Of a stretch of DNA of 64,000 nt, positions 1-64,000 are shown piece by piece. The stretch is taken from contig OY987273.1 in assembly GCA_963920665.1 (NCBI GenBank), positions 6,264,501-6,328,500 of the forward strand, written 5' to 3'. A program made the translations under genes and the position numbers. The first letter of the stretch is position 1; every line of letters begins with the position of its first letter. This DNA comes from Straminergon stramineum. Taxonomy: Eukaryota; Streptophyta; Bryopsida; Hypnales; Calliergonaceae. Under the pieces are notes generated by a model. That model saw only the letters and a program-made list of their open reading frames with translations. It did not search any database and had not been told where the DNA came from.

Positions 1-199
1 GGACTTGTTGATTTTTTTATTTAATGAAAAGACGTACATTATTTTGAATTTAAAATATCTATACGTAGATTTGTAGTCATCAAATTACATTTTATGATGG
101 ATAGAATATCTTTTTGTGTGATTGGAGGGTGAATCTTGAGTATTGCGAGAGTTAGTTTTGGAACTATGTCTTTCACTTTATTCTCTACTGAAGGATAGA

Positions 200-218
200 T
201 ATCCTCGAGTCGAGGATA
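200..218. promoter_or_regulatory. 19-bp palindromic element, perfect 9-bp arms
   Basis: TATCCTCGAGTCGAGGATA: the arms TATCCTCGA and TCGAGGATA are exact reverse complements around one central G. It is the same motif that recurs at 7.6-8.8, 47.4-52.5 and 60.5-61.7 kb. It sits in the presumed leader intron of the left-edge ParB-type copy. Function unknown. Confidence 0.85.
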
Positions 219-821
219 GACTGAGAGAATTTGTAAATTCCACAGTTTAAGTGTGGAAACCCTAATTTCATTCCTAAACCCTAAATAATATTGAATTAAG
301 ATTGAGGGTTTAGGGTACCTGGAACTTAAAATTCTTGGAGCTTCTTGAAATGGTCTTTTGTACAAAATTTGTGAGATTGTCACTTAACTTGGAAAACTAC
401 AGTCACACTAAAAAGATGTCATTGCAATCCAAGGATAAGAACACAAGTAAATGAATTCCAAGAAATTCAAATCATTGATAGGATTAATGGAATTTCAATT
501 CTAAAATCGGAGGCCTGAATGGATAATTCAATTAGGTACTGAAACTTCAGAACATCAACACTACAGACTACAAGAGCACAACTATGAACGATACAATACA
601 AGACTAAGAAGAAATTTCCAAGAACCAAGTAGAAAACAAGCACATAACTTTCAATTGGAAATCAAACAGAAACACTAAACCAGTACTCACCAACCTCAAA
701 CAAAAATAATGTTGGCACCTCCAACATTGTAGGGAAACACAGCATCTACAAAAATTCTCAATCTTACTCAGCAACTGAGATCGCAACTCAGAACACCACT
801 GAAATGGCACGTGAAATCAAA

Positions 822-935
822 TGTACACTCACACTCATACAACACTTACACTCACAGGGAATTACCTCTCACTCACACTCATAGAGAAACACTCACACTC
901 ACAGAGAAACACTCGCTCACTCACAAACACACCCA
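822..935. repeat. Low-complexity CACTCA-type simple repeat
   Basis: About 110 bases dominated by ACACTCAC/CTCACA words, interrupted by AGAGAAACACTC. It produces overlapping short open frames on both strands that are not supported as genes. Confidence 0.85.
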
Positions 936-1370
936 AGCTTCTCGGTGGTGGAAGAGCTCCTCGCAAGCGCCAAATGCAAACTCCAAGCCGGCGCCACACT
1001 CAAACTCCAAGTCGTTGTACACGCCACGCACAAGCTCCTCTCTTGGCAGATGAAAGATCCATCCACATGCAAACTCCAAGCTAGTGCACAAAGACGCAAG
1101 AATCCAGCGCAGAAGAAACGGCGCAGAAGAAACTGAAGACCTGTCCCCGCGGAAGAAAAGGAAGATCTGTTCGCTCACAGGAGATTGGAAATCTAGGCGC
1201 AGAAGACCGAGGGAGAGAACCTCCCTAGGCAAAACCGAGCCACCAAAAGTACCCAAGCTTGCTGAACCGACCCTAAGAATTTGGTTTGGGGCTACCGAAC
1301 CAGCAGCTGCGGACTCAAAGCTAGAGCCGGCGTGGATTGACCCCCTCGCTTGTCCCCAACCTTGAAATTT

Positions 1371-4300
1371 TTAATTTTTCACACATGATAAAATTTTGAA
1401 ATTTTGAATTCGTATTTGCAATTAGAGGCCCCAAATTAGCTAGGAGAGGTAGATAAGAGAAATAAATCCAAATCACACAATAGGGGTCTTTTTCTTTTAC
1501 ATGCACCCCCGGAATGACTTTGGGGGACGAGCAAGGGGGTCAATCCACCCCAGCCCAAAGCTAGCATCTACTTCCCTAGTGTAAGGGGTTAAAAAATTGT
1601 AAATATTTCATCATGCTCTAATATAGTACTTACAGTGTGCAACCCTAAACCCTAAAGGCATAAATCAGTGTACTCTATCAGTCCAGATGAGTTATACTTT
1701 TATATGAAGAAAGCATTTTTTTGAGGATTTAACCCTTGAACTCCGGACTAGTGACCATGGAAATCAAGCATTTTGGAACTGTATGACCTCATCCACTTTA
1801 AAAAAACCAAAAATACTCATTGGGAGTCAAACTACGGTAGAAGATTTTCCCTTTCCACCCCTAATTTCTTGAATGAATAGTTGCGGTTTTGTCTTAGAAA
1901 GGAGAATTCTTTGACATTCATCAGCCAAAAAAAGTCTACCACGTTGTTTAGGGGTTAAAGGGACTAATCCTATGAAACCATAGATTGGCCTAGGCATGCC
2001 ACCATCTTCTCTTTTCTTTTGATTCATTGTCATTTATTTCTTTATTGATCTCTTGAGATTTTGCCAATTCCACACCAAATCTAGCTACAACAAAAAAAAA
2101 GTGTACACCTAGAATGTATCAGTTACCTACTTTCGTGTGGAGATTTATTATACTGAGAATTTCTTTTTTACTACGAGCATAGACATTCAGTTGTGTTCTG
2201 CTGATGTACATCCACCAAACACTCCAAAAACTATTGATGTACAATAAAGGTAGATATTTCTTTAATGTGGAATGTTGATTAATTAGTATCGGTCCCCTTA
2301 ATACCCCTATTCATTGCAGAACTACCAAACCCTAGCCCACCATAACGTATATCCTTTCACTAACTCTATAAAAACATAATTCTATCTCTCTATTATGTGG
2401 ATTCCTTTTAAATAGTTCTATTAATCTTCAATTTATAATGGACAAACTTTTAATCATGGAAATCATTCATATTGGTATTGTTTGAATCGTTGGTGTAAAG
2501 CAAAGCCGTAAGCTCTTGTAATCATGGAAATCTTCCATATTCATATTGTAGGATCTATTTGTGTAAATAAAGAAATAAATACTCATCATGACTTCTTTAA
2601 GGAAAGGAGAAATTCAGAGTATATAATGAAGAAAGATTGAAACACAAGACCTTATTTAAAGTCCGAAGCCTTATCTAAAACCAACCCTCTAAGTATGTAC
2701 ATGGAGAAGCTTTGAAACTAATTGTTTACAATGCACACCATGATCTCTTTTAGAGAAGGAAAAATCCTAAGAACAAAATGAAGAAGGAATATATTCATAA
2801 AAATATAAGATTATATAAGAACCCATCTTCAAATCAATAACATAGAATATTGTCCTAATTTTATTGAATAATAATTTAAGAATATAAAAGTCAAGATTGT
2901 AAGTCCCCCTCATTTTAAGATTATTTAAAATAAACTTTGTTCAAGAAGCAAAAGAACCAAATCCAATTTGAGCTTCACTTTGTAATAATTATAGTAAAAG
3001 ATTCTAATGGAAAAGGTTACTTTTAGTTCTGAGAAAAGTAAGAGTAATTTATTGTTGAAGGTTTAGGGTACATTAGGTGTTCCTAAAGTACCTATTTTTC
3101 TAAAATTACCAATGTGCAAGTATGTGAAGTGCTTGACCAAGTCAAAATTGCATTCACCAGATTTGCAAACTAAATTTGCCAAAATGAGGTTATAAATTTT
3201 AAGAAAAAATAAATTATAGAATTCAATATGTGATATGAACCTCATTTCAATTCCATTTCCAACAAATTTCTCTATGAAATTGATAATATTTTGCATGTTT
3301 TTGAATTTAGAAGAAATTTTGAAATTTTCCTTTCTAAATTTAAAAAAAAAAAATTGTTTTAGGGTTCATGAATTTAATTGTATTGATGGGATCTACAATT
3401 TGTAGTCTACAATTTTTATGTGCATATGATTTCCAAAATATGCTTCCAAATAGCACATTATAATGAATTTTCTTGCATCGTCAATTTGGAGTTGAATCCC
3501 AATGCTTACAAGTTAACTGTTCCCAAAACTAAAGCTTGAATTTGGAATAAGAGAAATGGACGCCTAATTCATCATCACATTTCACTAACCAAGTGTTGGG
3601 CTCTTTGGAAAACATGTATTCAACCCGAAAAACTAGACATTATGGGGGTTAGGGTTATGAAAATATGACCCTTTAACATGATTGGTGTATTTAATTTACC
3701 CTAAAACTCATATGACAAGTTGAAAAAAGGATTGAACTGGAATTCTGTCATTCAATCCCTTTGTAAGCAAATTTAGAATTTGAGAGATTGAAACGAATAT
3801 GTAATTTGCCTAAATATATTGAATTAATGGACTTTTTCTTAGAAATTAATTACGTGATAAATAATTTTTTAGACTCATTAAACCACCAACAGAGTTCCCT
3901 ACAATCATCAATGAGGTCATAAAACATAGTTTGTTTCATTTGATGGCGATGATCGAGTGATGCAAGAGAATAGTAGTGGTATATTCTACATATAGAAGAA
4001 ACAAATAAATTCTACAAACTCAAATAATTTAAATTAGATATTATCCATTCGAAAATGTATAATTTGTAAATGTTCTAGAGATTTAAAATTCATTTGTACA
4101 TCATGATCAAGACTAATTTGCGTAATGCACAATGTAGGTCTAAAAAAAGGCACCATATCCTAAATTAGATAGAAATCAAATTCCCGAACTCATGAGAATT
4201 GAATGGATGTTTCTCAAACATCAAATATATTTTCTAGACATATATGCTCAAAAATCAATGAGGCCGATCTAGTTTTACGAAGAAGAATTTATCTTTGTGA

Positions 4301-4876
4301 GGGGATTCATGAAATTAGACAATTATAATTTTTTTGGAAGTTCCAGAATTCTTTGAATAAGCTTTGTACTTCAAGTAGAGACCCTAAATCTAAATTTCAT
4401 GTCAAAAACATATTTGTAGGTTTGTAGACTATTTAACTCAAGTACAAAAGTTCCTTTCAATGAATGCGTTAAATTAAGGCCCCCTAATAATTTTATTAGT
4501 TATGAACAAATCCACAGTCCTCAATGAATATTGCATGAACAAGTGACTAATGAAAAATAATTTGAGTTAAATCTTTTGTTTTTATTTAAGAAATGGATGG
4601 AAATGGTCATTTAGGGCCAAATGAAACCCTAAATTAATAATGTATACACAATTGTTGTCTTCCAACCAATCCATTTCCAATTATAAATAATGTCCACAAT
4701 TTGTAGATTACTTGACAAACAGTTCAATAGGGTTTTACATACAGTCAACCAATAATTTCTTGTAATTACATTTGATGAATACATTCAATGACCTAACAAC
4801 TTTAGTGTTAATATTAATAGTACAAATGAAAGTTTTATTTTCAAGGGAATTGTAAGGCCTCAGTCCTCCCAATTTT
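1371..4876. other. AT-rich non-coding stretch, with one block shared with 54.26-54.46 kb
   Basis: No convincing gene. The segment 1735-1965 matches 54262-54460 in order and wording (GTGACCATGGAAATCAA, TTTCCACCCCTAATTT, GATGAATAGTTGC, GTTTAGGGGTTAA), so both loci carry the same upstream flank of the ParB-type leader. Telomere-like CCCTAAACCCTAAA words occur near 1641. The rest (2.0-4.87 kb) is AT-rich, with scattered stops in all frames and no recognisable repeat ends. Confidence 0.6.
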
Positions 4877-6508
4877 ATAAAAGTGTTTTATGTATTTATA
4901 GAACAACACTAAGTTTTTAAATTGTTTCACCATGCAATGTCAATTATGGCATCTTGGTGCCTCTAGAACATCATTGATTTCAATCACATAGACTCTTATT
5001 ATACATAAAGGCAATTAGGCATTAATTATATCAATCAACAATATTCATACCAATGCATGAACATCTATATGAAGGTTATGTCCATAGTTCTTCAATGTCC
5101 TATGACAATATTGATTGTGCCACTAACTTCATTGAAGTGTAATGTAAATTATATCATTTGTTAGAAGTCTATAGTTTGAAAAAAGTATAAGTACTTGCAT
5201 TCCATGAAATCATTTTTTTTGCAATGAAGAATATTTTGTAGAGTTCAAATATTCAAGGTTTATGATTATTTTATTATTTTTAGTAATAAAACTATGAGTA
5301 CAAAGGAGCATGATTTCATGTCATCATACAAGTAGAAATTGTTTAGTGTACACCAAACTAATTCTTAATGTCTACACAATCTATTTTGAAGAGTTCAATC
5401 ATTATAACAAACAATGATTCGAATACTACTACAATTTCAAATGCATATTACATTGCCATTAGGGAATGACATATGCAAATCACTTGATAAATACATATCA
5501 TTAAATCCTAAACCCTACAATTATACTATAAATGAATACTACAAATTCAATTTACATTTCAATGAATAAGAATTATGTAAGTACAAAAAAACATAGAATC
5601 CTAGTACAATTGAAAGATTGAATTCATATCGAATATTCCATATTGAATATATGAAGCAATATTCATACTCAAAGTAAAGATGAATTCTTGTAGCATACAA
5701 TAATTGTGAAGGGATTGCCATATTTCATGTGTACATGAAACTGCTCAAAAATGATGGTACTAAATGAATTGTGGAAAACATTGTAGTAAAAAATGTTCCT
5801 AAAATGCTAAGCTTTTTACCCCTAAAGTCCTAAGGCCATTTTTCTTTCAAAAACCACTCAAAATTGCTACTTCTATTGCATTCATGTAAGGAATTAGAAA
5901 AAATACTTTTTTTAGAATCTAACCGTAGCATCTTTTACCAAACATTTCTTGGATCATCCACTAAAGATTTCATGATATTTTACCACACGCATTGAAAGAT
6001 ATTAGCATTCATAGTGAAGGAATTTTTTGTTTTAAATAAGACAGTCTGATTACTTGCTAAATAAGAAACTCTATATCTTTCATATTAGTAATCCCAATGG
6101 GATGAATCAAAGCTTCCCATTTAGACAAAAATATAATCTTCAAGAATAAAATAACGAAAAGAATATATATTTCAATTTTTTACAAATTTTGTTCGTTGCT
6201 TGCTCTCCCCATTTTACGATTATTGTGGCACATCTTTTGCTCCCGACCACTGATTGAAATACAAATTATATTCCCCCAAAGCTAGTAATTTTTTATATCT
6301 TACGAGAAAGTTTAAAAGAAAATCACTAACAATTGAGCTCATAGGAATCTACTTAAAATCCATGTTGTCACTCGTAAGCACATTAGGACTTTAGGGGTTA
6401 AAGAGTACTTCCGTACAATCAAGCGATGAACTTCACATAAATTGCATCACCTAAGAAACTTAGGAGATTCCAAATTTTTTTCCCTACAAATCTGGAATTG
6501 TTCACAAT

Positions 6509-6553
6509 CCTAAATCCTAAACCCTAACCCTAAACCCTAACCCTAAACCCTAA
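6509..6553. repeat. Interstitial telomere-like repeats (copy A)
   Basis: Alternating CCCTAA and CCCTAAA units, about seven in a row. This is the plant TTTAGGG repeat mixed with the TTAGGG variant. The matching stretch in copy B (59371-59395) is shorter and uses CCCCTAA variants. Confidence 0.9.
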
Positions 6554-6739
6554 GACGTGAATCCTACAATGCACATAATTAGGATCCCAAACCGTCGAAG
6601 GAAGGATTTTTTAAGAAACCTGGACACTGGACAAAGTATAAGCAAAGAAGCAATCATTAGGAATCCCCTAGTAATGAGAGTTACATGAACAAAAATTAAG
6701 ACAATGACATAAATAGCAGATAGACTATAAACGAACGAA

Positions 6740-6996
6740 TTTTTTTGGTTGGTATTAGTAAAACCTTTTTTTGGTTGGTATTAGCAAAGCCTTTTTTTGG
6801 TTGGTATTAGCAAAGACTTTATTTGGTTGATATTAGCAAAGACTGTTATTGGTTGGTATTAGCGAAGACTTTTTTTGGTTGGTATTAGCAAAGACTTTTT
6901 TGGTTGGTATTAGTAAAGCCTTTTGGTCTAGTATTAGTAAAGCTTTTTTTGGCTGGTCTTAGTGAAGCCTTTCTGGGCTGGTATTAGAGAAACCCT
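6740..6996 (+). repeat. Minisatellite, about 26-bp unit, 10 copies (copy A)
   Basis: Ten degenerate tandem units of the form TTTTTTGGTTGGTATTAGCAAAG(C/A)C. The last three drift (GGTCTAGTATT, GGCTGGTCTT, GGCTGGTATTAGAGAAACCC). Copy B has eleven units, so copy number has changed since duplication. It lies directly upstream of the presumed leader exon of the transposase-like gene. Confidence 0.9.
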
Positions 6997-6999
6997 TTT

Positions 7000-7379
7000 G
7001 GGGCTACTTTCGTTCTTCAACGACATCTTTATGCCGCAAAGCTAACAAAAAGCAGTACATAAAAAGGCATTTAAGTGCTGCCACAGAAAGTGGACCATGA
7101 ACGTTGTTAGATGCCATGTATTTCCAAAGAATTTGAATTCCCGCACCAATTCTTCCCTGCCCCTCGATTGGCGGAAGCTCAAGCTCTCTCCCTTGCAACT
7201 TTCACGTCACAACTTTGTTTTGCATTTGCTTGTTCTCATTTTTTGTTGCTCATCTTTGACCTATAGGACGCTTCAGCATTTTGTTTGCCACATTTCCAAT
7301 CCATGTTTGGTTTTCAATTGTCTTGTTCAGATAGTGGGGACTTTAAGAAGACGAGTGTGTACATTAACTGTAGTTGCTG
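7000..7379 (+). other. Presumed non-coding leader exon of the transposase-like gene (copy A)
   Basis: This block is GC-richer than its flanks and well kept in copy B (59870-60264). It ends at GTTGCTG followed by a strong plant splice donor, GTAAGTAG, at 7380; copy B keeps the same donor at 60265. Open frames on both strands are short and not consistently conserved, so I treat it as promoter plus 5' UTR. The downstream acceptor is TTGGCTCTAG at 9014. Start of transcription not determined. Confidence 0.5.
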
Positions 7380-7626
7380 GTAAGTAGTATTGTGCTTTGA
7401 CTTCTGATTTGTACAGTACGCACTACATCTTGTTGTTGTTGTACCTTACATCCCTTTGGTTTTCGATTAGTAGTTTCATTAGCAAAAGAGTGAAACATAG
7501 AAATTTGATTTCTATTGTGTCGTATGAGAGTGTTGGTGTTGTGCATCATCAAGATGGTGAGGTATATGTCTCTCGATATTTTTGCCGAAAATTACGGAGG
7601 ATCCTATATTATATCAATATAGAGTA

Positions 7627-8772
7627 TATCCTCGAGTCGACGATATCAAGAGAACTCAATATGTAATTAACAATCATGGACTCCATGAGAAGATGGAACG
7701 GTCTGAATTCCTGAGACTCATTCGTCATATCCTCGAGTCGACGATATCTATTTAATTTAATACTATGTGGGTCTTATCGTCGACACGAGGATAGGTCTGA
7801 GTTTAATATTCCTTCAAATGATAATGATTTTATATTATAATGGATGATATCCATCTTAAAGTTTAATGTTGGAAAATTTATATTTCAAGAAGTTTTATTG
7901 TCGACTCGACAATATGAAAATCTTGTAATTTGGGTCCCTAGTTCATTAATCGTAAAATATTTTAGAAAAGTATTTGTGTAATTGTCTTATCGTTGACTCG
8001 AGGATAAGTCACATTTCCAAGAATAACCTCTATTATCGATAAAAATGAATGGGACTCCAAATAAGATTGTATCGAAGGAAGGTTAATATGTTTTTTATTC
8101 TCAAGAGGTTATCGTCGACTCAGTGATACTCATGTTATCCTTGTGCATAATCCTCTAATTTTCATTTGTTTTCTAAACTGTGTTTATGAAATATAATATA
8201 CTTCTTGACATAATATACTTCTTCGACGATGTTTTGTTGGTGTTCCTTGCAATGTCTCTGTCACTTTATCTTGGATTTGATGATAGCCTTTATGTCCCTT
8301 TAGAGGTTTTGTTACCCTCGACTCGATGATAATTATTTTATTTTGGAATGCATTAGTCTAATTATCTATTTACTCATGAATGTGAAATTTATATATTCAC
8401 AAATAATATCTTCTATATATCATAATTGAGGAGAAGCTTTGCATATGATACTGTTGGAAGGTTTACATTTTTGGTCTCACACGTGATTATTGTCGAGTCG
8501 ACAATACCCATTTCTAAATTGGACAGTCACATTCTATTTTCTATATCATTAAGAACTTGATAATTAATAGAGTCACATTCTACGTCATTTAGAAATAGTC
8601 AGAATTTCCCGTACATTATTGGACCACTCATTTGTTTGTTGTTTCTTGAAGTCTTTCTGAATTTATTACTTCACCTGAAAAAAACATTTAGAAATTATTC
8701 ACGGGGAAACGTTTTGTAGTTACAAATTCTGAGTTAAAGACAATTATTTACTCTATCCTCGGTTCAAGGATA
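7627..8772. promoter_or_regulatory. Cluster of nine 19-bp palindromes in the leader intron (copy A)
   Basis: Nine 19-bp elements start at 7627, 7728, 7775, 7896, 7988, 8110, 8313, 8488 and 8754. Examples: TATCCTCGAGTCGACGATA (7627), TATTGTCGACTCGACAATA (7896, perfect arms), TATTGTCGAGTCGACAATA (8488, perfect arms), TATCCTCGGTTCAAGGATA (8754). Spacing is irregular, 47-266 bp. All lie between the donor at 7380 and the acceptor at 9014. Differences from the consensus TATC(G/C)TCGA(G/C)TCGA(G/C)GATA are mostly C-to-T or G-to-A at CG sites. Role unknown; candidates are binding sites for a dimeric protein, an intronic enhancer or a methylation target. Confidence 0.85.
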
Positions 8773-9014
8773 GACATATGTATTTTGTGATTATTGTGTC
8801 AACCAATTTGATTTGTGTTATCTACAATTCCAATTGATGAAGAGTTCACATCGATTTGAGGATAAGAATTCTCTTTGTAATATATTGAAAAATAGATTGT
8901 GTATAATGTATATTTCATATAGTCTTCTGTTTGAAATTGAGTGTGATAGATTTAGACAACTATGTGTTGTTCTCGTATCTGAGATAATTGTTCTCATGCA
9001 CCAATTGGCTCTAG

Positions 9015-11872
9015 CCCGCAGAATGGATATTCATGGACCTGAAGATTTTGCAAACCCGGTGCCTACGTTACACCCTGATGTCTGCACATGTGACGGGATT
9101 CCTCATGCGAAGTGGAACTTTAAACCAGTCACTCTCCGTAATGAAGCAGGGGACGATGTTGCAAATGCAGTCTTACAAAGTGTTGATCCAGATGTTGTGG
9201 TAGACAACGATGGGAAGCCTCTTGGTGATGGTCGAGTTTCTGTTCAAATTGTGTAGTCCTTGTGCGAGGCAAAAGTCCCAACCGGGTGGATGTAGTCAAT
9301 TCACTCTTGGCACATCAAGCAAGTTTTTCTCTTTGGTGTCAGTTTGTATGACCATGACCAGAGACATATTTATAACACGGCCATGAATGCTACTAATAGA
9401 AGAATTCATAAAGGGATTTGATCCTATGAAAGCTTTTGAGAGAGAATGGAAATTAGTTATCCCCCAAAAGAGACCCTCCTAGTTCCTGAAGCAATCACTG
9501 AAGTCTCTACCAAAACTTGTTGTCCAAACAATTGTTTGCAGCCTTTTCCGCGTGGGCAAATTCAAGCCATTCGTTCTGAACTCCATGTAAACGATGGGGT
9601 ATATGCTCGGAAGAAGTGTCTTCTTGAAGTGCATAGGCACATCCACAAAGATCCTGCTAGCAAAGAGTGGATTATTTTGAAAGGAAGGGAAGTGTGTCCC
9701 ACTGCATGGTGGACCATTCATGGGGTTTCGAAGGCTACCTTTTATAGGTACAAAGAGATGGCTAAGGATGGGAAGCAAGTAGAGGCACATGGGAATTTGG
9801 GGTCCAAAAAACCACGGAAACATATTGTGCAAGCTACTGCAACACTTCGAACACTAGTGGTTCCTGAAGCTGACAAAATGCCACACAAAATGAGGACACT
9901 AGAATCAGGGGAGAAAGTCCCTGCAATGGTTTTGCCGTCTGCAATTTGGTGGAGTGATCAATTACCAAAAATCAATGAGGCCAATGCAACTTTAAATTTG
10001 CAACCGATTTCTTCGAGTGGCTTGAGCAACATTCAACATGCTTCTTTCCCAAAATTTGCTCCAAAAGCACGTGGAGATAGTTTTGCTCGATGTGGCTTGT
10101 GTGATAAATACAAGCAATTGAGGAGCGCATGCACTCCCCTTTCATACGCGCAAGAGAGGTGGACCGTTGCTTTGGATACCCACCTTGTGGGCCAAAGGGC
10201 CCATAGAGAACTGTACTATACAAATCGACATGTTTCTGAAACATATCCTGAGAAGATGCTAACCATTATCCATGATAAAATGGATCACTCCAAGACCGCT
10301 TCTCCACACTTCTCTCACAAAACTAAAGCAACGGATTCCTACATGAAAATGCCTGTTGCAGTTACGGGTATGATTGCTCATGGGCATGGGGATGTTCGAT
10401 ATGTACACTATGGTTTAGACATTTTTTCGACAAATTCAAATCATACCATTGGGTCCATCGCAAAGTTGTTGCATGATGTTGAAGAACCACCAAAGAATTC
10501 ATCGTGCAAATTATTCTTTGAAAAGGAGGTGCAATCTACATTAACCAAGGCGATTTTGGAAGAGTCAGATATTTGCTTGGACTCTCTCCTTCCTCCTCCG
10601 GAAGAATCAAATCCAGTTAAACCTTTACCACCAATATTGACTTTGCAATTGGATAATGCATCAGGGGACAATAAGAATAGATGGGTTTTTGCTTTTTGCT
10701 CCCTACTTATATATAAAGGGATTTTCCGCAAAGTGTACATCAATTTCCTCATTGTTGGGCACACTCATGAAGACATTGACACTCTTTTTGGTCAATGGAG
10801 CACTAAATTGAAGACAAACAACTATCCAATACTCCCGAAACTCATGAAATCCTTCCTGGATTGCGAAACGCACCTCGTCATTCCTCATCTCATTGAGGAA
10901 GTTCTTGATTTCAAGCAATATGTAGATGGGTATTTGGGCACAGGAGGAGATTTTTTGGAAGGTCATTCTAGGTCCCAGCAGTTCAAGTTTTACATAGATT
11001 CCAGTGGATGGCCTTTGATGGAGTATAAAAATTTGTGTACGGACAAAAAATGGTTGCCAAAGGACGGCAAAGGAATTCGCTTGTGGTCTGAGATTGAAGA
11101 CGGATGTCCAATAGTTCCAAGCGGTGATCCACCACCTCTAGTTCCTGAGAAGATGCGTTCTCTCGATGAGATCAAGAGAGTTTTGAACAGTTTCATTGCA
11201 CACTAGAGTGGAATGGCAGATGATGACCAATCTGGAGAATTCAAGAGGAAAAATGGCCCTATAAAAGAGTATTGGAAAGGTGTTCAAGCAGCTCTTGATG
11301 CACCTCTAGAGCCGTGTGAGACATTACTACATGGATTTTGGCCGGCTTTGAGGATCATCCATCATGAGGAAGAACGCAGGGAGAGGGATGGTACACTACC
11401 TAAAGGGGATGCAGAGGATGCACCCTTTGTAGGACGAAGGCGTGATCGTCCCTATGCTTCTTTCCATATTAATCGCGATATGTTTGCAAGTTATTTTGTC
11501 GTGGTGCAGCTTGCTAATGGTGACTCCAAGCCATTATGGCTTCTTAGAGCCATTATGAATTCGAATCCGGATCTAGGGCATATGAATATGATCCAAATCC
11601 ACTATTGGATGCCAGCTTGAGATCGACACATTAACATGGAAACATATGATGGATGGGACACAAAAAAAGGGAATGTGTGGCGTGAAGATCGAGCAATAAC
11701 CCCAACATGGTCGAGCATAGATTGTATCATGACTGCTTGGAAGCCACGTATGCAAGAGGGGACTTTAGATCCAAAGGTGGCAATTCCAAAGCCACAAATT
11801 GACATCATCAAAGCATTAGTGGAAGCCTTCACGGCTAACTCAAACGATGATGAGTCTATGGCGGAAGGATGA
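9015..11872 (+). pseudogene. DUF7869-type transposase-like protein, disabled (copy A)
   Basis: One reading frame runs from ATG 9023 to TGA 11870, broken by in-frame stops at 9254 (TAG), 9293 (TAG), 9419 (TGA), 9437 (TGA), 11204 (TAG) and 11618 (TGA). The longest open piece is 9446-11206 (586 aa). Visible: a Cys pair near its start (CCPNNC); a helix-turn-helix-like GVSKATFYRYK; a CGLCDKYKQL zinc-knuckle-like pair; then a core with IHDKMDH, LTLQLDNASGDNKNR and GHTHEDIDTLFGQWS. I know the last two as hallmarks of the DUF7869 family of plants and invertebrates. The spaced Asp residues suggest an RNase-H-fold DDE-type nuclease, which is an inference. The C-terminal piece has YDGWD..W and TAWKPR. 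The acceptor CTCTAG before 9015 and donor at 7380 define a leader intron. Decay is by substitution, not indels. Confidence 0.8.
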
Positions 11873-14260
11873 ATAGTATGTAGGTATAAAAGTAGTTTTT
11901 GTTGTAGGGTGTGAAGTGCCATGGACTTTGCATTTACATGTTTTGAGATGTTCACATAAATATATTTTGTCCATTTTATGAGGGTAGTTTGATTGTATTA
12001 GAATTGTTGATTTCTATTAATAGTATATTCTATTTTCTTATTTTTCTCCAATGTTCTGCATTAAGTGTATTCATTTGAATTATTTGTAATAAAGATGTTT
12101 TAGATGTTAAAGTTTGGCATCAACAACCTAAAGATTAGTCCTTTCATAGATGCACCTCTCAATTTCAAGAAATGTCTCAAATGATAACATCTTGCATGAT
12201 TTAAAGTGTGTATTTTTAATAAAATAAAAATGTTCAAAAGATGAATGCGGCTTCTTCTTGCTATTTATAGCAATAGTAAATTAATTAAATATGTACTTCG
12301 ACATTTTTAAGTCTCAATTTATTGAATTGTCTCAATTTAATGAACTCTTTTGTTTTCTAAATATAGAAGTGAATTAAAATGAGACCGTAGCTTGTCTCAA
12401 TTTAACAAATAAGGCCTTTTCTGCAGTTCATATTAAACTTCAACCATGTGCCCATGTCATAGATAACTCATGTTTTTGCTTTTTTGTAGAAGCAAAGTAC
12501 TACATATGTGGATTAAGTAGTTACGGAGCATGTATGCACGACTTTCATTATGAATGAATGTTGATGTATTTTGAGTTGGACGTACACTTGAAATTGATGA
12601 GCATTTTAAAATTGGTAATGATCTTGGAGTTATTAGAATCCTCCACATTGTTTGGTAGTGTTGGCTTGCATGAAAAGCATTAAATCATGATATTATGAGA
12701 AGTGTAATTCTTTCAGTTGATGGTTGTTGGATTGGCAAGTTTTTGTTTCAAATTTTATGGTCTGTCAATCAATCATATATAGTTGAAGATTTTGAAGAGG
12801 ACAATGTAAATGGAACCCTTAAACTTTTGTTAGTTTATCACTCGAATAGGTTAATTGAAATTAGCTTATAAAGAACTATGGTCCCCTTGGTGTTAAAATG
12901 AACTTTGAAGAATTGGTTAGGTTTCCATGACCTCAATTGAGTCCATTCTTGGTTACAATTTTTGAAAGTTTTGCATAAAATGGAATTACAAAATTTTACA
13001 TAGACACGTAGCCACATACAAGTTGAATTTTCATCATAAATTTATGATAAATTTATAAAGATAGAAAAATTCATAAGCTTTGTGGAAATATAATTTTTTT
13101 TACTATTAATGCCTCAAACCAAAAGTTATGACCAAATAAGCTCCAAGTAGGGGATAGAAGCAAGAAAAACAAATTTGAAAATCTTTGAAGTGGGAAAATG
13201 TAAACTTTTTTTGCATAGAATATACTTTTGTCGATTTGGAAAGCTTTAATTCCTTTAATTTGGATTTCTTATGAGGAAGTTATGGGCATTTTTTGAGGAC
13301 TTACAACATCTTCTTGAAAGACGATCTTATATTTTTTTAAATTAAATTTTTCTTTTTTGTAGACCCTCAATTCAATTTTCCTCTTAAAAGATTTAAAGCT
13401 CAAAACTGTTCATTACAAAAAATTTCAGTTAAAATGTATTCGAAGCCAAAAAATCTACTACCACAACATATTGAAAAACTTAAAAACTTGTCTTCTTCAC
13501 TTTAAATGCAAATGTCTTGCAATATTAGCGGTCAAAAATTCTGAAATTTTTTCCATACTTTCTCATACTAGTTATGTCATTGACATGTTAACTTGTAGAA
13601 TCCTACAATTAGATGTGGAAAAAGAAGATTTTCTTTTCTCTACTCTATGTTGTAGAATTAGTAGTTTTGCGTGTATTTGCCCAATAAAAAGGACTTGGTC
13701 CTTTTGGGGTTAAAAAGTTAATTAAAATTTAATTGTTTCTTTTGATCCTATTTTTGCTATTCTTCTCTTTAGTGACCAAACCCAGCCTGGCCTTTTGTGT
13801 TCTATTGTGTTTCTTTTTAATGCAATGGGTTCGTTTAGTTCCTAAAAAAGAAGAAAAAAAAAGAAAGGAAATTGCAAGTTTGCAACACCCTAATGACCCT
13901 GTGGTCAAATTCTAACACAAGCACTATGGTTGTTTGCCCCTAAATACTTTTGGGCCTTTGATTGCACTCATTGCAAATATCAATTTACAATACGCCAAAT
14001 TTTTTTGGCAAAGAAAAATAAAAGAATTCAAGATTTCTCCAAGTGGCTTATAGAAAGCCAAAAATGGATATTTGCACCTTTGTACTTTTTTATTTATTAC
14101 AAAGTACTAAAGTGATAATTTTAATTTTTAAATGTTATGGTGGTCCTCCAAATTATAGCATTCTTCCACATAATGGAAGGATTATATGTTTTTTATGACT
14201 AATCTTGCAATTTCATCTAAGATTTCTTCATTGAGAGATCCACCCTTCATTGTTTGCCCA
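11873..14260. other. AT-rich stretch without recognisable genes
   Basis: This follows the last stop of the transposase-like gene and probably holds its 3' UTR and the rest of the element, because no right boundary is visible. Short open frames (for example 13471-13713 and 13733-13915, plus strand) are AT-rich with no family features. I see no repeats, terminal structures or RNA genes. Confidence 0.6.
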
Positions 14261-14264
14261 TCCG

Positions 14265-14326
14265 CCCGTCCACTTGTCTAGTGGACGGGTTAGACTCTAA
14301 AGTTTGTAAGTCCCTAGACGTCTAGG
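14265..14326. repeat. Two short palindromes at the start of a GGACG-rich block
   Basis: CCCGTCCAC and GTGGACGGG form a 9-bp-arm hairpin with a 7-base loop (14265-14289). CCTAGACGTCTAGG (14313-14326) is a perfect 14-bp palindrome. The block to about 14510 repeats GGACGT/TGTCCA words, as in a subterminal region of a CACTA-like element; no terminus was found. Confidence 0.6.
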
Positions 14327-14711
14327 AAGAGGAAGACATGGACGTTAGATGTCCATGCAACCTTGGTCCAAGGACGTAAAGGACGGTAGCCCCTCTATCA
14401 CATAGTTGGTGTTGGAAAACTAGGAGTCTGGTAACTTGAAGGGGGGGGAGGTTGGAGGGGTCTTGGAGAACTCCCGGAATAAGGTGGTGTCCATGGACTC
14501 TCAATTAGGTAAGAAAGCAGGGACCCACAAAAAGAGACGTGTGCCTCTCAGTCCTAGTGGAAAAAATATGATGGCAATCTTATGGTCACAACTGTGGAAG
14601 TCACCATGTCACTAGATATGGAAATCACTATGAACAACACTTTCGTGGCGCTGCCATAGGATTTTGGCCCTAGCTAGAAGATGATGGGGAGGGAGAGCTT
14701 GGAGGTAGAGC

Positions 14712-15906
14712 TTGGAGGTAGAGCCTTTGGTGCTAGAACTCCATGAGAAATCAGAACTTCTATATTTGTTTGACCTTGTTTCAAACCTTCTCGAGGAAAT
14801 TGACAACACTAACAATGAGGTCAAAGTACAGGTAGCAGTTCAAAGCCAAGATGACAACCATGCTGAAATCGACGTGCAGGCAATGGGTACAGGTAAGGAA
14901 GAACAATGTGTACGTAGTGACCATGAAGAAAAGGCAAGAGTCAAGGGCTTTGTACAGCCTTTGAGGATGGATATGGGGCCAGCAGTGGTGTTCGAAGCAA
15001 TGGATGAGGCCATTACTGAAGCTGTGGACCCTAAAATAGCATCTAATAACATATGTTTTACAAGACCCATTGTTGCTGAGCCTTCGTAGAGGAAGTGGAG
15101 GAAGTCCACAAAGTTGTTGAGCAAGGTAAAAGCCCCTTCAAACACTCTCCAAAGTTCATCCATTGAGGTGATGGCTACCTTGTCACTGTTTGAGGTCATC
15201 CTAAACCATAGATAAGGGTGTCCTAAACTCATAGTTTTTAATGTGTATGGCATGCTTTTGGAATGCAGAGTGCTGGATATAAAAAGAACCCTAACAATAG
15301 AATTCAGGGTAATGCCCAAACCATGTGTAGGAGAGTAGTGTTGTGTCCATGGATTAAACCATTCAAATCTCGATGTTTCCAAAACTTTGCGGTGGGATTT
15401 GGGGGTAGCAAGAGTAAATTGTATATGGATGAAGTTGTCCCCACCATGCTTGTTGGGTTGACATGTTCGTTAAATCTAGTTCCCTTGTTTCAGTGGTTCG
15501 ATCAGTATTGTGAAGAACAACAAGTAGAAGACAAGTGCCCAACACTATTAAGGAAGAATCTATGTAAGGTGTACATGGAGTGGCTTCATTATAGTGCTAT
15601 GAACATAGTCATTGTAGATTGCAACTTCAGCAAGGTCGACCTCAAACTAGATGCAAATGTGATCATCACCACGCCTTTCTTCATGAAGTAGCTATGCACG
15701 TTGGCTAATGACAAGTAGTACTTGAAGTTGTATTTGTGGCCATTGTTGGAGGCACTACACAAATGTCCCGATGTCCCTACCTTTTGGGACAAGTACCTGC
15801 AAATTTTCAATACATTCATGGCACAAATGCTTGACAAACGTCGATCTCGATTAGCATATGAATTTATGGACATTGTGGAAGGTGAGGGGGGTCGTAGACC
15901 ATAATG
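14712..15906 (+). pseudogene. FCP1/NIF-like phosphatase homologue, disabled
   Basis: An acidic N-terminal part (14712-15089) is followed, after TAG 15087, by an FCP1-homology-type region in the same frame (KLIVFNVYGMLLEC near 15220). The reading then moves to another frame near 15375 and continues as FGGSKSKLYMDEVVPTMLVG, MNIVIVDCNFSKVD..DANVII (15600) and WPLLEALHKCPDVPTF, ending about 15906. The order (hydrophobic strand with nucleophile loop, SK-rich segment, IVD-x-p-K, NxIi) fits the NLI-interacting-factor/FCP1 fold. The family's DxDG(T/V) nucleophile motif reads NVYG, so both Asp residues are gone and catalysis is unlikely even without the frameshift. Further stops: TAG about 15326, TAG 15689, TAG about 15716. 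No clear start codon. A 14-bp tandem duplication (AGCTTGGAGGTAG) sits just upstream at 14697-14724. Confidence 0.55.
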
Positions 15907-17320
15907 GCACGCTAATGGGGGTTCCATGTATTGGTGAGGAAGAACGCAGAAGCAGGAAACTAAGAGCAAGATGGCATTGGCCATGAAGAAGAAAAGGGAT
16001 GGCCCAGCAAAAAAGGTTTGTCCTTTGAATGTACAAATTTTTTCCGTCCTCTTCTAATGCTCATATCGTACAACAATTGGTCATAGAAGTCTCTCCTACG
16101 TTAATTGGAAAAATAGTTCCCCCAAAGTCGCGTAGAAGTAACATAGGTTGTAGATGTTGGGTAGAAGTAGTTCCCTAGTCATACTGAAGTAGGGGCAAGT
16201 AGTCCAAACCTGTCTCTTGTATGAAGTACTTGTGCCGACCATGATGGCAACTTCTATATTGAGAAGGTGTGGAATCCCTTCATTTCAAGTGTCGTTGTCT
16301 GGTTCCAACTGTTTACAAGACCTCCACTCAATGCAAGTGCTGTTTTCATGACTTGATTACTTGAAGAGCTTGACATTACTATTATGTGTGTTGCCTCTTG
16401 GAAGTCTAGCGCCACAGTAGTTTGACAATACTTCTTTTTTGTGGAACAAGCTGTCATTCACTTGTAGTCACGTAGTCATGCGGAAGTTGTGGGCTAGTGC
16501 CTTTTGTGTCAAAGCCTTCACGTAGTAAAAGTGAAGTAACTTTGAAGTCATCGTGTATGTGGGTTGCATGCCTTGGCATAGTATCCTCTATTGATTTTTG
16601 GAAAGGAAAGCGGCACTCAATTTCACTAATATTCTAAAAAAGTTCTTCAATTCAACGTAGGGGATGAACTGATCTTATATATTCTACGGGTTATCAAGCA
16701 GAAAGTGGCGCTAGAAATGATCAGCAGGGTACTAAGGGAGCACAAGTTTCACTTTCAGGAAATTCTGATGGGGTGGTGGAAGGGGGACGTGTGTGAAGTC
16801 CTATAGGAAGGGGTGGCAATGATGTTCCCCAATGAAACAACAGATCAACACAAGATTCAAGACTCAAAGGGCTCGGCTGCAATGTGGGTGGATAAATACA
16901 TAAAGTCCTACACTTGAGGTGGAGCTTTCTATTTGTTGCTTGTACAAGGGAGGCTAGGAGCAGTAGATCTTCTATGATAGGTGGTAGCACTAGGATGGTG
17001 TTGGACCTATTTTTCGAGAAATAGACGAAGGTCGTTGTAAATAGGAGAAGTGAATATCGTTTTTGAATTTCAATGCCCTAAAATTCTATAGCATTATATT
17101 ATATTATGTTGTAGAGGGCACAACCTATGAAATCTAAGTTTTTACCTTGAAGGGCTAAGGCACGGGGAAGTTGTGTTCTCATTGAATGAATTGTTAGGAG
17201 ATGCAAATGCAGTCCCTTCCTTCATGCTAGTGTGTATGCACACACGTAATGAAAGCAATGTATAGCATGTCTATGAAAAGTAGTTGTAGGGGAGTAGACA
17301 TGAACTACTACTCAACTACT
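15907..17320. other. Stretch with no supported gene
   Basis: Frames are closed or low-complexity. Short minus-strand frames at 16254-16457 and 16721-16990 show no family features. GTAGTCA/GAAGTCA words become frequent from about 16440, as part of the approach to the CACTA-like terminus at 17742. Confidence 0.5.
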
Positions 17321-17324
17321 AAGA

Positions 17325-17742
17325 TTTTGAGAATGACTACATGACATTGCCAATAAAACAAAATAACTTCAGAACGATTGCACTACTACACCCCCCAATA
17401 CCCCATTATTCCACTGTCATGCATGGGTAACTACATCGCAACTTAGAAGTGACTCTAAAATGACTCCCGAATGACTTCAAGAAAACTATGAAGTGAGTGT
17501 AAACCCTAAACTTCCATTACGCCAAAATGAATCATTGACATGACACGTGGCAAGCCACTTCATGTGTCAAAAGACGCCCATGCAAGTAGAGAATGACTTT
17601 GGAATGACTAGTTATGTGGTAGTCCACCTTGGCTTTTTTGACCTATGTCGTAACTCTAGAATGACTTGCAAATGACTCTACATATAGCCATTCACTATGA
17701 ATCATTAGTTGCTACTAGAAGAAACCCATGATTTTTCTAGTG
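17325..17742 (-). mobile_element. CACTA-like element terminus with subterminal repeats
   Basis: On the minus strand the block starts CACTAGAAAAATCATGGG at 17742, a CACTA-class end. Inside it, AATGACT(T/C) recurs at least seven times between 17330 and 17690, typical of subterminal transposase-binding repeats. The outer 3 bp are TCA. The partner end to the left was not found, so the size and a matching target duplication are unproven. It may belong to the element carrying the FCP1-like pseudogene. Confidence 0.45.
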
Positions 17743-19535
17743 TCAAGATTCTACGTGGTCATGTTGTGTAAGATGTTTATCCATGTCTACGTAGATGTCT
17801 AAAAAATCACATTGCCTAGGACAAGAAAAAAATGCTTAAAATCTTGGTAGACATCCAAATATTTTTCATTGGACATCCCAAAAAACATGGGTCAATAGGA
17901 TACTAGAAGGAGACATGTGTCAACCACGTGAGCACTACATGGGCGTGGAAAGCTAGCTAGGAAGTTTTTTCATCTAGCCCATTGATGATGTGTTATGTGA
18001 CATGGTGACTAGAAAATGATGACATGTCATGTACATCGATGATGTGATAGTCTCTGTACATAAGTTTTTGTGGCATTTAAGGATAGAAATGATTCCTAAG
18101 ACATCAACTTGGATATCCTAGTGTCCTACAGGACATCTTTTAAGACATTTTTATGCTTCTTGTGATGCTTATCACTCCCTACATGTGGTGTATGCTAGGA
18201 CGTGTAATTCATTACATTGAACGTCATTACAAACATCTACCTTGCATTGATGGATGTCTTGTAAGATAGACTAGAGCTGTCCATGCTGCCTATAGAGATG
18301 TTTTCTAAGACTTAGAAGTTGGATCCATTTCAAACATTATGCACCTTAGAGAACACCCTTCAATCATCATGGACACTTGGGCAAGCATGAAGAGCGACTT
18401 AGTTGAATAGTATGATGTCCTTAAGGATGTTAATATGCTTTACATTAGCATCTAGTAAAACGTTTACATGGACAAGTGTGTGTCTCGATGTGATGAACTT
18501 GTGTAGAACTATGTGTCTATGGCAATGTAGTTAGAGGCATCTCTAGTAGCAAAACGTATTCCTCAGTGAATCCAACTGGACGTGTTCCATGAATGTAGGG
18601 TATCTTGCCAAACGTCCGCTTCAACACATGATTTTGTTTTGAAGATGTCTCCGGTGACACATAGTGTCAATCCTTTTGGATGCATTCAAGAAGCCCAATT
18701 ATGACCTCATCATCATATTTGAGGCACTTGTTCTACTCATAGTCAACAATGGAAAAGCAGCATGCTTGTAGTCTAGCAAAGTCAAGGATGGGCTTCACAT
18801 ACATTTCTATTATCACTAGTGCAACATAAGTGATATTGTAACATATGGGCATGATGAAAAATTGTATTGAAAACTAACAATGTATAAGGATTTATAACCT
18901 TGTCATATTATTAAGATGTGGACATAGAAAAAATCCTTGCCTCCAACAAGAAGAGAAAGCGTACAAACTAAGTTGAATTTATAACTAATGCAACAACCCA
19001 TATACTACTACTACAACTTCAACAGTAAAAGGCTTCAAGGAAAACATGACTGTCCAATGCAACATCCCCCTTTCTAATGAAGAGACATCTTCTACTCTAA
19101 TACGATGTCACTGAACACATCATGCATCTTAAGAGACACAACTACAAATGAGTGAGTGTTCACTCCAACCTTTACCAATAGCATCGAATACGTTATGAGA
19201 CAACTACTGAAGCATGCGGCAAGGTAAGAAGCTCACTAGAAGTGTTCATTTCCTTTGTGGTGTCTCTCCTTTCTTCACTTGATCTACCCCCTTTGGAGGA
19301 CTTGGCTTCACCACCTTTGTTATTGGAGCCATGAACTTGGTTGGCTTGGCGGTTGGTACACTCCTTGTGACCAGGTTAGACTGGGGAGGGACCAAGGAAG
19401 ATGGAACAATCATGACCTGCAAACCTAGAACATCCCCCTCACGTTATGGAGATAAAACATGCTCCACCTACTATGTAAGTAAAGAACATCACGGGGCAAA
19501 GGAAGACATCAATGAAGACATGAAATGAAAACCTC
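17743..19535. repeat. Degenerate GGACATC/GATGTCC-rich region, no gene
   Basis: From about 17765 to 18720 words such as AGACATC, GGACATCC, GATGTCC and GACATGTCAT recur every few tens of bases on both strands, a pattern like subterminal repeats of a DNA transposon. The same words reappear at about 20870-21230, flanking the gene remnant at 19.5-20.7 kb. No terminal inverted repeat was identified. The short frame at 19331-19528 is not supported. Confidence 0.45.
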
Positions 19536-20697
19536 TTAACATTTTTCATTCCCTACAATGTCAAGAGTACCTCCTGAGTGTGGTATCACTGGTTCTGTAG
19601 CTGCAAACACCAACATTTGTTGTCTGGTTGGAACTTCCTTGACAACTAAGGAATAAAGGTCCATCTCTATAGCTACCAAATTCACTAGATCCTTCATGGC
19701 ATCTACCATGACGTCCTTCACAGCTTCCTCTAGAGAAGATTTGAGAGCACCTTTCAAGATGTCCTTTGTGGCGGTGGTGTGCATGTCCTTAGAGGTGTCC
19801 TTCTTGGTGCCATTTTCTACATGGGCGTCTAATATGTTGTCCATGAGGAAATCAAGTTCCACCTCCATGTCATCAACAACGTCTACAACTGTGACACCTA
19901 TCTTAGAAGCATTGTTGCCAATGTTTTGCCCAACGTCAGGGTTGATGCCTTCTTCACCTACCAAGTCTTCCATGCCCCCATCACCAATATTGTCCTCCAA
20001 TAGGCCACGACTTCTAGGCTCTCTAGAAAGAATTTGTTGTTGAGGACTATTTTGTTCAAGTGAATGAACGAGTTGCCGAATAATGTCTTCCAATCAAGAA
20101 AGTCGCCCTTACACACACCTACTATGTCCCTTGCATAGTTAGGGGTAGGCCTCTGCACCTCAACTTGACGTCTTGTGTACTCGTTCTTAGTTGCTTCCTA
20201 GATCTTTGCTACGAATGGTATGCGTTTCAGTAGGAGCGTTTGTCACATACAAGTCATGAGTCTCCATGAGCTTTTGAATCCATTTAAGCACCAATGAAGA
20301 CAAAGTGAAAAACATCAGTCACTATGGTTAAGACAAACTAAAAAGATTTCTTCACAGACATCATATTATTTAAGAGAGGCATTCCAAGGTCCATGAAAGA
20401 TGTCCGCATATTCAATGAAATGGGGACGTTTAGGTTTTTTTCACTAATTCACCTATCACCGTCTTCTCAATGGCTTTCATCTATGCTTCTTTTGATCCCT
20501 TTTCCTTAGGAATTGCGCACATCTGCTCTCACTTCTCCTTCCATTTTTGCAATTTCCACCTTGCATAGTGAGTGTCTTATACTTAAGGGTCAACCTCTGG
20601 GGGCTTTGATTCGTCAGCATTGATCATCTTGCAAAGGTTATGGTGGTAGTTGATGAAGGTCTTGGTCATGTATTCCGGGAACCAAGAGGGGTTTATC
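19536..20697 (-). pseudogene. Unrecognised acidic protein, decayed
   Basis: The minus-strand frame at about 20697-20480 reads NPSWFPEYMTKTFINYHHNL, ADESKPPEVDP and YARWKLQKWKEK, with in-frame TAA/TGA/TAG. It is followed by an open piece 20093-19536 (185 aa), rich in Asp, Glu and Val (DVVDDMEVELDFLMDNIL, KDLVNLVAIEMDLYSLVV), possibly coiled-coil. The frame of 20158-19958 (TPNYARDIVGVCKGDFLDWK) also looks protein-like and overlaps the start of that piece, which suggests a frameshift near 20090. I do not recognise the family. GGACATC-type repeats on both sides suggest it lies inside a DNA transposon. The plus-strand frames here are shadows. Confidence 0.4.
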
Positions 20698-21454
20698 TTT
20701 GTTTGTTGCCCCACAACCTTCAATTCTGCAACAATAAGAAAATTCTACACACATATAGAATTTACAAGAATGACTGGGAAATTCCCTCCGATAATAAATT
20801 GCGATGGAAAATAGTTGAAGCCATGCATTTGAGGAAATGCATTGACTATGGCCTCATGGACATCTTAACATCTGATACAACGTCGAGCTGAAGAAGGAGA
20901 TACCTCCTAGAACATCTTGACATTTGGGATGAGATTGACATGTCCTATGGAAATTTGACTTCAAGACAACCTTACATACAAGTGATGACTAAAAAATTGG
21001 GAGTAGGAGGACGAGGAAGATTTTTGAAGGACCTCAAGACGTACATCACATGAGGCAATAACCTATGTCATGATCATAAAATATTAAATGCTATAAGAGA
21101 GCAAATATTGACATTGAGGTACACATGTGTATGTCTTCATATGCAAAAATTGTTAAATGAACAAGGGCTCAATGTGATGACATCCTAAAACACTAAAACA
21201 ACGTAGACAAAAGATACCTTCATACACCCAGTCAAAGAAGTGTTGTTTTTTGTGTAGTGGTTGGTCAGCACAACCAAGGTTGTTCCGGTGGACAGTTCGA
21301 CAACTTTATGAACATGACGTCCAACATGTCAAGTAGACCTTCTTGTCCGTCTAATAGAGTCAAACTTAGCTTTGACTTTTAAAAAATTTCACCTTGGCCG
21401 TGAGGCAAGCTGGATACCATGTAGCAAACACGTGTCTTCTAGGTGGCATCCTAA
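20698..21454. other. No gene; GACATC/GACATGTC words
   Basis: Non-coding. It holds further degenerate GACATC-type words (20900-21220), matching those at 17.8-18.7 kb, and then passes into the GC-rich repeat block. Confidence 0.45.
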
Positions 21455-21860
21455 AGGGGCGTATGCACGTGTGGGCGACCTCAGGTGTGGGTGACCATGA
21501 GTAGGGGGACCACGGGTAGGGCGACTTTGGGTTCAAGTGGGTGGGGAGTACATGGCGGCTTGTGAGGCAAAGACATGAAGTGGGAAGTTGAAGAGAAGTA
21601 ACGCCCTACAAATATCTGCGGTTGCCCCAAAAGACCCGTAGATGCCTCCCAGGGAACTCTTACACGCCCCTAAAACCGCAATCACCCTCCCAAAGACCCG
21701 TAGTCGCCTCGTCGAGGACCCGCATGTGCCTTTGGACTCGTAGTCGCGTTCTCAAACCCAAATGCGCCTTATCAAACCTATAGTCGTTTCCCAAGATCCG
21801 TGCGCACCCTCTAGAGACCACAAGTTCAACTGATGGTCACCTACCCGCACGCGCCCCATG
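21455..21860 (+). repeat. GC-rich degenerate repeat block (cluster 1), upstream of the RING-type gene
   Basis: The first half is G-rich (GTGTGGGCGACC, GGGTAGGGCGACTTTGGG), the second half C-rich (CCCGTAGTCGCC-like words about every 20 bp). The same vocabulary occurs in five other blocks of this window. It sits about 220 bp before the first ATG of the gene at 22080, so it may be its promoter region or a subterminal repeat. Confidence 0.65.
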
Positions 21861-22079
21861 ACCAACTCTCACCCATGCTCGTCCCACCTATATATCCACT
21901 TGCCCAAGACCTTTAGGGACCTTTCATTGAGGCTTCTTGTCTTGTATCCTTTAGTGGCTACATGCATAAACCTTGAGTATTTATTATTTATTACATTCAT
22001 CCACCCTTCTTACCTTACTAGTTGTGGACCACCTAAACTCCCAAAGGAGTTTTTCGAGCCGTATACATGACAATCATTC

Positions 22080-24568
22080 ATGGCTACTAGAGTTAACAAT
22101 GCTAGGGCATTGCCTATCTCCATTGTTGCAAGGACCATTGGGGCATTACGGAAGGCTACCAAAGACAAACATCGCAAGCGTAGGGGCACTATTCATCAAA
22201 AGCGATTGCACGTGCTCAATAGTGAAACCCACCTTGCTTTTAAGGGTTGGAATGAAGAACCAAAGCCTTGGACAATACAAACCTGTGAAGACTACATCGA
22301 GTGGTGCCACATTGGCAAGTTCTTTCCTTTATGGCGTCATCACTATAATCGGCACACCAATAAAGCAAACTTGAAGTATTGCGAGAATCCAACTTTCCTT
22401 CAAAGATGCTTTGAATTGTAGCAAGTCCTCTACAAAACCGCCTTTGTAGATAGGAACAAGGTCCCCTTCTTCCTTCCTAGAGGAGCATATGCTGAGGTTG
22501 CTCTAAACAAAGAGGTTGATTGGAGCGCAATCAAGGGAAGTACGTATGTAACACGTCTAGAGAGTGGTTTCATCCCAAGAGGAGTTCTAGTCTTTTCCAA
22601 GGGGGAACTTGGCCCTATTCAAAGGGCATACAAAAGTCAAACCCCTGTTGCTAAGATTGACACTGAGGAGTCTGAAGAAGATGATGAGTGTGATGGTACA
22701 TGCATCCATAGGGTAATACAAATCGTGGAGCAATCTGTTGGCCCCATTTAGGTTCAAAATGAAATTATAGAGGGACTTGCGACATCCATGGGACAACAAG
22801 CAAAGCAACCATCTAAAGTATGACGTTCAACAACACGAATAGGACTCACATCGATTCCAACAACAGTTCCTAACCCACTGTTGCCAACACAATGCACAAA
22901 GGATGTCTTTGACTTCAGGCCCAATGAGGACATGGCTATGGAAGAAACTAACCATGTTTCCATTTCTCCATCAACAATGGGCTTGAGCAATGACATTATG
23001 ACTTTGGCAAGAGCTTTCGACCTCCTCAAGACCAAATATGCCAAATTTCTTCACTACAAAATGAAATGAGGAAATTGCAATGTGAGTGTGAACACAAAAG
23101 TACACTCATCTCTCAACAAACTACAAAACTGCAACGCCTTTGTGAGAAAGACCATGACACTTTCACTTTGTCGGATATGGATGACGCCTTTGTTGAGCAG
23201 AACCTCCAAAATATAGACAAGGTTGTGGGGGACCTTACCAACCATATCCTTTAGCATTCTCTTCTTGCCAAGAGTACTAGATGCTCCTCCATCAATCCAA
23301 ATACACTTCCTATTATTGTCACAAGATATACTACCAATGACACAATTGACCTCAATGGGATCCAAGACTCTCTTTCGTTTCCTTTGGTTCCATCAATTAT
23401 TCAATTGGAGAAAGACCATGGACTTCAAGAAGAAAATAAGATGCTTCAAAGAAAGTTGGTTGAGTTGACTATCACATACTACCATTGGAAGGTCGCTTGC
23501 ATTCTCTCCGTGGATAGATCCCAACAAGTTGTGAAGGAGCAAGAAAAAGTTTCTAGAAACTTTGTTGCAAATGCTCCTAAATGAGAGAATGGACTAACGT
23601 CATGGGCATTGTTGGAGGACATGTTTCCCAGTAACATGTGCATGGTGGAATTGACAAAAAAGGAGGTCATAGATTGGAGCAAAAATGGTTGGGACCACGA
23701 AAACCAAATGTCTAACCACATAGAAGAGAAGAAACGAATGCTCCTATGGCCCAAGTTTGCACCTTTTATTTTGGACCATACCAAATGTCTCATATGTCTC
23801 GAACAATTTGGCTCCGTAGGCGGGTAGGCACTAGGATCTTGTGGGCATGTATACCACCCCCAATGTCTCATCATGTAATGCTTGATTAGACGACATTGTG
23901 TGATTTGTTCAACACCATTCTACAATCGCCTGTATACCATGTTCAACTTGACGACCTACATGCCTCCTTCTTGGGAACACACATGATAGTACGGCTGACA
24001 CAACCTTATGGGGCTAAGATTTGGTTTGGAGTTGGCGAGAAGGACAACATAATCAAGAAAAAGGACTTGCTAACTCGCAATTGAATTGGGAAATAGACCC
24101 AGACAAAATTGTCAGAGTTGCACCAAGGCTTATGAGAAAGGGGCCACAAAACGAAGGGAGGAGGGCATTCTTCTTCCTATGTTTGGTGGATATTGGGACA
24201 ACACCTCCTCAACCTTCAAGTGGGGTCCTCATCCACAACGACACTATTGGAATTTAGAAGGACAAAGGGTGGCTAATCAAGATGATAGTGCCTCGGTAGA
24301 AGACTTGACTAGTATGGTTTACCTGGACTCTATGTACGCACCATATTACCAAAGTCAAGCACTTGACTACTTGTTGAAAGCACATTCTCCGCAAACAACA
24401 AGGACCTTCTAAGCTCTACAGGACTCTAATGTGTTGCAATCAATTTTGAAGTCTAACAGTCTAGCTTCACAAACCCATGCAAAGCAAAAGCTTGGGGTTG
24501 GGAAAGCATCGACCTATGAACAAGGTGAAGGAAGTGGCTCTTTGAACAACCCAAATGTAATTGACTAG
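22080..24568 (+). pseudogene. Family-X gene, member 1: GW-type N-terminal domain, coiled coil and RING-H2 finger, disabled
   Basis: From ATG 22080 the frame reads a basic start, then FKGWNEEPKPWTIQTCEDY, WCHIGKFFPL and FLQRCFEL, the signature shared with the members at 27.4 kb (minus) and 39.7 kb (plus). Stops: TAG 22419, a TAG near 22749 and a TGA near 22821, with a frameshift near 23045. The second frame gives a coiled coil (LQRLCEKDHD, LEKDHGLQEENKMLQRKL). At 23786-23908 comes a RING-H2 pattern: C-x2-C-x14-C-x-H-x2-H-x2-C-x10-C-x2-C, itself cut by TAG and TAA. The frame then runs through MFGGYWDN to TAG 24566, also crossing TAA 24410. RING-H2 proteins are usually E3 ubiquitin ligases; that role here is inferred. 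The N-terminal domain is not one I recognise. The remnant is preceded by GC-rich block 1. Confidence 0.65.
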
Positions 24569-24772
24569 ACATTCATAGGAATCATGCAATTTAGCTTCAC
24601 TTCCCGTCATAATAGATGACAAGTAAGGTTTAGGCTTTAGTTACACTATGTTTCTAGTTGTTTTGGCAAGTACGATGGAGTGGTTTAGGGTTTGCTTCTT
24701 TCATTCTACTTCTACGACCTCCCAACATACCTATGTAAGGCAATTCCAGATGGCATTGATTTTTATTTAATA

Positions 24773-24903
24773 CACTCGTAGAAAACATTGTTTCCTTCCA
24801 TAGTATCTAGGTGACACATTTTCTTGTTTTTGCGTTTTAGGGCAAAAAACAAGAAAATGTTTCACCTAGATTCTATGGAAGGAAACAATGTTTTCTACTA
24901 GTG
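24773..24903. mobile_element. 131-bp CACTA-type MITE, near-complete inverted repeat, target duplication ATA
   Basis: It begins CACTCGTAGAAAACATTG and ends with the reverse complement of CACTAGTAGAAAACATTG. The arms pair for about 55-60 bases (through the CCTTCCATAG and ACAAGAAAA segments) around a short centre GCGTTTTAGGGC. The flanks are ATA (24770-24772) and ATA (24904-24906), the 3-bp duplication expected for CACTA-class insertion. One terminal base (CACTC versus CACTA) has mutated. No coding capacity. Confidence 0.9.
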
Positions 24904-24906
24904 ATA

Positions 24907-26120
24907 CTACCTTTTTTTCCTCTCTACCAAAGTACCAATTTCTGAAATCATATCAAGAATGATCTTTTCCAATTATTCTGAAAATAGATTGTATGAATCA
25001 AATCAACAAATCTCCAAAAGTTTAACTTTCCAAATTACTTTCACTTGCATTGAGAAGAAAACTAGATCACTACTCACTACTCACTAGAGTAGAGCATCAT
25101 TGTCTAATTGGATATTTCCTTTTATATTCTTCAAAATCATAAGGTTTTAATTATAGGAAGCTTTTCTTCTAAGCTTTCAAGATATTTGGCCAAAGAAAGA
25201 ATGAAAGTCGTTCAAATACAACATGCCCCTTTTCGTGGATGGTAAGTTGTTGACATCACATTACCATACCTTCAAATGGTTCACTCCTTGGTCCCCTTCC
25301 TTGGGGTCAAAATTTTTAATTCATAAAAAACATGAGTAGGCCAACTTATATAGAAAACCCACCTAATTCCTCAATATCCATTGTAATTTTCTTCAAATTA
25401 TGCTAAAGCTAGAATTCTAAAAAATTCTATATACAAAGAGGAACAATAGAGCTAATCACCCGAGACAAATAAGCCCAATAAATTTCCTCAATTAATATGG
25501 TATTTTGGGCACAATCGGTTCTTAGTTCTCCACTATTCATATGAAAATCATAAATACAAGTTGTACTGTAGACTTCACGAGGACATTTTCTCAAAATACT
25601 ATGTTGACTTTTACGGTCAAGAATCAAGAACTTCTCATCAATCCCATATTCCTATTCGATTGCAATTATGTGGGAGAATCCCATTCCATTCATCATACCA
25701 TCACCTTCTTCCAAAACATGAGAATGACATATTCATCCATATAGAAAAGTTGTAAGATCCAAAAATGGTGTAGCATTTTCTCCCTTCCATGCACGCGACT
25801 AGTGTGCCCACACCAATTTAACTATTCTAGTACACACACTGCTTCAAGACATTATATACATTGTTTTATCTCAAAACATTGCATTTCTTTATATAACCAT
25901 GATAGGCAACATACAAAATTATTGTAGTGACAGTATTTTTCCTCATTACATTCCTAGGTATTTTATTTTGTTTTGAGGTAGTCCTTCAAAATGGGCTCCG
26001 AACCCATTTGTTGTAATTATGCATCAAACTTCCCTATGCTAGCTCTATTCCACTTATACCAATCCAAATAAAAACGACTTTCCACCCTCAAATTTGATAC
26101 CATCAAAGGTAATCTTTACT
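24907..26120. other. No gene recognised
   Basis: AT-rich, with only short frames (for example 25427-25627 minus and 25541-25755 plus) that show no family features. It may contain the 3' part of the minus-strand family-X member, but no RING-like cysteines were seen here. Confidence 0.5.
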
Positions 26121-26215
26121 CATGGAACTTCACCAACTTTTGAAGCGTTGCTAACTCTCCAGCAACACTGCCATATGCCGAGGAAGAAGCCAAAAGCTCT
26201 ATTTTTTGGAACGTG

Positions 26216-27436
26216 CTAAACAACAGCCTTGTAATATTCTTTCTTCTTCTCCATTATTTGAAGTTCTAGGCTTCGCCTTTCATTGTCTACCTGCTCACAT
26301 TTGCAAACAAGGGGTTCAAGTTTTGATTCCCATATCAAATAATGGTCCATTTTATGCACCTTCTCACTCTTCATTTCCTTCAAAGAAAAATCACGATTTC
26401 TTTGTAAGGAATGGAAGCCCTTGTCATTCTCTTCAATGATGTTTGTTATGGCCTTCAACTATTGCTTCAACACCTCTACGAAAGTGGGATTCAATTCTTG
26501 CTCCTTCAAAGTTTTCAATTGCTCGTTCTTTGCACACAATGCTAATTTTGCACTTTCTATTTTGGCAAGCAACATCGCCTCTTCATGTTCTGAATCACTT
26601 CCTCTGCCACTCCCATCACCCTTTCGCAAAACGAGGTCCACTTTCCTAGCCACTGCATCATCCATGCCTTCTTCATCCGTGTCTCATAATATGATGGGCT
26701 CTTGGGCTGATTGTCCACTTTGGTGGACTCCCACATCCATAGCTGGCCTAGATTCATACATGGCAACCTCCTCGTCATCCCTGTAGAAAGAATATCCATC
26801 ATATTCATAGGTGTGTTGATCAAAGTTAGAAGTCTCTAACCAAACCACGCTTTCATCGTGAACAAATGACTTCCCACACTTCATCTTGGATAACATCTTC
26901 TTTACATCTAGAGGTTCATTTGGTGGTAAAATTTTTGCAGTCTTTGGAATGATCGTGATAGGGACCTCCTTCAATGTTGACCAATCCACCTCCTTCTTCA
27001 ACACATATTCAGCATACACCATTCTTACAAGAAAGAAACAGAAATTGTAGTTTCAATAAGTTGAGTCCTCCAAATACAAGTGCTTCTACACCTCACAACA
27101 TCTAAATATGAAGCCCTCGTCCTTGTAGTATGTAAGATTTACTTTGTTTTGCTTCAGATGCTCTTTGTATCGACACAAGGAAAATAACTTGCTAATGTGG
27201 CACCAATCCATGTATTTGCAAACCGTTTTGTAACTCCAAGGCTCAGGTTCATTTCTCCAACCTTTAAATGCCTTAATCTTTGGATGGATCAAAATGGCCA
27301 GATGCTTTTTGTGAATTTTACAGCACCATTTCAGACCCTTGTCGCGGATAAGCTTCATCTCTTGTCGTGTAAGGCGTTTAATTATGGCAGGCAGCAATGG
27401 TAGGGACTCACTCTCAATAGTGCTCGGTCTATACAA
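26216..27436 (-). pseudogene. Family-X gene, member 2, disabled
   Basis: One minus-strand frame runs from about 27436 to 26216, with stops at 27086, 26684, 26459 and 26216 and no frameshift. The N-terminal part has FKGWRNEPEPWSYKTVCKY, WCHISKLF, NKVNLTYYKDEGFIFRC, matching members 1 and 3 in order and spacing. The middle is acidic (YEYDGYSFYRDDEEVA). The end is coiled-coil-like (IESAKLALCAKNEQLKTLKE, LEPLVCKCEQVDNERRSLEL). No RING finger was found. No ATG begins the open piece (the first codon is TTG), so the start is unknown. Upstream (right) are a shared leader at 27676-27700 and GC-rich block 2. Function unknown. Confidence 0.6.
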
Positions 27437-27675
27437 TCAAATGTACTCGGATACTATGCCAAATATAACAATCCTAAAACCTTGCTGTACAAACTTAAAT
27501 CTATTACCTCATGGTAATTCACATTTACAAATAGATCAACATAAACATTTACAGTCACAATCAAGTTTCAAACAATTCGGCGTGATTTACCATCAATGGA
27601 ACACATAGATGAAAGTAACATGAGGAGAGATAGAATATCCTCCTCACAACACCCACCTCCCTTCTCGAGCATGCA

Positions 27676-27990
27676 ATTAGCCACTTCAAGGTGGATAAAA
27701 GACAAGGTGCAAGAGGGAAGGATGGGAGACTGTGGGTTAAGGGTTTGATTTTGTACCTGGAGTTGCCTCGAGGTGAGTACGGCTGTGGATGGGGCACGTG
27801 TGGATCCACGAGGGGGGCCCGTGTGGGTCAAGAAGGCGACCATGGGTCCAGTACTTCCGCTAGCAACCACGACTGAGGGGTGATCGTGGGTGATGGTGAC
27901 TAGGGGTCTAGGGCAACCACGGATGAGGGGAACCTTGACTGGGGGTGCATGCGGGTCTGGAGTGACCATGGGTCCCAAACCCCCGACCGC
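27676..27990 (-). promoter_or_regulatory. Shared leader plus GC-rich repeat block (cluster 2)
   Basis: On the minus strand, CCCGCA/GGTCGCC-type C-rich repeats (27990-27760) are followed by the leader ATCCACCTTGAAGTGGC (27696-27676), then the family-X coding frame about 240 bp on. The same order of block, leader and gene recurs at 31.1-30.7 kb and at 34.1-34.5 kb, so it is likely the promoter or 5' leader of these genes. An alternative is a subterminal repeat of the carrier element. Confidence 0.55.
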
Positions 27991-29157
27991 GACAAGAAAT
28001 ACCTACACTAAATAGTGAAATTAGGTTGCCTTAACAATTAGATTGACTTACCCTCCAAAAGGTACTTTAGAAGCAATTAAAGTGAACGAAAATTTCTACA
28101 TATATTTCCATTTGTACACATGAAGGTTCATGAGTTCCAATTACAACAACATCTAATTCAAAAGTAGTGCATTCTTGTAATCTAATATTAAATATTTATA
28201 TAGTGTGGGCAACCTAATTTCACAATTTAATATAGAAGGCTCTTAAGTATTCCATATTCATTCATAAAATCAAAGTTATGTGGACTTTTAGTTTGTAGAC
28301 AAATATGGATTTTCTAAATTTTCTATCTTCTTAGAAAATAATTAAATCATGGGATGTCCATTTTGTATCTCAACAAAATAGCCATTGGGATTGAAACTTT
28401 CCAATTCCATAAGTACATTTTTTAGAATTCTTTTTTTTAGGTCATTATGTACTTCTTAGTACCTACTATTTTTTCCTACATGTTGTACAATTCCAAATTA
28501 TCTATATTTTCTTAGGTATGTAGCCGATTCATCTTGATGAATGAGTCTAAAGAAGCAACACCATTTTCGAAATAAATTAAAATATATGTCATGATTTGAA
28601 GTCCAGGTGCATTCTTTTTGGCATGGCCAGAACAATGACTTTGGTCATGTCAAAGGATAATAGTTTCCAATCTTCATGGTGAAAATTCCTAACATTTCAT
28701 TCTTAACAATTTAAACCCATCTTCTCAAGTCCGCATGCTATTGAATACTAGGGTTTAAGGTGTCTTTAAACCTTTATTGGGAAAAATTAGTACTCCCACT
28801 ACGAAGTACGAATGGTAGTGTTTGGATGAAAACATAATCAATAGATTATCTCAATCTAATTTGGACATATTGATTGAAGAAAGACTGGAGTTCTCCATAA
28901 TTGATTTAAATCTTACTTATGAATCATATCAACTCTATTCATTTCATGCTCAAGCTACAATGAACTATGCAAAGAATTCATATCCAAACCCAAATGCATG
29001 CAAGTAGGTGATGTATATGTACAATACTCAATATTTTGGGTGCAAACATGCACTTCACATTAAAAATAGTTTATACACTTGCATTGCTTTTCCAAAATGG
29101 GATGCACAAAAGGTGGCCAATGTAACTATTCCTGCTAAAATAATATTACATCAAATC
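27991..29157. other. No gene recognised
   Basis: AT-rich spacer between two minus-strand remnants. The short frame at 28822-29007 (plus) has no support. CACTAAATAGTG at 28006-28017 is a chance-level arrangement. Confidence 0.5.
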
Positions 29158-30746
29158 CTATGAGAGGACAGAGTCCCAAAAGACGAATGCGAGTGGTTTC
29201 ATGAACCATGGTTTATCCATGAGGAGGTCCACCACTTGTGCACATGTTGGTCTTCTGTTAAGATTAGGATCACCTAGTTCACGTAACTTCATGGCAAAGT
29301 ACCTTGATGACTCAGGATTTCTAAAAAGTCCTTGTCATATTCAACCATGTGTTCTATGTTCGTGGGTTGGGTCAACTTTCCAATCAAATACAAGTTGGAT
29401 TTCATTGAATATTGGTAGGTCGCTTTCATTACATCCAGACTCGTATTTGAACCCTCTGGCCCAAACAAATAGAACAACTTTAGAGCTGCCCACCAATGGC
29501 CCACCCTCTCAGCATCAAGTTTTTCCGGGTTTTCATATCCAAAATGCGAGGGAGCTCCTTCTTGAATACAACTTGCAATTCTCCAATCACAAATCCCAAT
29601 GTTGATCTCTTCATCCGAGAAGGGGGGATAATGCAACAATATGTTCACAGGTGACAAGTCATTGTGCAGCACCCCCGCATTGTGCACGAGACTTGTCACA
29701 TAAACCAAGGCCTACACCAACTTCACCTTGTGTCTTTGGAAGAGGCTAATTTCTTTTTGTTGTTGGCCTGCAAGTTGCTTCACCAACTTGATTTCATGCC
29801 ATTCCACATGCGGCACCACCTTCTCATTCAAATGAAGCAACTCTTTGAAATTACCACCATTCCATCACAAAGTGTATGCTTCCGTTGTTTGGTGGTGGAC
29901 AGCTAGGAATTTAATAATGGCCAAGTGATTCAACGGGCATACCAAAGCCTCCACTGACCTCTCCACCCTCACATCGCATTTGTTCCTTTGCTTTGACAAT
30001 TTCCTCGCAAAATGTACATGTGCTGGGATCGTGGACATCCCTTCAATGCGTACCTTGCACACCTTTGTGTATCCTCCTTGACAATCAAATCTAATAAGTA
30101 GGACCACCTTGGCCTCTGAGTAGACCCACATGATACATGAACCACTATCTCTCATAAATGCAGCCTTCAATGCATCCATTTGCCACCCCATACCCCTAGC
30201 TTCAGACCTTGACAATCTTTTTGCTGCAATTTGCCACCAATCCATCTTCTCACGAAACTCCTAGGCCCTATCTGTTCCTCCAAATCCTAGCACTATAGGT
30301 TGCAACTCAAGCATAAAATTCTTGGTGTTGAATATACCAATTTGTAGGCAATTGCCAATCCACATTTGCCATTGGTTGAAATACACTTCATCCACATTTG
30401 CATAGTCCGAAGATTCCTTGCATTTCCTTGTAATAAAGTTCTCTAACTCATCCTTCAAGGATTGGATGCCTGCCTCTCTATTTTTCAAGTATTTCCTCTC
30501 CAAATATTGTACACTTTTTTCCTCATACCATTGTAGACAAGCCTCATGTGTATAGGTCATATACCATGCTGGAAGATAGGTAGGGTCCTTGTTGTCTGCT
30601 ATCTTAGACTTCTTTGTTTTGGATGGTCCTGCACCCCCAATTACCTCCTTCGTAGTTATATCTACAAGAAACATTGTAGGATGGTCAAGTTCCTTATCCC
30701 AAGCAGATATCCAACCCATACTACTTCCTTCCTTTGAAATAGACAT
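29158..30746 (-). pseudogene. Protein-kinase-fold protein with degenerate catalytic motifs, disabled
   Basis: Minus strand, likely ATG at 30746 (MSISKEGS). One frame to about 29310 with stops at 30261 (TAG) and 29865 (TGA), then a frameshift and kinase C-terminal sequence to TAG 29158. Motifs in order: helical N-terminal region (YLERKYLKNREAGIQSLKDE); N-lobe/hinge-like CPLNHLAIIKFLAVHH and WNGGNFKELL; catalytic loop LHNDLSPVNIL (about 29666-29637), where HRD reads HND but Asp and Asn remain; metal loop CDWR (about 29590), where DFG reads DWR; then NRRPTCAQVVDLL, typical of kinase subdomain XI. Phe-to-Trp may be a family trait; Gly-to-Arg is probably decay. It is preceded by the same leader and GC-rich block as the family-X genes, so it is probably element-borne. 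Confidence 0.65.
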
Positions 30747-30844
30747 GGTCCTTTTTTGAAAAAGGAGGCATTCTTGACTTGAACTTGGCGAGGGAAAAGG
30801 GCAAAAACTTCCCCTTCTAAAGTCACCTTGGCCCACGAGTATGC

Positions 30845-31110
30845 ATTCACCCACTTTGAGGTGGATGAAAGCCAATGCGCAAGACTTAGAATGGCGACCG
30901 CGGGTCTGGGCGATCGCTTAAGTATCCGAGGTCGCCCTGGGGCGCATGCGGGTCCGGCGCATGCGAAATGGGCGCCTGTAGGTATGGAAGTGACCGCAGG
31001 AGGTGGGTGACTACGGTTTCCAGAGGTACTCGTGGCTCTAGGCGACCACAAGTTTTGAGGCAACCACTGGTGTAGAGGGCGACCATTGGTGTGAGGGCAA
31101 CCGCAGGTCT
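30845..31110 (-). promoter_or_regulatory. Shared leader plus GC-rich repeat block (cluster 3)
   Basis: On the minus strand the C-rich repeats (31110-30890: GGTCGCCC, CCCGCAT, CGGTCACTTCC) lead into CATCCACCTCAAAGTGGG (30868-30851), then the kinase-type gene. It matches clusters 2 and 5 in order. Confidence 0.55.
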
Positions 31111-32589
31111 AGAAAGGATGGACCATCATAAATAATAGCAAAAAGAAACCTTGATATGGGGGAGAAACATTGGCATTACAACTTCCCACTTCTATTTCAC
31201 TTGCTTTCAAATTAAATCATAAGACCACTATGATATGGTCTAGAATGTGGAATTAGATTTTGAGTTGTTTCTTTATGGTTCCAAAAATATGTCTACATTG
31301 TTCACAAAGAAAAAAAAAAAGGAATGGGCCAAAAGGGAAAGAGGGAATCAAAAATACAAAAGTATGTGACATGATTGACTTCTATTGAAACAAAAAGGGA
31401 GAACTTGAAATGCTTACATTCTACCATTGCATAATAATATTATGGAGGTTACTTTAGAAGCACCCAAAGTCTTCTTCTAATTTCTTCGAGTTTGCTCTAC
31501 ATTGAACATGAAATCAACTTTTTACACAATCCTAAGCCCTTTCTGGGTTGAAAAGGTCATAAATGCAAACAAACATGTTGCAAAGCACATTGAAATGATC
31601 AAAAAATTAAGCATATGCACATCAATCAAAAGATTGTTGTATTTGATGAAGACATTGTTCAAACCATCAAGAGTGTTTGAATTCTTACATTTCTTTTTTT
31701 CGCGTGCCATTCCTTGAAAATTGGTCATCCATAAGATACAAGGTATTTCTAAAAGGACAAGTGGGACACCTTTGAAATCATCTTTCTTAGACGTTGTAAA
31801 TTGTTAAGTTACAAATTACAGATGTGCTCTTCGGAAGTAAAACTTCCAAGGAGGACCACCCCTTCTTACACTACAAAATTCACAGGATGAAGAGATGCTC
31901 TTCTATCTTGTATAGAAAGTTTCTATCATTTATGGACTCAAAATTAGCCACCTCATCATTAAAAGATGCAGAACCGTCACATGCAAATCCTTATCCAATG
32001 TACAATTTCTTTGGCTAAGTATTCTATAGAGGACATTCAATATGTTCTTGTAAAAGCTATCCAAGCTTTACTTAAACTTTTGTATACAAAAAATAATCTC
32101 CCTTCAAAAAGACAAAATGTCAAGTTCAGTCACTTCGATAGGTTAGTAAGAAACATCATTTAATATCCAAGGTTTCATAGATGTACTATGAGGGTTTAGA
32201 AGGTCAGTATTGAATTTCCTACGAAAATCTATGAGGTGCAAGGTTGCACCATAAACATTTCCATATGAAATTCAATACTCATTTCCTAAAATTCTCATGG
32301 ACCATCCACTAGACCTTGAGAATGAAATCACCTTCCCTCCTACATACCACAAGGAATTAGCTTGAAGTTTTGTTTTTGTTATTTTTTAGATTGGCTACAA
32401 GAACCAAACCAAAGTGATCTCATTGGAGATCGAACTTGAGACCTCCACAAGAACAATGACTTCCGAGAAGCCAATAACTTCCATGCATCACCTGAAGATG
32501 CCTTGAAGACCGTAAGGTCCTAATGAAGTGATTTGTTTTTGGATGTTGAAAGTTGAATTCGTTACACTTATTAAAACTTTTCTGGATTG
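31111..32589. other. No gene recognised
   Basis: AT-rich. Short frames at 31502-31717 and 31966-32163 (plus) lack any family feature. A short A-run occurs at 31308-31320. Confidence 0.5.
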
Positions 32590-32925
32590 GAAGGCACGCC
32601 CCCACCCACGGTTGCCCAGGACCTAACCTCGCCCCCCACTAGCAATCACCCCCCATTCCACCAAATTGGACTCAACAACACCAAGACTTGAACTCGCCTA
32701 CACCTGTGGTCACCCAAGACCTAAACTCGCCCTCCACCAACAATTGCCCCCCATTCCACCAAATTGGACTCAACAACACCAAGAGAGGAGCCCATGCCTC
32801 CATCCACAGTCGCCCAGGACCTAAACTCGCCCCCTACCAGTAGTTGCCCCCCACTCCACCAAGAAAGGAGCCCATGTCCTCACCTGTGGTTACCTAGGGC
32901 CTGAACTCGCCCTGCACCAACAATT
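32590..32925 (+). repeat. C-rich tandem repeat (cluster 4), unit about 100-120 bp
   Basis: At least three imperfect units of the form CACCTGTGGTCACCCAAGACCTAAACTCGCCC, ACCAACAATTGCCCCCCATTCCACC, AAATTGGACTCAACAACACCAAGA. It uses the same GTCGCCC/ACCTGTGGTC vocabulary as the other GC-rich blocks, on the same strand as cluster 5. No gene follows directly. Confidence 0.7.
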
Positions 32926-33444
32926 GCTTCTATCTTAAAGTCATGTCAGTCGAGGAAACAACGAAGCAGAAGATGTAAGCCATTTCCAACTCTAATGAAG
33001 TCAAGCTTAATTGCGTCTTCCATACACTATAATTGACGTGTCCTTCAATACTGGTGGTTATTTAATACTACAGAATCAATCTATAAATACAGAAATTTTA
33101 CTATAACTAATTAGAAAAATTGAAGTAGGTTTTCCAAACCCTATAGAAAAACCATAGACCTTCTCCATGTATGCCACCCAAAAAGTAATGTACTTTTATT
33201 TTTTAGGGTGGATAAAATGACAAACACATGTGAGTTGCTTTTCATTATATGTCGTAAAAAAGTTTGAACACCTAAACCTTGTACTTGTAAGATAAAAACC
33301 ATTCAAAGTGTCATATCCTAACTTTTTAATCTTCAATAAATTCAATATTCATTCACCCCTTCAAATGTGTTTTAAATCCCCTTGATGTATCAAGGGAAGG
33401 ACTATATTGAAATTCCTATGTTGAAAGATGGAAAATGAAATGAT
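32926..33444. other. No gene recognised
   Basis: AT-rich spacer between two repeat blocks, with nothing recognisable. Confidence 0.45.
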
Positions 33445-33925
33445 GAGGAGAAGGGCTTCCCCAAGTCTCCATTTCGTAAACCACTTTTTATGTAGATAAA
33501 AAGATTTCTTCTTCATGCATCCCACAATATTGGTATTTTTTTTGTATATGGTTTTCCCCAAAAGGGAAGGTCCCCTCTAAATGTACTCCCTTCAAAAATT
33601 AAAATAGGAAATGGTCATGTTGAATTTTACATGACCATGAGGGAAAAAAAAAATGTCAAGGAGAAGAGCTTCCCCAAGTCTCTATTTCTTAAACCACTTC
33701 TTATGTAGATAAGAAGATTTCTCTTCATGCATCCCATGGTGTTAGTATTTTTTTTGTACATGGTTTCACCCAAAAGAAAAGGTCTCCTTTAAATGTACCC
33801 CCTCCAAAAATAAAAATAGGAAATGGTCATGTTGAATTTTACATGACCACAAGGATGGATGAAGGAGAAATGAAATGTTAGGGAGAAGGGCTTTTCCAAA
33901 TCTCCACTTCCTAAACCAATTTGCT
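33445..33925. repeat. Tandem direct repeat, period 213-222 bp, about 2.2 units
   Basis: The phrase AGGAGAAGGGCTTCCCCAAG recurs at 33445, 33658 (AAGGAGAAGAGCTTCCCC) and 33880 (AGGGAGAAGGGCTTTTCC). Between these the sequences match through ATGTAGATAA.AAGATTTC, CATGCATCCCA, TTTTTTTTGTA.ATGGTTT and AGGAAATGGTCATGTTGAA. Minus-strand open frames inside are not conserved between units, so it is probably non-coding. Confidence 0.85.
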
Positions 33926-34079
33926 TTCTTTATTATTTAATTAACTTTTGATCACTTAGTATTGAATGCCTTAGTCTTAGGATTTTTTGGAGTTATTCCT
34001 CAAAAAAGGGGGAGAGCGGTATTTAAAAAGTTTGAACACTTTCCTTCGAATTTGTAAGGGGGAAAAGTCAAACTCATTT

Positions 34080-34505
34080 TTTATGGCGCCCTTGACCTGT
34101 AGTCACCCTATACACAATCGCCCTCGCCATCAAGAAAAGAAAGACCTTCTTGAATCTTAGACTTGCGGTCACCCTTGACCCAGGGTCACCTCATACGTAG
34201 TCACCCCCATCATCATGAACAGGAAGACCTTCCTGAATCTCAAACTCACAGTCGCCCAAAAAATGACTTGTGGTCGTTCTATATGCAGCTAGCCCCCTAC
34301 ACCTGTGGTCGCCTTGTACTTGAGGTCTCTTTCCAGAAACTCTAATTTGTCCAAAATGGCAGTTAAGTGACAACGGGACCTAGACTTGCAATCGCCCAAG
34401 ACCCGCACGTACCCTAGGCAACTTCGGGTACTTAAGGGGATGTTCAATTCTTAGGTCACCACTTCCTTGGTCACATTGGGCCTTTCATCCGCCTTGAAGC
34501 GTCTG
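34080..34505 (+). promoter_or_regulatory. C-rich repeat block (cluster 5) and shared leader, separated from its gene by a CACTA insertion
   Basis: Repeats of GTCACCCTTGACCC, AGTCGCCC and CCTGTGGTCGCC fill 34080-34435, followed at 34485-34502 by CATCCGCCTTGAAGCG, the plus-strand version of the leader found before the minus-strand genes at 27.4 and 30.7 kb. The family-X coding start is at 39664, but 5,030 bp of that distance is the CACTA element plus its duplicated GCA. Without it the leader would sit about 130 bp upstream. Confidence 0.6.
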
Positions 34506-37500
34506 ATTACCGGTTCGTCAGTTGGAAGTTTAGGCACATTACAAGAAATCGGGTGTTTTATGACTTAGAAAATATGACTGTGAATGACTAGTGACTCATT
34601 TGAGTGATATTTTTGGAGGCCAACATGTTGGAAAAAAAATATGACTACAAATATGACTAGCAGTCATATTTTACATTTATACTTTACAAGCATATAGTAT
34701 ATGCCCATTGGGAATGCCAAGATACTTCGTACAGAATGATTGAAAACATCCTTGGGAACATCAAGTCATATTTTGTAGTCACATTTTTGTTTCAATCATA
34801 TTTTGCAGTCATATTTTTGTGATTATTAGATTTTTTTCCTTTGGGGCAAATGAAGAAAAATTTGATTGGTAATATTAAAATACTTCATAGAGCTTTATAG
34901 GAAACATGTTTGGAGAACGCATAGTCATATTTATTAGTTATATTTCTACAATAGTCACATTTTTTTTCCTTTTGGGCAACTTGAAGAAAATTTGGGCAGA
35001 GAATATATTTGGAGAGTGCTAAGTCATATTTGCCAATCATATTTTCACTTAAGTCATATTTTGCAATCTTATTTTGTAGACACATTTCTTTGGTATTTTT
35101 TTTTCTTTAGGAAGAATCTGGGGAAAAGGTGGGCAATCTAAATTGTATCTTTTAAATTTTGCTCCTAGAGACCATTCCTTGGGATTAAAGCATGACTTTG
35201 CTTAATACCTATTAAAATAAATTATTTTCTTTTGTATAATGTGTCTATTATAGAATTTATGTCCAAATAATTTTGGGTGGCACATGTTTATATTTTAATT
35301 AATATATTAAAATTTTTGATAGGAATTAGAAAAGGAGTAGAGAGGAATAAAGCAATTAATAATAGGAGATAATGAATTTGTTTTTGAGGATTTCAGGAAA
35401 AATTAGAGAAGAATAAAAGCCTATAGATAAACCAAAGCACCAAGGTGGGACTAAGCTTGAGAATCCAAGATGAAAACCAAGCCTGCTTTGACCCACTATT
35501 GGAACTTACTGTGGGATTGACTAATTGTGCAAATTGATTGTGATGGCTCATACAAAACAAAATCTAATGCATTTAAACTAGTGATGTAGATTGTAGGTTG
35601 TGGAGTTTAGAAAAATTACTTGAAGCTTAAGAAAAATCTAATCTAAAGAGAAGAAAAAAGAATGTGAGAAAAATTCTTACCTGAGTGGTCATGGAGCAAG
35701 AATAAGTGAGGAGTGTGATTTGTGTTGAGAGTCTCTAAGTGTTTGAAGAAGGAGCGTAGGTTCCAAGTTGCTACTGGAAGCTTTGGACAAGGTTAGGAGA
35801 CTAATTTGACCCCCTTATAGGGATTTGACTATGTATTAAACAAAGATTGTTGATTATAATACGCATAGTTGATCAAATGAAGTTTTCAAGTCTTAAGTAG
35901 ATATTTAGTTAGCACTGATGAGGTTGATGTCATTACAATTGTTTGATTTCTAGAGTAATTAGAAATCAATTAGTAGTAATAGGAGTCAAATATTGCAATT
36001 CTAAACTATCCCAAAAAATGAAGGAAAAAAACAAAAAATATTGAAAATAATTTGGAGAAAGTCTAGAGGAAAAAATAGAAAAAAACAGGTTGAAAAAAAA
36101 GAATTAGATCATATATCTAATTTATACCCCTTGTTGTAAAACATGTTATTTAAATTATATACAAAAACACAAAAAACACAAAAAAAATGGATTAAAGTAG
36201 ACCTCATGATAAAATTATAATATACATGTTGAAGAACGGGGATGTTGTGGAAACATATTCCAAAGCATGTTCTTAAATTTGGCACTTCGTTGTTTTTTTT
36301 TCTTGTAGAAACTATAGTTGCGCTACAAATTAGATGTTTAGATCAAACCTCTAAGAATTTATTAAAACCAACTTTGAATTCAAGATCATTTGGTTAATTT
36401 GTAGAGGATTCCAATAGCATGTGACATTTTAAAAAATAGATAAAAATTATGAAAGATAGAGTATGATGAAATTGGATAATTGACAACATTAGTTTTGGAT
36501 AAAAGATACTAAAATTCATCCAATTCAAGTCAAAAAGTAAAGTTAAAATTTAGTGTCATTTAGAATCCAATTCTGAAAGTGAAAATGAATTTAGACTTAT
36601 AGGCTAAAAGAAAATGTTGGATGAAATCTTGAACGATGAATTAGAGACAAACCTTCATCTATCTACATTTTTTGCTAAAAATATTCCATTATAAATATCT
36701 TTATTGTTTTAAAATAGGCATGAAATACTCTACAACTTCAAGTAACAAATTTTAATTTCTCAACTTGGATTTGGAGGTCTAGAGTTTTGACCTAGATTGG
36801 CCACAATTATCAAAAACCTTTGACTTTTATAATTTGTGTCTGTTTTAGTTTAGATGTCAATCACTTAAAATTTATTAGTAGAATAATATTGTTCATTGTT
36901 TAGAATGCCCATTGAAGAATACTTAAATATCTAACTTAAGATTTGAAGCCCAACAACAACAAAATATAATTGTATTTGCTTTATTTCAAGGATATAGATA
37001 AAATATTCATGTATATCATGTATTGAAGTTTGTCTCTTTCTTAGTAAGTTTTTTACAATGTCATATAAGCCATATTTATAGAGGATTTCTATAGGGCCAT
37101 TTAGAAGTCATAAAATTATTCATATAAAGATTAAGACTCATCATGATATAAATATTTGTATTGCAATTAAAAGATGGTTATTTGAATGTTCTTAATAAAA
37201 AGACATGGACAATAAAAACATAATCCTTTTTTCTACTTCAAAGATGCTTTTAAATAGTGCCTCTATTAAATACTTTTGCTCTTATATATTTAATGCATGA
37301 ACGTAGATATTTTGATTGATGTAGGGCATTTGCTTAGTAGTCTATTTTTTGCTATAACTATAGTTGCTTAAGGACTTGCAATTTTTGTTTAGAAATTTTG
37401 TAGAGTTGTATTGCAACATACATCTACTTTGTTACAATTTTTATTATTAAAATAACTTACTTGCTTAGTATAGTCACATTTAGTGAATTCCATGATTACA

Positions 37501-37554
37501 TCAAGTCATATGACTAGAGCAAGTCATGTGTATGACTAGGGTTTTAAAACCCTA

Positions 37555-38215
37555 ACGGCTGTTTCTTCTTCTTCTTCTACTCCTTTGTTTTTTGTTGCCT
37601 CTTAGGTTTAACTTCTTCTTGCTTTTTAGTTCTTGATCATTGCTTCTAGTTTCTTCTTGTTACTTCTTGCTTCCCCTTAATTCTTGCTTCCTAGTTCTTA
37701 TTTTTTGTTGTTTCTTCATTCTTAATTTTTGCTTTTAGTTTCTTATTGTTACCTTTTAATTATTACCTCCAAGTTCTTACCTCTTCTAGCTTCTTAGTTT
37801 TTGCTCCTTGCTTTTAGTTTCTCTTCTTACATTTGAATTCTTGCTTCCTAGTTTTTGTTTCTTGTTGCTTCTTAGTTCTTGTTTTTAATTTATTTTTGAT
37901 GCATTTTAACTTGTGTTTCTTGTTGCCTTCTAATTCTTGTTTTTTCTTGTTATTTGTTGCACTTTATTGCATCTTAACTTGTGTTTTTTGTTGCTTCTTG
38001 TTGCATCTTATTTCTTGCTTCTTCTTGTTATTTCTTGCATCTTAAATTGTATTTCTTGTTACTTTTTATTGCATCTTAACTTGTGTCTCTTGTTGCTTTT
38101 TGTTGCATCTTAATTCTTAATTCTTCTTTCTTTTTGTTACATCTTACTTCTTACTTGTTATTTCCTCTTAGCACTTGCCACCTTTTAATTCTTGTTTCCT
38201 TAATTAGTATTGTTG
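37555..38215. repeat. CTTCTTG/TTGCATCTTAA pyrimidine-rich degenerate repeat inside the CACTA element
   Basis: Many imperfect units such as TTCTTGCTTCTTAGTTCTTG and, toward the end, TTGTTGCATCTTAACTTGTG. It generates meaningless Leu/Phe/Ser/Cys-rich open frames (for example 37833-38045 plus), which I do not call as a gene. Confidence 0.7.
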
Positions 38216-38879
38216 TTCTTTCCTCTTATTTATTTGCGATTTCTAGAGATATAGTGGTTATGCATTTTTCTTACCTTAAACTTTTGCTTTATATTTTACA
38301 TTGTTTTAAATCCTTGAAGGATGACCTATATTGTTCATTCACTAAAAATTAACCTCCTTCATTATACATATAGGCACTTAAAGATGGAATGAAGTTATTG
38401 GAGGCTACTTACAACACTAAAGAGACTATTTCTTTACATTTTAGAAAGGAATATAGGTCCTAGAGCATGTAGGAATATACATTTACAAAGTATCATTGTG
38501 ATATGTTTTGTGTTAATGACTAATAAATGTCATTGAAAAGAGTCACATTTTTTCTAGTATTTTCTCTCTTCAATATGATTGTCTCTTGTGCATCTCAAAA
38601 ATCACATGTACTCATTTTTTATGGATGGAGTCATTTATTTAGGTGTAAACCATGTGATTGTAGTTTATGACAAAAGCTACTTTAAACCTCAAGTCATCCA
38701 AGTTACAAATATCACTTGCTTGAGTCATATTTTATAATATATCTTAGCCAAAATATGACCTATTGTAATTATATAATGCTCACACTAATGCCAATAATGT
38801 GATTCTATACTTTTAAAAATATGACTACATTCAATCATAAAATTCCTAGTAACAGTCCATATAAACTACTACATGAACC

Positions 38880-39300
38880 AAAAATATGACTTATATTAGT
38901 CATGTTTCACATCAATAAAAAGTATGACTTATAAAGGTCATATTTCGCATCAACAAAAAATATGACCAACTAAAGTCATTTTCTATATCAACATGCAAAG
39001 AATATGACTAATGAGAGTCATTTTTCACATTGACAAAAAATATGATTCATGAGTCATTTTTCACATTGACAAAAAATATGACTCACGAGTCATTTTTCAC
39101 TCAACAAAGAATATGACTCACAAAAGTCATATTCCACATCAACAAAAAATATGATTCACAGAAACCATATCCCACATCAGTTCAAAATAGGATTACAAAA
39201 AGTCATATGCCACATCAATCAGAACACGACTCATTGTAGTCATATTCTATGTCAGCCTAAAATATGTTCACATAGAGTCATGTGCCACATAGTCTTTTTT
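38880..39300. repeat. Right subterminal repeats of the CACTA element, unit about 38-40 bp
   Basis: About ten units built as AAAATATGACT, a short variable spacer, AGTCATATTT, CACATCAACA. Each unit is itself a small inverted repeat (ATATGACT against AGTCATAT). This organisation is known for subterminal transposase-binding arrays of CACTA elements. Confidence 0.85.
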
Positions 39301-39663
39301 TCCATTTACTTGGGCAGTTGAAGAAAAAGTCAAGCCTCTAAAGATAGTTAATGTATACACCATGTAAGCAATATACGCCTAATTATACCCCCAATACAAA
39401 TGATTGCAAATATGACTCATGGAAAATTTGACTAGTTGATAATGACTAGACCCGTTCATATAGCACATCATCTACAGTGTCTTCTTCATGAGTCATATTT
39501 TGAGATTTTACGACTTAGTACAGTCATTTTTTGCAGTCATAAAACACCCATTTTGTTTTAGTGGCACCAACACATGTTGTCGCTTCCACATTTACAAATT
39601 CATTTCTTCGGTTATATTATCGACAAAAGTCTAGTTTTGTTTATAGTAGAGCGACACAATAAG

Positions 39664-41226
39664 ATGACAAAGAAGAAAGGAGATTGCCATAGTAGGCAAT
39701 GACACGCCCTTCTTGACCCAGTAGCTAAGGCATATCGGGGATGGCGTAATGTCAATTCCAATTGGACCCTGACGACTTATAAGTTATTTGTGGATTAGTG
39801 CTAAGTATATCGACAAGCTATTCCCTTACCATCGACACATTCACCATGTGAAGCAAAACCAAACAAATCTTCATTACTGCAAGGATGATGCATTTGTCCA
39901 AAGATGTATTGAAGTGTATCGAGCATTGTATGGAAAGCAAAAAATTCCACAGAGCAAAGTCTCAATGGGCATATGCCAAATGGTATATAAAGAGTTACAA
40001 TTGGAAAAAATGATAGATTGCAAGACCTTCAAGACATCCAAGAATGTCACCCTTCCAACTACTAAAGACATTTTAAGGGTGGGTCCATCGAATAATCCTC
40101 AAGATGGGCTAGGGCCCAAAAAGAATATTATAGAAGGAGTAGCACATGAAGACTACATTTGGTTAGCGTCAACTGGAGAGTCGAACTCCGATGAAGAGAT
40201 ATTGCCAGAACCTAGGGACAAGATCAAAGATATGTCAATGGCAAAAAACTTATCGTTGGTGGTATTAGAAGGAGGCAACATGTAACGGATTGCAACAATG
40301 TATGGAGAACCTTTTATATCTATGGAACCGATAGGGGTCCGTCGTCCCAAAGATGACGAAGTATTCTTCTATGTGCAAGCTTGCTTGCAAGAATTTAATA
40401 AAGATAGGCTGGATGGGGAGAGTGAAGCCAAAGAAGAGATTCCTTTGACCTTGATGAAATTGCCTTCCATGGAAGTATTGCCTGAAATGGAACAAGAACA
40501 TGAAGGTGTATTTGGAGAAGACAATAATCAACGAACGAAAGAATCCTATAATGTGGAGTTGGAGATGCTTTTAAAGGATCTTGAAGAAAAAGAAAGGGAA
40601 TGTAAGATCATCGAGAAGCAGAGTGCATAAGAGATTCAGGTTGAGGATGTGGACACCCTCAAAGAACTAATTCAAGCTAGACAAACTTGTTTGGCATCCC
40701 AACAAAGGGAAATGGAAGAACTAGAACAATTTTACTTCAAATTTAGTAAGGGAGAAGACAAAGGATCCAGTTCAAATGTCAATCCTATTATGGATGAACA
40801 GCTTCAAACAATAATGGGAAAATGCAAGATGGAAGAGAACAACCTTGCCATTTAAAAAGGAGGTGTGGAAGAGGCAAGATCGACATTGAACCGCTTGAAG
40901 GAGATGAAGGATGTAGACCCTATTGACTAGTCGTTGCAGTCAGATTCATTGTCTATGGATGTTGAAGATTTGTCATCCACAATGGAAATAGAGAAGTTGA
41001 AGATGAAGTTAGCTTATGTGAAGAGATTGGAACAAAAGTTAGAGCAAAAGATGTCTTGGCCAAAGGCACACATGAGGTTGATGTCGTTGTTCAAGAAGTA
41101 GTGGATCTAAAATAAGATGTGGAACCATGACCTGACTCTTTTGAAGAGGGAAGAGAGAGTGGCAAGAGCCCAAATAGAACTAGAAAAGAAAAAAAGGGAA
41201 GAACAAGGGGAAATGGATGGAGTATA
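39664..41226 (+). pseudogene. Family-X gene, member 3, disabled
   Basis: ATG 39664 opens a basic start with an early TGA (about 39700), then AYRGWRNVNSNWTLTTYKLF. A frameshift near 39790 moves the reading to the frame of 39788-41226. That frame continues SAKYIDKLFPYHRHI, NLHYCKDDAFVQRCIEVYRAL (aligning with members 1 and 2), then acidic and coiled-coil regions (LEMLLKDLEEKERECKIIEK, LASQQREMEELEQFY, LEKKKREEQGE). Stops include TAA at 40283, 40628 and 40853, plus later TAGs. The final TAA is at 41224. No RING finger is visible. Its leader and C-rich block lie on the far side of the inserted CACTA element. Function unknown. Confidence 0.6.
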
Positions 41227-42080
41227 AATTAGGTGGCTCTTCTTTCTCTTATGACTATGTACTTCTTCCAAGATATATGAAGAAAAAGGTTTTGTCCTTA
41301 TTTTTGTTGAAATACAAGAACGTTTTTTGTTCTTTTTTGTGAATGAAAATGTGATTGCATTTGGATGCAAACATTTGAATTTTTGACAAATTTTGATGAT
41401 TTTAAGCTATGTGAATGTTAATTTCTTGCAAAATTTGTGTAGTGTTTCAGAAAAAGAAAAATTCTAGTAACTTTGAGTCTACACAAAGAACCCTCAATAA
41501 ATTTAAACTACAAGATCTATGAGAGTTTCAATATAAGTTCATATGGTTGCATTTTTCCGTATTTTAACATATGGTTTGAACATAATGTAAATGACAACAT
41601 TCCCTTGCTCTTGAACTTGTGAATGTATGGACTCTTCTTGAGATTTATAATTTGGGAAAAAACATCATAAAAAGGTACTCAAAAGAATACTTTTGGAATT
41701 GATGGAGAAATGGAAGTTATACATTTTGAATTGTGGATTCCATGTATACGGTTTGATCAACCAATGTTGTCCCCCATTTTTCTGTTTAATTTGAAAGAGA
41801 AATTTCTTAATTTCTTCCAAATTTGGATACAAGCTAATTCTATTTATTTGGGGGTAAGTTTGTTGGAATGGATTTGAAATGAGGTTCCCTTCATGGGATA
41901 GTTTAAAAAAGAAATTGTATTCTTAAAGTCTATGACCTTATTTCTAAAAATCTTTTTTTGAAGTATCTATAAATACCAAGTCAAACCTTGGGATAGGGTT
42001 TAGGGTTTAATAAAATATCTATCTAAACTAGGATGACTTTCATCTACAAATTCACCGATGGAACGCTAACAGGTTAACAA
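41227..42080. other. No gene recognised
   Basis: AT-rich 3' flank of the family-X remnant, with a CCCTAAA-like GGGTTTAGGGTTTAA word near 41997 and no structured repeat. Confidence 0.5.
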
Positions 42081-42084
42081 AAAT

Positions 42085-42480
42085 GGCCTTGGGTCCGAAG
42101 CGTAAGCGCAGTCACCTTCTCAAACCCAAAGGTGCCCTTTGTTTATCTGCGGTCCCCCTTGGAGTTCCTATGGTCGCCCTCGAAGTACCCAAAGTCACCT
42201 CCTACGACTCACAGTTGCCCCCCTTTCTACCCGCAGTTGCTTGTCAAGTACCCGAAGTCGCCTCTTGAGACCCGCAGTCATCCCCCTTCCTACCCACAAT
42301 CGCCCCCCTTCTACCCGCAATCGCCTTTTCTTGAGACCCGTAGTCACCCTTTCATCCGTACATGCACTCCTAGTATGAACCGTCGACTTGTAATCACCCA
42401 CGAGGCGACTGCACCTGTTACGAGGCGATTGTGCCTATTACAAGGTTGCTCGTTTCCTGCACTTGTTCTTGCTCTCAATA
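42085..42480 (+). repeat. C-rich degenerate repeat block (cluster 6)
   Basis: Units near CCCGCAGTCGCCCCCCTTCTA recur about every 20-25 bp, C-rich on the plus strand, then shift to GAGGCGACTGCACCTGTTAC. Three overlapping open frames here are only the repeat translated. It precedes the decayed plus-strand gene at 42.6-43.3 kb, in the same arrangement as the other clusters. Confidence 0.7.
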
Positions 42481-42575
42481 GGTGACTTGCGGTGTTAGTA
42501 GGACTACAGTATAAATCTGAAGGGCTGGACTTTGATTTTCACCTTACTTTGGGGATGAACTCATGACTTGAATCT

Positions 42576-43345
42576 TTGAAAGAAGCTTCTTGTAGATGTT
42601 TGGTCTTTGGAGGGCAACAACTTGGTTTGAGTGGTTTAAAAGACCGTTCAAAGGAGGTGGCTTTGTCATTACTTTTTCTAAATCAAGGCTCTGATTCATA
42701 TGATAATATTGTTTTAAGAACCCATAGGCAAGGGACAATATGGCTAGTCGGGGTGAGGGGAGGAGGACTGCCATTAACAATACGAGAAGAGCCACAAAGG
42801 AGTGGGACCCTTGGTTACTTGTAGACACTAACTAGTAGTTTGCGGGAAATATAGGGAGATGTGTTTTCTATGGGTGGACCTCTGTATTTGTACAAAAGCA
42901 GACATTCTATCACTTTGGATTTGGTGACAAGACTGCATTGGAGCAATGTATGAAAATCCCATGGGCAGTATTGCAAAAGTTTAGGACTTGAGGTGGGGTT
43001 GTTATGAAGGAAATGAACTTTGAAGGCCTTATTTGTTAAATTGAGACAAAATGACAATTTTGAGACTTTGAAAAATGGATGCAAAGCTCCAGCAAATTAC
43101 GAGTTGTTGAACCCAACGATATGTAGAGTCGGCCATGTAACAACGATAGAAAGCTTTGAACAAGCTGCCCCAATTGACTTGAAACATGAGATTAGAATTG
43201 CATCAATACAATAGAAGATGTGAGACTTTCTTTCAAATAGAGGACCTAAAGTACTCCGTACAAAGAAAGGGAGTCATTTTAAAGTGAGTAAGTTGGAATT
43301 ACTTGTGCGGTTTAATACAAAAAGAGTATGTAAATATTCTTTGTA
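42576..43345 (+). pseudogene. Unrecognised protein, decayed
   Basis: A single plus-strand frame reads protein-like sequence through several stops. It starts near 42576 (KEASCRCLVFGGQQLGLSGL), crosses TAG 42822 and TAG about 42852, continues GDVFSMGGPLYLYKSRHSI, LDLVTRLHWSNV, KSHGQYCKSLGLEVG, then FVKLRQNDNFETLKNGCK and ANYELLNPTICRVGHVTTIE, past TAG 43212 and a TGA, to LRTKKGSHFKVSKLELLVRF, ending at TAG 43343. Its internal stops are only TAG and TGA. I do not recognise the family. The GC-rich block just upstream suggests the same class of carrier element as the family-X and kinase-type genes. The start codon is not evident. Confidence 0.4.
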
Positions 43346-43589
43346 GTGAATGAACTATGAAGGCATAAGATTCAATGGAATCAACATAGCAGTTCCTTGT
43401 ATATGAAGCATTGAACTTCTAAAAGTATTTTTGTATGTCTACTTACTATACTATTAATAGTAAAGGGTACCTCAAAACTAAGTACTTCGAAATATTTACT
43501 TGCTTGATTTACTTGTTGATGGAAAAATATTTACTTTGTCTATTTCTATACAATTGCTCCTAGCTGCTTCTAATGCTTTGAGCTTTGCT

Positions 43590-45375
43590 AGTCCTTTAAA
43601 GATATCCTCACGTCGAGAATGATAGTGTGGCCCACTTCCCCCCCCCAAAGACTCGCATAAGCTCAAGCTTTGAGCTCCATTTTCCTTTCGCTTTGACCTT
43701 TGAGTAGCTTGGGGGGCCCCTAAGCCCAAAAGCGATCTTGACCTTCAAGGAGGCTGCTGCAGTAGCGACACATTGACATTGTCTATGTCCAAAAGTCGAG
43801 TCCCTATTATTTTGGAGTCCAGCGAACAGCGATGTTCTCTGAAAATTCTTTGCTTGAAAAGATTGTCGATGGAAGAAGATCGTCTGGCTCCTACAGATTG
43901 CGAGGGACGAGGTTGCTTATCCTCGATCCGGAGAATAGTAACACCAATAGTTGGCTTCCATAACACCCCCCCTTTTGTCATCCTCTAACGCAACCACCAA
44001 CTTCAATCCATCGATGCAGACATTAGGAACTGCAGACGGAGTTGGAACATCATCTTCAAGCCGAGGATGTCCGGGTGCTTCATGCAAGGGTAGTTTTAGT
44101 TTGCGACTCGTTGTCGCGTCCGTTCGCAGTTTTGGTGAGAAGAAATTCCCATGACTTGAGGATGCTCGCTTCAACGGCAACGGAGAGCATATGGGAGTCC
44201 TCACTTGTCGCGCCCCTTAGTGACACTTACCCCCTTAAGCTCACTTCTCAAACACTTAACACCTTAGTGCCACCAAGGTTCACGCTCTCCTAACATTGCA
44301 CATACCACGCACCCACAATGTTAGGTTCCAACTCAAGTCACGGGGTTCCCCATTCCTCCGTGACTCCCAATCCTTTCCTTCCAATACTTAACTCCCACAA
44401 GACACCGAGCATGTCATTTGATGACATGGGGCGGAACTTCCATTGATGTCTAAGCACCCGGTGAGGCACTACTCCCACTGGTGCTAACCGCCCTTGAATG
44501 GGACCCAACTCCCCACTAGGCCCCACCCAACTCATTTCGGGACTTACTAATCGGAACTCACCAAACGGGACTCACACCATGGCCTAGTGTGGAGTGCGAC
44601 ACCACCCAACCGGTATCAAGGAGTGCACAAGCACTCCATGGTAACACACAAGTGGTGGTGAGGCTCCAACACTAACCTCACCACCCGGGGCCACTTAGGC
44701 TCACCATGGCACCATCCGGGAGTGAGGAGGGAAACCACCCCTCCTCATAGTACTCTCTATGGGATTCGGCAGCCCCCCCCCCCCCCCATACTAGAGGTCA
44801 CCGGGAACCCCCAAGATGCACCCTATCTTGGAAGACCACCCATTTCTCCCGATTCGCGCTAGTTTGGGACTCCCGAACTTCCACCCGGCATAACTTTGCG
44901 GTCCAAGATCCAAATCGCACATGCTACCCCATTTTCGACATCTACGCGACGCGTAGATGCCGATGGACTACTCACTTGCTCCATTCGGACAAGTACTCGC
45001 AAAGATATCGCCCTCCAAAGATTCGGGACACTCCTAGCGCGACCGGGACACCCCCAACTTTGAACGCCCATAACTTTTGACTCGCAAGTTCAAATCACGC
45101 GTTCTTTGGACGGCTAGAAGCGTCTTCTCAAGACCTTTCCAAGCATGTATCACACGCCTCCAAGTTCATCCGGATCAGAGCGCTACATCGCTCTGATCGC
45201 TCGGGACTCCTAGTCCCCCTCACCTCATCTCTTGCAAGGCTTGGGGAGTCACCCCCAATGTCCCCCTTGCTCACCAAGGTGGCACGGGCACGCCTTGTGA
45301 TGAGGGTCGTGACATCACTGGTCCACGACTTGGGGGGCTGTCTACGACCCCGTCTTCAACATCCCCCTTGGAATA
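43590..45375. other. GC-rich block without supported gene, possibly LTR-like
   Basis: Base composition shifts sharply to about half GC, with many CG dinucleotides. Open frames on both strands overlap and none shows a domain. Such GC-rich, gene-free blocks of 1-2 kb can be long terminal repeats of retrotransposons, but no second copy, polypurine tract, primer site or TG..CA ends were identified, so this is only a suggestion. It includes a 15-base C run at 44773-44787. Confidence 0.4.
44773..44787. repeat. Homopolymer run of 15 C
   Basis: CAG is followed by fifteen C residues and then ATA. Such a run could form a G-quadruplex or i-motif and is also prone to assembly error. Confidence 0.9.
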
Positions 45376-45379
45376 GTCT

Positions 45380-45766
45380 ATGGCCGCGGATGCAACATCC
45401 ACAACACACCGCAGCAGGTATGGTTTGGAATATGAAGCGGTGTTGCAACTCCCTCCCTCAGATTCCGAGGGGTTGGAGAGCGACCTTTCCGATCTAGAGA
45501 GGAGACTCCTAGTCAACTGTTGCCTTTTCGGTGGTTCAACAAAGCGAACGCCTCCAACTTGTAGTACGTATATGATCAACAAGCCCGACCACATTACCTT
45601 CGTCCAACAAATGCAAAAGCATCTTCAATTGAGAATGGGAGACATGTATAGTAAACCCCCAAGTACATGGCAAAGATTCAAGGAAAATGCAAACTCAATA
45701 TATTATTTACAAAAGATCGTAGCATACAAATTGAGGACTATATACAAAATGTTATCTCACATCTAG
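45380..45766 (+). CDS. Hypothetical short open frame, 128 aa
   Basis: It starts at an ATG in a GC-rich context and reads a Ser/Asp-rich segment (PPSDSEGLESDLSDLERRLL) with some protein character up to about residue 60, then less convincing sequence. A minus-strand frame overlaps most of it. It could be the first exon of a decayed element gene or a chance frame. No family is recognised, and no neighbour supports it. Confidence 0.2.
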   Translation: MAADATSTTHRSRYGLEYEAVLQLPPSDSEGLESDLSDLERRLLVNCCLFGGSTKRTPPTCSTYMINKPDHITFVQQMQKHLQLRMGDMYSKPPSTWQRFKENANSIYYLQKIVAYKLRTIYKMLSHI

Positions 45767-45773
45767 AAAGAAT

Positions 45774-46807
45774 CTACTTTACAGCGTACTTCCTACGTCG
45801 GCCTTGCTCTATGATTATGCCTATTCCCAGGAGCTCGTATCTAGAACCCATGACCTTCGAGGATTCTCTCATCCCATCTATGAGCTCCTCCACCTTGTAG
45901 TCCTCGGCTCCCAATGGGTTCAAACCAATGCGGTTTTCCTCAACATATGTTTGCATTTGGCTCGGTTGGCAATTTGAATCTAGATGTCTGAGCTATGGTA
46001 GAAGTTCCCCCATGAGGATGTCGTCTCTACAATTATGGTGCCTCCAAATGTCTAGGAATATGGCATTCCCATTTTCATTGCAAACACTCTTGTTTGGAGA
46101 GTCGTCAATGAGAAGCATATTATCCGAGGTGAAGGACATGCTCCCGCTCAGATTGCAGAACAAGGTCTCGGAGAGCACTTTCATACAATGCACTTGCTCA
46201 TCGAGATGAAAGAACTTCCCTAGAGAGTACTCTATCTTTTTGCATAGTTTGTGACTAAGGATATCATAGGGTGCTCTACAACCATTGAACAGGTGTCCAA
46301 CAATGGATTTTGTGTTACACTTTAGCATCGTGGTCCACACTAAGACCTTACTTGCGATCATCGAAACCTGCCGGAGGAATTCACCCAGATTTTGCCGAGC
46401 AAATATCGCCTTGGGTCCGATGATCGTGGGATTCCTGTGGCAGAGAACATTGTCTTCGAGCTTATACGGTTTGAATTTCTCCCCATAGGACTTCATCGTT
46501 GTTTGACAAAGTATGCCGTTCAAGTCGAAGACAATGTTCAGCCACTTCCTTCGCGGTGGAGGAAGTACAGGAGGCACATTCCTCGGCACGATTTCTCTCC
46601 CACCCTTCGATACTACCTAATGAAAACAGAACAACAAAAAAATGGAGTTACCTGTTTAAATGCAGAAATGGGAGATCCGGAAAGCGGATAGAAGCATTTA
46701 GTTCCCCTAATCGACTGCGGTCTCCCATTAGAAAGTGCTTTCATTGGCAATGGACAGTGCACGCTTTTATTTTTTTGTAGCTGAGCAACAAAAACATTGA
46801 AAGCCAA
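45774..46807 (-). pseudogene. FCP1/NIF-like phosphatase homologue, two exons, catalytic motif altered
   Basis: On the minus strand an upstream exon (about 46807-46655, ending ISAFKQ before donor GTAACT) joins in phase to an exon starting after TTTTCATTAG at about 46617. The second exon reads PPRRKWLNIVFDLNGILCQT (nucleophile loop), KVLVWTTMLKCNTKSIVG and LLIDDSPNKS..GNAIFLDIW, the order of FCP1-homology/NLI-interacting-factor phosphatases. The family motif DxDG(T/V) reads DLNGI: the first Asp is kept, the second is Asn. The frame meets TAG at 45993 and continues RHLDSNCQPSQMQTYVEENR to a stop at 45774, so the natural C-terminus is probably about 70 codons longer. It lies about 300 bp downstream of the ParB-type gene on the same strand. 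No ATG is evident for the first exon. Confidence 0.6.
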
Positions 46808-47108
46808 AGACTATTAGACCGATGCGCGAATCCATGGAAATAGGGTATAATTTATTTACAAAGTCTTCATATTATAGTCGCAAAATTATATTAAGTCTCT
46901 AGTCGACTGAAAACTACTCTGAGTACTATGCTACACTATTGTACACGGATGGTAGCCACAAATAGATTCGTCGTCAACGCCAAGCAATCAAGTAACAACG
47001 ATGACATCTTGTCAAGAAGCATGGATACAAATGAGATTCGATAACTAGTAGAGGACTTCCTAGCCGCTAATACCGAACACAATCATGAATGACTCCAAGG
47101 TTCTGGAA
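46808..47108. other. Intergenic spacer between the ParB-type gene and the FCP1-like gene
   Basis: About 300 bases, without open frames of note. It probably includes the 3' UTR of the ParB-type gene and upstream sequence of the FCP1-like gene. No palindrome of the 19-bp class is present. Confidence 0.5.
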
Positions 47109-47374
47109 TCAATCGAAATCATAAGGGTCAGAAGGTTGTATCTGAGTGGTTCCTTCTAGATCCTCTAGTGCCACTTCTGCTGCTAAAGGTTGTCCTTTCT
47201 CGCTCTCTTCCGCATCGTTGTCGAGAAGGTCTTCATCACCAACTTCATAGTCCACCCTTTCTTCCTCCACAGAAAGGGGAGATTGCACCTCCAAGTGGAC
47301 TTCACGTGATTCCTCACACACTGCTACATTATGAGGCTCAGACACAAAAGTTCGTGCTACCTCCTCGACAACAT

Positions 47375-47393
47375 TATCGTCGCCTCGACGATA
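47375..47393. promoter_or_regulatory. 19-bp palindrome within exon 3 coding sequence, arms extend to 12 bp
   Basis: TATCGTCGCCTCGACGATA. With its flanks the exact arms are ACATTATCGTCG and CGACGATAATGT, with a 3-base centre. It encodes part of YRRGDDNV on the minus strand. Confidence 0.8.
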
Positions 47394-47557
47394 ATGTTCA
47401 TCTCCTTGAATGGTGTCTTCTTGTTGAGCAACGTCAAGGGCAGCCTCGGGAACTAAGACTTCGAAGGCCTCTTCATCTGGAGATGGGATCCTTGGCATTT
47501 GGGATGTTGGAGTTGAGATGACGAGGTCCTCATGCGCTAGTGAAATCGCCTCATCTT

Positions 47558-47576
47558 TACCCTCGACTCGAGGATA
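47558..47576. promoter_or_regulatory. 19-bp palindrome within exon 3 coding sequence
   Basis: TACCCTCGACTCGAGGATA: one mismatch from a perfect 9-bp-arm palindrome. It encodes YPRVEGK on the minus strand. Confidence 0.75.
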
Positions 47577-48654
47577 GGATAGCCCATTGACCAAGTGGGC
47601 CATTTCTTGCATGGCTGGAGTGCTACTTGACGGCACCTGAGGTTGTGGAGTCGAAGCAACAGAGAATGTAATCGAACAGCTCTGGGATTGGCTCTTCTGG
47701 GACTGCAACGCACTCAAGAGCACTACGAACTGGCTTTGTAGCTCATCATATTTAGCGTCCAACTTCTCTTGGAGTTCAGTAATTTTCTCATTGGCAACCT
47801 TGTTGCCCACTAGTAGCTCAACAACTAGCCTTTCTATTTCCTCCTGCTCCTTTTGCCTAGCTATCCTCTTCTCCCTGGCTTCCTGGTCTTTCTTCCACTA
47901 GTCCTTCTCGACCTTCACCACCACACATGAGGGTGCAATGACAGGTTTTAGCTTGACTTGCTGGGGAACACCATCTACGTCATCGTCATCATCTGATGAG
48001 TGCAAATGATCGATATCGTCATCATCATTGATGATGATGGGGTTATCCAATCTTGTTGAGGATTGACTTTCTTTAGCTGCACGATTCCCTTGGAATCCGA
48101 ACACGTTGGTAATGAAAACATCCTCATTGTTTCTTCCTCGTTCCTCTCTAGTTTTCTCCTCCCAATGTCTTTCAAACTCGGTGTCGGTCTCTACATCCTC
48201 GTCATCTTGTTGAGTTTGCAATACGACCGGAACAGTAGGGGCATCCATCCATGTGTGGAGCTGGAATGTGTTCGTCCCGAATTGATCGATTCCTTCAATG
48301 CTAGGATCAGTACTTACATGTGGCTCGACAGCTTCCCTCTCGTGGTTCCCTACGACATTACTTTCTAGCGGTGACTCCAATGTCATAGGTGGCGATGGAG
48401 GTGAGTTGGAGTGAACGACCAAAGGTCCACCACTTGTGGGATGATTGTACAGTAACGAATAAGGTGAATTTGAAATCATGAAGTCATTTTTATCCATCTT
48501 ATTCGCTAGGAGAGCAATTTTTGAGTATGGCTTTGCATCTTCTCTATCACTAAAGCCATAGAGGTACACACCGAACATCTACAAATCACACACAAATATT
48601 TTAGATTTTGTATTTCTAAATCAATGTTGAATGTATATCCAAGGTACATGATAT

Positions 48655-48673
48655 TATTGTCGACCCGAGGATA
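48655..48673. promoter_or_regulatory. 19-bp palindrome in intron 2 of the ParB-type gene
   Basis: TATTGTCGACCCGAGGATA, inside the 194-base intron between 48773 and 48578. The mismatches to consensus are C-to-T type. Confidence 0.75.
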
Positions 48674-50164
48674 ACAATGGATTGCACGTACTTCAAATAT
48701 AAGCTTAGAAAAATGAAAGAACTATCATTCTAGATACGAGAATATGATTTCTAGGAGAGAAGATCCACTAACCTTCGTGGCTAGCATGAACTTTGGGCCT
48801 GCATAGATGCCAAGAACATTTTCATCTAGCTTTGCGAAGGCTTGCAATATGTCTAGATAAAACTCCATCTGCAATTCAGTAGGACGTATCCTCCACTTGG
48901 CTTCCATATTCTTGGACGGATCAATATAGTATACACACCCGGAAGGTGTGTCATATTTTGATTTGAGGCACATGCGGGTGGCCGTGGCAAAGTCATTATC
49001 CTTCTTGAAAAGGAAGAGGAGCAGCACGTCCGGAGCTTTTCCTCTGTTTGTCATGTTATTCAACATCTCTGCTCTATTGGGGACATAAGTAGATATGACG
49101 GAGTCATACCCAGTAAGCCTTAGAGCTGCAAAAGAAGTTATAGCCTTCATGTCCTCCTTCCCACCAAAAATGAAGAGCCAGATATTGGGCTCAATCATTT
49201 TCGGTTCTAGTTTCTGATCAAGGAAAGTCAAGAAGGGGTCAGGAGCACTTTTAGTTTCAGTTGGATTTGATTGTGGCACCACCCTAATATCTAGGACTGC
49301 CAAGTTAACTTCTTGTTGATGATAGGTATAATTTGTGCTAGTGACAAGCACCTTGGCAATGAAGTCAATTCCTCGTACCTACACTCCTCCGGTAGGTTTA
49401 GGAAGTTGGTACTTTAGCTTCATAAACCTCCTGAACTTGTATAGGACCTCTGGAAACTGTTTGTCAAGATCCTTCGCTCACTTCCGCCACGCATCGTTCC
49501 TGAGCCATTTCTTGAAATACTCAGCACTAGGATGCGAGAGAAGGAAATCCCACGATGCAGAAGTAAACCAGTGCCTCGCCTTCCATACTCTCCAGGTTGT
49601 ATCAATGACATCGCCACCATTGTCTATGAACTTCAGAGAGGGTTTGAAGTCCATCAAATCCTGGAGAACAACTTTCTTGCGCTTCCTCCGCTCTATCCAA
49701 TCACCGTGTGCAATGTTGTCGAGAACTAGTATTTTTGTTCTCACAATAGAGACTTTTGGGTATATTGATTTTCGCCCCAGGGTTTCACCTAGTAGGTGCT
49801 GTGCAAAAACTCCAAAGTCAATGTCCGTGAACTATCCACAATGCTTGAAAAACTCTCTTTTCAAGGACATTGCTTTGATCTTGAAACCTTTAATTTCCTT
49901 GAACAATTTCAAGGAAAATGGTTCCATCAACTATCCTTCGGAATACCTTGTCAAAAATCAATTCTAGTATGCCCAGAGATCATCCGGTAGGGTGATGATC
50001 TGAATTTCATTTTTCAGATCTATAGTCCCTTTGATGGAAGCACCATCCTTTTCAGGATTAATATTTTGGAATCTCTCAACAACTACATCCATGAAGCTCT
50101 GCACTTTCCGATACAATAATTCAGTTACAATCTGACAAAGAAATGATAGAATTTGTTTTCGTAC

Positions 50165-50329
50165 TATTGTCGGGTCGACGATAAAACTATGTTAATAAAA
50201 ACATAGATAGTCCATACATAAAGTAATTCACTAAATAGTAGTAAATAATAGAATTATTCATATTCGATATGATCAATTTACATTTAAATTCTCAAAGGAA
50301 AAGAAGAAGTTATCCTCGACTCGATGATA
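50165..50329. promoter_or_regulatory. Two 19-bp palindromes in intron 1 of the ParB-type gene
   Basis: TATTGTCGGGTCGACGATA (50165-50183), near the 3' splice site, and TATCCTCGACTCGATGATA (50311-50329), about 20 bases inside the 5' splice site. The intron is only about 220 bases, so the palindromes make up a sizeable share of it. Confidence 0.8.
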
Positions 50330-51821
50330 ATGAGGAATACCAATTGCATACCTTATAGTTTGTCAAGCTGAAGACGGCTTTGTTGTTCCAAGTTAAATCC
50401 TCCCAACGAATGTTTGTCGGATGCTTGCAAGCGAGCCAGATGTTTCGGTAGCTAATGATTTGGTTACCCCACGTTGGTTGAGCATGATCCAAATGATTAG
50501 TGCAGTTGTAGAATTTTGAGATGTTTCGTAATTTGTTTGGATCAAGGGTCCAGACAATAAAAGTATCCCAAGTCTGAAGTTCTACTCGACGAGATTCTCC
50601 ACAGCCTCCTTTTTGAAGCTCTTTTGAAGTCGCGATGTTGTGTTGACCATTGATAATCATGAACTGCCCATTCATGATTTCTTCCCACTTCTCTGGCTTT
50701 TTTTTCAAAAGCTAATTATGAGAATCGACAGGGGTAAGGCAAACCTTCTGCCTCTACTTCATGTCAATGAGTTGAATGAGTTCATTCATCACAGCAGCAA
50801 CGATATCCTTTTGCAGTGTTCGAATGACATATTGATCACTCGCCATGATGTACTATTTGATGTCCATGGATACTGTTTCCTGGCCGAGTAAAAAACAAGC
50901 CTTGTGGTCAGCCCAGAAGTTTCTTTGAATTAAAGCAAACTTCTCGTAGTCTGGTTGTGGAGGATCAGAGGATGCTGGACTTGCTAAAACAGTCGTGAGC
51001 GCTGATCTTGAACTTCCAGCAACTGCAATTCCTTCGGGAAGGCTTCTCTTTTTTTTTCTTGCTAGATAGAGGTGCTTTTGTTGAGATGCTGTCTCTTTTT
51101 CTGGTCATCGATTTCGTATGACCTGGTCTTATTGCTTTGCTTGCTGAACCACTGGCTATAGACCCATCTTGTTGATGACTCTCGGATTCCCCTCTCTGAC
51201 CTTGTGAGGGGTTTCTACCAAGTGATGGTACAAGCTCGACATTTGCCAAGGCATATCGATCAAGAGTTTGGAAAATATGGCGCAATCTAGTTGCATTGGA
51301 CTTTGCTGTGCCATTTTTCCAGGGAACGTAGCTAGATTTCTCAAATTCCTTGTTGAAGGACTCCATTTGCGACCCCTCTAAGAGTGTCATGAGGTTCTCG
51401 AGATCAAACTTCCTGTAACAAGAATTTACATTGATTACAATGGAGTGACATTGATCTTTCTAGTTCCCATTCTCATCAACTTCGCAGAGCATAATGACAA
51501 CATAATTGCTCTGATGATCCTCAATCACTGTCACTTTCTCTTTCATATTCCAGGGTAGGTAGCTTGTTTTTCCCTGTATTCGGTATCTAAGATAGACATA
51601 GTTTTTCCAACGGTTCACACCGAAGGTCCACGTGCTGATATGATCTTTGAACTCCCATAGCATTCCGTAGCTATCTACCATTTCATCGATGAAGGGCTCA
51701 TCGTTCAAGGGGTTTACAAAGGGCTGAAGATGATGCGCTGTTACAAAATAATCGTAGAGATCTTGCTTCTCCATCTTATAATCCTGCCAAGTGATTTGTG
51801 TGAATCTATTAGAAATTGATC

Positions 51822-52492
51822 TATCATCAATTCGACGATAAGTTTATTTGGATTGCTGGAGGTGAAAATTCCATTGGTCATATAATTATGTATCGTTTTT
51901 TAAACGTTTTATATATCTCATTAACTCGATGACAACTGCAGACAGGTGAGGATATATAGATTTCAATGAACATTAACACTCATTTCTTAATATCTGAACG
52001 ATTTCTTACTATGACGTTGGTTTTCAGGCATGAAATAAGTCATATTTCATATCACGAATGTCCAAATGTTTCTTTTTTATTATTAATTTCTTCTTGTTCC
52101 CTCTTCTTATTGGTGGAGGAATCTTTAAATGCTTCTGAAGGTATCGTCGAGTCGACGATACGGGTAGAGACTAGTATTGAGTCGCGAAGTTTTCTTAAAT
52201 ATTTTATATGTCATTCCATAAATTTGTTATTTGAGATTTTATCGTCAACTCGATGATAAGGTGGCTAACTTGGGAGATGATGCTTTTTCTGTTAATTAAA
52301 ATTTTTTTGCTATTCCTTGGTGGGAATGTGGGAATTAGAATTTGGAAGTTATCAAGCTTTTCTTTAGATTATCATTGATGACTATATCTTCAAGTCGATG
52401 ATACGTTTCTTCTATAATCAAAACCTTGAACATGTAGAGTCTGCATAATAATCTGTTCACTAGGTTTGTAGTGTACCCTCGACTCGACGATA
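51822..52492. promoter_or_regulatory. Cluster of five 19-bp palindromes in the leader intron of the ParB-type gene
   Basis: Starts: 51822 (TATCATCAATTCGACGATA), 52142 (TATCGTCGAGTCGACGATA, perfect arms), 52240 (TATCGTCAACTCGATGATA), 52385 (TATCTTCAAGTCGATGATA) and 52474 (TACCCTCGACTCGACGATA). A more decayed copy may lie near 51913. They lie upstream of the acceptor at 51784, hence in the leader intron, the same place as in the transposase-like gene. Confidence 0.85.
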
Positions 52493-53600
52493 CATGTCTT
52501 TGAATAAGCTAAACCCTACAATTGGAGAGATTGAAAATAAAAACTGCGTACTCAAACTGAACTAAGATTCTAAAACCCTAAATCGTAGACTAATCTGTAT
52601 AAAATAGAATACTTGAAACCTGACTTTGCTGCAGACTTCCTGAATGCTCTTGGAGATTGAAATTGGACTTCTTCCTGATTGGAGTACAGACCTGCAAGCA
52701 TTGAAAAGGAATCTCAAAAATTTCAAAAAATTCAAAAATTTCAAAAAACTCAAAACTCTAGGGTAGAAGTCGATGATTATTGACAACAATAGAACTACAA
52801 ATTCCAAATCCAATAGCCGAAACACAATTCTTATAGAAACCCAACAATCAAAACCCAATTCTTAAACAACAACTCTACTGTGTGAATGCGCCACCACGAC
52901 AGAATGAGAGAAATGAAAAAAAACTTTCGGAAAAAATTCATTATACAACAATCAAGCAAAAACAATTGTCAAGTAAGCTAATTCTTAGAAGGAAACTAGC
53001 AATGTAGCAAATACTAGGAAAATTACCAAGCAATGCAACAAATACTAGCAAAAACAGTGAGAAATCCAACAAAAGAAAGCTCAAAAATTTGTGAGAATTG
53101 TACTGTCATTGTGAGCTCTCTGAAGTGGCACGTAGAGCTCAAACTCCACACTTGAAGCAACAACTTGAACTCCAACTCTATCCACACTCCATCGCCGTCT
53201 AAGAAACTGGTAGCACGTTCAACAAAAAATCGAGCAAGCCTCCCTCTATGTCCGTAGCCAAATTGCTAGGAAGTGAAGAACTCTACGTTCACGACCACAA
53301 GCTCCTACAAGTACTCAACACTGGCGGAAAGTGTAGAGAACCAACTAATACAACAACAACAATCGAAAATTCAAACTCCGCACGAAAACAAGAATCTGAA
53401 GTTGTGAAGGCAAACAGTGTCGTTCACCGCGCGTAGGGAGAGAGAGGACCTCCCTAAGCTAAACCGAGCCGCCATTCCAAATTCAAACTCCACCAAACCA
53501 ACCACGCCGGTTCCAAACCTGAGGTGCGGTAAACAGGTCCGTTAATTCTCCCGCACTTGAACTAACGCCGAACCTAGATGTACGGTAACGAACGTGAGGT
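52493..53600 (-). promoter_or_regulatory. Leader exon and promoter region of the ParB-type gene
   Basis: This is the upstream segment on the minus strand. The GC-richer part 53100-53560 shares GGGAGAGAGAGGACCTCCCTA and CCGAGCCGCCA-like phrases with 1200-1260. CTCAAAAATTTCAAAAAA-type AT repeats occur near 52705-52750. The transcription start and leader donor were not fixed; a candidate GTCTGT donor follows TTGCAG near 52690. The plus-strand frame at 53248-53436 is probably incidental. Confidence 0.4.
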
Positions 53601-56600
53601 GTAGTAATTTTAGAACTTCTTTAACCGCTAAATGCCCAAGGCTTGTTTTGAGTTTTGGGGTATTTACTCTCAGTTGGAGAAAATGCCAACATTTTGATAA
53701 GTTGTATTAGTTTTTTTGAACTATAACTATACAAATTCGAAGTAGACATGTTATAGATCACATAGGGAAAAAAATCACTTATGGAGTGAAAAATTATAAT
53801 GTTTGACTACAAGGGTGTTAAAACTGCAAAATTGATGTGAAGCCTTTCAATCCTCTTTTCACAAGTCAAATCTAAAAAGTTTGACAGGTGACCAAAAAAT
53901 TTGAGGTTAAAAGGGCCTAACATGCATAATCCCAATCAATTTATGGCTTCTCAAAATCTACTATACAATTCTTTTAAATGAATTTTGAATGTCATTATTT
54001 CTCGAAGATTTAGTATATTTGAGGCTCATTTCCAATAGCCCTCAACACTACGGAAAATCAAGATTGCAATGGGTACCCTTGGACAAAATCTTGGATATAA
54101 AAATCAATATCATTCATTTTCAAAATCAAATTTGTGATGCTAAAACTAGACTTCAAAGAGAACTTCCCCAAAATACAAGCTTCTCAAAATAGCAAATTTT
54201 TAGGGTTTTCTTTAACTCCAAAGTTTTGCAAACAGAGCATTTTGGTGCCTCGAGCATTTGGGGGTTAACCTTTGAATGCCGGGCTGGTGACCATGGAAAT
54301 CAACCATTTTCAAATTATGTGATATCATCCACTTTAGAACTTTCCTTTCCACCCCTAATTTTGAGGATGAATAGTTGCAATTCTAACCTACAGGGGAAAA
54401 TTTCTTGTCATTCAATGGACAATAAACATCCATCACGACGTTTAGAGGTTAATTCTCTATTCCCTGTAAGACATACTACTGACCATGGAAATTTTGAAAA
54501 TGCATTACATAATGAATTTGTAAGAAAATGAAAGTGCTCATTGGATGTCAACACATTTTGTATGATTTATGCTTTTTGACAAAGAATCTTTGGAGTATTT
54601 CAAATTTTACTTTTGTTCTACATTGAACAAAAAATTGGTTAGCACTAGCTAAAAAAAGATTGCAACATTGTTTTCTTAAGTCATCTATAAAGTTTAAGGC
54701 CCTTAACCCCTTAACACCTCAAGGTTTGGAGAGACTCACCATCTACTTCACTATATTTTTGATGAAAGGAGAATATAGTAGGCTATAGGTCTACAATGAG
54801 AGACTACATTGAAGGCAAAAGAATTTCCTATCATGCATATTGTAGTTAAGTACATTTTCCAAATGTCAAAACACCAAGTGAAAAAAAATGTTGAACATGA
54901 TAAATTGGGAAGTGTAGGGTGGTTCTAAAATAAATTGTTCGTACACCATGGAGTCAATCCATATTATTGGGTAGTGAGATACAAACTTGGAGAACAAGTC
55001 AGGTGTACCTGGAGAAAGGCCATTGTCACAAAATTGATGGCCTCTAGTCATTACTCAACCGACTGAGCGATGTACACAATTCAAGTGTGAGTTGCAGGGT
55101 TTGAGTGTTAGTTGTGAGATTTAGAGATAAACTTTGAAATACCATATCGTGTTCAGGCACAAAATTTCTAATGCCAAATGAATATTTCTATTTACTCCTA
55201 ATTGCCCAATCAACTATTCATGGTTGATATAAAATTTCAGGCTTGACATTGTGTAGGCAAAAAGAAATGGGTAATTAAGCTAAGTTTAATCTTTAAATTT
55301 TCTTTTGAGGTTTTGAGGCTCTAAATGTCAAAGTTATGGACAAGTTTTAGAGAGGGATTGGAAGAGTTAGACATTTTTTTGGACAATTAAAAACATTCTC
55401 TTTGATATGTGTCCATAACTTTTTATTGGAGTCTTCAAATCTCAAATCCATTTTTGAAAATGAAATTTGGCTTGATTTCACAAATTTTTAAAGATCATAG
55501 TTTTTTGGGAAAAATTATTCTACTATGCCCCAAATGAGGTTTGAAATTCTACTTTGAGATTATTTCAAATTATTGTGAAATTCTTAAGAGAAAATTTTTA
55601 AAAACTCTTACTTATCATGAATAGACTCAAAAAATCTGAAATTTTCACCATATTAGTACCATTATATTTTAGTACATAAGAGCATGGTATAAATGAAAGT
55701 TATCATGCTATTCGAAAATTAGAAAATCAACAAACTAGGCCCAAAGTTCATATTCCCAAGAAAATCTAAAAAACAATTTGGACCCTTTTCATTTGTTTCA
55801 GAAAAATCATTGAAACTTGAGGACTAGGCCTACACTGAACTTGTATTATAAGACTAGGGCTGTAATGGAGTTGCTATAATTGTTGCATACCGGCTACATT
55901 GGTCACCCTCCATGCAACCTCTACAACTCATACAAGTATTCTCCCTCACCCCAATGTATGTCTAAACCCTTGTATTGTATTCTTGGTAGAATACAAGCTT
56001 TGCATAGGCACAAAATCTTTAATTTTGCTGATTTTATTTATTTTAAAATTTTCAACTTCCTCTTGCCCCCAACTTTTTAGTTCAACACATTTCATGTTCA
56101 TTCCATTTGTGTTATGTAAATGCAACTAGAACACAATCCATAGGACTAGCCATTTCTGGCCATGTTGGCGTTAAAGGGTTAATACCATAAAGAACTAATG
56201 AGAATAGCTATTGTTGTGCATAACACAAATCACAAAAAATATAAATGAAAATCTAATGTGGTTTGTTCCACAAAAATAGTACACAAACATATGTTGACTA
56301 TGTATGCAAATTGTAAAGTATTTGCCCTTATAGTGAAAGAATAAATAAATTTAGAATCTTATATTTTTCAATTTCTGAATTTGAACATTAGATCATGTTG
56401 TAAACAGAATTTTGCACAACTAATTTATAATTTATATTTGTGGTTGGAAACAAATTAAATTGATGATGTCCAAATTTTATTAGAGACGCTCCATTTTCTT
56501 ATATAATTGTATAATAATTATATAGAGGTATGGTCAAACTTGAAAAATAATTGAAACCACTAACAACTCTTACTTATTGAAATGCAACTATAACACAGTA

Positions 56601-57736
56601 ATTTGTCCAGTTACATTGTCGTAGAAAAAGATGTTGAGCATGTTTTTGTAATCAAAATATACGTTATCCATTTTTTTCCTACTTTCATGAACCCTCAAAT
56701 GTATTTATACATAGGATTAGTTTTGGGGATCGTGGAGAAGAATTGCACTTCCCAATCCTTTGTGCTTTTGAATCCTAAATCTATAAGTTTCTAGGAAACA
56801 AAAATGAAATATTCGTAAACAAGGGTTACACTTTTTTTTTGAACTCATGGATTTAAGTTGTTGGAATCAAGTTGACAAAAAACATGTAGAAGTTAGTAAT
56901 TATTTGAAGATTTGAAATTCAGAAGAATACCAAGTTTATAGAATTTTACTTGCACCCTACATTTAAGATAAATTATACATTATGAAGAACAATCCAGTTA
57001 GAAGACAAGAGATGTGGGTGCTATGAAATAGAGACTATCATTAATAAGGACTAATTAAAAAGCAGTTGTAATTGCTACAAGGGTAGGAGCAAAATTGGAA
57101 ATGAATACATGTAGTAGCAATTTATTCATCACTGAAATGAACTGAAGGGGAAATTGTTTTTTTGGTATGACATATCTCTATAGGATTGTTCAAGCACTTC
57201 AATTTGAGGAACTGTACTTCTAGAACTTAAGGATTTGAAAATTTTTTCCATTGCTCAAATAATGTGAATGTTAGGGTTTATGATAAGTGAATTCAAGGGT
57301 TGGATTAAATGAAAATGAGAATATATTATTTTAGGTTTCTTTTATAATTTTTCAATTTTTTGTTCTTCATATTCTAATATGTATTTGGTAAATTTTTGCT
57401 TCTTTCTTTATCTTTGGTTAGAATCACCTTTCGGCCTAAAGAGCTATCCATTTGCAATTTCATTTTTAGTGATTATTTATCATGATTTTTTCATTTGTAC
57501 AGGGGGTTCTTTTTTTATTCCCTTTTTTTTTCCTTGGGATCACTTTGATTTTCATGTTATGTCCTTATGGTTTTTTGTTGAAAGCCTTTTATGAACTTGA
57601 GAACCCTTTAATAATCTTTTTTTTTTTTTTAAACTTCTTTCTTTTTGACAAAGAATCTTTGTTTGTCTCTTTATGGTGGCATACATTAAGTTCTCTTTCG
57701 TTTTGTAAAGCGACTACATATAGCGCTCCACCATAA
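53601..57736. other. AT-rich non-coding stretch with one shared block
   Basis: 54262-54460 matches 1735-1965 (see that entry). Otherwise closed frames and AT-rich sequence; the T-rich 57350-57700 gives hydrophobic-looking frames that are low-complexity only. The stretch ends abruptly where copy B of the large repeat begins. Confidence 0.55.
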
Positions 57737-59370
57737 ATAAAAGTGTTTCATGTATTTATAGAACAGCACTAAGTTTTTAAATTGTCACACCATGCAATTT
57801 CAATTATGGCATCATGGTGCCTCTAGAACATCATTGATTTCAATCACATCGACTCTTATTATACATAAAGGCAATTAGGCATTAATTATATCAATCAATA
57901 ATATTCATACCAATGCATGAACATCTATATGAAGGTTATGTCCATAGTTCTTCAATATCCTATGACAATATTGATTGCGCCACTAACTTCATTGAAGTGT
58001 AATGTAAATTAATTCATTTGTTAGAAGTCTAAAGTTTGAAAAAAGCATAAGTACTTGCATTCCATGAAATGATTTTCTTTGCAATGAAGAATATTTTGTA
58101 GAGTTCAAATATTCAAGGTTTATGATTATTTTATTATTTTTAGTAATAAAACTATGAGTACAAAGGAGCATGATTTCATATTTTCATGTCATCATACAAG
58201 TAGAAATTGTTTAGTGTACACCAAAATAATTCTTAATGTCTACATAATCTATTTTGAAGAGTTAAATCATTATAACAAACAATGATTCAAATACTACTAG
58301 AATTTCAAATGCATATTACATTGCCATCAGGGAATGACATATGCAAATCACTTGACAAATACATATCATTAAATCCTAAACCCTACAAGTATACTATAAA
58401 TAAATACTACAAATTGAGTTTACATTTCAATGAATAAGAATTATATAAGTATAAAAAAACATAGAATTGTAGTACAATTGAAAGATTGAATTCATATCAA
58501 ATATTCCATGTTGAGTATATGAAGTAGTATTCATACTCAGAGTAAGAGATGAATTACTATAGCATACAATAATTATAAATGGATTGCCATATTTCATGTT
58601 TACATGAAACCGCTCACAAATGACGGTAAATGAATTATGGAAAACATTGTAGTAAAAAATGTCCCTAAAATGCTAAGCTTTTCATCCTTAAAGTCCGAAG
58701 GCCATTTTTCTTTCAAAAAACACTCAAAATTGCTACTTCTATTGCATTCATGTAAGGAATCAGAAAAAATGCTTTTTCTAGAATCTAACTGTAGCATCTT
58801 CTACCAAACATTTCTTGGATCATGTAGTGAAAATTTCATGATATTTGACCAAATGCATTGAAAGATATTAGCATTTACAGTGAAAGAATTTTTTTTTTTG
58901 AATAAGACGGTCCAATTGCTTGCTAAATAAGAAACTCTATATCTTTCATATTAGTAATCCAAATGGGATGAATCAAAGCTTCCCAATTAGTCAAAAATAT
59001 AATCTACAAGAACAAAATAATAAAAGAAAATATTTCAATTTTTTATAAATTTTGTTTCCTACTTGTTCTCCCCATTTTCAGATTATTGTGGCATATATTT
59101 TGCTCCCAACCACTGATTGAAATACAAATTATATTCCCCCAAAGCTAATAAGTTTTTATATCTTACAAGAAAGTTTCAAAAAAAATCACTAACAATTGAG
59201 CTCATAGGAACCTACCCAAAATCCATATTGTCCCTTGTAAGCACATTGGGACTTTAGGGGTTAAAGAGTACTTCCATACAATCAAGCGATGAACTTCACA
59301 TAAATTGCATCTCCTAAGAAACTTAGGAGATTCCAAATTTTTTCCCTACAAATTTGGAATTGTTCACAAT

Positions 59371-59395
59371 CCTAACCCCTAACCCTAACCCCTAA
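59371..59395. repeat. Interstitial telomere-like repeats (copy B)
   Basis: CCTAACCCCTAACCCTAACCCCTAA: about half the length of the copy A stretch, with CCCCTAA variants. Confidence 0.8.
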
Positions 59396-59582
59396 GGTGT
59401 GAACCCTACAATGCACATAATTAGGATCCCAAACCGTTGAAGGAAGGATTTTTTAAGAAACCTGGACACTGGACAAAGTATAAGCAAAGAAGCAATTATT
59501 AGGAATCCCCTAGTAATGAGAGTCACATGAACAAAAATTAAGACAATGACTTGAATAGCAGATACACTATAAATGAATGAAT

Positions 59583-59866
59583 TGTTTTGGTTGGTATTAG
59601 TAAAGCCTTTTTTTGGTTGGTATTAGCAAAGATTTTTTTTGGTTGATATTAGCAAAGACTGTTTTTGGTTGATATTAGCAAAGACTGTTTTGGGTTGGTA
59701 TTAGCAAAGACTGTTTTGGGTTGATATTAGCAAAGCCTTTTTTTGGTTGGTATTAGCAAAGCCTTTTTTTGGTTGGTATTAGCAAAGACTTTTTTTGGTT
59801 GGTACTAGTAAAGCCTTTTTTGACTAGTCTTAGTGAAGCCTTTCTGGGCTGGTATTAGAGAAACCC
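59583..59866 (+). repeat. Minisatellite, 11 copies (copy B)
   Basis: Same unit as 6740-6996 but eleven units. Several carry GTTTTGGGTTGATATTAG variants not seen in copy A. Confidence 0.9.
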
Positions 59867-59869
59867 TTT

Positions 59870-60264
59870 TGGGGATGCTTTTGTTCTTCAGCCGCATCTT
59901 TATGCCGCAAAGCTGACAGAAAGCGGCACATAAAGAGGCATTTAAGTGCTGCCACAAAAAGTGGACCATGAACATTGTCAGATGCCATGTATTTCCAAAG
60001 AATTTGAATTCCCGCGCCAATTCTTCCCCGCCCCTCGATCGGCGGAAGCTCAAGCTCTCTCCCTTGCAACTTTCACATCACAACTTTGTTTTGCCTACAG
60101 AGTTGCGCCATTTGATTGTTCTCATTTTTTGTTGCTCATCTCTAACCTATAGGAAGCTTTAGCATTTTGTTTTCCCTATTTTTAATCCACCTTTGTTTTC
60201 AATAGGCTTGTTTAGATAGTGGGGACTTTAAGAAGACGAGTGTGTACATTGACTGCAGGTGCTG
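59870..60264 (+). other. Presumed leader exon (copy B)
   Basis: Counterpart of 7000-7379. It ends at GTGCTG followed by donor GTAAGTAG at 60265. Donor and exon boundary are conserved between copies. Confidence 0.5.
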
Positions 60265-60511
60265 GTAAGTAGTATTGTGCTTTGACTTCTGATTTGTACA
60301 ATACACACTACTTCCCGTTATTGTTGTACCTAACATCCCATTGATTTTCAATTAGTAGTTTCATTAGCAAAAGAGTGAAACATAGAAATTTGATTGCTAT
60401 TGTGTCCAATGAGAGTGTTGGTGTTGTCCATCATCGAAATGGTGAGGAATACGTCTCCCGATATTTTTGCTGAAAATTATGAAGGATCCTATATTATATC
60501 AATATAGAGTA

Positions 60512-61651
60512 TATCCTCAAGTCGACGATATCAAGAGAATTCAATATATAATTGAGAATAGTGGAGTCTAGGAGAAGATAGAACAGTCTGAATTCTTGAG
60601 ACTCATCCATCGTATGCTTGAGTTGACGATATCTATTTAATTTAGTAATATGTGGGTCTTATCGTCGACATGAGGATAGGACTTAGTTTTATATTCCTAT
60701 GAATGATATCGATTTTATATTATAAAGGACGATATTCGTCTTGAAGTATAATGTTGGAAGGTTTATATTTCAAGAAGTTTTATCGTCGACTCGATGATAT
60801 TTAAATCTCGTAATTTTGGTACCTAGTTTAATAATCGTAAAATATTTTAGAAAAGTATTTGTCTAATGGTCATATTGTCAACTCAAGGATAAGTCACATT
60901 TTCAAGAATAACCTCTATTATTGATAAGAATTTATTGGACTCCAAGTTAGATTATAACTAAGAAAGGTTAATATTTTTTTATTCTCAGGAGGATATCGTT
61001 GACTTAGTGGTACTCATTTTTACTTCATGCATAATCCTTTCATTTTCATTTGTTTTCTAAATTGAGTTTATAAATGATAATATACATCCGTACATTATTC
61101 GACTATGTTTTGTTCGTGTTCTTGGGAATGTCTCTAACACATTCTCTTAGATTTGATGATAGCCTTCATGTCCGTTTAGAGGTTTTGTTATCCTCAATTC
61201 GATGATATTTATTTTATTTAGGAATACATTCGTCTTATTATCTATTTTCTCATGAATGTGAAATTTATATATTCACAATTAATATCTTCTATATATCGTA
61301 ATTGACGATAAGCCCTTTATATGATAATGTTGGAAGGTTTACATTTTTGGATTCACACATGATTATTGTCGAGTCAATGATACGCATTTCTAAATTCGAC
61401 AGTCACATTCTGAGTCATATATGACTAAGATCTTGATAATTAATGAAGAGCCACACTCTACGTCACTTAGGAAGAGTCAAAATGTCCCTTACATTATTGG
61501 ACCAATGATTTTCTGTGTTGTGGCTTGAAGTCTTTTTGAATTTATTACTTCATTTGAAAAATACATTTAGAAATTATTCACGAGGAAACGTTTTGTAGTT
61601 ACAAATTCTGAGTTAAAGACAATTATTTACTCTATCCTTGGTTCGAGGATA
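60512..61651. promoter_or_regulatory. Palindrome cluster in the leader intron (copy B), more decayed
   Basis: Counterparts of all nine copy A elements start at 60512, 60613, 60660, 60781, 60873, 60994, 61189, 61364 and 61633. The best kept is TATCGTCGACTCGATGATA at 60781. A related 17-bp palindrome TATCGTAATTGACGATA (61294-61310) is recognisable here but eroded in copy A (8420-8436). Changes between copies are almost all C/T or G/A. Confidence 0.85.
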
Positions 61652-61892
61652 GACATATGTATTTTGTGATTATTGTGTCAACCAATTTGATTTGTATTAT
61701 CTACAATTCCAATTGATTAAGAGTTCACATTGATTTGAGGATAAGAATTCTCTTTGTAATATATTCAAAATAGATTGTGTATAACGTATATTTCATATAG
61801 TCTTCTGTTTGAAATTGAGTGTGACACATTGAGACGATCATGTGTTGTTCTCGTATCTGAGGTAATTGTTCTCATTCACTAATTTGCTCTAG

Positions 61893-64000
61893 CCCGCAAA
61901 ATGGATATTCACGGACTTGAAGATTTTGCAAACCCGGTGCCTATATTACACCCTGATGTCTGTATATGTGATGGGAATCCTTGTGCAAAATGGAACTTCA
62001 AACCAGTCACTCTCCGTAATGAAGCAGGGGACGATGTCACAAATGCAGTCTTACAAAGTGTTGATCCAGATGTTGTGGTAGATAGCAATGGGAAGCCTCT
62101 TGGTGATGATCGAGTTTCCGTTCAAATTGCACAGTCCTTGTGCAAGGCAGAAGTCCCAACCGGGTGGATGTGGTCAATTCACTCCTAGCACATCAAGTGA
62201 GTTTTTCTCTTTGGTGTTAGTTTGTATAACCATGACCAGACACATATTTACAACACGGCTATGAATGCTACTATTAGAAGAGTTCGTAAAGGGGTTCAAT
62301 CCTATGAAAGCTTTTGAGAGAGAATGGAGCTTAATTATCCCAAAAAAGAGACCCTCCTCGTTCCTCAAGCGATAATTGAAGTCTCTACCAAAACTTGTTG
62401 TCCAAACAATTGTTTGCAACCTTTTCCGCGTGGGCAAATTCAAGCCATTTGTTCTCAACTCCATGTTAACGATGGGGTATATGCTCGGAAGAAGTATCTT
62501 CTTGAGGTGCATAGGCAGATCCACAAAGATCCTGTTGGCAAGGAGTGAATTACCTTGAAAGGAAGGGAAGTGTGTCCCATTGCATGGTGGACCATTCATG
62601 GGATTTTGAAAGCTACCTTTTATAGGTACAAAGAGATGGCTAAGGATGGGAAGCAAGTAGAGGCACATGGGAATTTGGGGTCCAAAAACCCAAGGAAACA
62701 TACTATGCAAGCTACTTCAACACTTCGAACATTAGTGGTTCTTGAAGCTGACAAAATGCCACACAAAACGAGGATACTAGAATCAGGGGAGAAAGTCCCT
62801 GCAATGGTTTTGCCATTTGCATTTCGCTGGAGTGATCAATTACCAAAAATCAATGAGGCCAATGCAACTTTAAATATGCAACCAATTTCTTTGAGTGGCT
62901 TGCATAACATTCGACATGCTTCTTTCCCAAAATTTGCTCCAAAAGCACGTGGAGATAGTTTCACTCGATGTGGCTTGTGTGATAAATACATGCAATTGAG
63001 GAGCGCATGTACTCCCCTTTCGTATGTGCAAGAGAGGTGGAATGTTGCTTTGGATACCCACCTTGTGGGCCAAAGGGCCCATAGAGAATTGCACTATGCA
63101 AATTGGCATATTTCTGAAACATATCCTGAGAAGATGCTAACCATTATCCATGATAAAATGGATCACTCTAAGATTGCTTCTCCACACTTCTCTTACAAGA
63201 CCAAAGCAATGGATTCCTACATGAAAATGCCCGTTGCAGTTACGAGTATGATTGCTCATGGGCATGGGGATGTTAGATATGCACACTTCAGTTTAGACAT
63301 TTTTCCAACAAACTCAAATCATACCATTGGGTCCATCGCAAAGTTGTTGCATGATGTTGAAGAACCACCAAAGAATTCATTGTGCAAATTATTCTCTAAA
63401 AAGGAGATGCAATCCACATTAACCAAGGCGATTCTGGAAGAGTCAGATATTTGCTTGGACTCTTTCCTTCCTCCTCCAGAAGAATCAAATCCAGCTCAAC
63501 CTTTACCACCAATATTGACTTTGCAGTTGGATAATGCATCAGGGGACAATAAGAATAGATGTGTTTTTGCTTTTTGTTCCCTACTTGTATACATAGGGAT
63601 TTTCTGCGAAGTGTACATCAATTTCCTCATTGTTGGGCACACTCATGAAGACATTGACGCTCTTTTTGGTCAATGGAGCACTAAATTGAAGACAAACAAC
63701 TATCCAACACTTCTAAAACTCATGAAATCCTTCATGGATTGTGAAACGCACCTCGTCATTCCTCATCTCATCGAGGAAGTTCCTGATTTCACGCGATATG
63801 TAGATGGGTATTTGGGCACAGGAGGAGATTTTTTGGAAGGTCATTCTAGGTCCCAACAGTTCAAGTTTTACATGGATTCTAGTGGATGGCCTTTGATGGA
63901 GTTTAAAAATTTGTGTACGGACAAAAAATGGTTGCCAGAGGACGGCAAAAGAATTCGCTTGCGGTCTGAAACTGAAGACGGACATCCAATACTTCCAAGC
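61893..64000 (+). pseudogene. DUF7869-type transposase-like protein, disabled, 3' end outside the window (copy B)
   Basis: Acceptor TTTGCTCTAG (ending 61892) precedes ATG 61901. The frame has stops at 62186 (TAG), 62198 (TGA), 62315 (TGA) and 62546 (TGA), then stays open from 62549 to the window edge (484 codons), with GHTHEDIDALFGQWS and LTLQLDNASGDNKNR kept. Only the stop at 62315 is shared with copy A (9437). At 62132 and 62171 copy B keeps CAG and TGG where copy A has TAG. Many replacement changes in conserved positions (for example VYIGIFCEVY against IYKGIFRKVY) suggest no recent selection on this copy. Confidence 0.8.

Follow-up and report, generated by a model that had tools for sequence, protein, structure and literature searches.

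A palindromic site array shared by the two divergent genes of a large moss transposon

A 19-bp palindrome recurs 28 times in a 64,000-nucleotide stretch of the Straminergon stramineum genome (hereafter the window). With a probability of roughly two in three, these palindromes constitute the cis-acting site array of a single family of cut-and-paste transposons in mosses, which would be bound by a dimeric and most likely element-encoded regulator. The two genes in which they cluster, a DUF7869 gene and a gene referred to here as ParB-type, evidently form the divergent, head-to-head halves of one terminal-inverted-repeat DNA transposon of 18–22 kb. In the literature searched, which was covered at the level of titles and the beginnings of abstracts, we found no previous description of an element or a motif of this kind, and the large two-gene moss transposon is described here together with its sites.

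One transposon with two head-to-head genes

Around exact palindromes elsewhere in the genome, a ParB-type gene on one strand is repeatedly found head to head with a DUF7869 gene on the opposite strand. Among the 74 DUF7869 matches listed, 58 have a divergent ParB-type exon at most 30 kb upstream (median 11.8 kb) and 16 do not; a ParB-type exon lies upstream on the same strand in three cases and downstream in five. The preliminary description had seen two unrelated mobile gene families with a common signal, a view that has to be abandoned because the repeated divergent pairing points to one element.

Comparison of copies places the ends of this element at a 26-bp inverted repeat that starts with AAGGCCTTATTCG and is perfect or near-perfect. 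A 4-bp target duplication accompanies it, with identical flanks (TTCT, TTTG, AGAA and CCGG) in all four large copies for which both ends are in view. At up to two mismatches, the end repeat occurs 250 times in the genome, versus 0 occurrences of a reversed control. The window holds parts of two copies. Element 1 starts outside the window (at L023:1669, corresponding to C11:6256169), totals 20,750 bp between two TTCT flanks and contributes its right part at positions 1–12418, where the right terminal repeat (12393–12418, minus strand) carries one substitution. Element 2 contributes its left part (43023–64000), beginning with a left terminal repeat (43023–43048, plus strand) that likewise carries one substitution, and ends outside the window at L024:1296, giving a total of 22,274 bp between two TTTG flanks. 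Two other copies measure 18,146 and 18,065 bp. Searches of the window found no RNA family and no tRNA.

Introns of both genes were placed by splice consensus and homology. In element 1, the DUF7869 gene comprises a predicted leader intron on the plus strand (7381–9021, between a GTAAGT donor and a CCCGCAG acceptor) and an open frame at 9440–11203 (plus strand; Pfam PF25273, E 1.5e-43), whereas its 87% identical counterpart in element 2 (62549–64000, plus strand) runs out of the window. The window protein is 45–55% identical to named proteins of the mosses Physcomitrium patens and Ceratodon purpureus; our literature search returned no paper naming DUF7869. We infer that this protein may be the transposase. 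As regards a transposase of the DDE/RNase H type, the Pfam scan gave DUF7869 only, and the structure model of this protein, whose low confidence made it too poor to use, matched nothing in a fold search. By eye, DUF7869 contains a stretch resembling a helix-turn-helix.

The ParB-type gene of element 2 lies on the minus strand. Its exon pieces with the ParB-like motif (50313–51843) are followed by pieces whose structure model weakly resembles DNA methyltransferases (48728–49831) and by a fast-evolving exon that holds two palindromes (47112–48578). After these comes an exon for an NIF, i.e., FCP1-like phosphatase, domain (45996–46616, minus strand; Pfam PF03031, E 9.2e-08), which belongs either to the ParB-type gene or to a separate one, reads DLN at its motif and had no match in a sequence search of the PDB; the same search with the other profile gave two chance-level matches only. 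The label ‘ParB’ goes back to the sequence INGQHSI..S..L, which we take to be a ParB-like motif, and Pfam scans of the ParB-type exons lend it no support, as they returned no ParB domain. The structure model of the protein's middle part (mean pLDDT 59) matches DNA adenine methyltransferases weakly, with a best E of 9.5e-4 and a TM of 0.30, and the consensus of 41 sequences is devoid of a DPPY-type catalytic motif. The ParB-type protein evolves faster than DUF7869, and its own gene carries sites in the leader, in introns and in an exon.

The palindrome in the window and in the genome

The count of about 30 palindromes given previously comes down to 28 at no more than three mismatches, and their non-random occurrence stands, since 100 dinucleotide shuffles of the window yielded none (expected 0.00, largest 0). 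All 28 fall within positions 1–12418 and 43023–64000, with 0 in the 30.6 kb between. By cluster, there is one at position 200, nine at 7627–8772, ten at 47375–52492 and eight at 60512–61651. The palindrome is best read as a pair of half-sites, in which TATC-N-TCGA is followed after a single letter by its reverse complement. Scanned as such, the window contains 28 half-sites versus 2.5 expected, all of which except one at 43918 belong to the listed sites. The letters written as G or C turned out to be nearly free (at position 5, C88 G71 A55 T20 in 234 sites at up to four mismatches), so that the restriction to G or C in the original consensus has to be dropped.

The single site at 200–218, an exact match, lies in the 5′ part of the ParB-type gene of element 1, the rest of which is on L023. 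Nine sites occupy the DUF7869 leader of the same element: 7627–7645 and 7728–7746 are exact, 7775–7793 and 7988–8006 have one mismatch, 7896–7914, 8313–8331 and 8488–8506 have two, and 8110–8128 and 8754–8772 have three. The DUF7869 leader of element 2 harbors sites with one (60512–60530, 60781–60799), two (60660–60678) and three mismatches (60613–60631, 60873–60891, 61189–61207, 61364–61382, 61633–61651). These two clusters represent a single duplicated sequence, with 90% identity across 6.3 kb, and are therefore not independent occurrences. While the positions reported earlier for the first cluster and for the site at 200–218 agree with ours, the ‘same nine’ sites claimed for the duplicate do so in part: the cluster as a whole is duplicated, but eight of its sites remain within three mismatches and the ninth, at 60994, has decayed to six.

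The ten sites in the ParB-type gene of element 2 are likewise as first described, two of them lying inside an open exon and eight in introns or the leader. The two in coding sequence (47375–47393 and 47558–47576) have one mismatch each and are conserved across subfamilies, as are two intronic sites with two mismatches each (48655–48673 and 50165–50183). A further intronic site (50311–50329, one mismatch) is situated 22 nt past an inferred donor, and another (51822–51840, three mismatches) close to the predicted acceptor that precedes the first ParB-type exon. The leader contains the remaining four, namely 52142–52160 (exact), 52240–52258 (two mismatches), 52385–52403 (three mismatches, conserved across subfamilies) and 52474–52492 (one mismatch). 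The proposal that the motif sits in 5′ leader introns thus captures part of its distribution: leaders do hold sites, but so do other introns, coding exons and, just inward of one terminus, a miniature element of 255 bp.

Across the genome (326 Mb, 59 contigs), 1,935 places match the palindrome at up to two mismatches, versus 2 for the reversed pattern. Fifty exact palindromes, all on contigs C1 and C2, were listed and examined; 27 were assigned to the large element (26 of them by position, with one of the element's genes no more than 20 kb away), 22 to the 255-bp element and one (L043) to neither. Of the 24 sites that were not assigned by position, seven lie inside the 255-bp repeat by locus reading, two fall in identified copies of it, 13 match it at 88–94% over 122–125 bases, one (on L050) matches the DUF7869 leader at 91–97%, and the last is L043. 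An even spread without regard to these genes, which the preliminary description had raised as a counter-possibility, is thus not seen among the 50 exact sites examined, 49 of which belong to the element family or its miniature. Inverted ends that resemble those of the large element, together with flanking 4-bp duplications (five of six copies perfect, one with three of four letters), mark the 255-bp repeat as a miniature relative. It is represented by 40 scored copies at 94–100%, out of 809 candidates.

Several other origins were considered for the palindromes. Self-mobile mini-insertions can be dismissed given that the sites occupy the same places in diverged copies, and insertion of the solitary palindromes on their own is countered by the 255-bp element that surrounds them. 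A viral origin was rejected as viral contigs contain 0 exact matches; nor did these contigs, from which close neighbours of this genome may be missing, yield a relative of the ParB-type exon. A bacterial operator was also rejected; three contigs of the prokaryote collection contain an exact match. Two of these (L035 and L036) carry lone palindromes, the former with no relative of the genes and the latter with one match at E 0.006, and the third (L037) carries a ParB-type gene.

Conserved sites, splice donors and a shifted motif

Whether the sites matter as DNA can be judged from an alignment of eight ParB-type gene copies from two subfamilies, which share six sites. The 16 fixed positions are identical in 1242 of 1440 comparisons (86%), versus 97 of 270 (36%) for the free letters at positions 5, 10 and 15 and 3891 of 7914 (49%) for the flanks; the conserved unit is therefore TATC-N-TCGA-N-TCGA-N-GATA. 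Ranked by site, the fixed positions fall in the top 0.1, 0.7, 2.1, 2.4, 3.3 and 14% of 5,846 windows. Two of the six sites are exonic, and the protein encoded there shares only about 43% identity between the two subfamilies. By this alignment, the sites are constrained as DNA.

Homologous proteins predicted from other contigs offer a second view, as they often continue beyond the exon and into the intron that follows, with tails that stop at the first stop codon; some of these homologs may derive from this genome. For the methyltransferase-like exon, 12 of 55 tails (19 of which have at least eight residues) carry a translated site. The tails give 13 site matches, versus a shuffle mean of 0.165 (maximum 3) and two matches in the 11,583 residues of the core. 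For the ParB-like exon (40 homologs), the site is carried by 17 of the 26 usable tails, i.e., those of at least eight residues (shuffle mean 0.22, maximum 3), with three matches in the 16,892 residues of the core. One of these 17, P0181, is the product of L037, a contig itself found by means of the palindrome; the remaining site-bearing homologs are 36–76% identical to the L037 protein. This 4,235-bp contig, labelled as a cyanobacterial bin, contains three exact and two one-mismatch palindromes, and its ParB-type gene is 29–57% identical by exon to that of the window. Its intron site lies 21 nt past a GTAAGT donor, in a place equivalent to that of the window site at 50311, which follows a GTATGC donor. 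When the residue set was widened slightly, the start of the site lay 17–32 nt beyond the inferred donor for 19 of 21 matches at the ParB-like exon, and 15–31 nt beyond the second inferred donor for 10 of 14. These figures are suggestive of a fixed spacing between site and donor, with short tails favouring near sites. Such is the constraint on the palindrome that it persists in coding exons and, it seems, at a fixed donor distance across proteins that are only about 40% identical.

The motif itself differs between subfamilies. Ten diverged DUF7869 copies were picked by protein identity alone, and eight of them have 8–12 leader sites at up to five mismatches; the copy on L031 has a single leader site with five mismatches, and the one on L024/L033 has none in about 4 kb. 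In six copies that form a sister subfamily (DUF7869 65–69% identical), the array has shifted to TATCTTCGASTCGAAGATA, with T at position 5 in 58 of 76 sites, compared with 20 of the 234 first-subfamily sites. The palindrome forms of the two subfamilies are TATCCTCGAGTCGAGGATA and TATCTTCGAGTCGAAGATA. At no more than one mismatch, the shifted word is found at 194 places in the genome, its reversed control at 0, and it also occurs beside the ParB-type gene of the sister subfamily, which was read in part and whose exon is 33–49% identical. Some leader sites of this subfamily reside in 240-bp tandem repeats that are 69–80% identical, and the shift therefore arose partly by duplication rather than by eleven independent events. 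Growth of motif-rich stretches by tandem repeats is also described for VANC motifs (PMC5735166). A genome that contains two subfamilies, each with its own motif, amounts to a natural experiment on how a reader and its sites change together.

A putative regulator and its known parallels

Taken together, the array fits a shared cis-acting signal of one element system, as had been proposed, and among the functions then offered, a site for a dimeric protein appears to fit best. The paired half-sites would be read as double-stranded DNA by a symmetric dimer. The element itself most likely encodes such a protein, for which the ParB/methyltransferase-like product is the first candidate. By occupying the many leader and intron sites of both genes, the protein would mark the element as its own and control chromatin and transcription. 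As to the sign of this control, opening against silencing, as with VANC, may be slightly ahead of braking elongation, as with TNPA, or of braking as copies rise. CpG transitions make up 125 of the 399 changes in the sites, a share compatible with methylation of silenced copies. That the 255-bp miniature keeps a site just inside one of its ends suggests an additional role in mobilisation.

Alternatively, the palindromes could be sites of a host transcription or chromatin factor, captured for expression in a certain tissue. Palindromes of this kind could be bound just as well by a dimeric host protein, and the trans-factor of the element is a candidate only. This explanation nevertheless seems unlikely: 49 of the 50 exact sites examined belong to the element or its miniature, with no outside role seen at exact sites, a sister subfamily has its own shifted motif, and gene-body arrays of 10–20 sites would be unusual for a borrowed promoter element.

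Transposition may instead have come first, with a transposase or helper that binds the sites to assemble the ends, as TNPA does in CACTA elements, and the intragenic copies as a by-product. The miniature speaks for this order, as it keeps the palindrome directly after its left repeat in 22 of 22 identified copies, 20 of which were read from exact-palindrome picks; the miniature elements, like the first-subfamily copies beyond the window, were picked for holding an exact palindrome, and related copies are counted as if separate. Still, most sites of the large element are internal (in its copy L005/L006 the first, weak one is 587 bp from the left end, the last about 3.6 kb from the right), and exonic and intronic sites are conserved, which makes a primary role in transposition rather improbable.

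A more elaborate version of regulator binding combines an operator with a clamp. Here, a ParB-like protein joined to a DNA-methyltransferase fold that has lost its catalytic activity, and placed beside an FCP1-like domain, would load at parS-like palindromes through both genes, some of them a fixed 20-odd bases past donors, and then spread or stall the polymerase, keeping the element open and counted while motif and protein change together. We regard this as a long shot.

Finally, the palindromes could act as RNA, folding as 8-bp hairpins or pairing with one another in the pre-mRNA and thereby steering splicing or retention. The tight 17–32 nt spacing past two inferred donors, where distant sites are under-seen, would suit such a role, as would the joint change of positions 4 and 16, which change together nine times versus 3.0 expected, in all cases to complementary letters (p 0.0007). 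Positions 5 and 15, however, hardly covary: their letters are complementary in 85 of 234 sites, where 71 would be expected (p 0.026), and among the 179 distinct sites the count is 60, where 53 would be expected (p 0.15). Positions 9 and 11 change together 0 times versus 6.2 expected (p 0.001). Moreover, the free letters vary between subfamilies irrespective of pairing, and sites also occur within coding exons as well as in the 255-bp miniature, for which no transcript is known. On balance, these patterns favour half-sites over a hairpin, with the joint change at 4 and 16 pointing the other way and possibly reflecting pairing, and an RNA signal is the most doubtful of the readings weighed here.

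The preferred reading, a site array bound by a regulator of the element's own, has parallels of varying closeness. Bacterial ParB acts with parS palindromes, which lie close to its own gene. The moss palindrome likewise lies near a gene whose product has a ParB-like motif, but the moss protein has no Pfam ParB match, its sites are scattered through introns, and the parS consensus consists of different letters.

In En/Spm CACTA elements, a repeated motif is bound by the element-encoded TNPA, and the two diverge together between subfamilies; TNPA is reported to brake elongation, and a soybean CACTA example is similarly large, at 20.5 kb, and multi-exon (PMC2613891). The likeness extends to the moss element insofar as its putative regulator does bind the sites. 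TNPA motifs are subterminal, whereas the moss sites are mostly internal and near one end only in the miniature; further, CACTA ends with a 3-bp duplication contrast with AAGGCC ends and 4 bp in moss.

VANDAL21 of Arabidopsis resembles the moss element in having many short motifs in introns and noncoding parts that differ between related families; VANC binds its motif and removes DNA methylation (PMC5735166; PMC10398659). The VANC motif is a 9-base non-palindromic sequence, in contrast to the 19-base palindrome in moss, where sites are also found in coding exons and, it seems, at a fixed distance from donors, and where the target duplication is 4 bp. Pfam scans of the element exons returned no VANC name. 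Only a few examples of transposons that recognise themselves in a sequence-specific manner are known, VANC and TNPA among them, to which the array described here would add one from a moss.

Comparison of the two elements

The two copies of the transposon in the window (positions 43019-64000 and 1-12422) carry ParB-type genes of different subfamilies, with 66% identity at the methyltransferase-like exon, while their DUF7869 sides are 90% identical, a discrepancy which makes recombination among elements likely. Upstream of the DUF7869 gene, both contain a 26-bp tandem repeat, TTTTTTTGGTTGGTATTAGCAAAGCC (6740-6999 and 59585-59870), whose copy number is unequal between them. Short runs of the plant-telomere-like sequence CCTAAACCCTAAC also occur within each (6509-6553 and 59371-59395). 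Between the two elements, a weak protein-kinase match (29292-29711; E 9.5e-4) falls below Pfam's cut-off.

Related sequences outside the two elements

In the locus where element 2 ends (L024), an end repeat with five substitutions, AAGGCCATATTCATTAAAATGAAAGA, at position 5918 adjoins a diverged DUF7869 gene; this pair is an older relative adjoining element 2. The palindrome also led to CADCWO010000074.1, a contig that is assigned to a cyanobacterial bin and has an intron-containing gene of the moss transposon type; we infer that it is most likely mis-binned moss DNA. A solitary, exact-type palindrome lies within a short tandem duplication at C1:9486811-9486951, a locus which by blastn against the large element and its 255-bp miniature relative belongs to neither.

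Chromosomal distribution of the element genes

The window's contig, C11, makes up 17.4 of the 326 Mb of the genome (5%), yet among the genome-wide matches listed it holds 32 of 74 for DUF7869 and 85 of 150 for the ParB-type gene. Such a share raises the possibility that C11 is a sex chromosome or another low-recombination chromosome.
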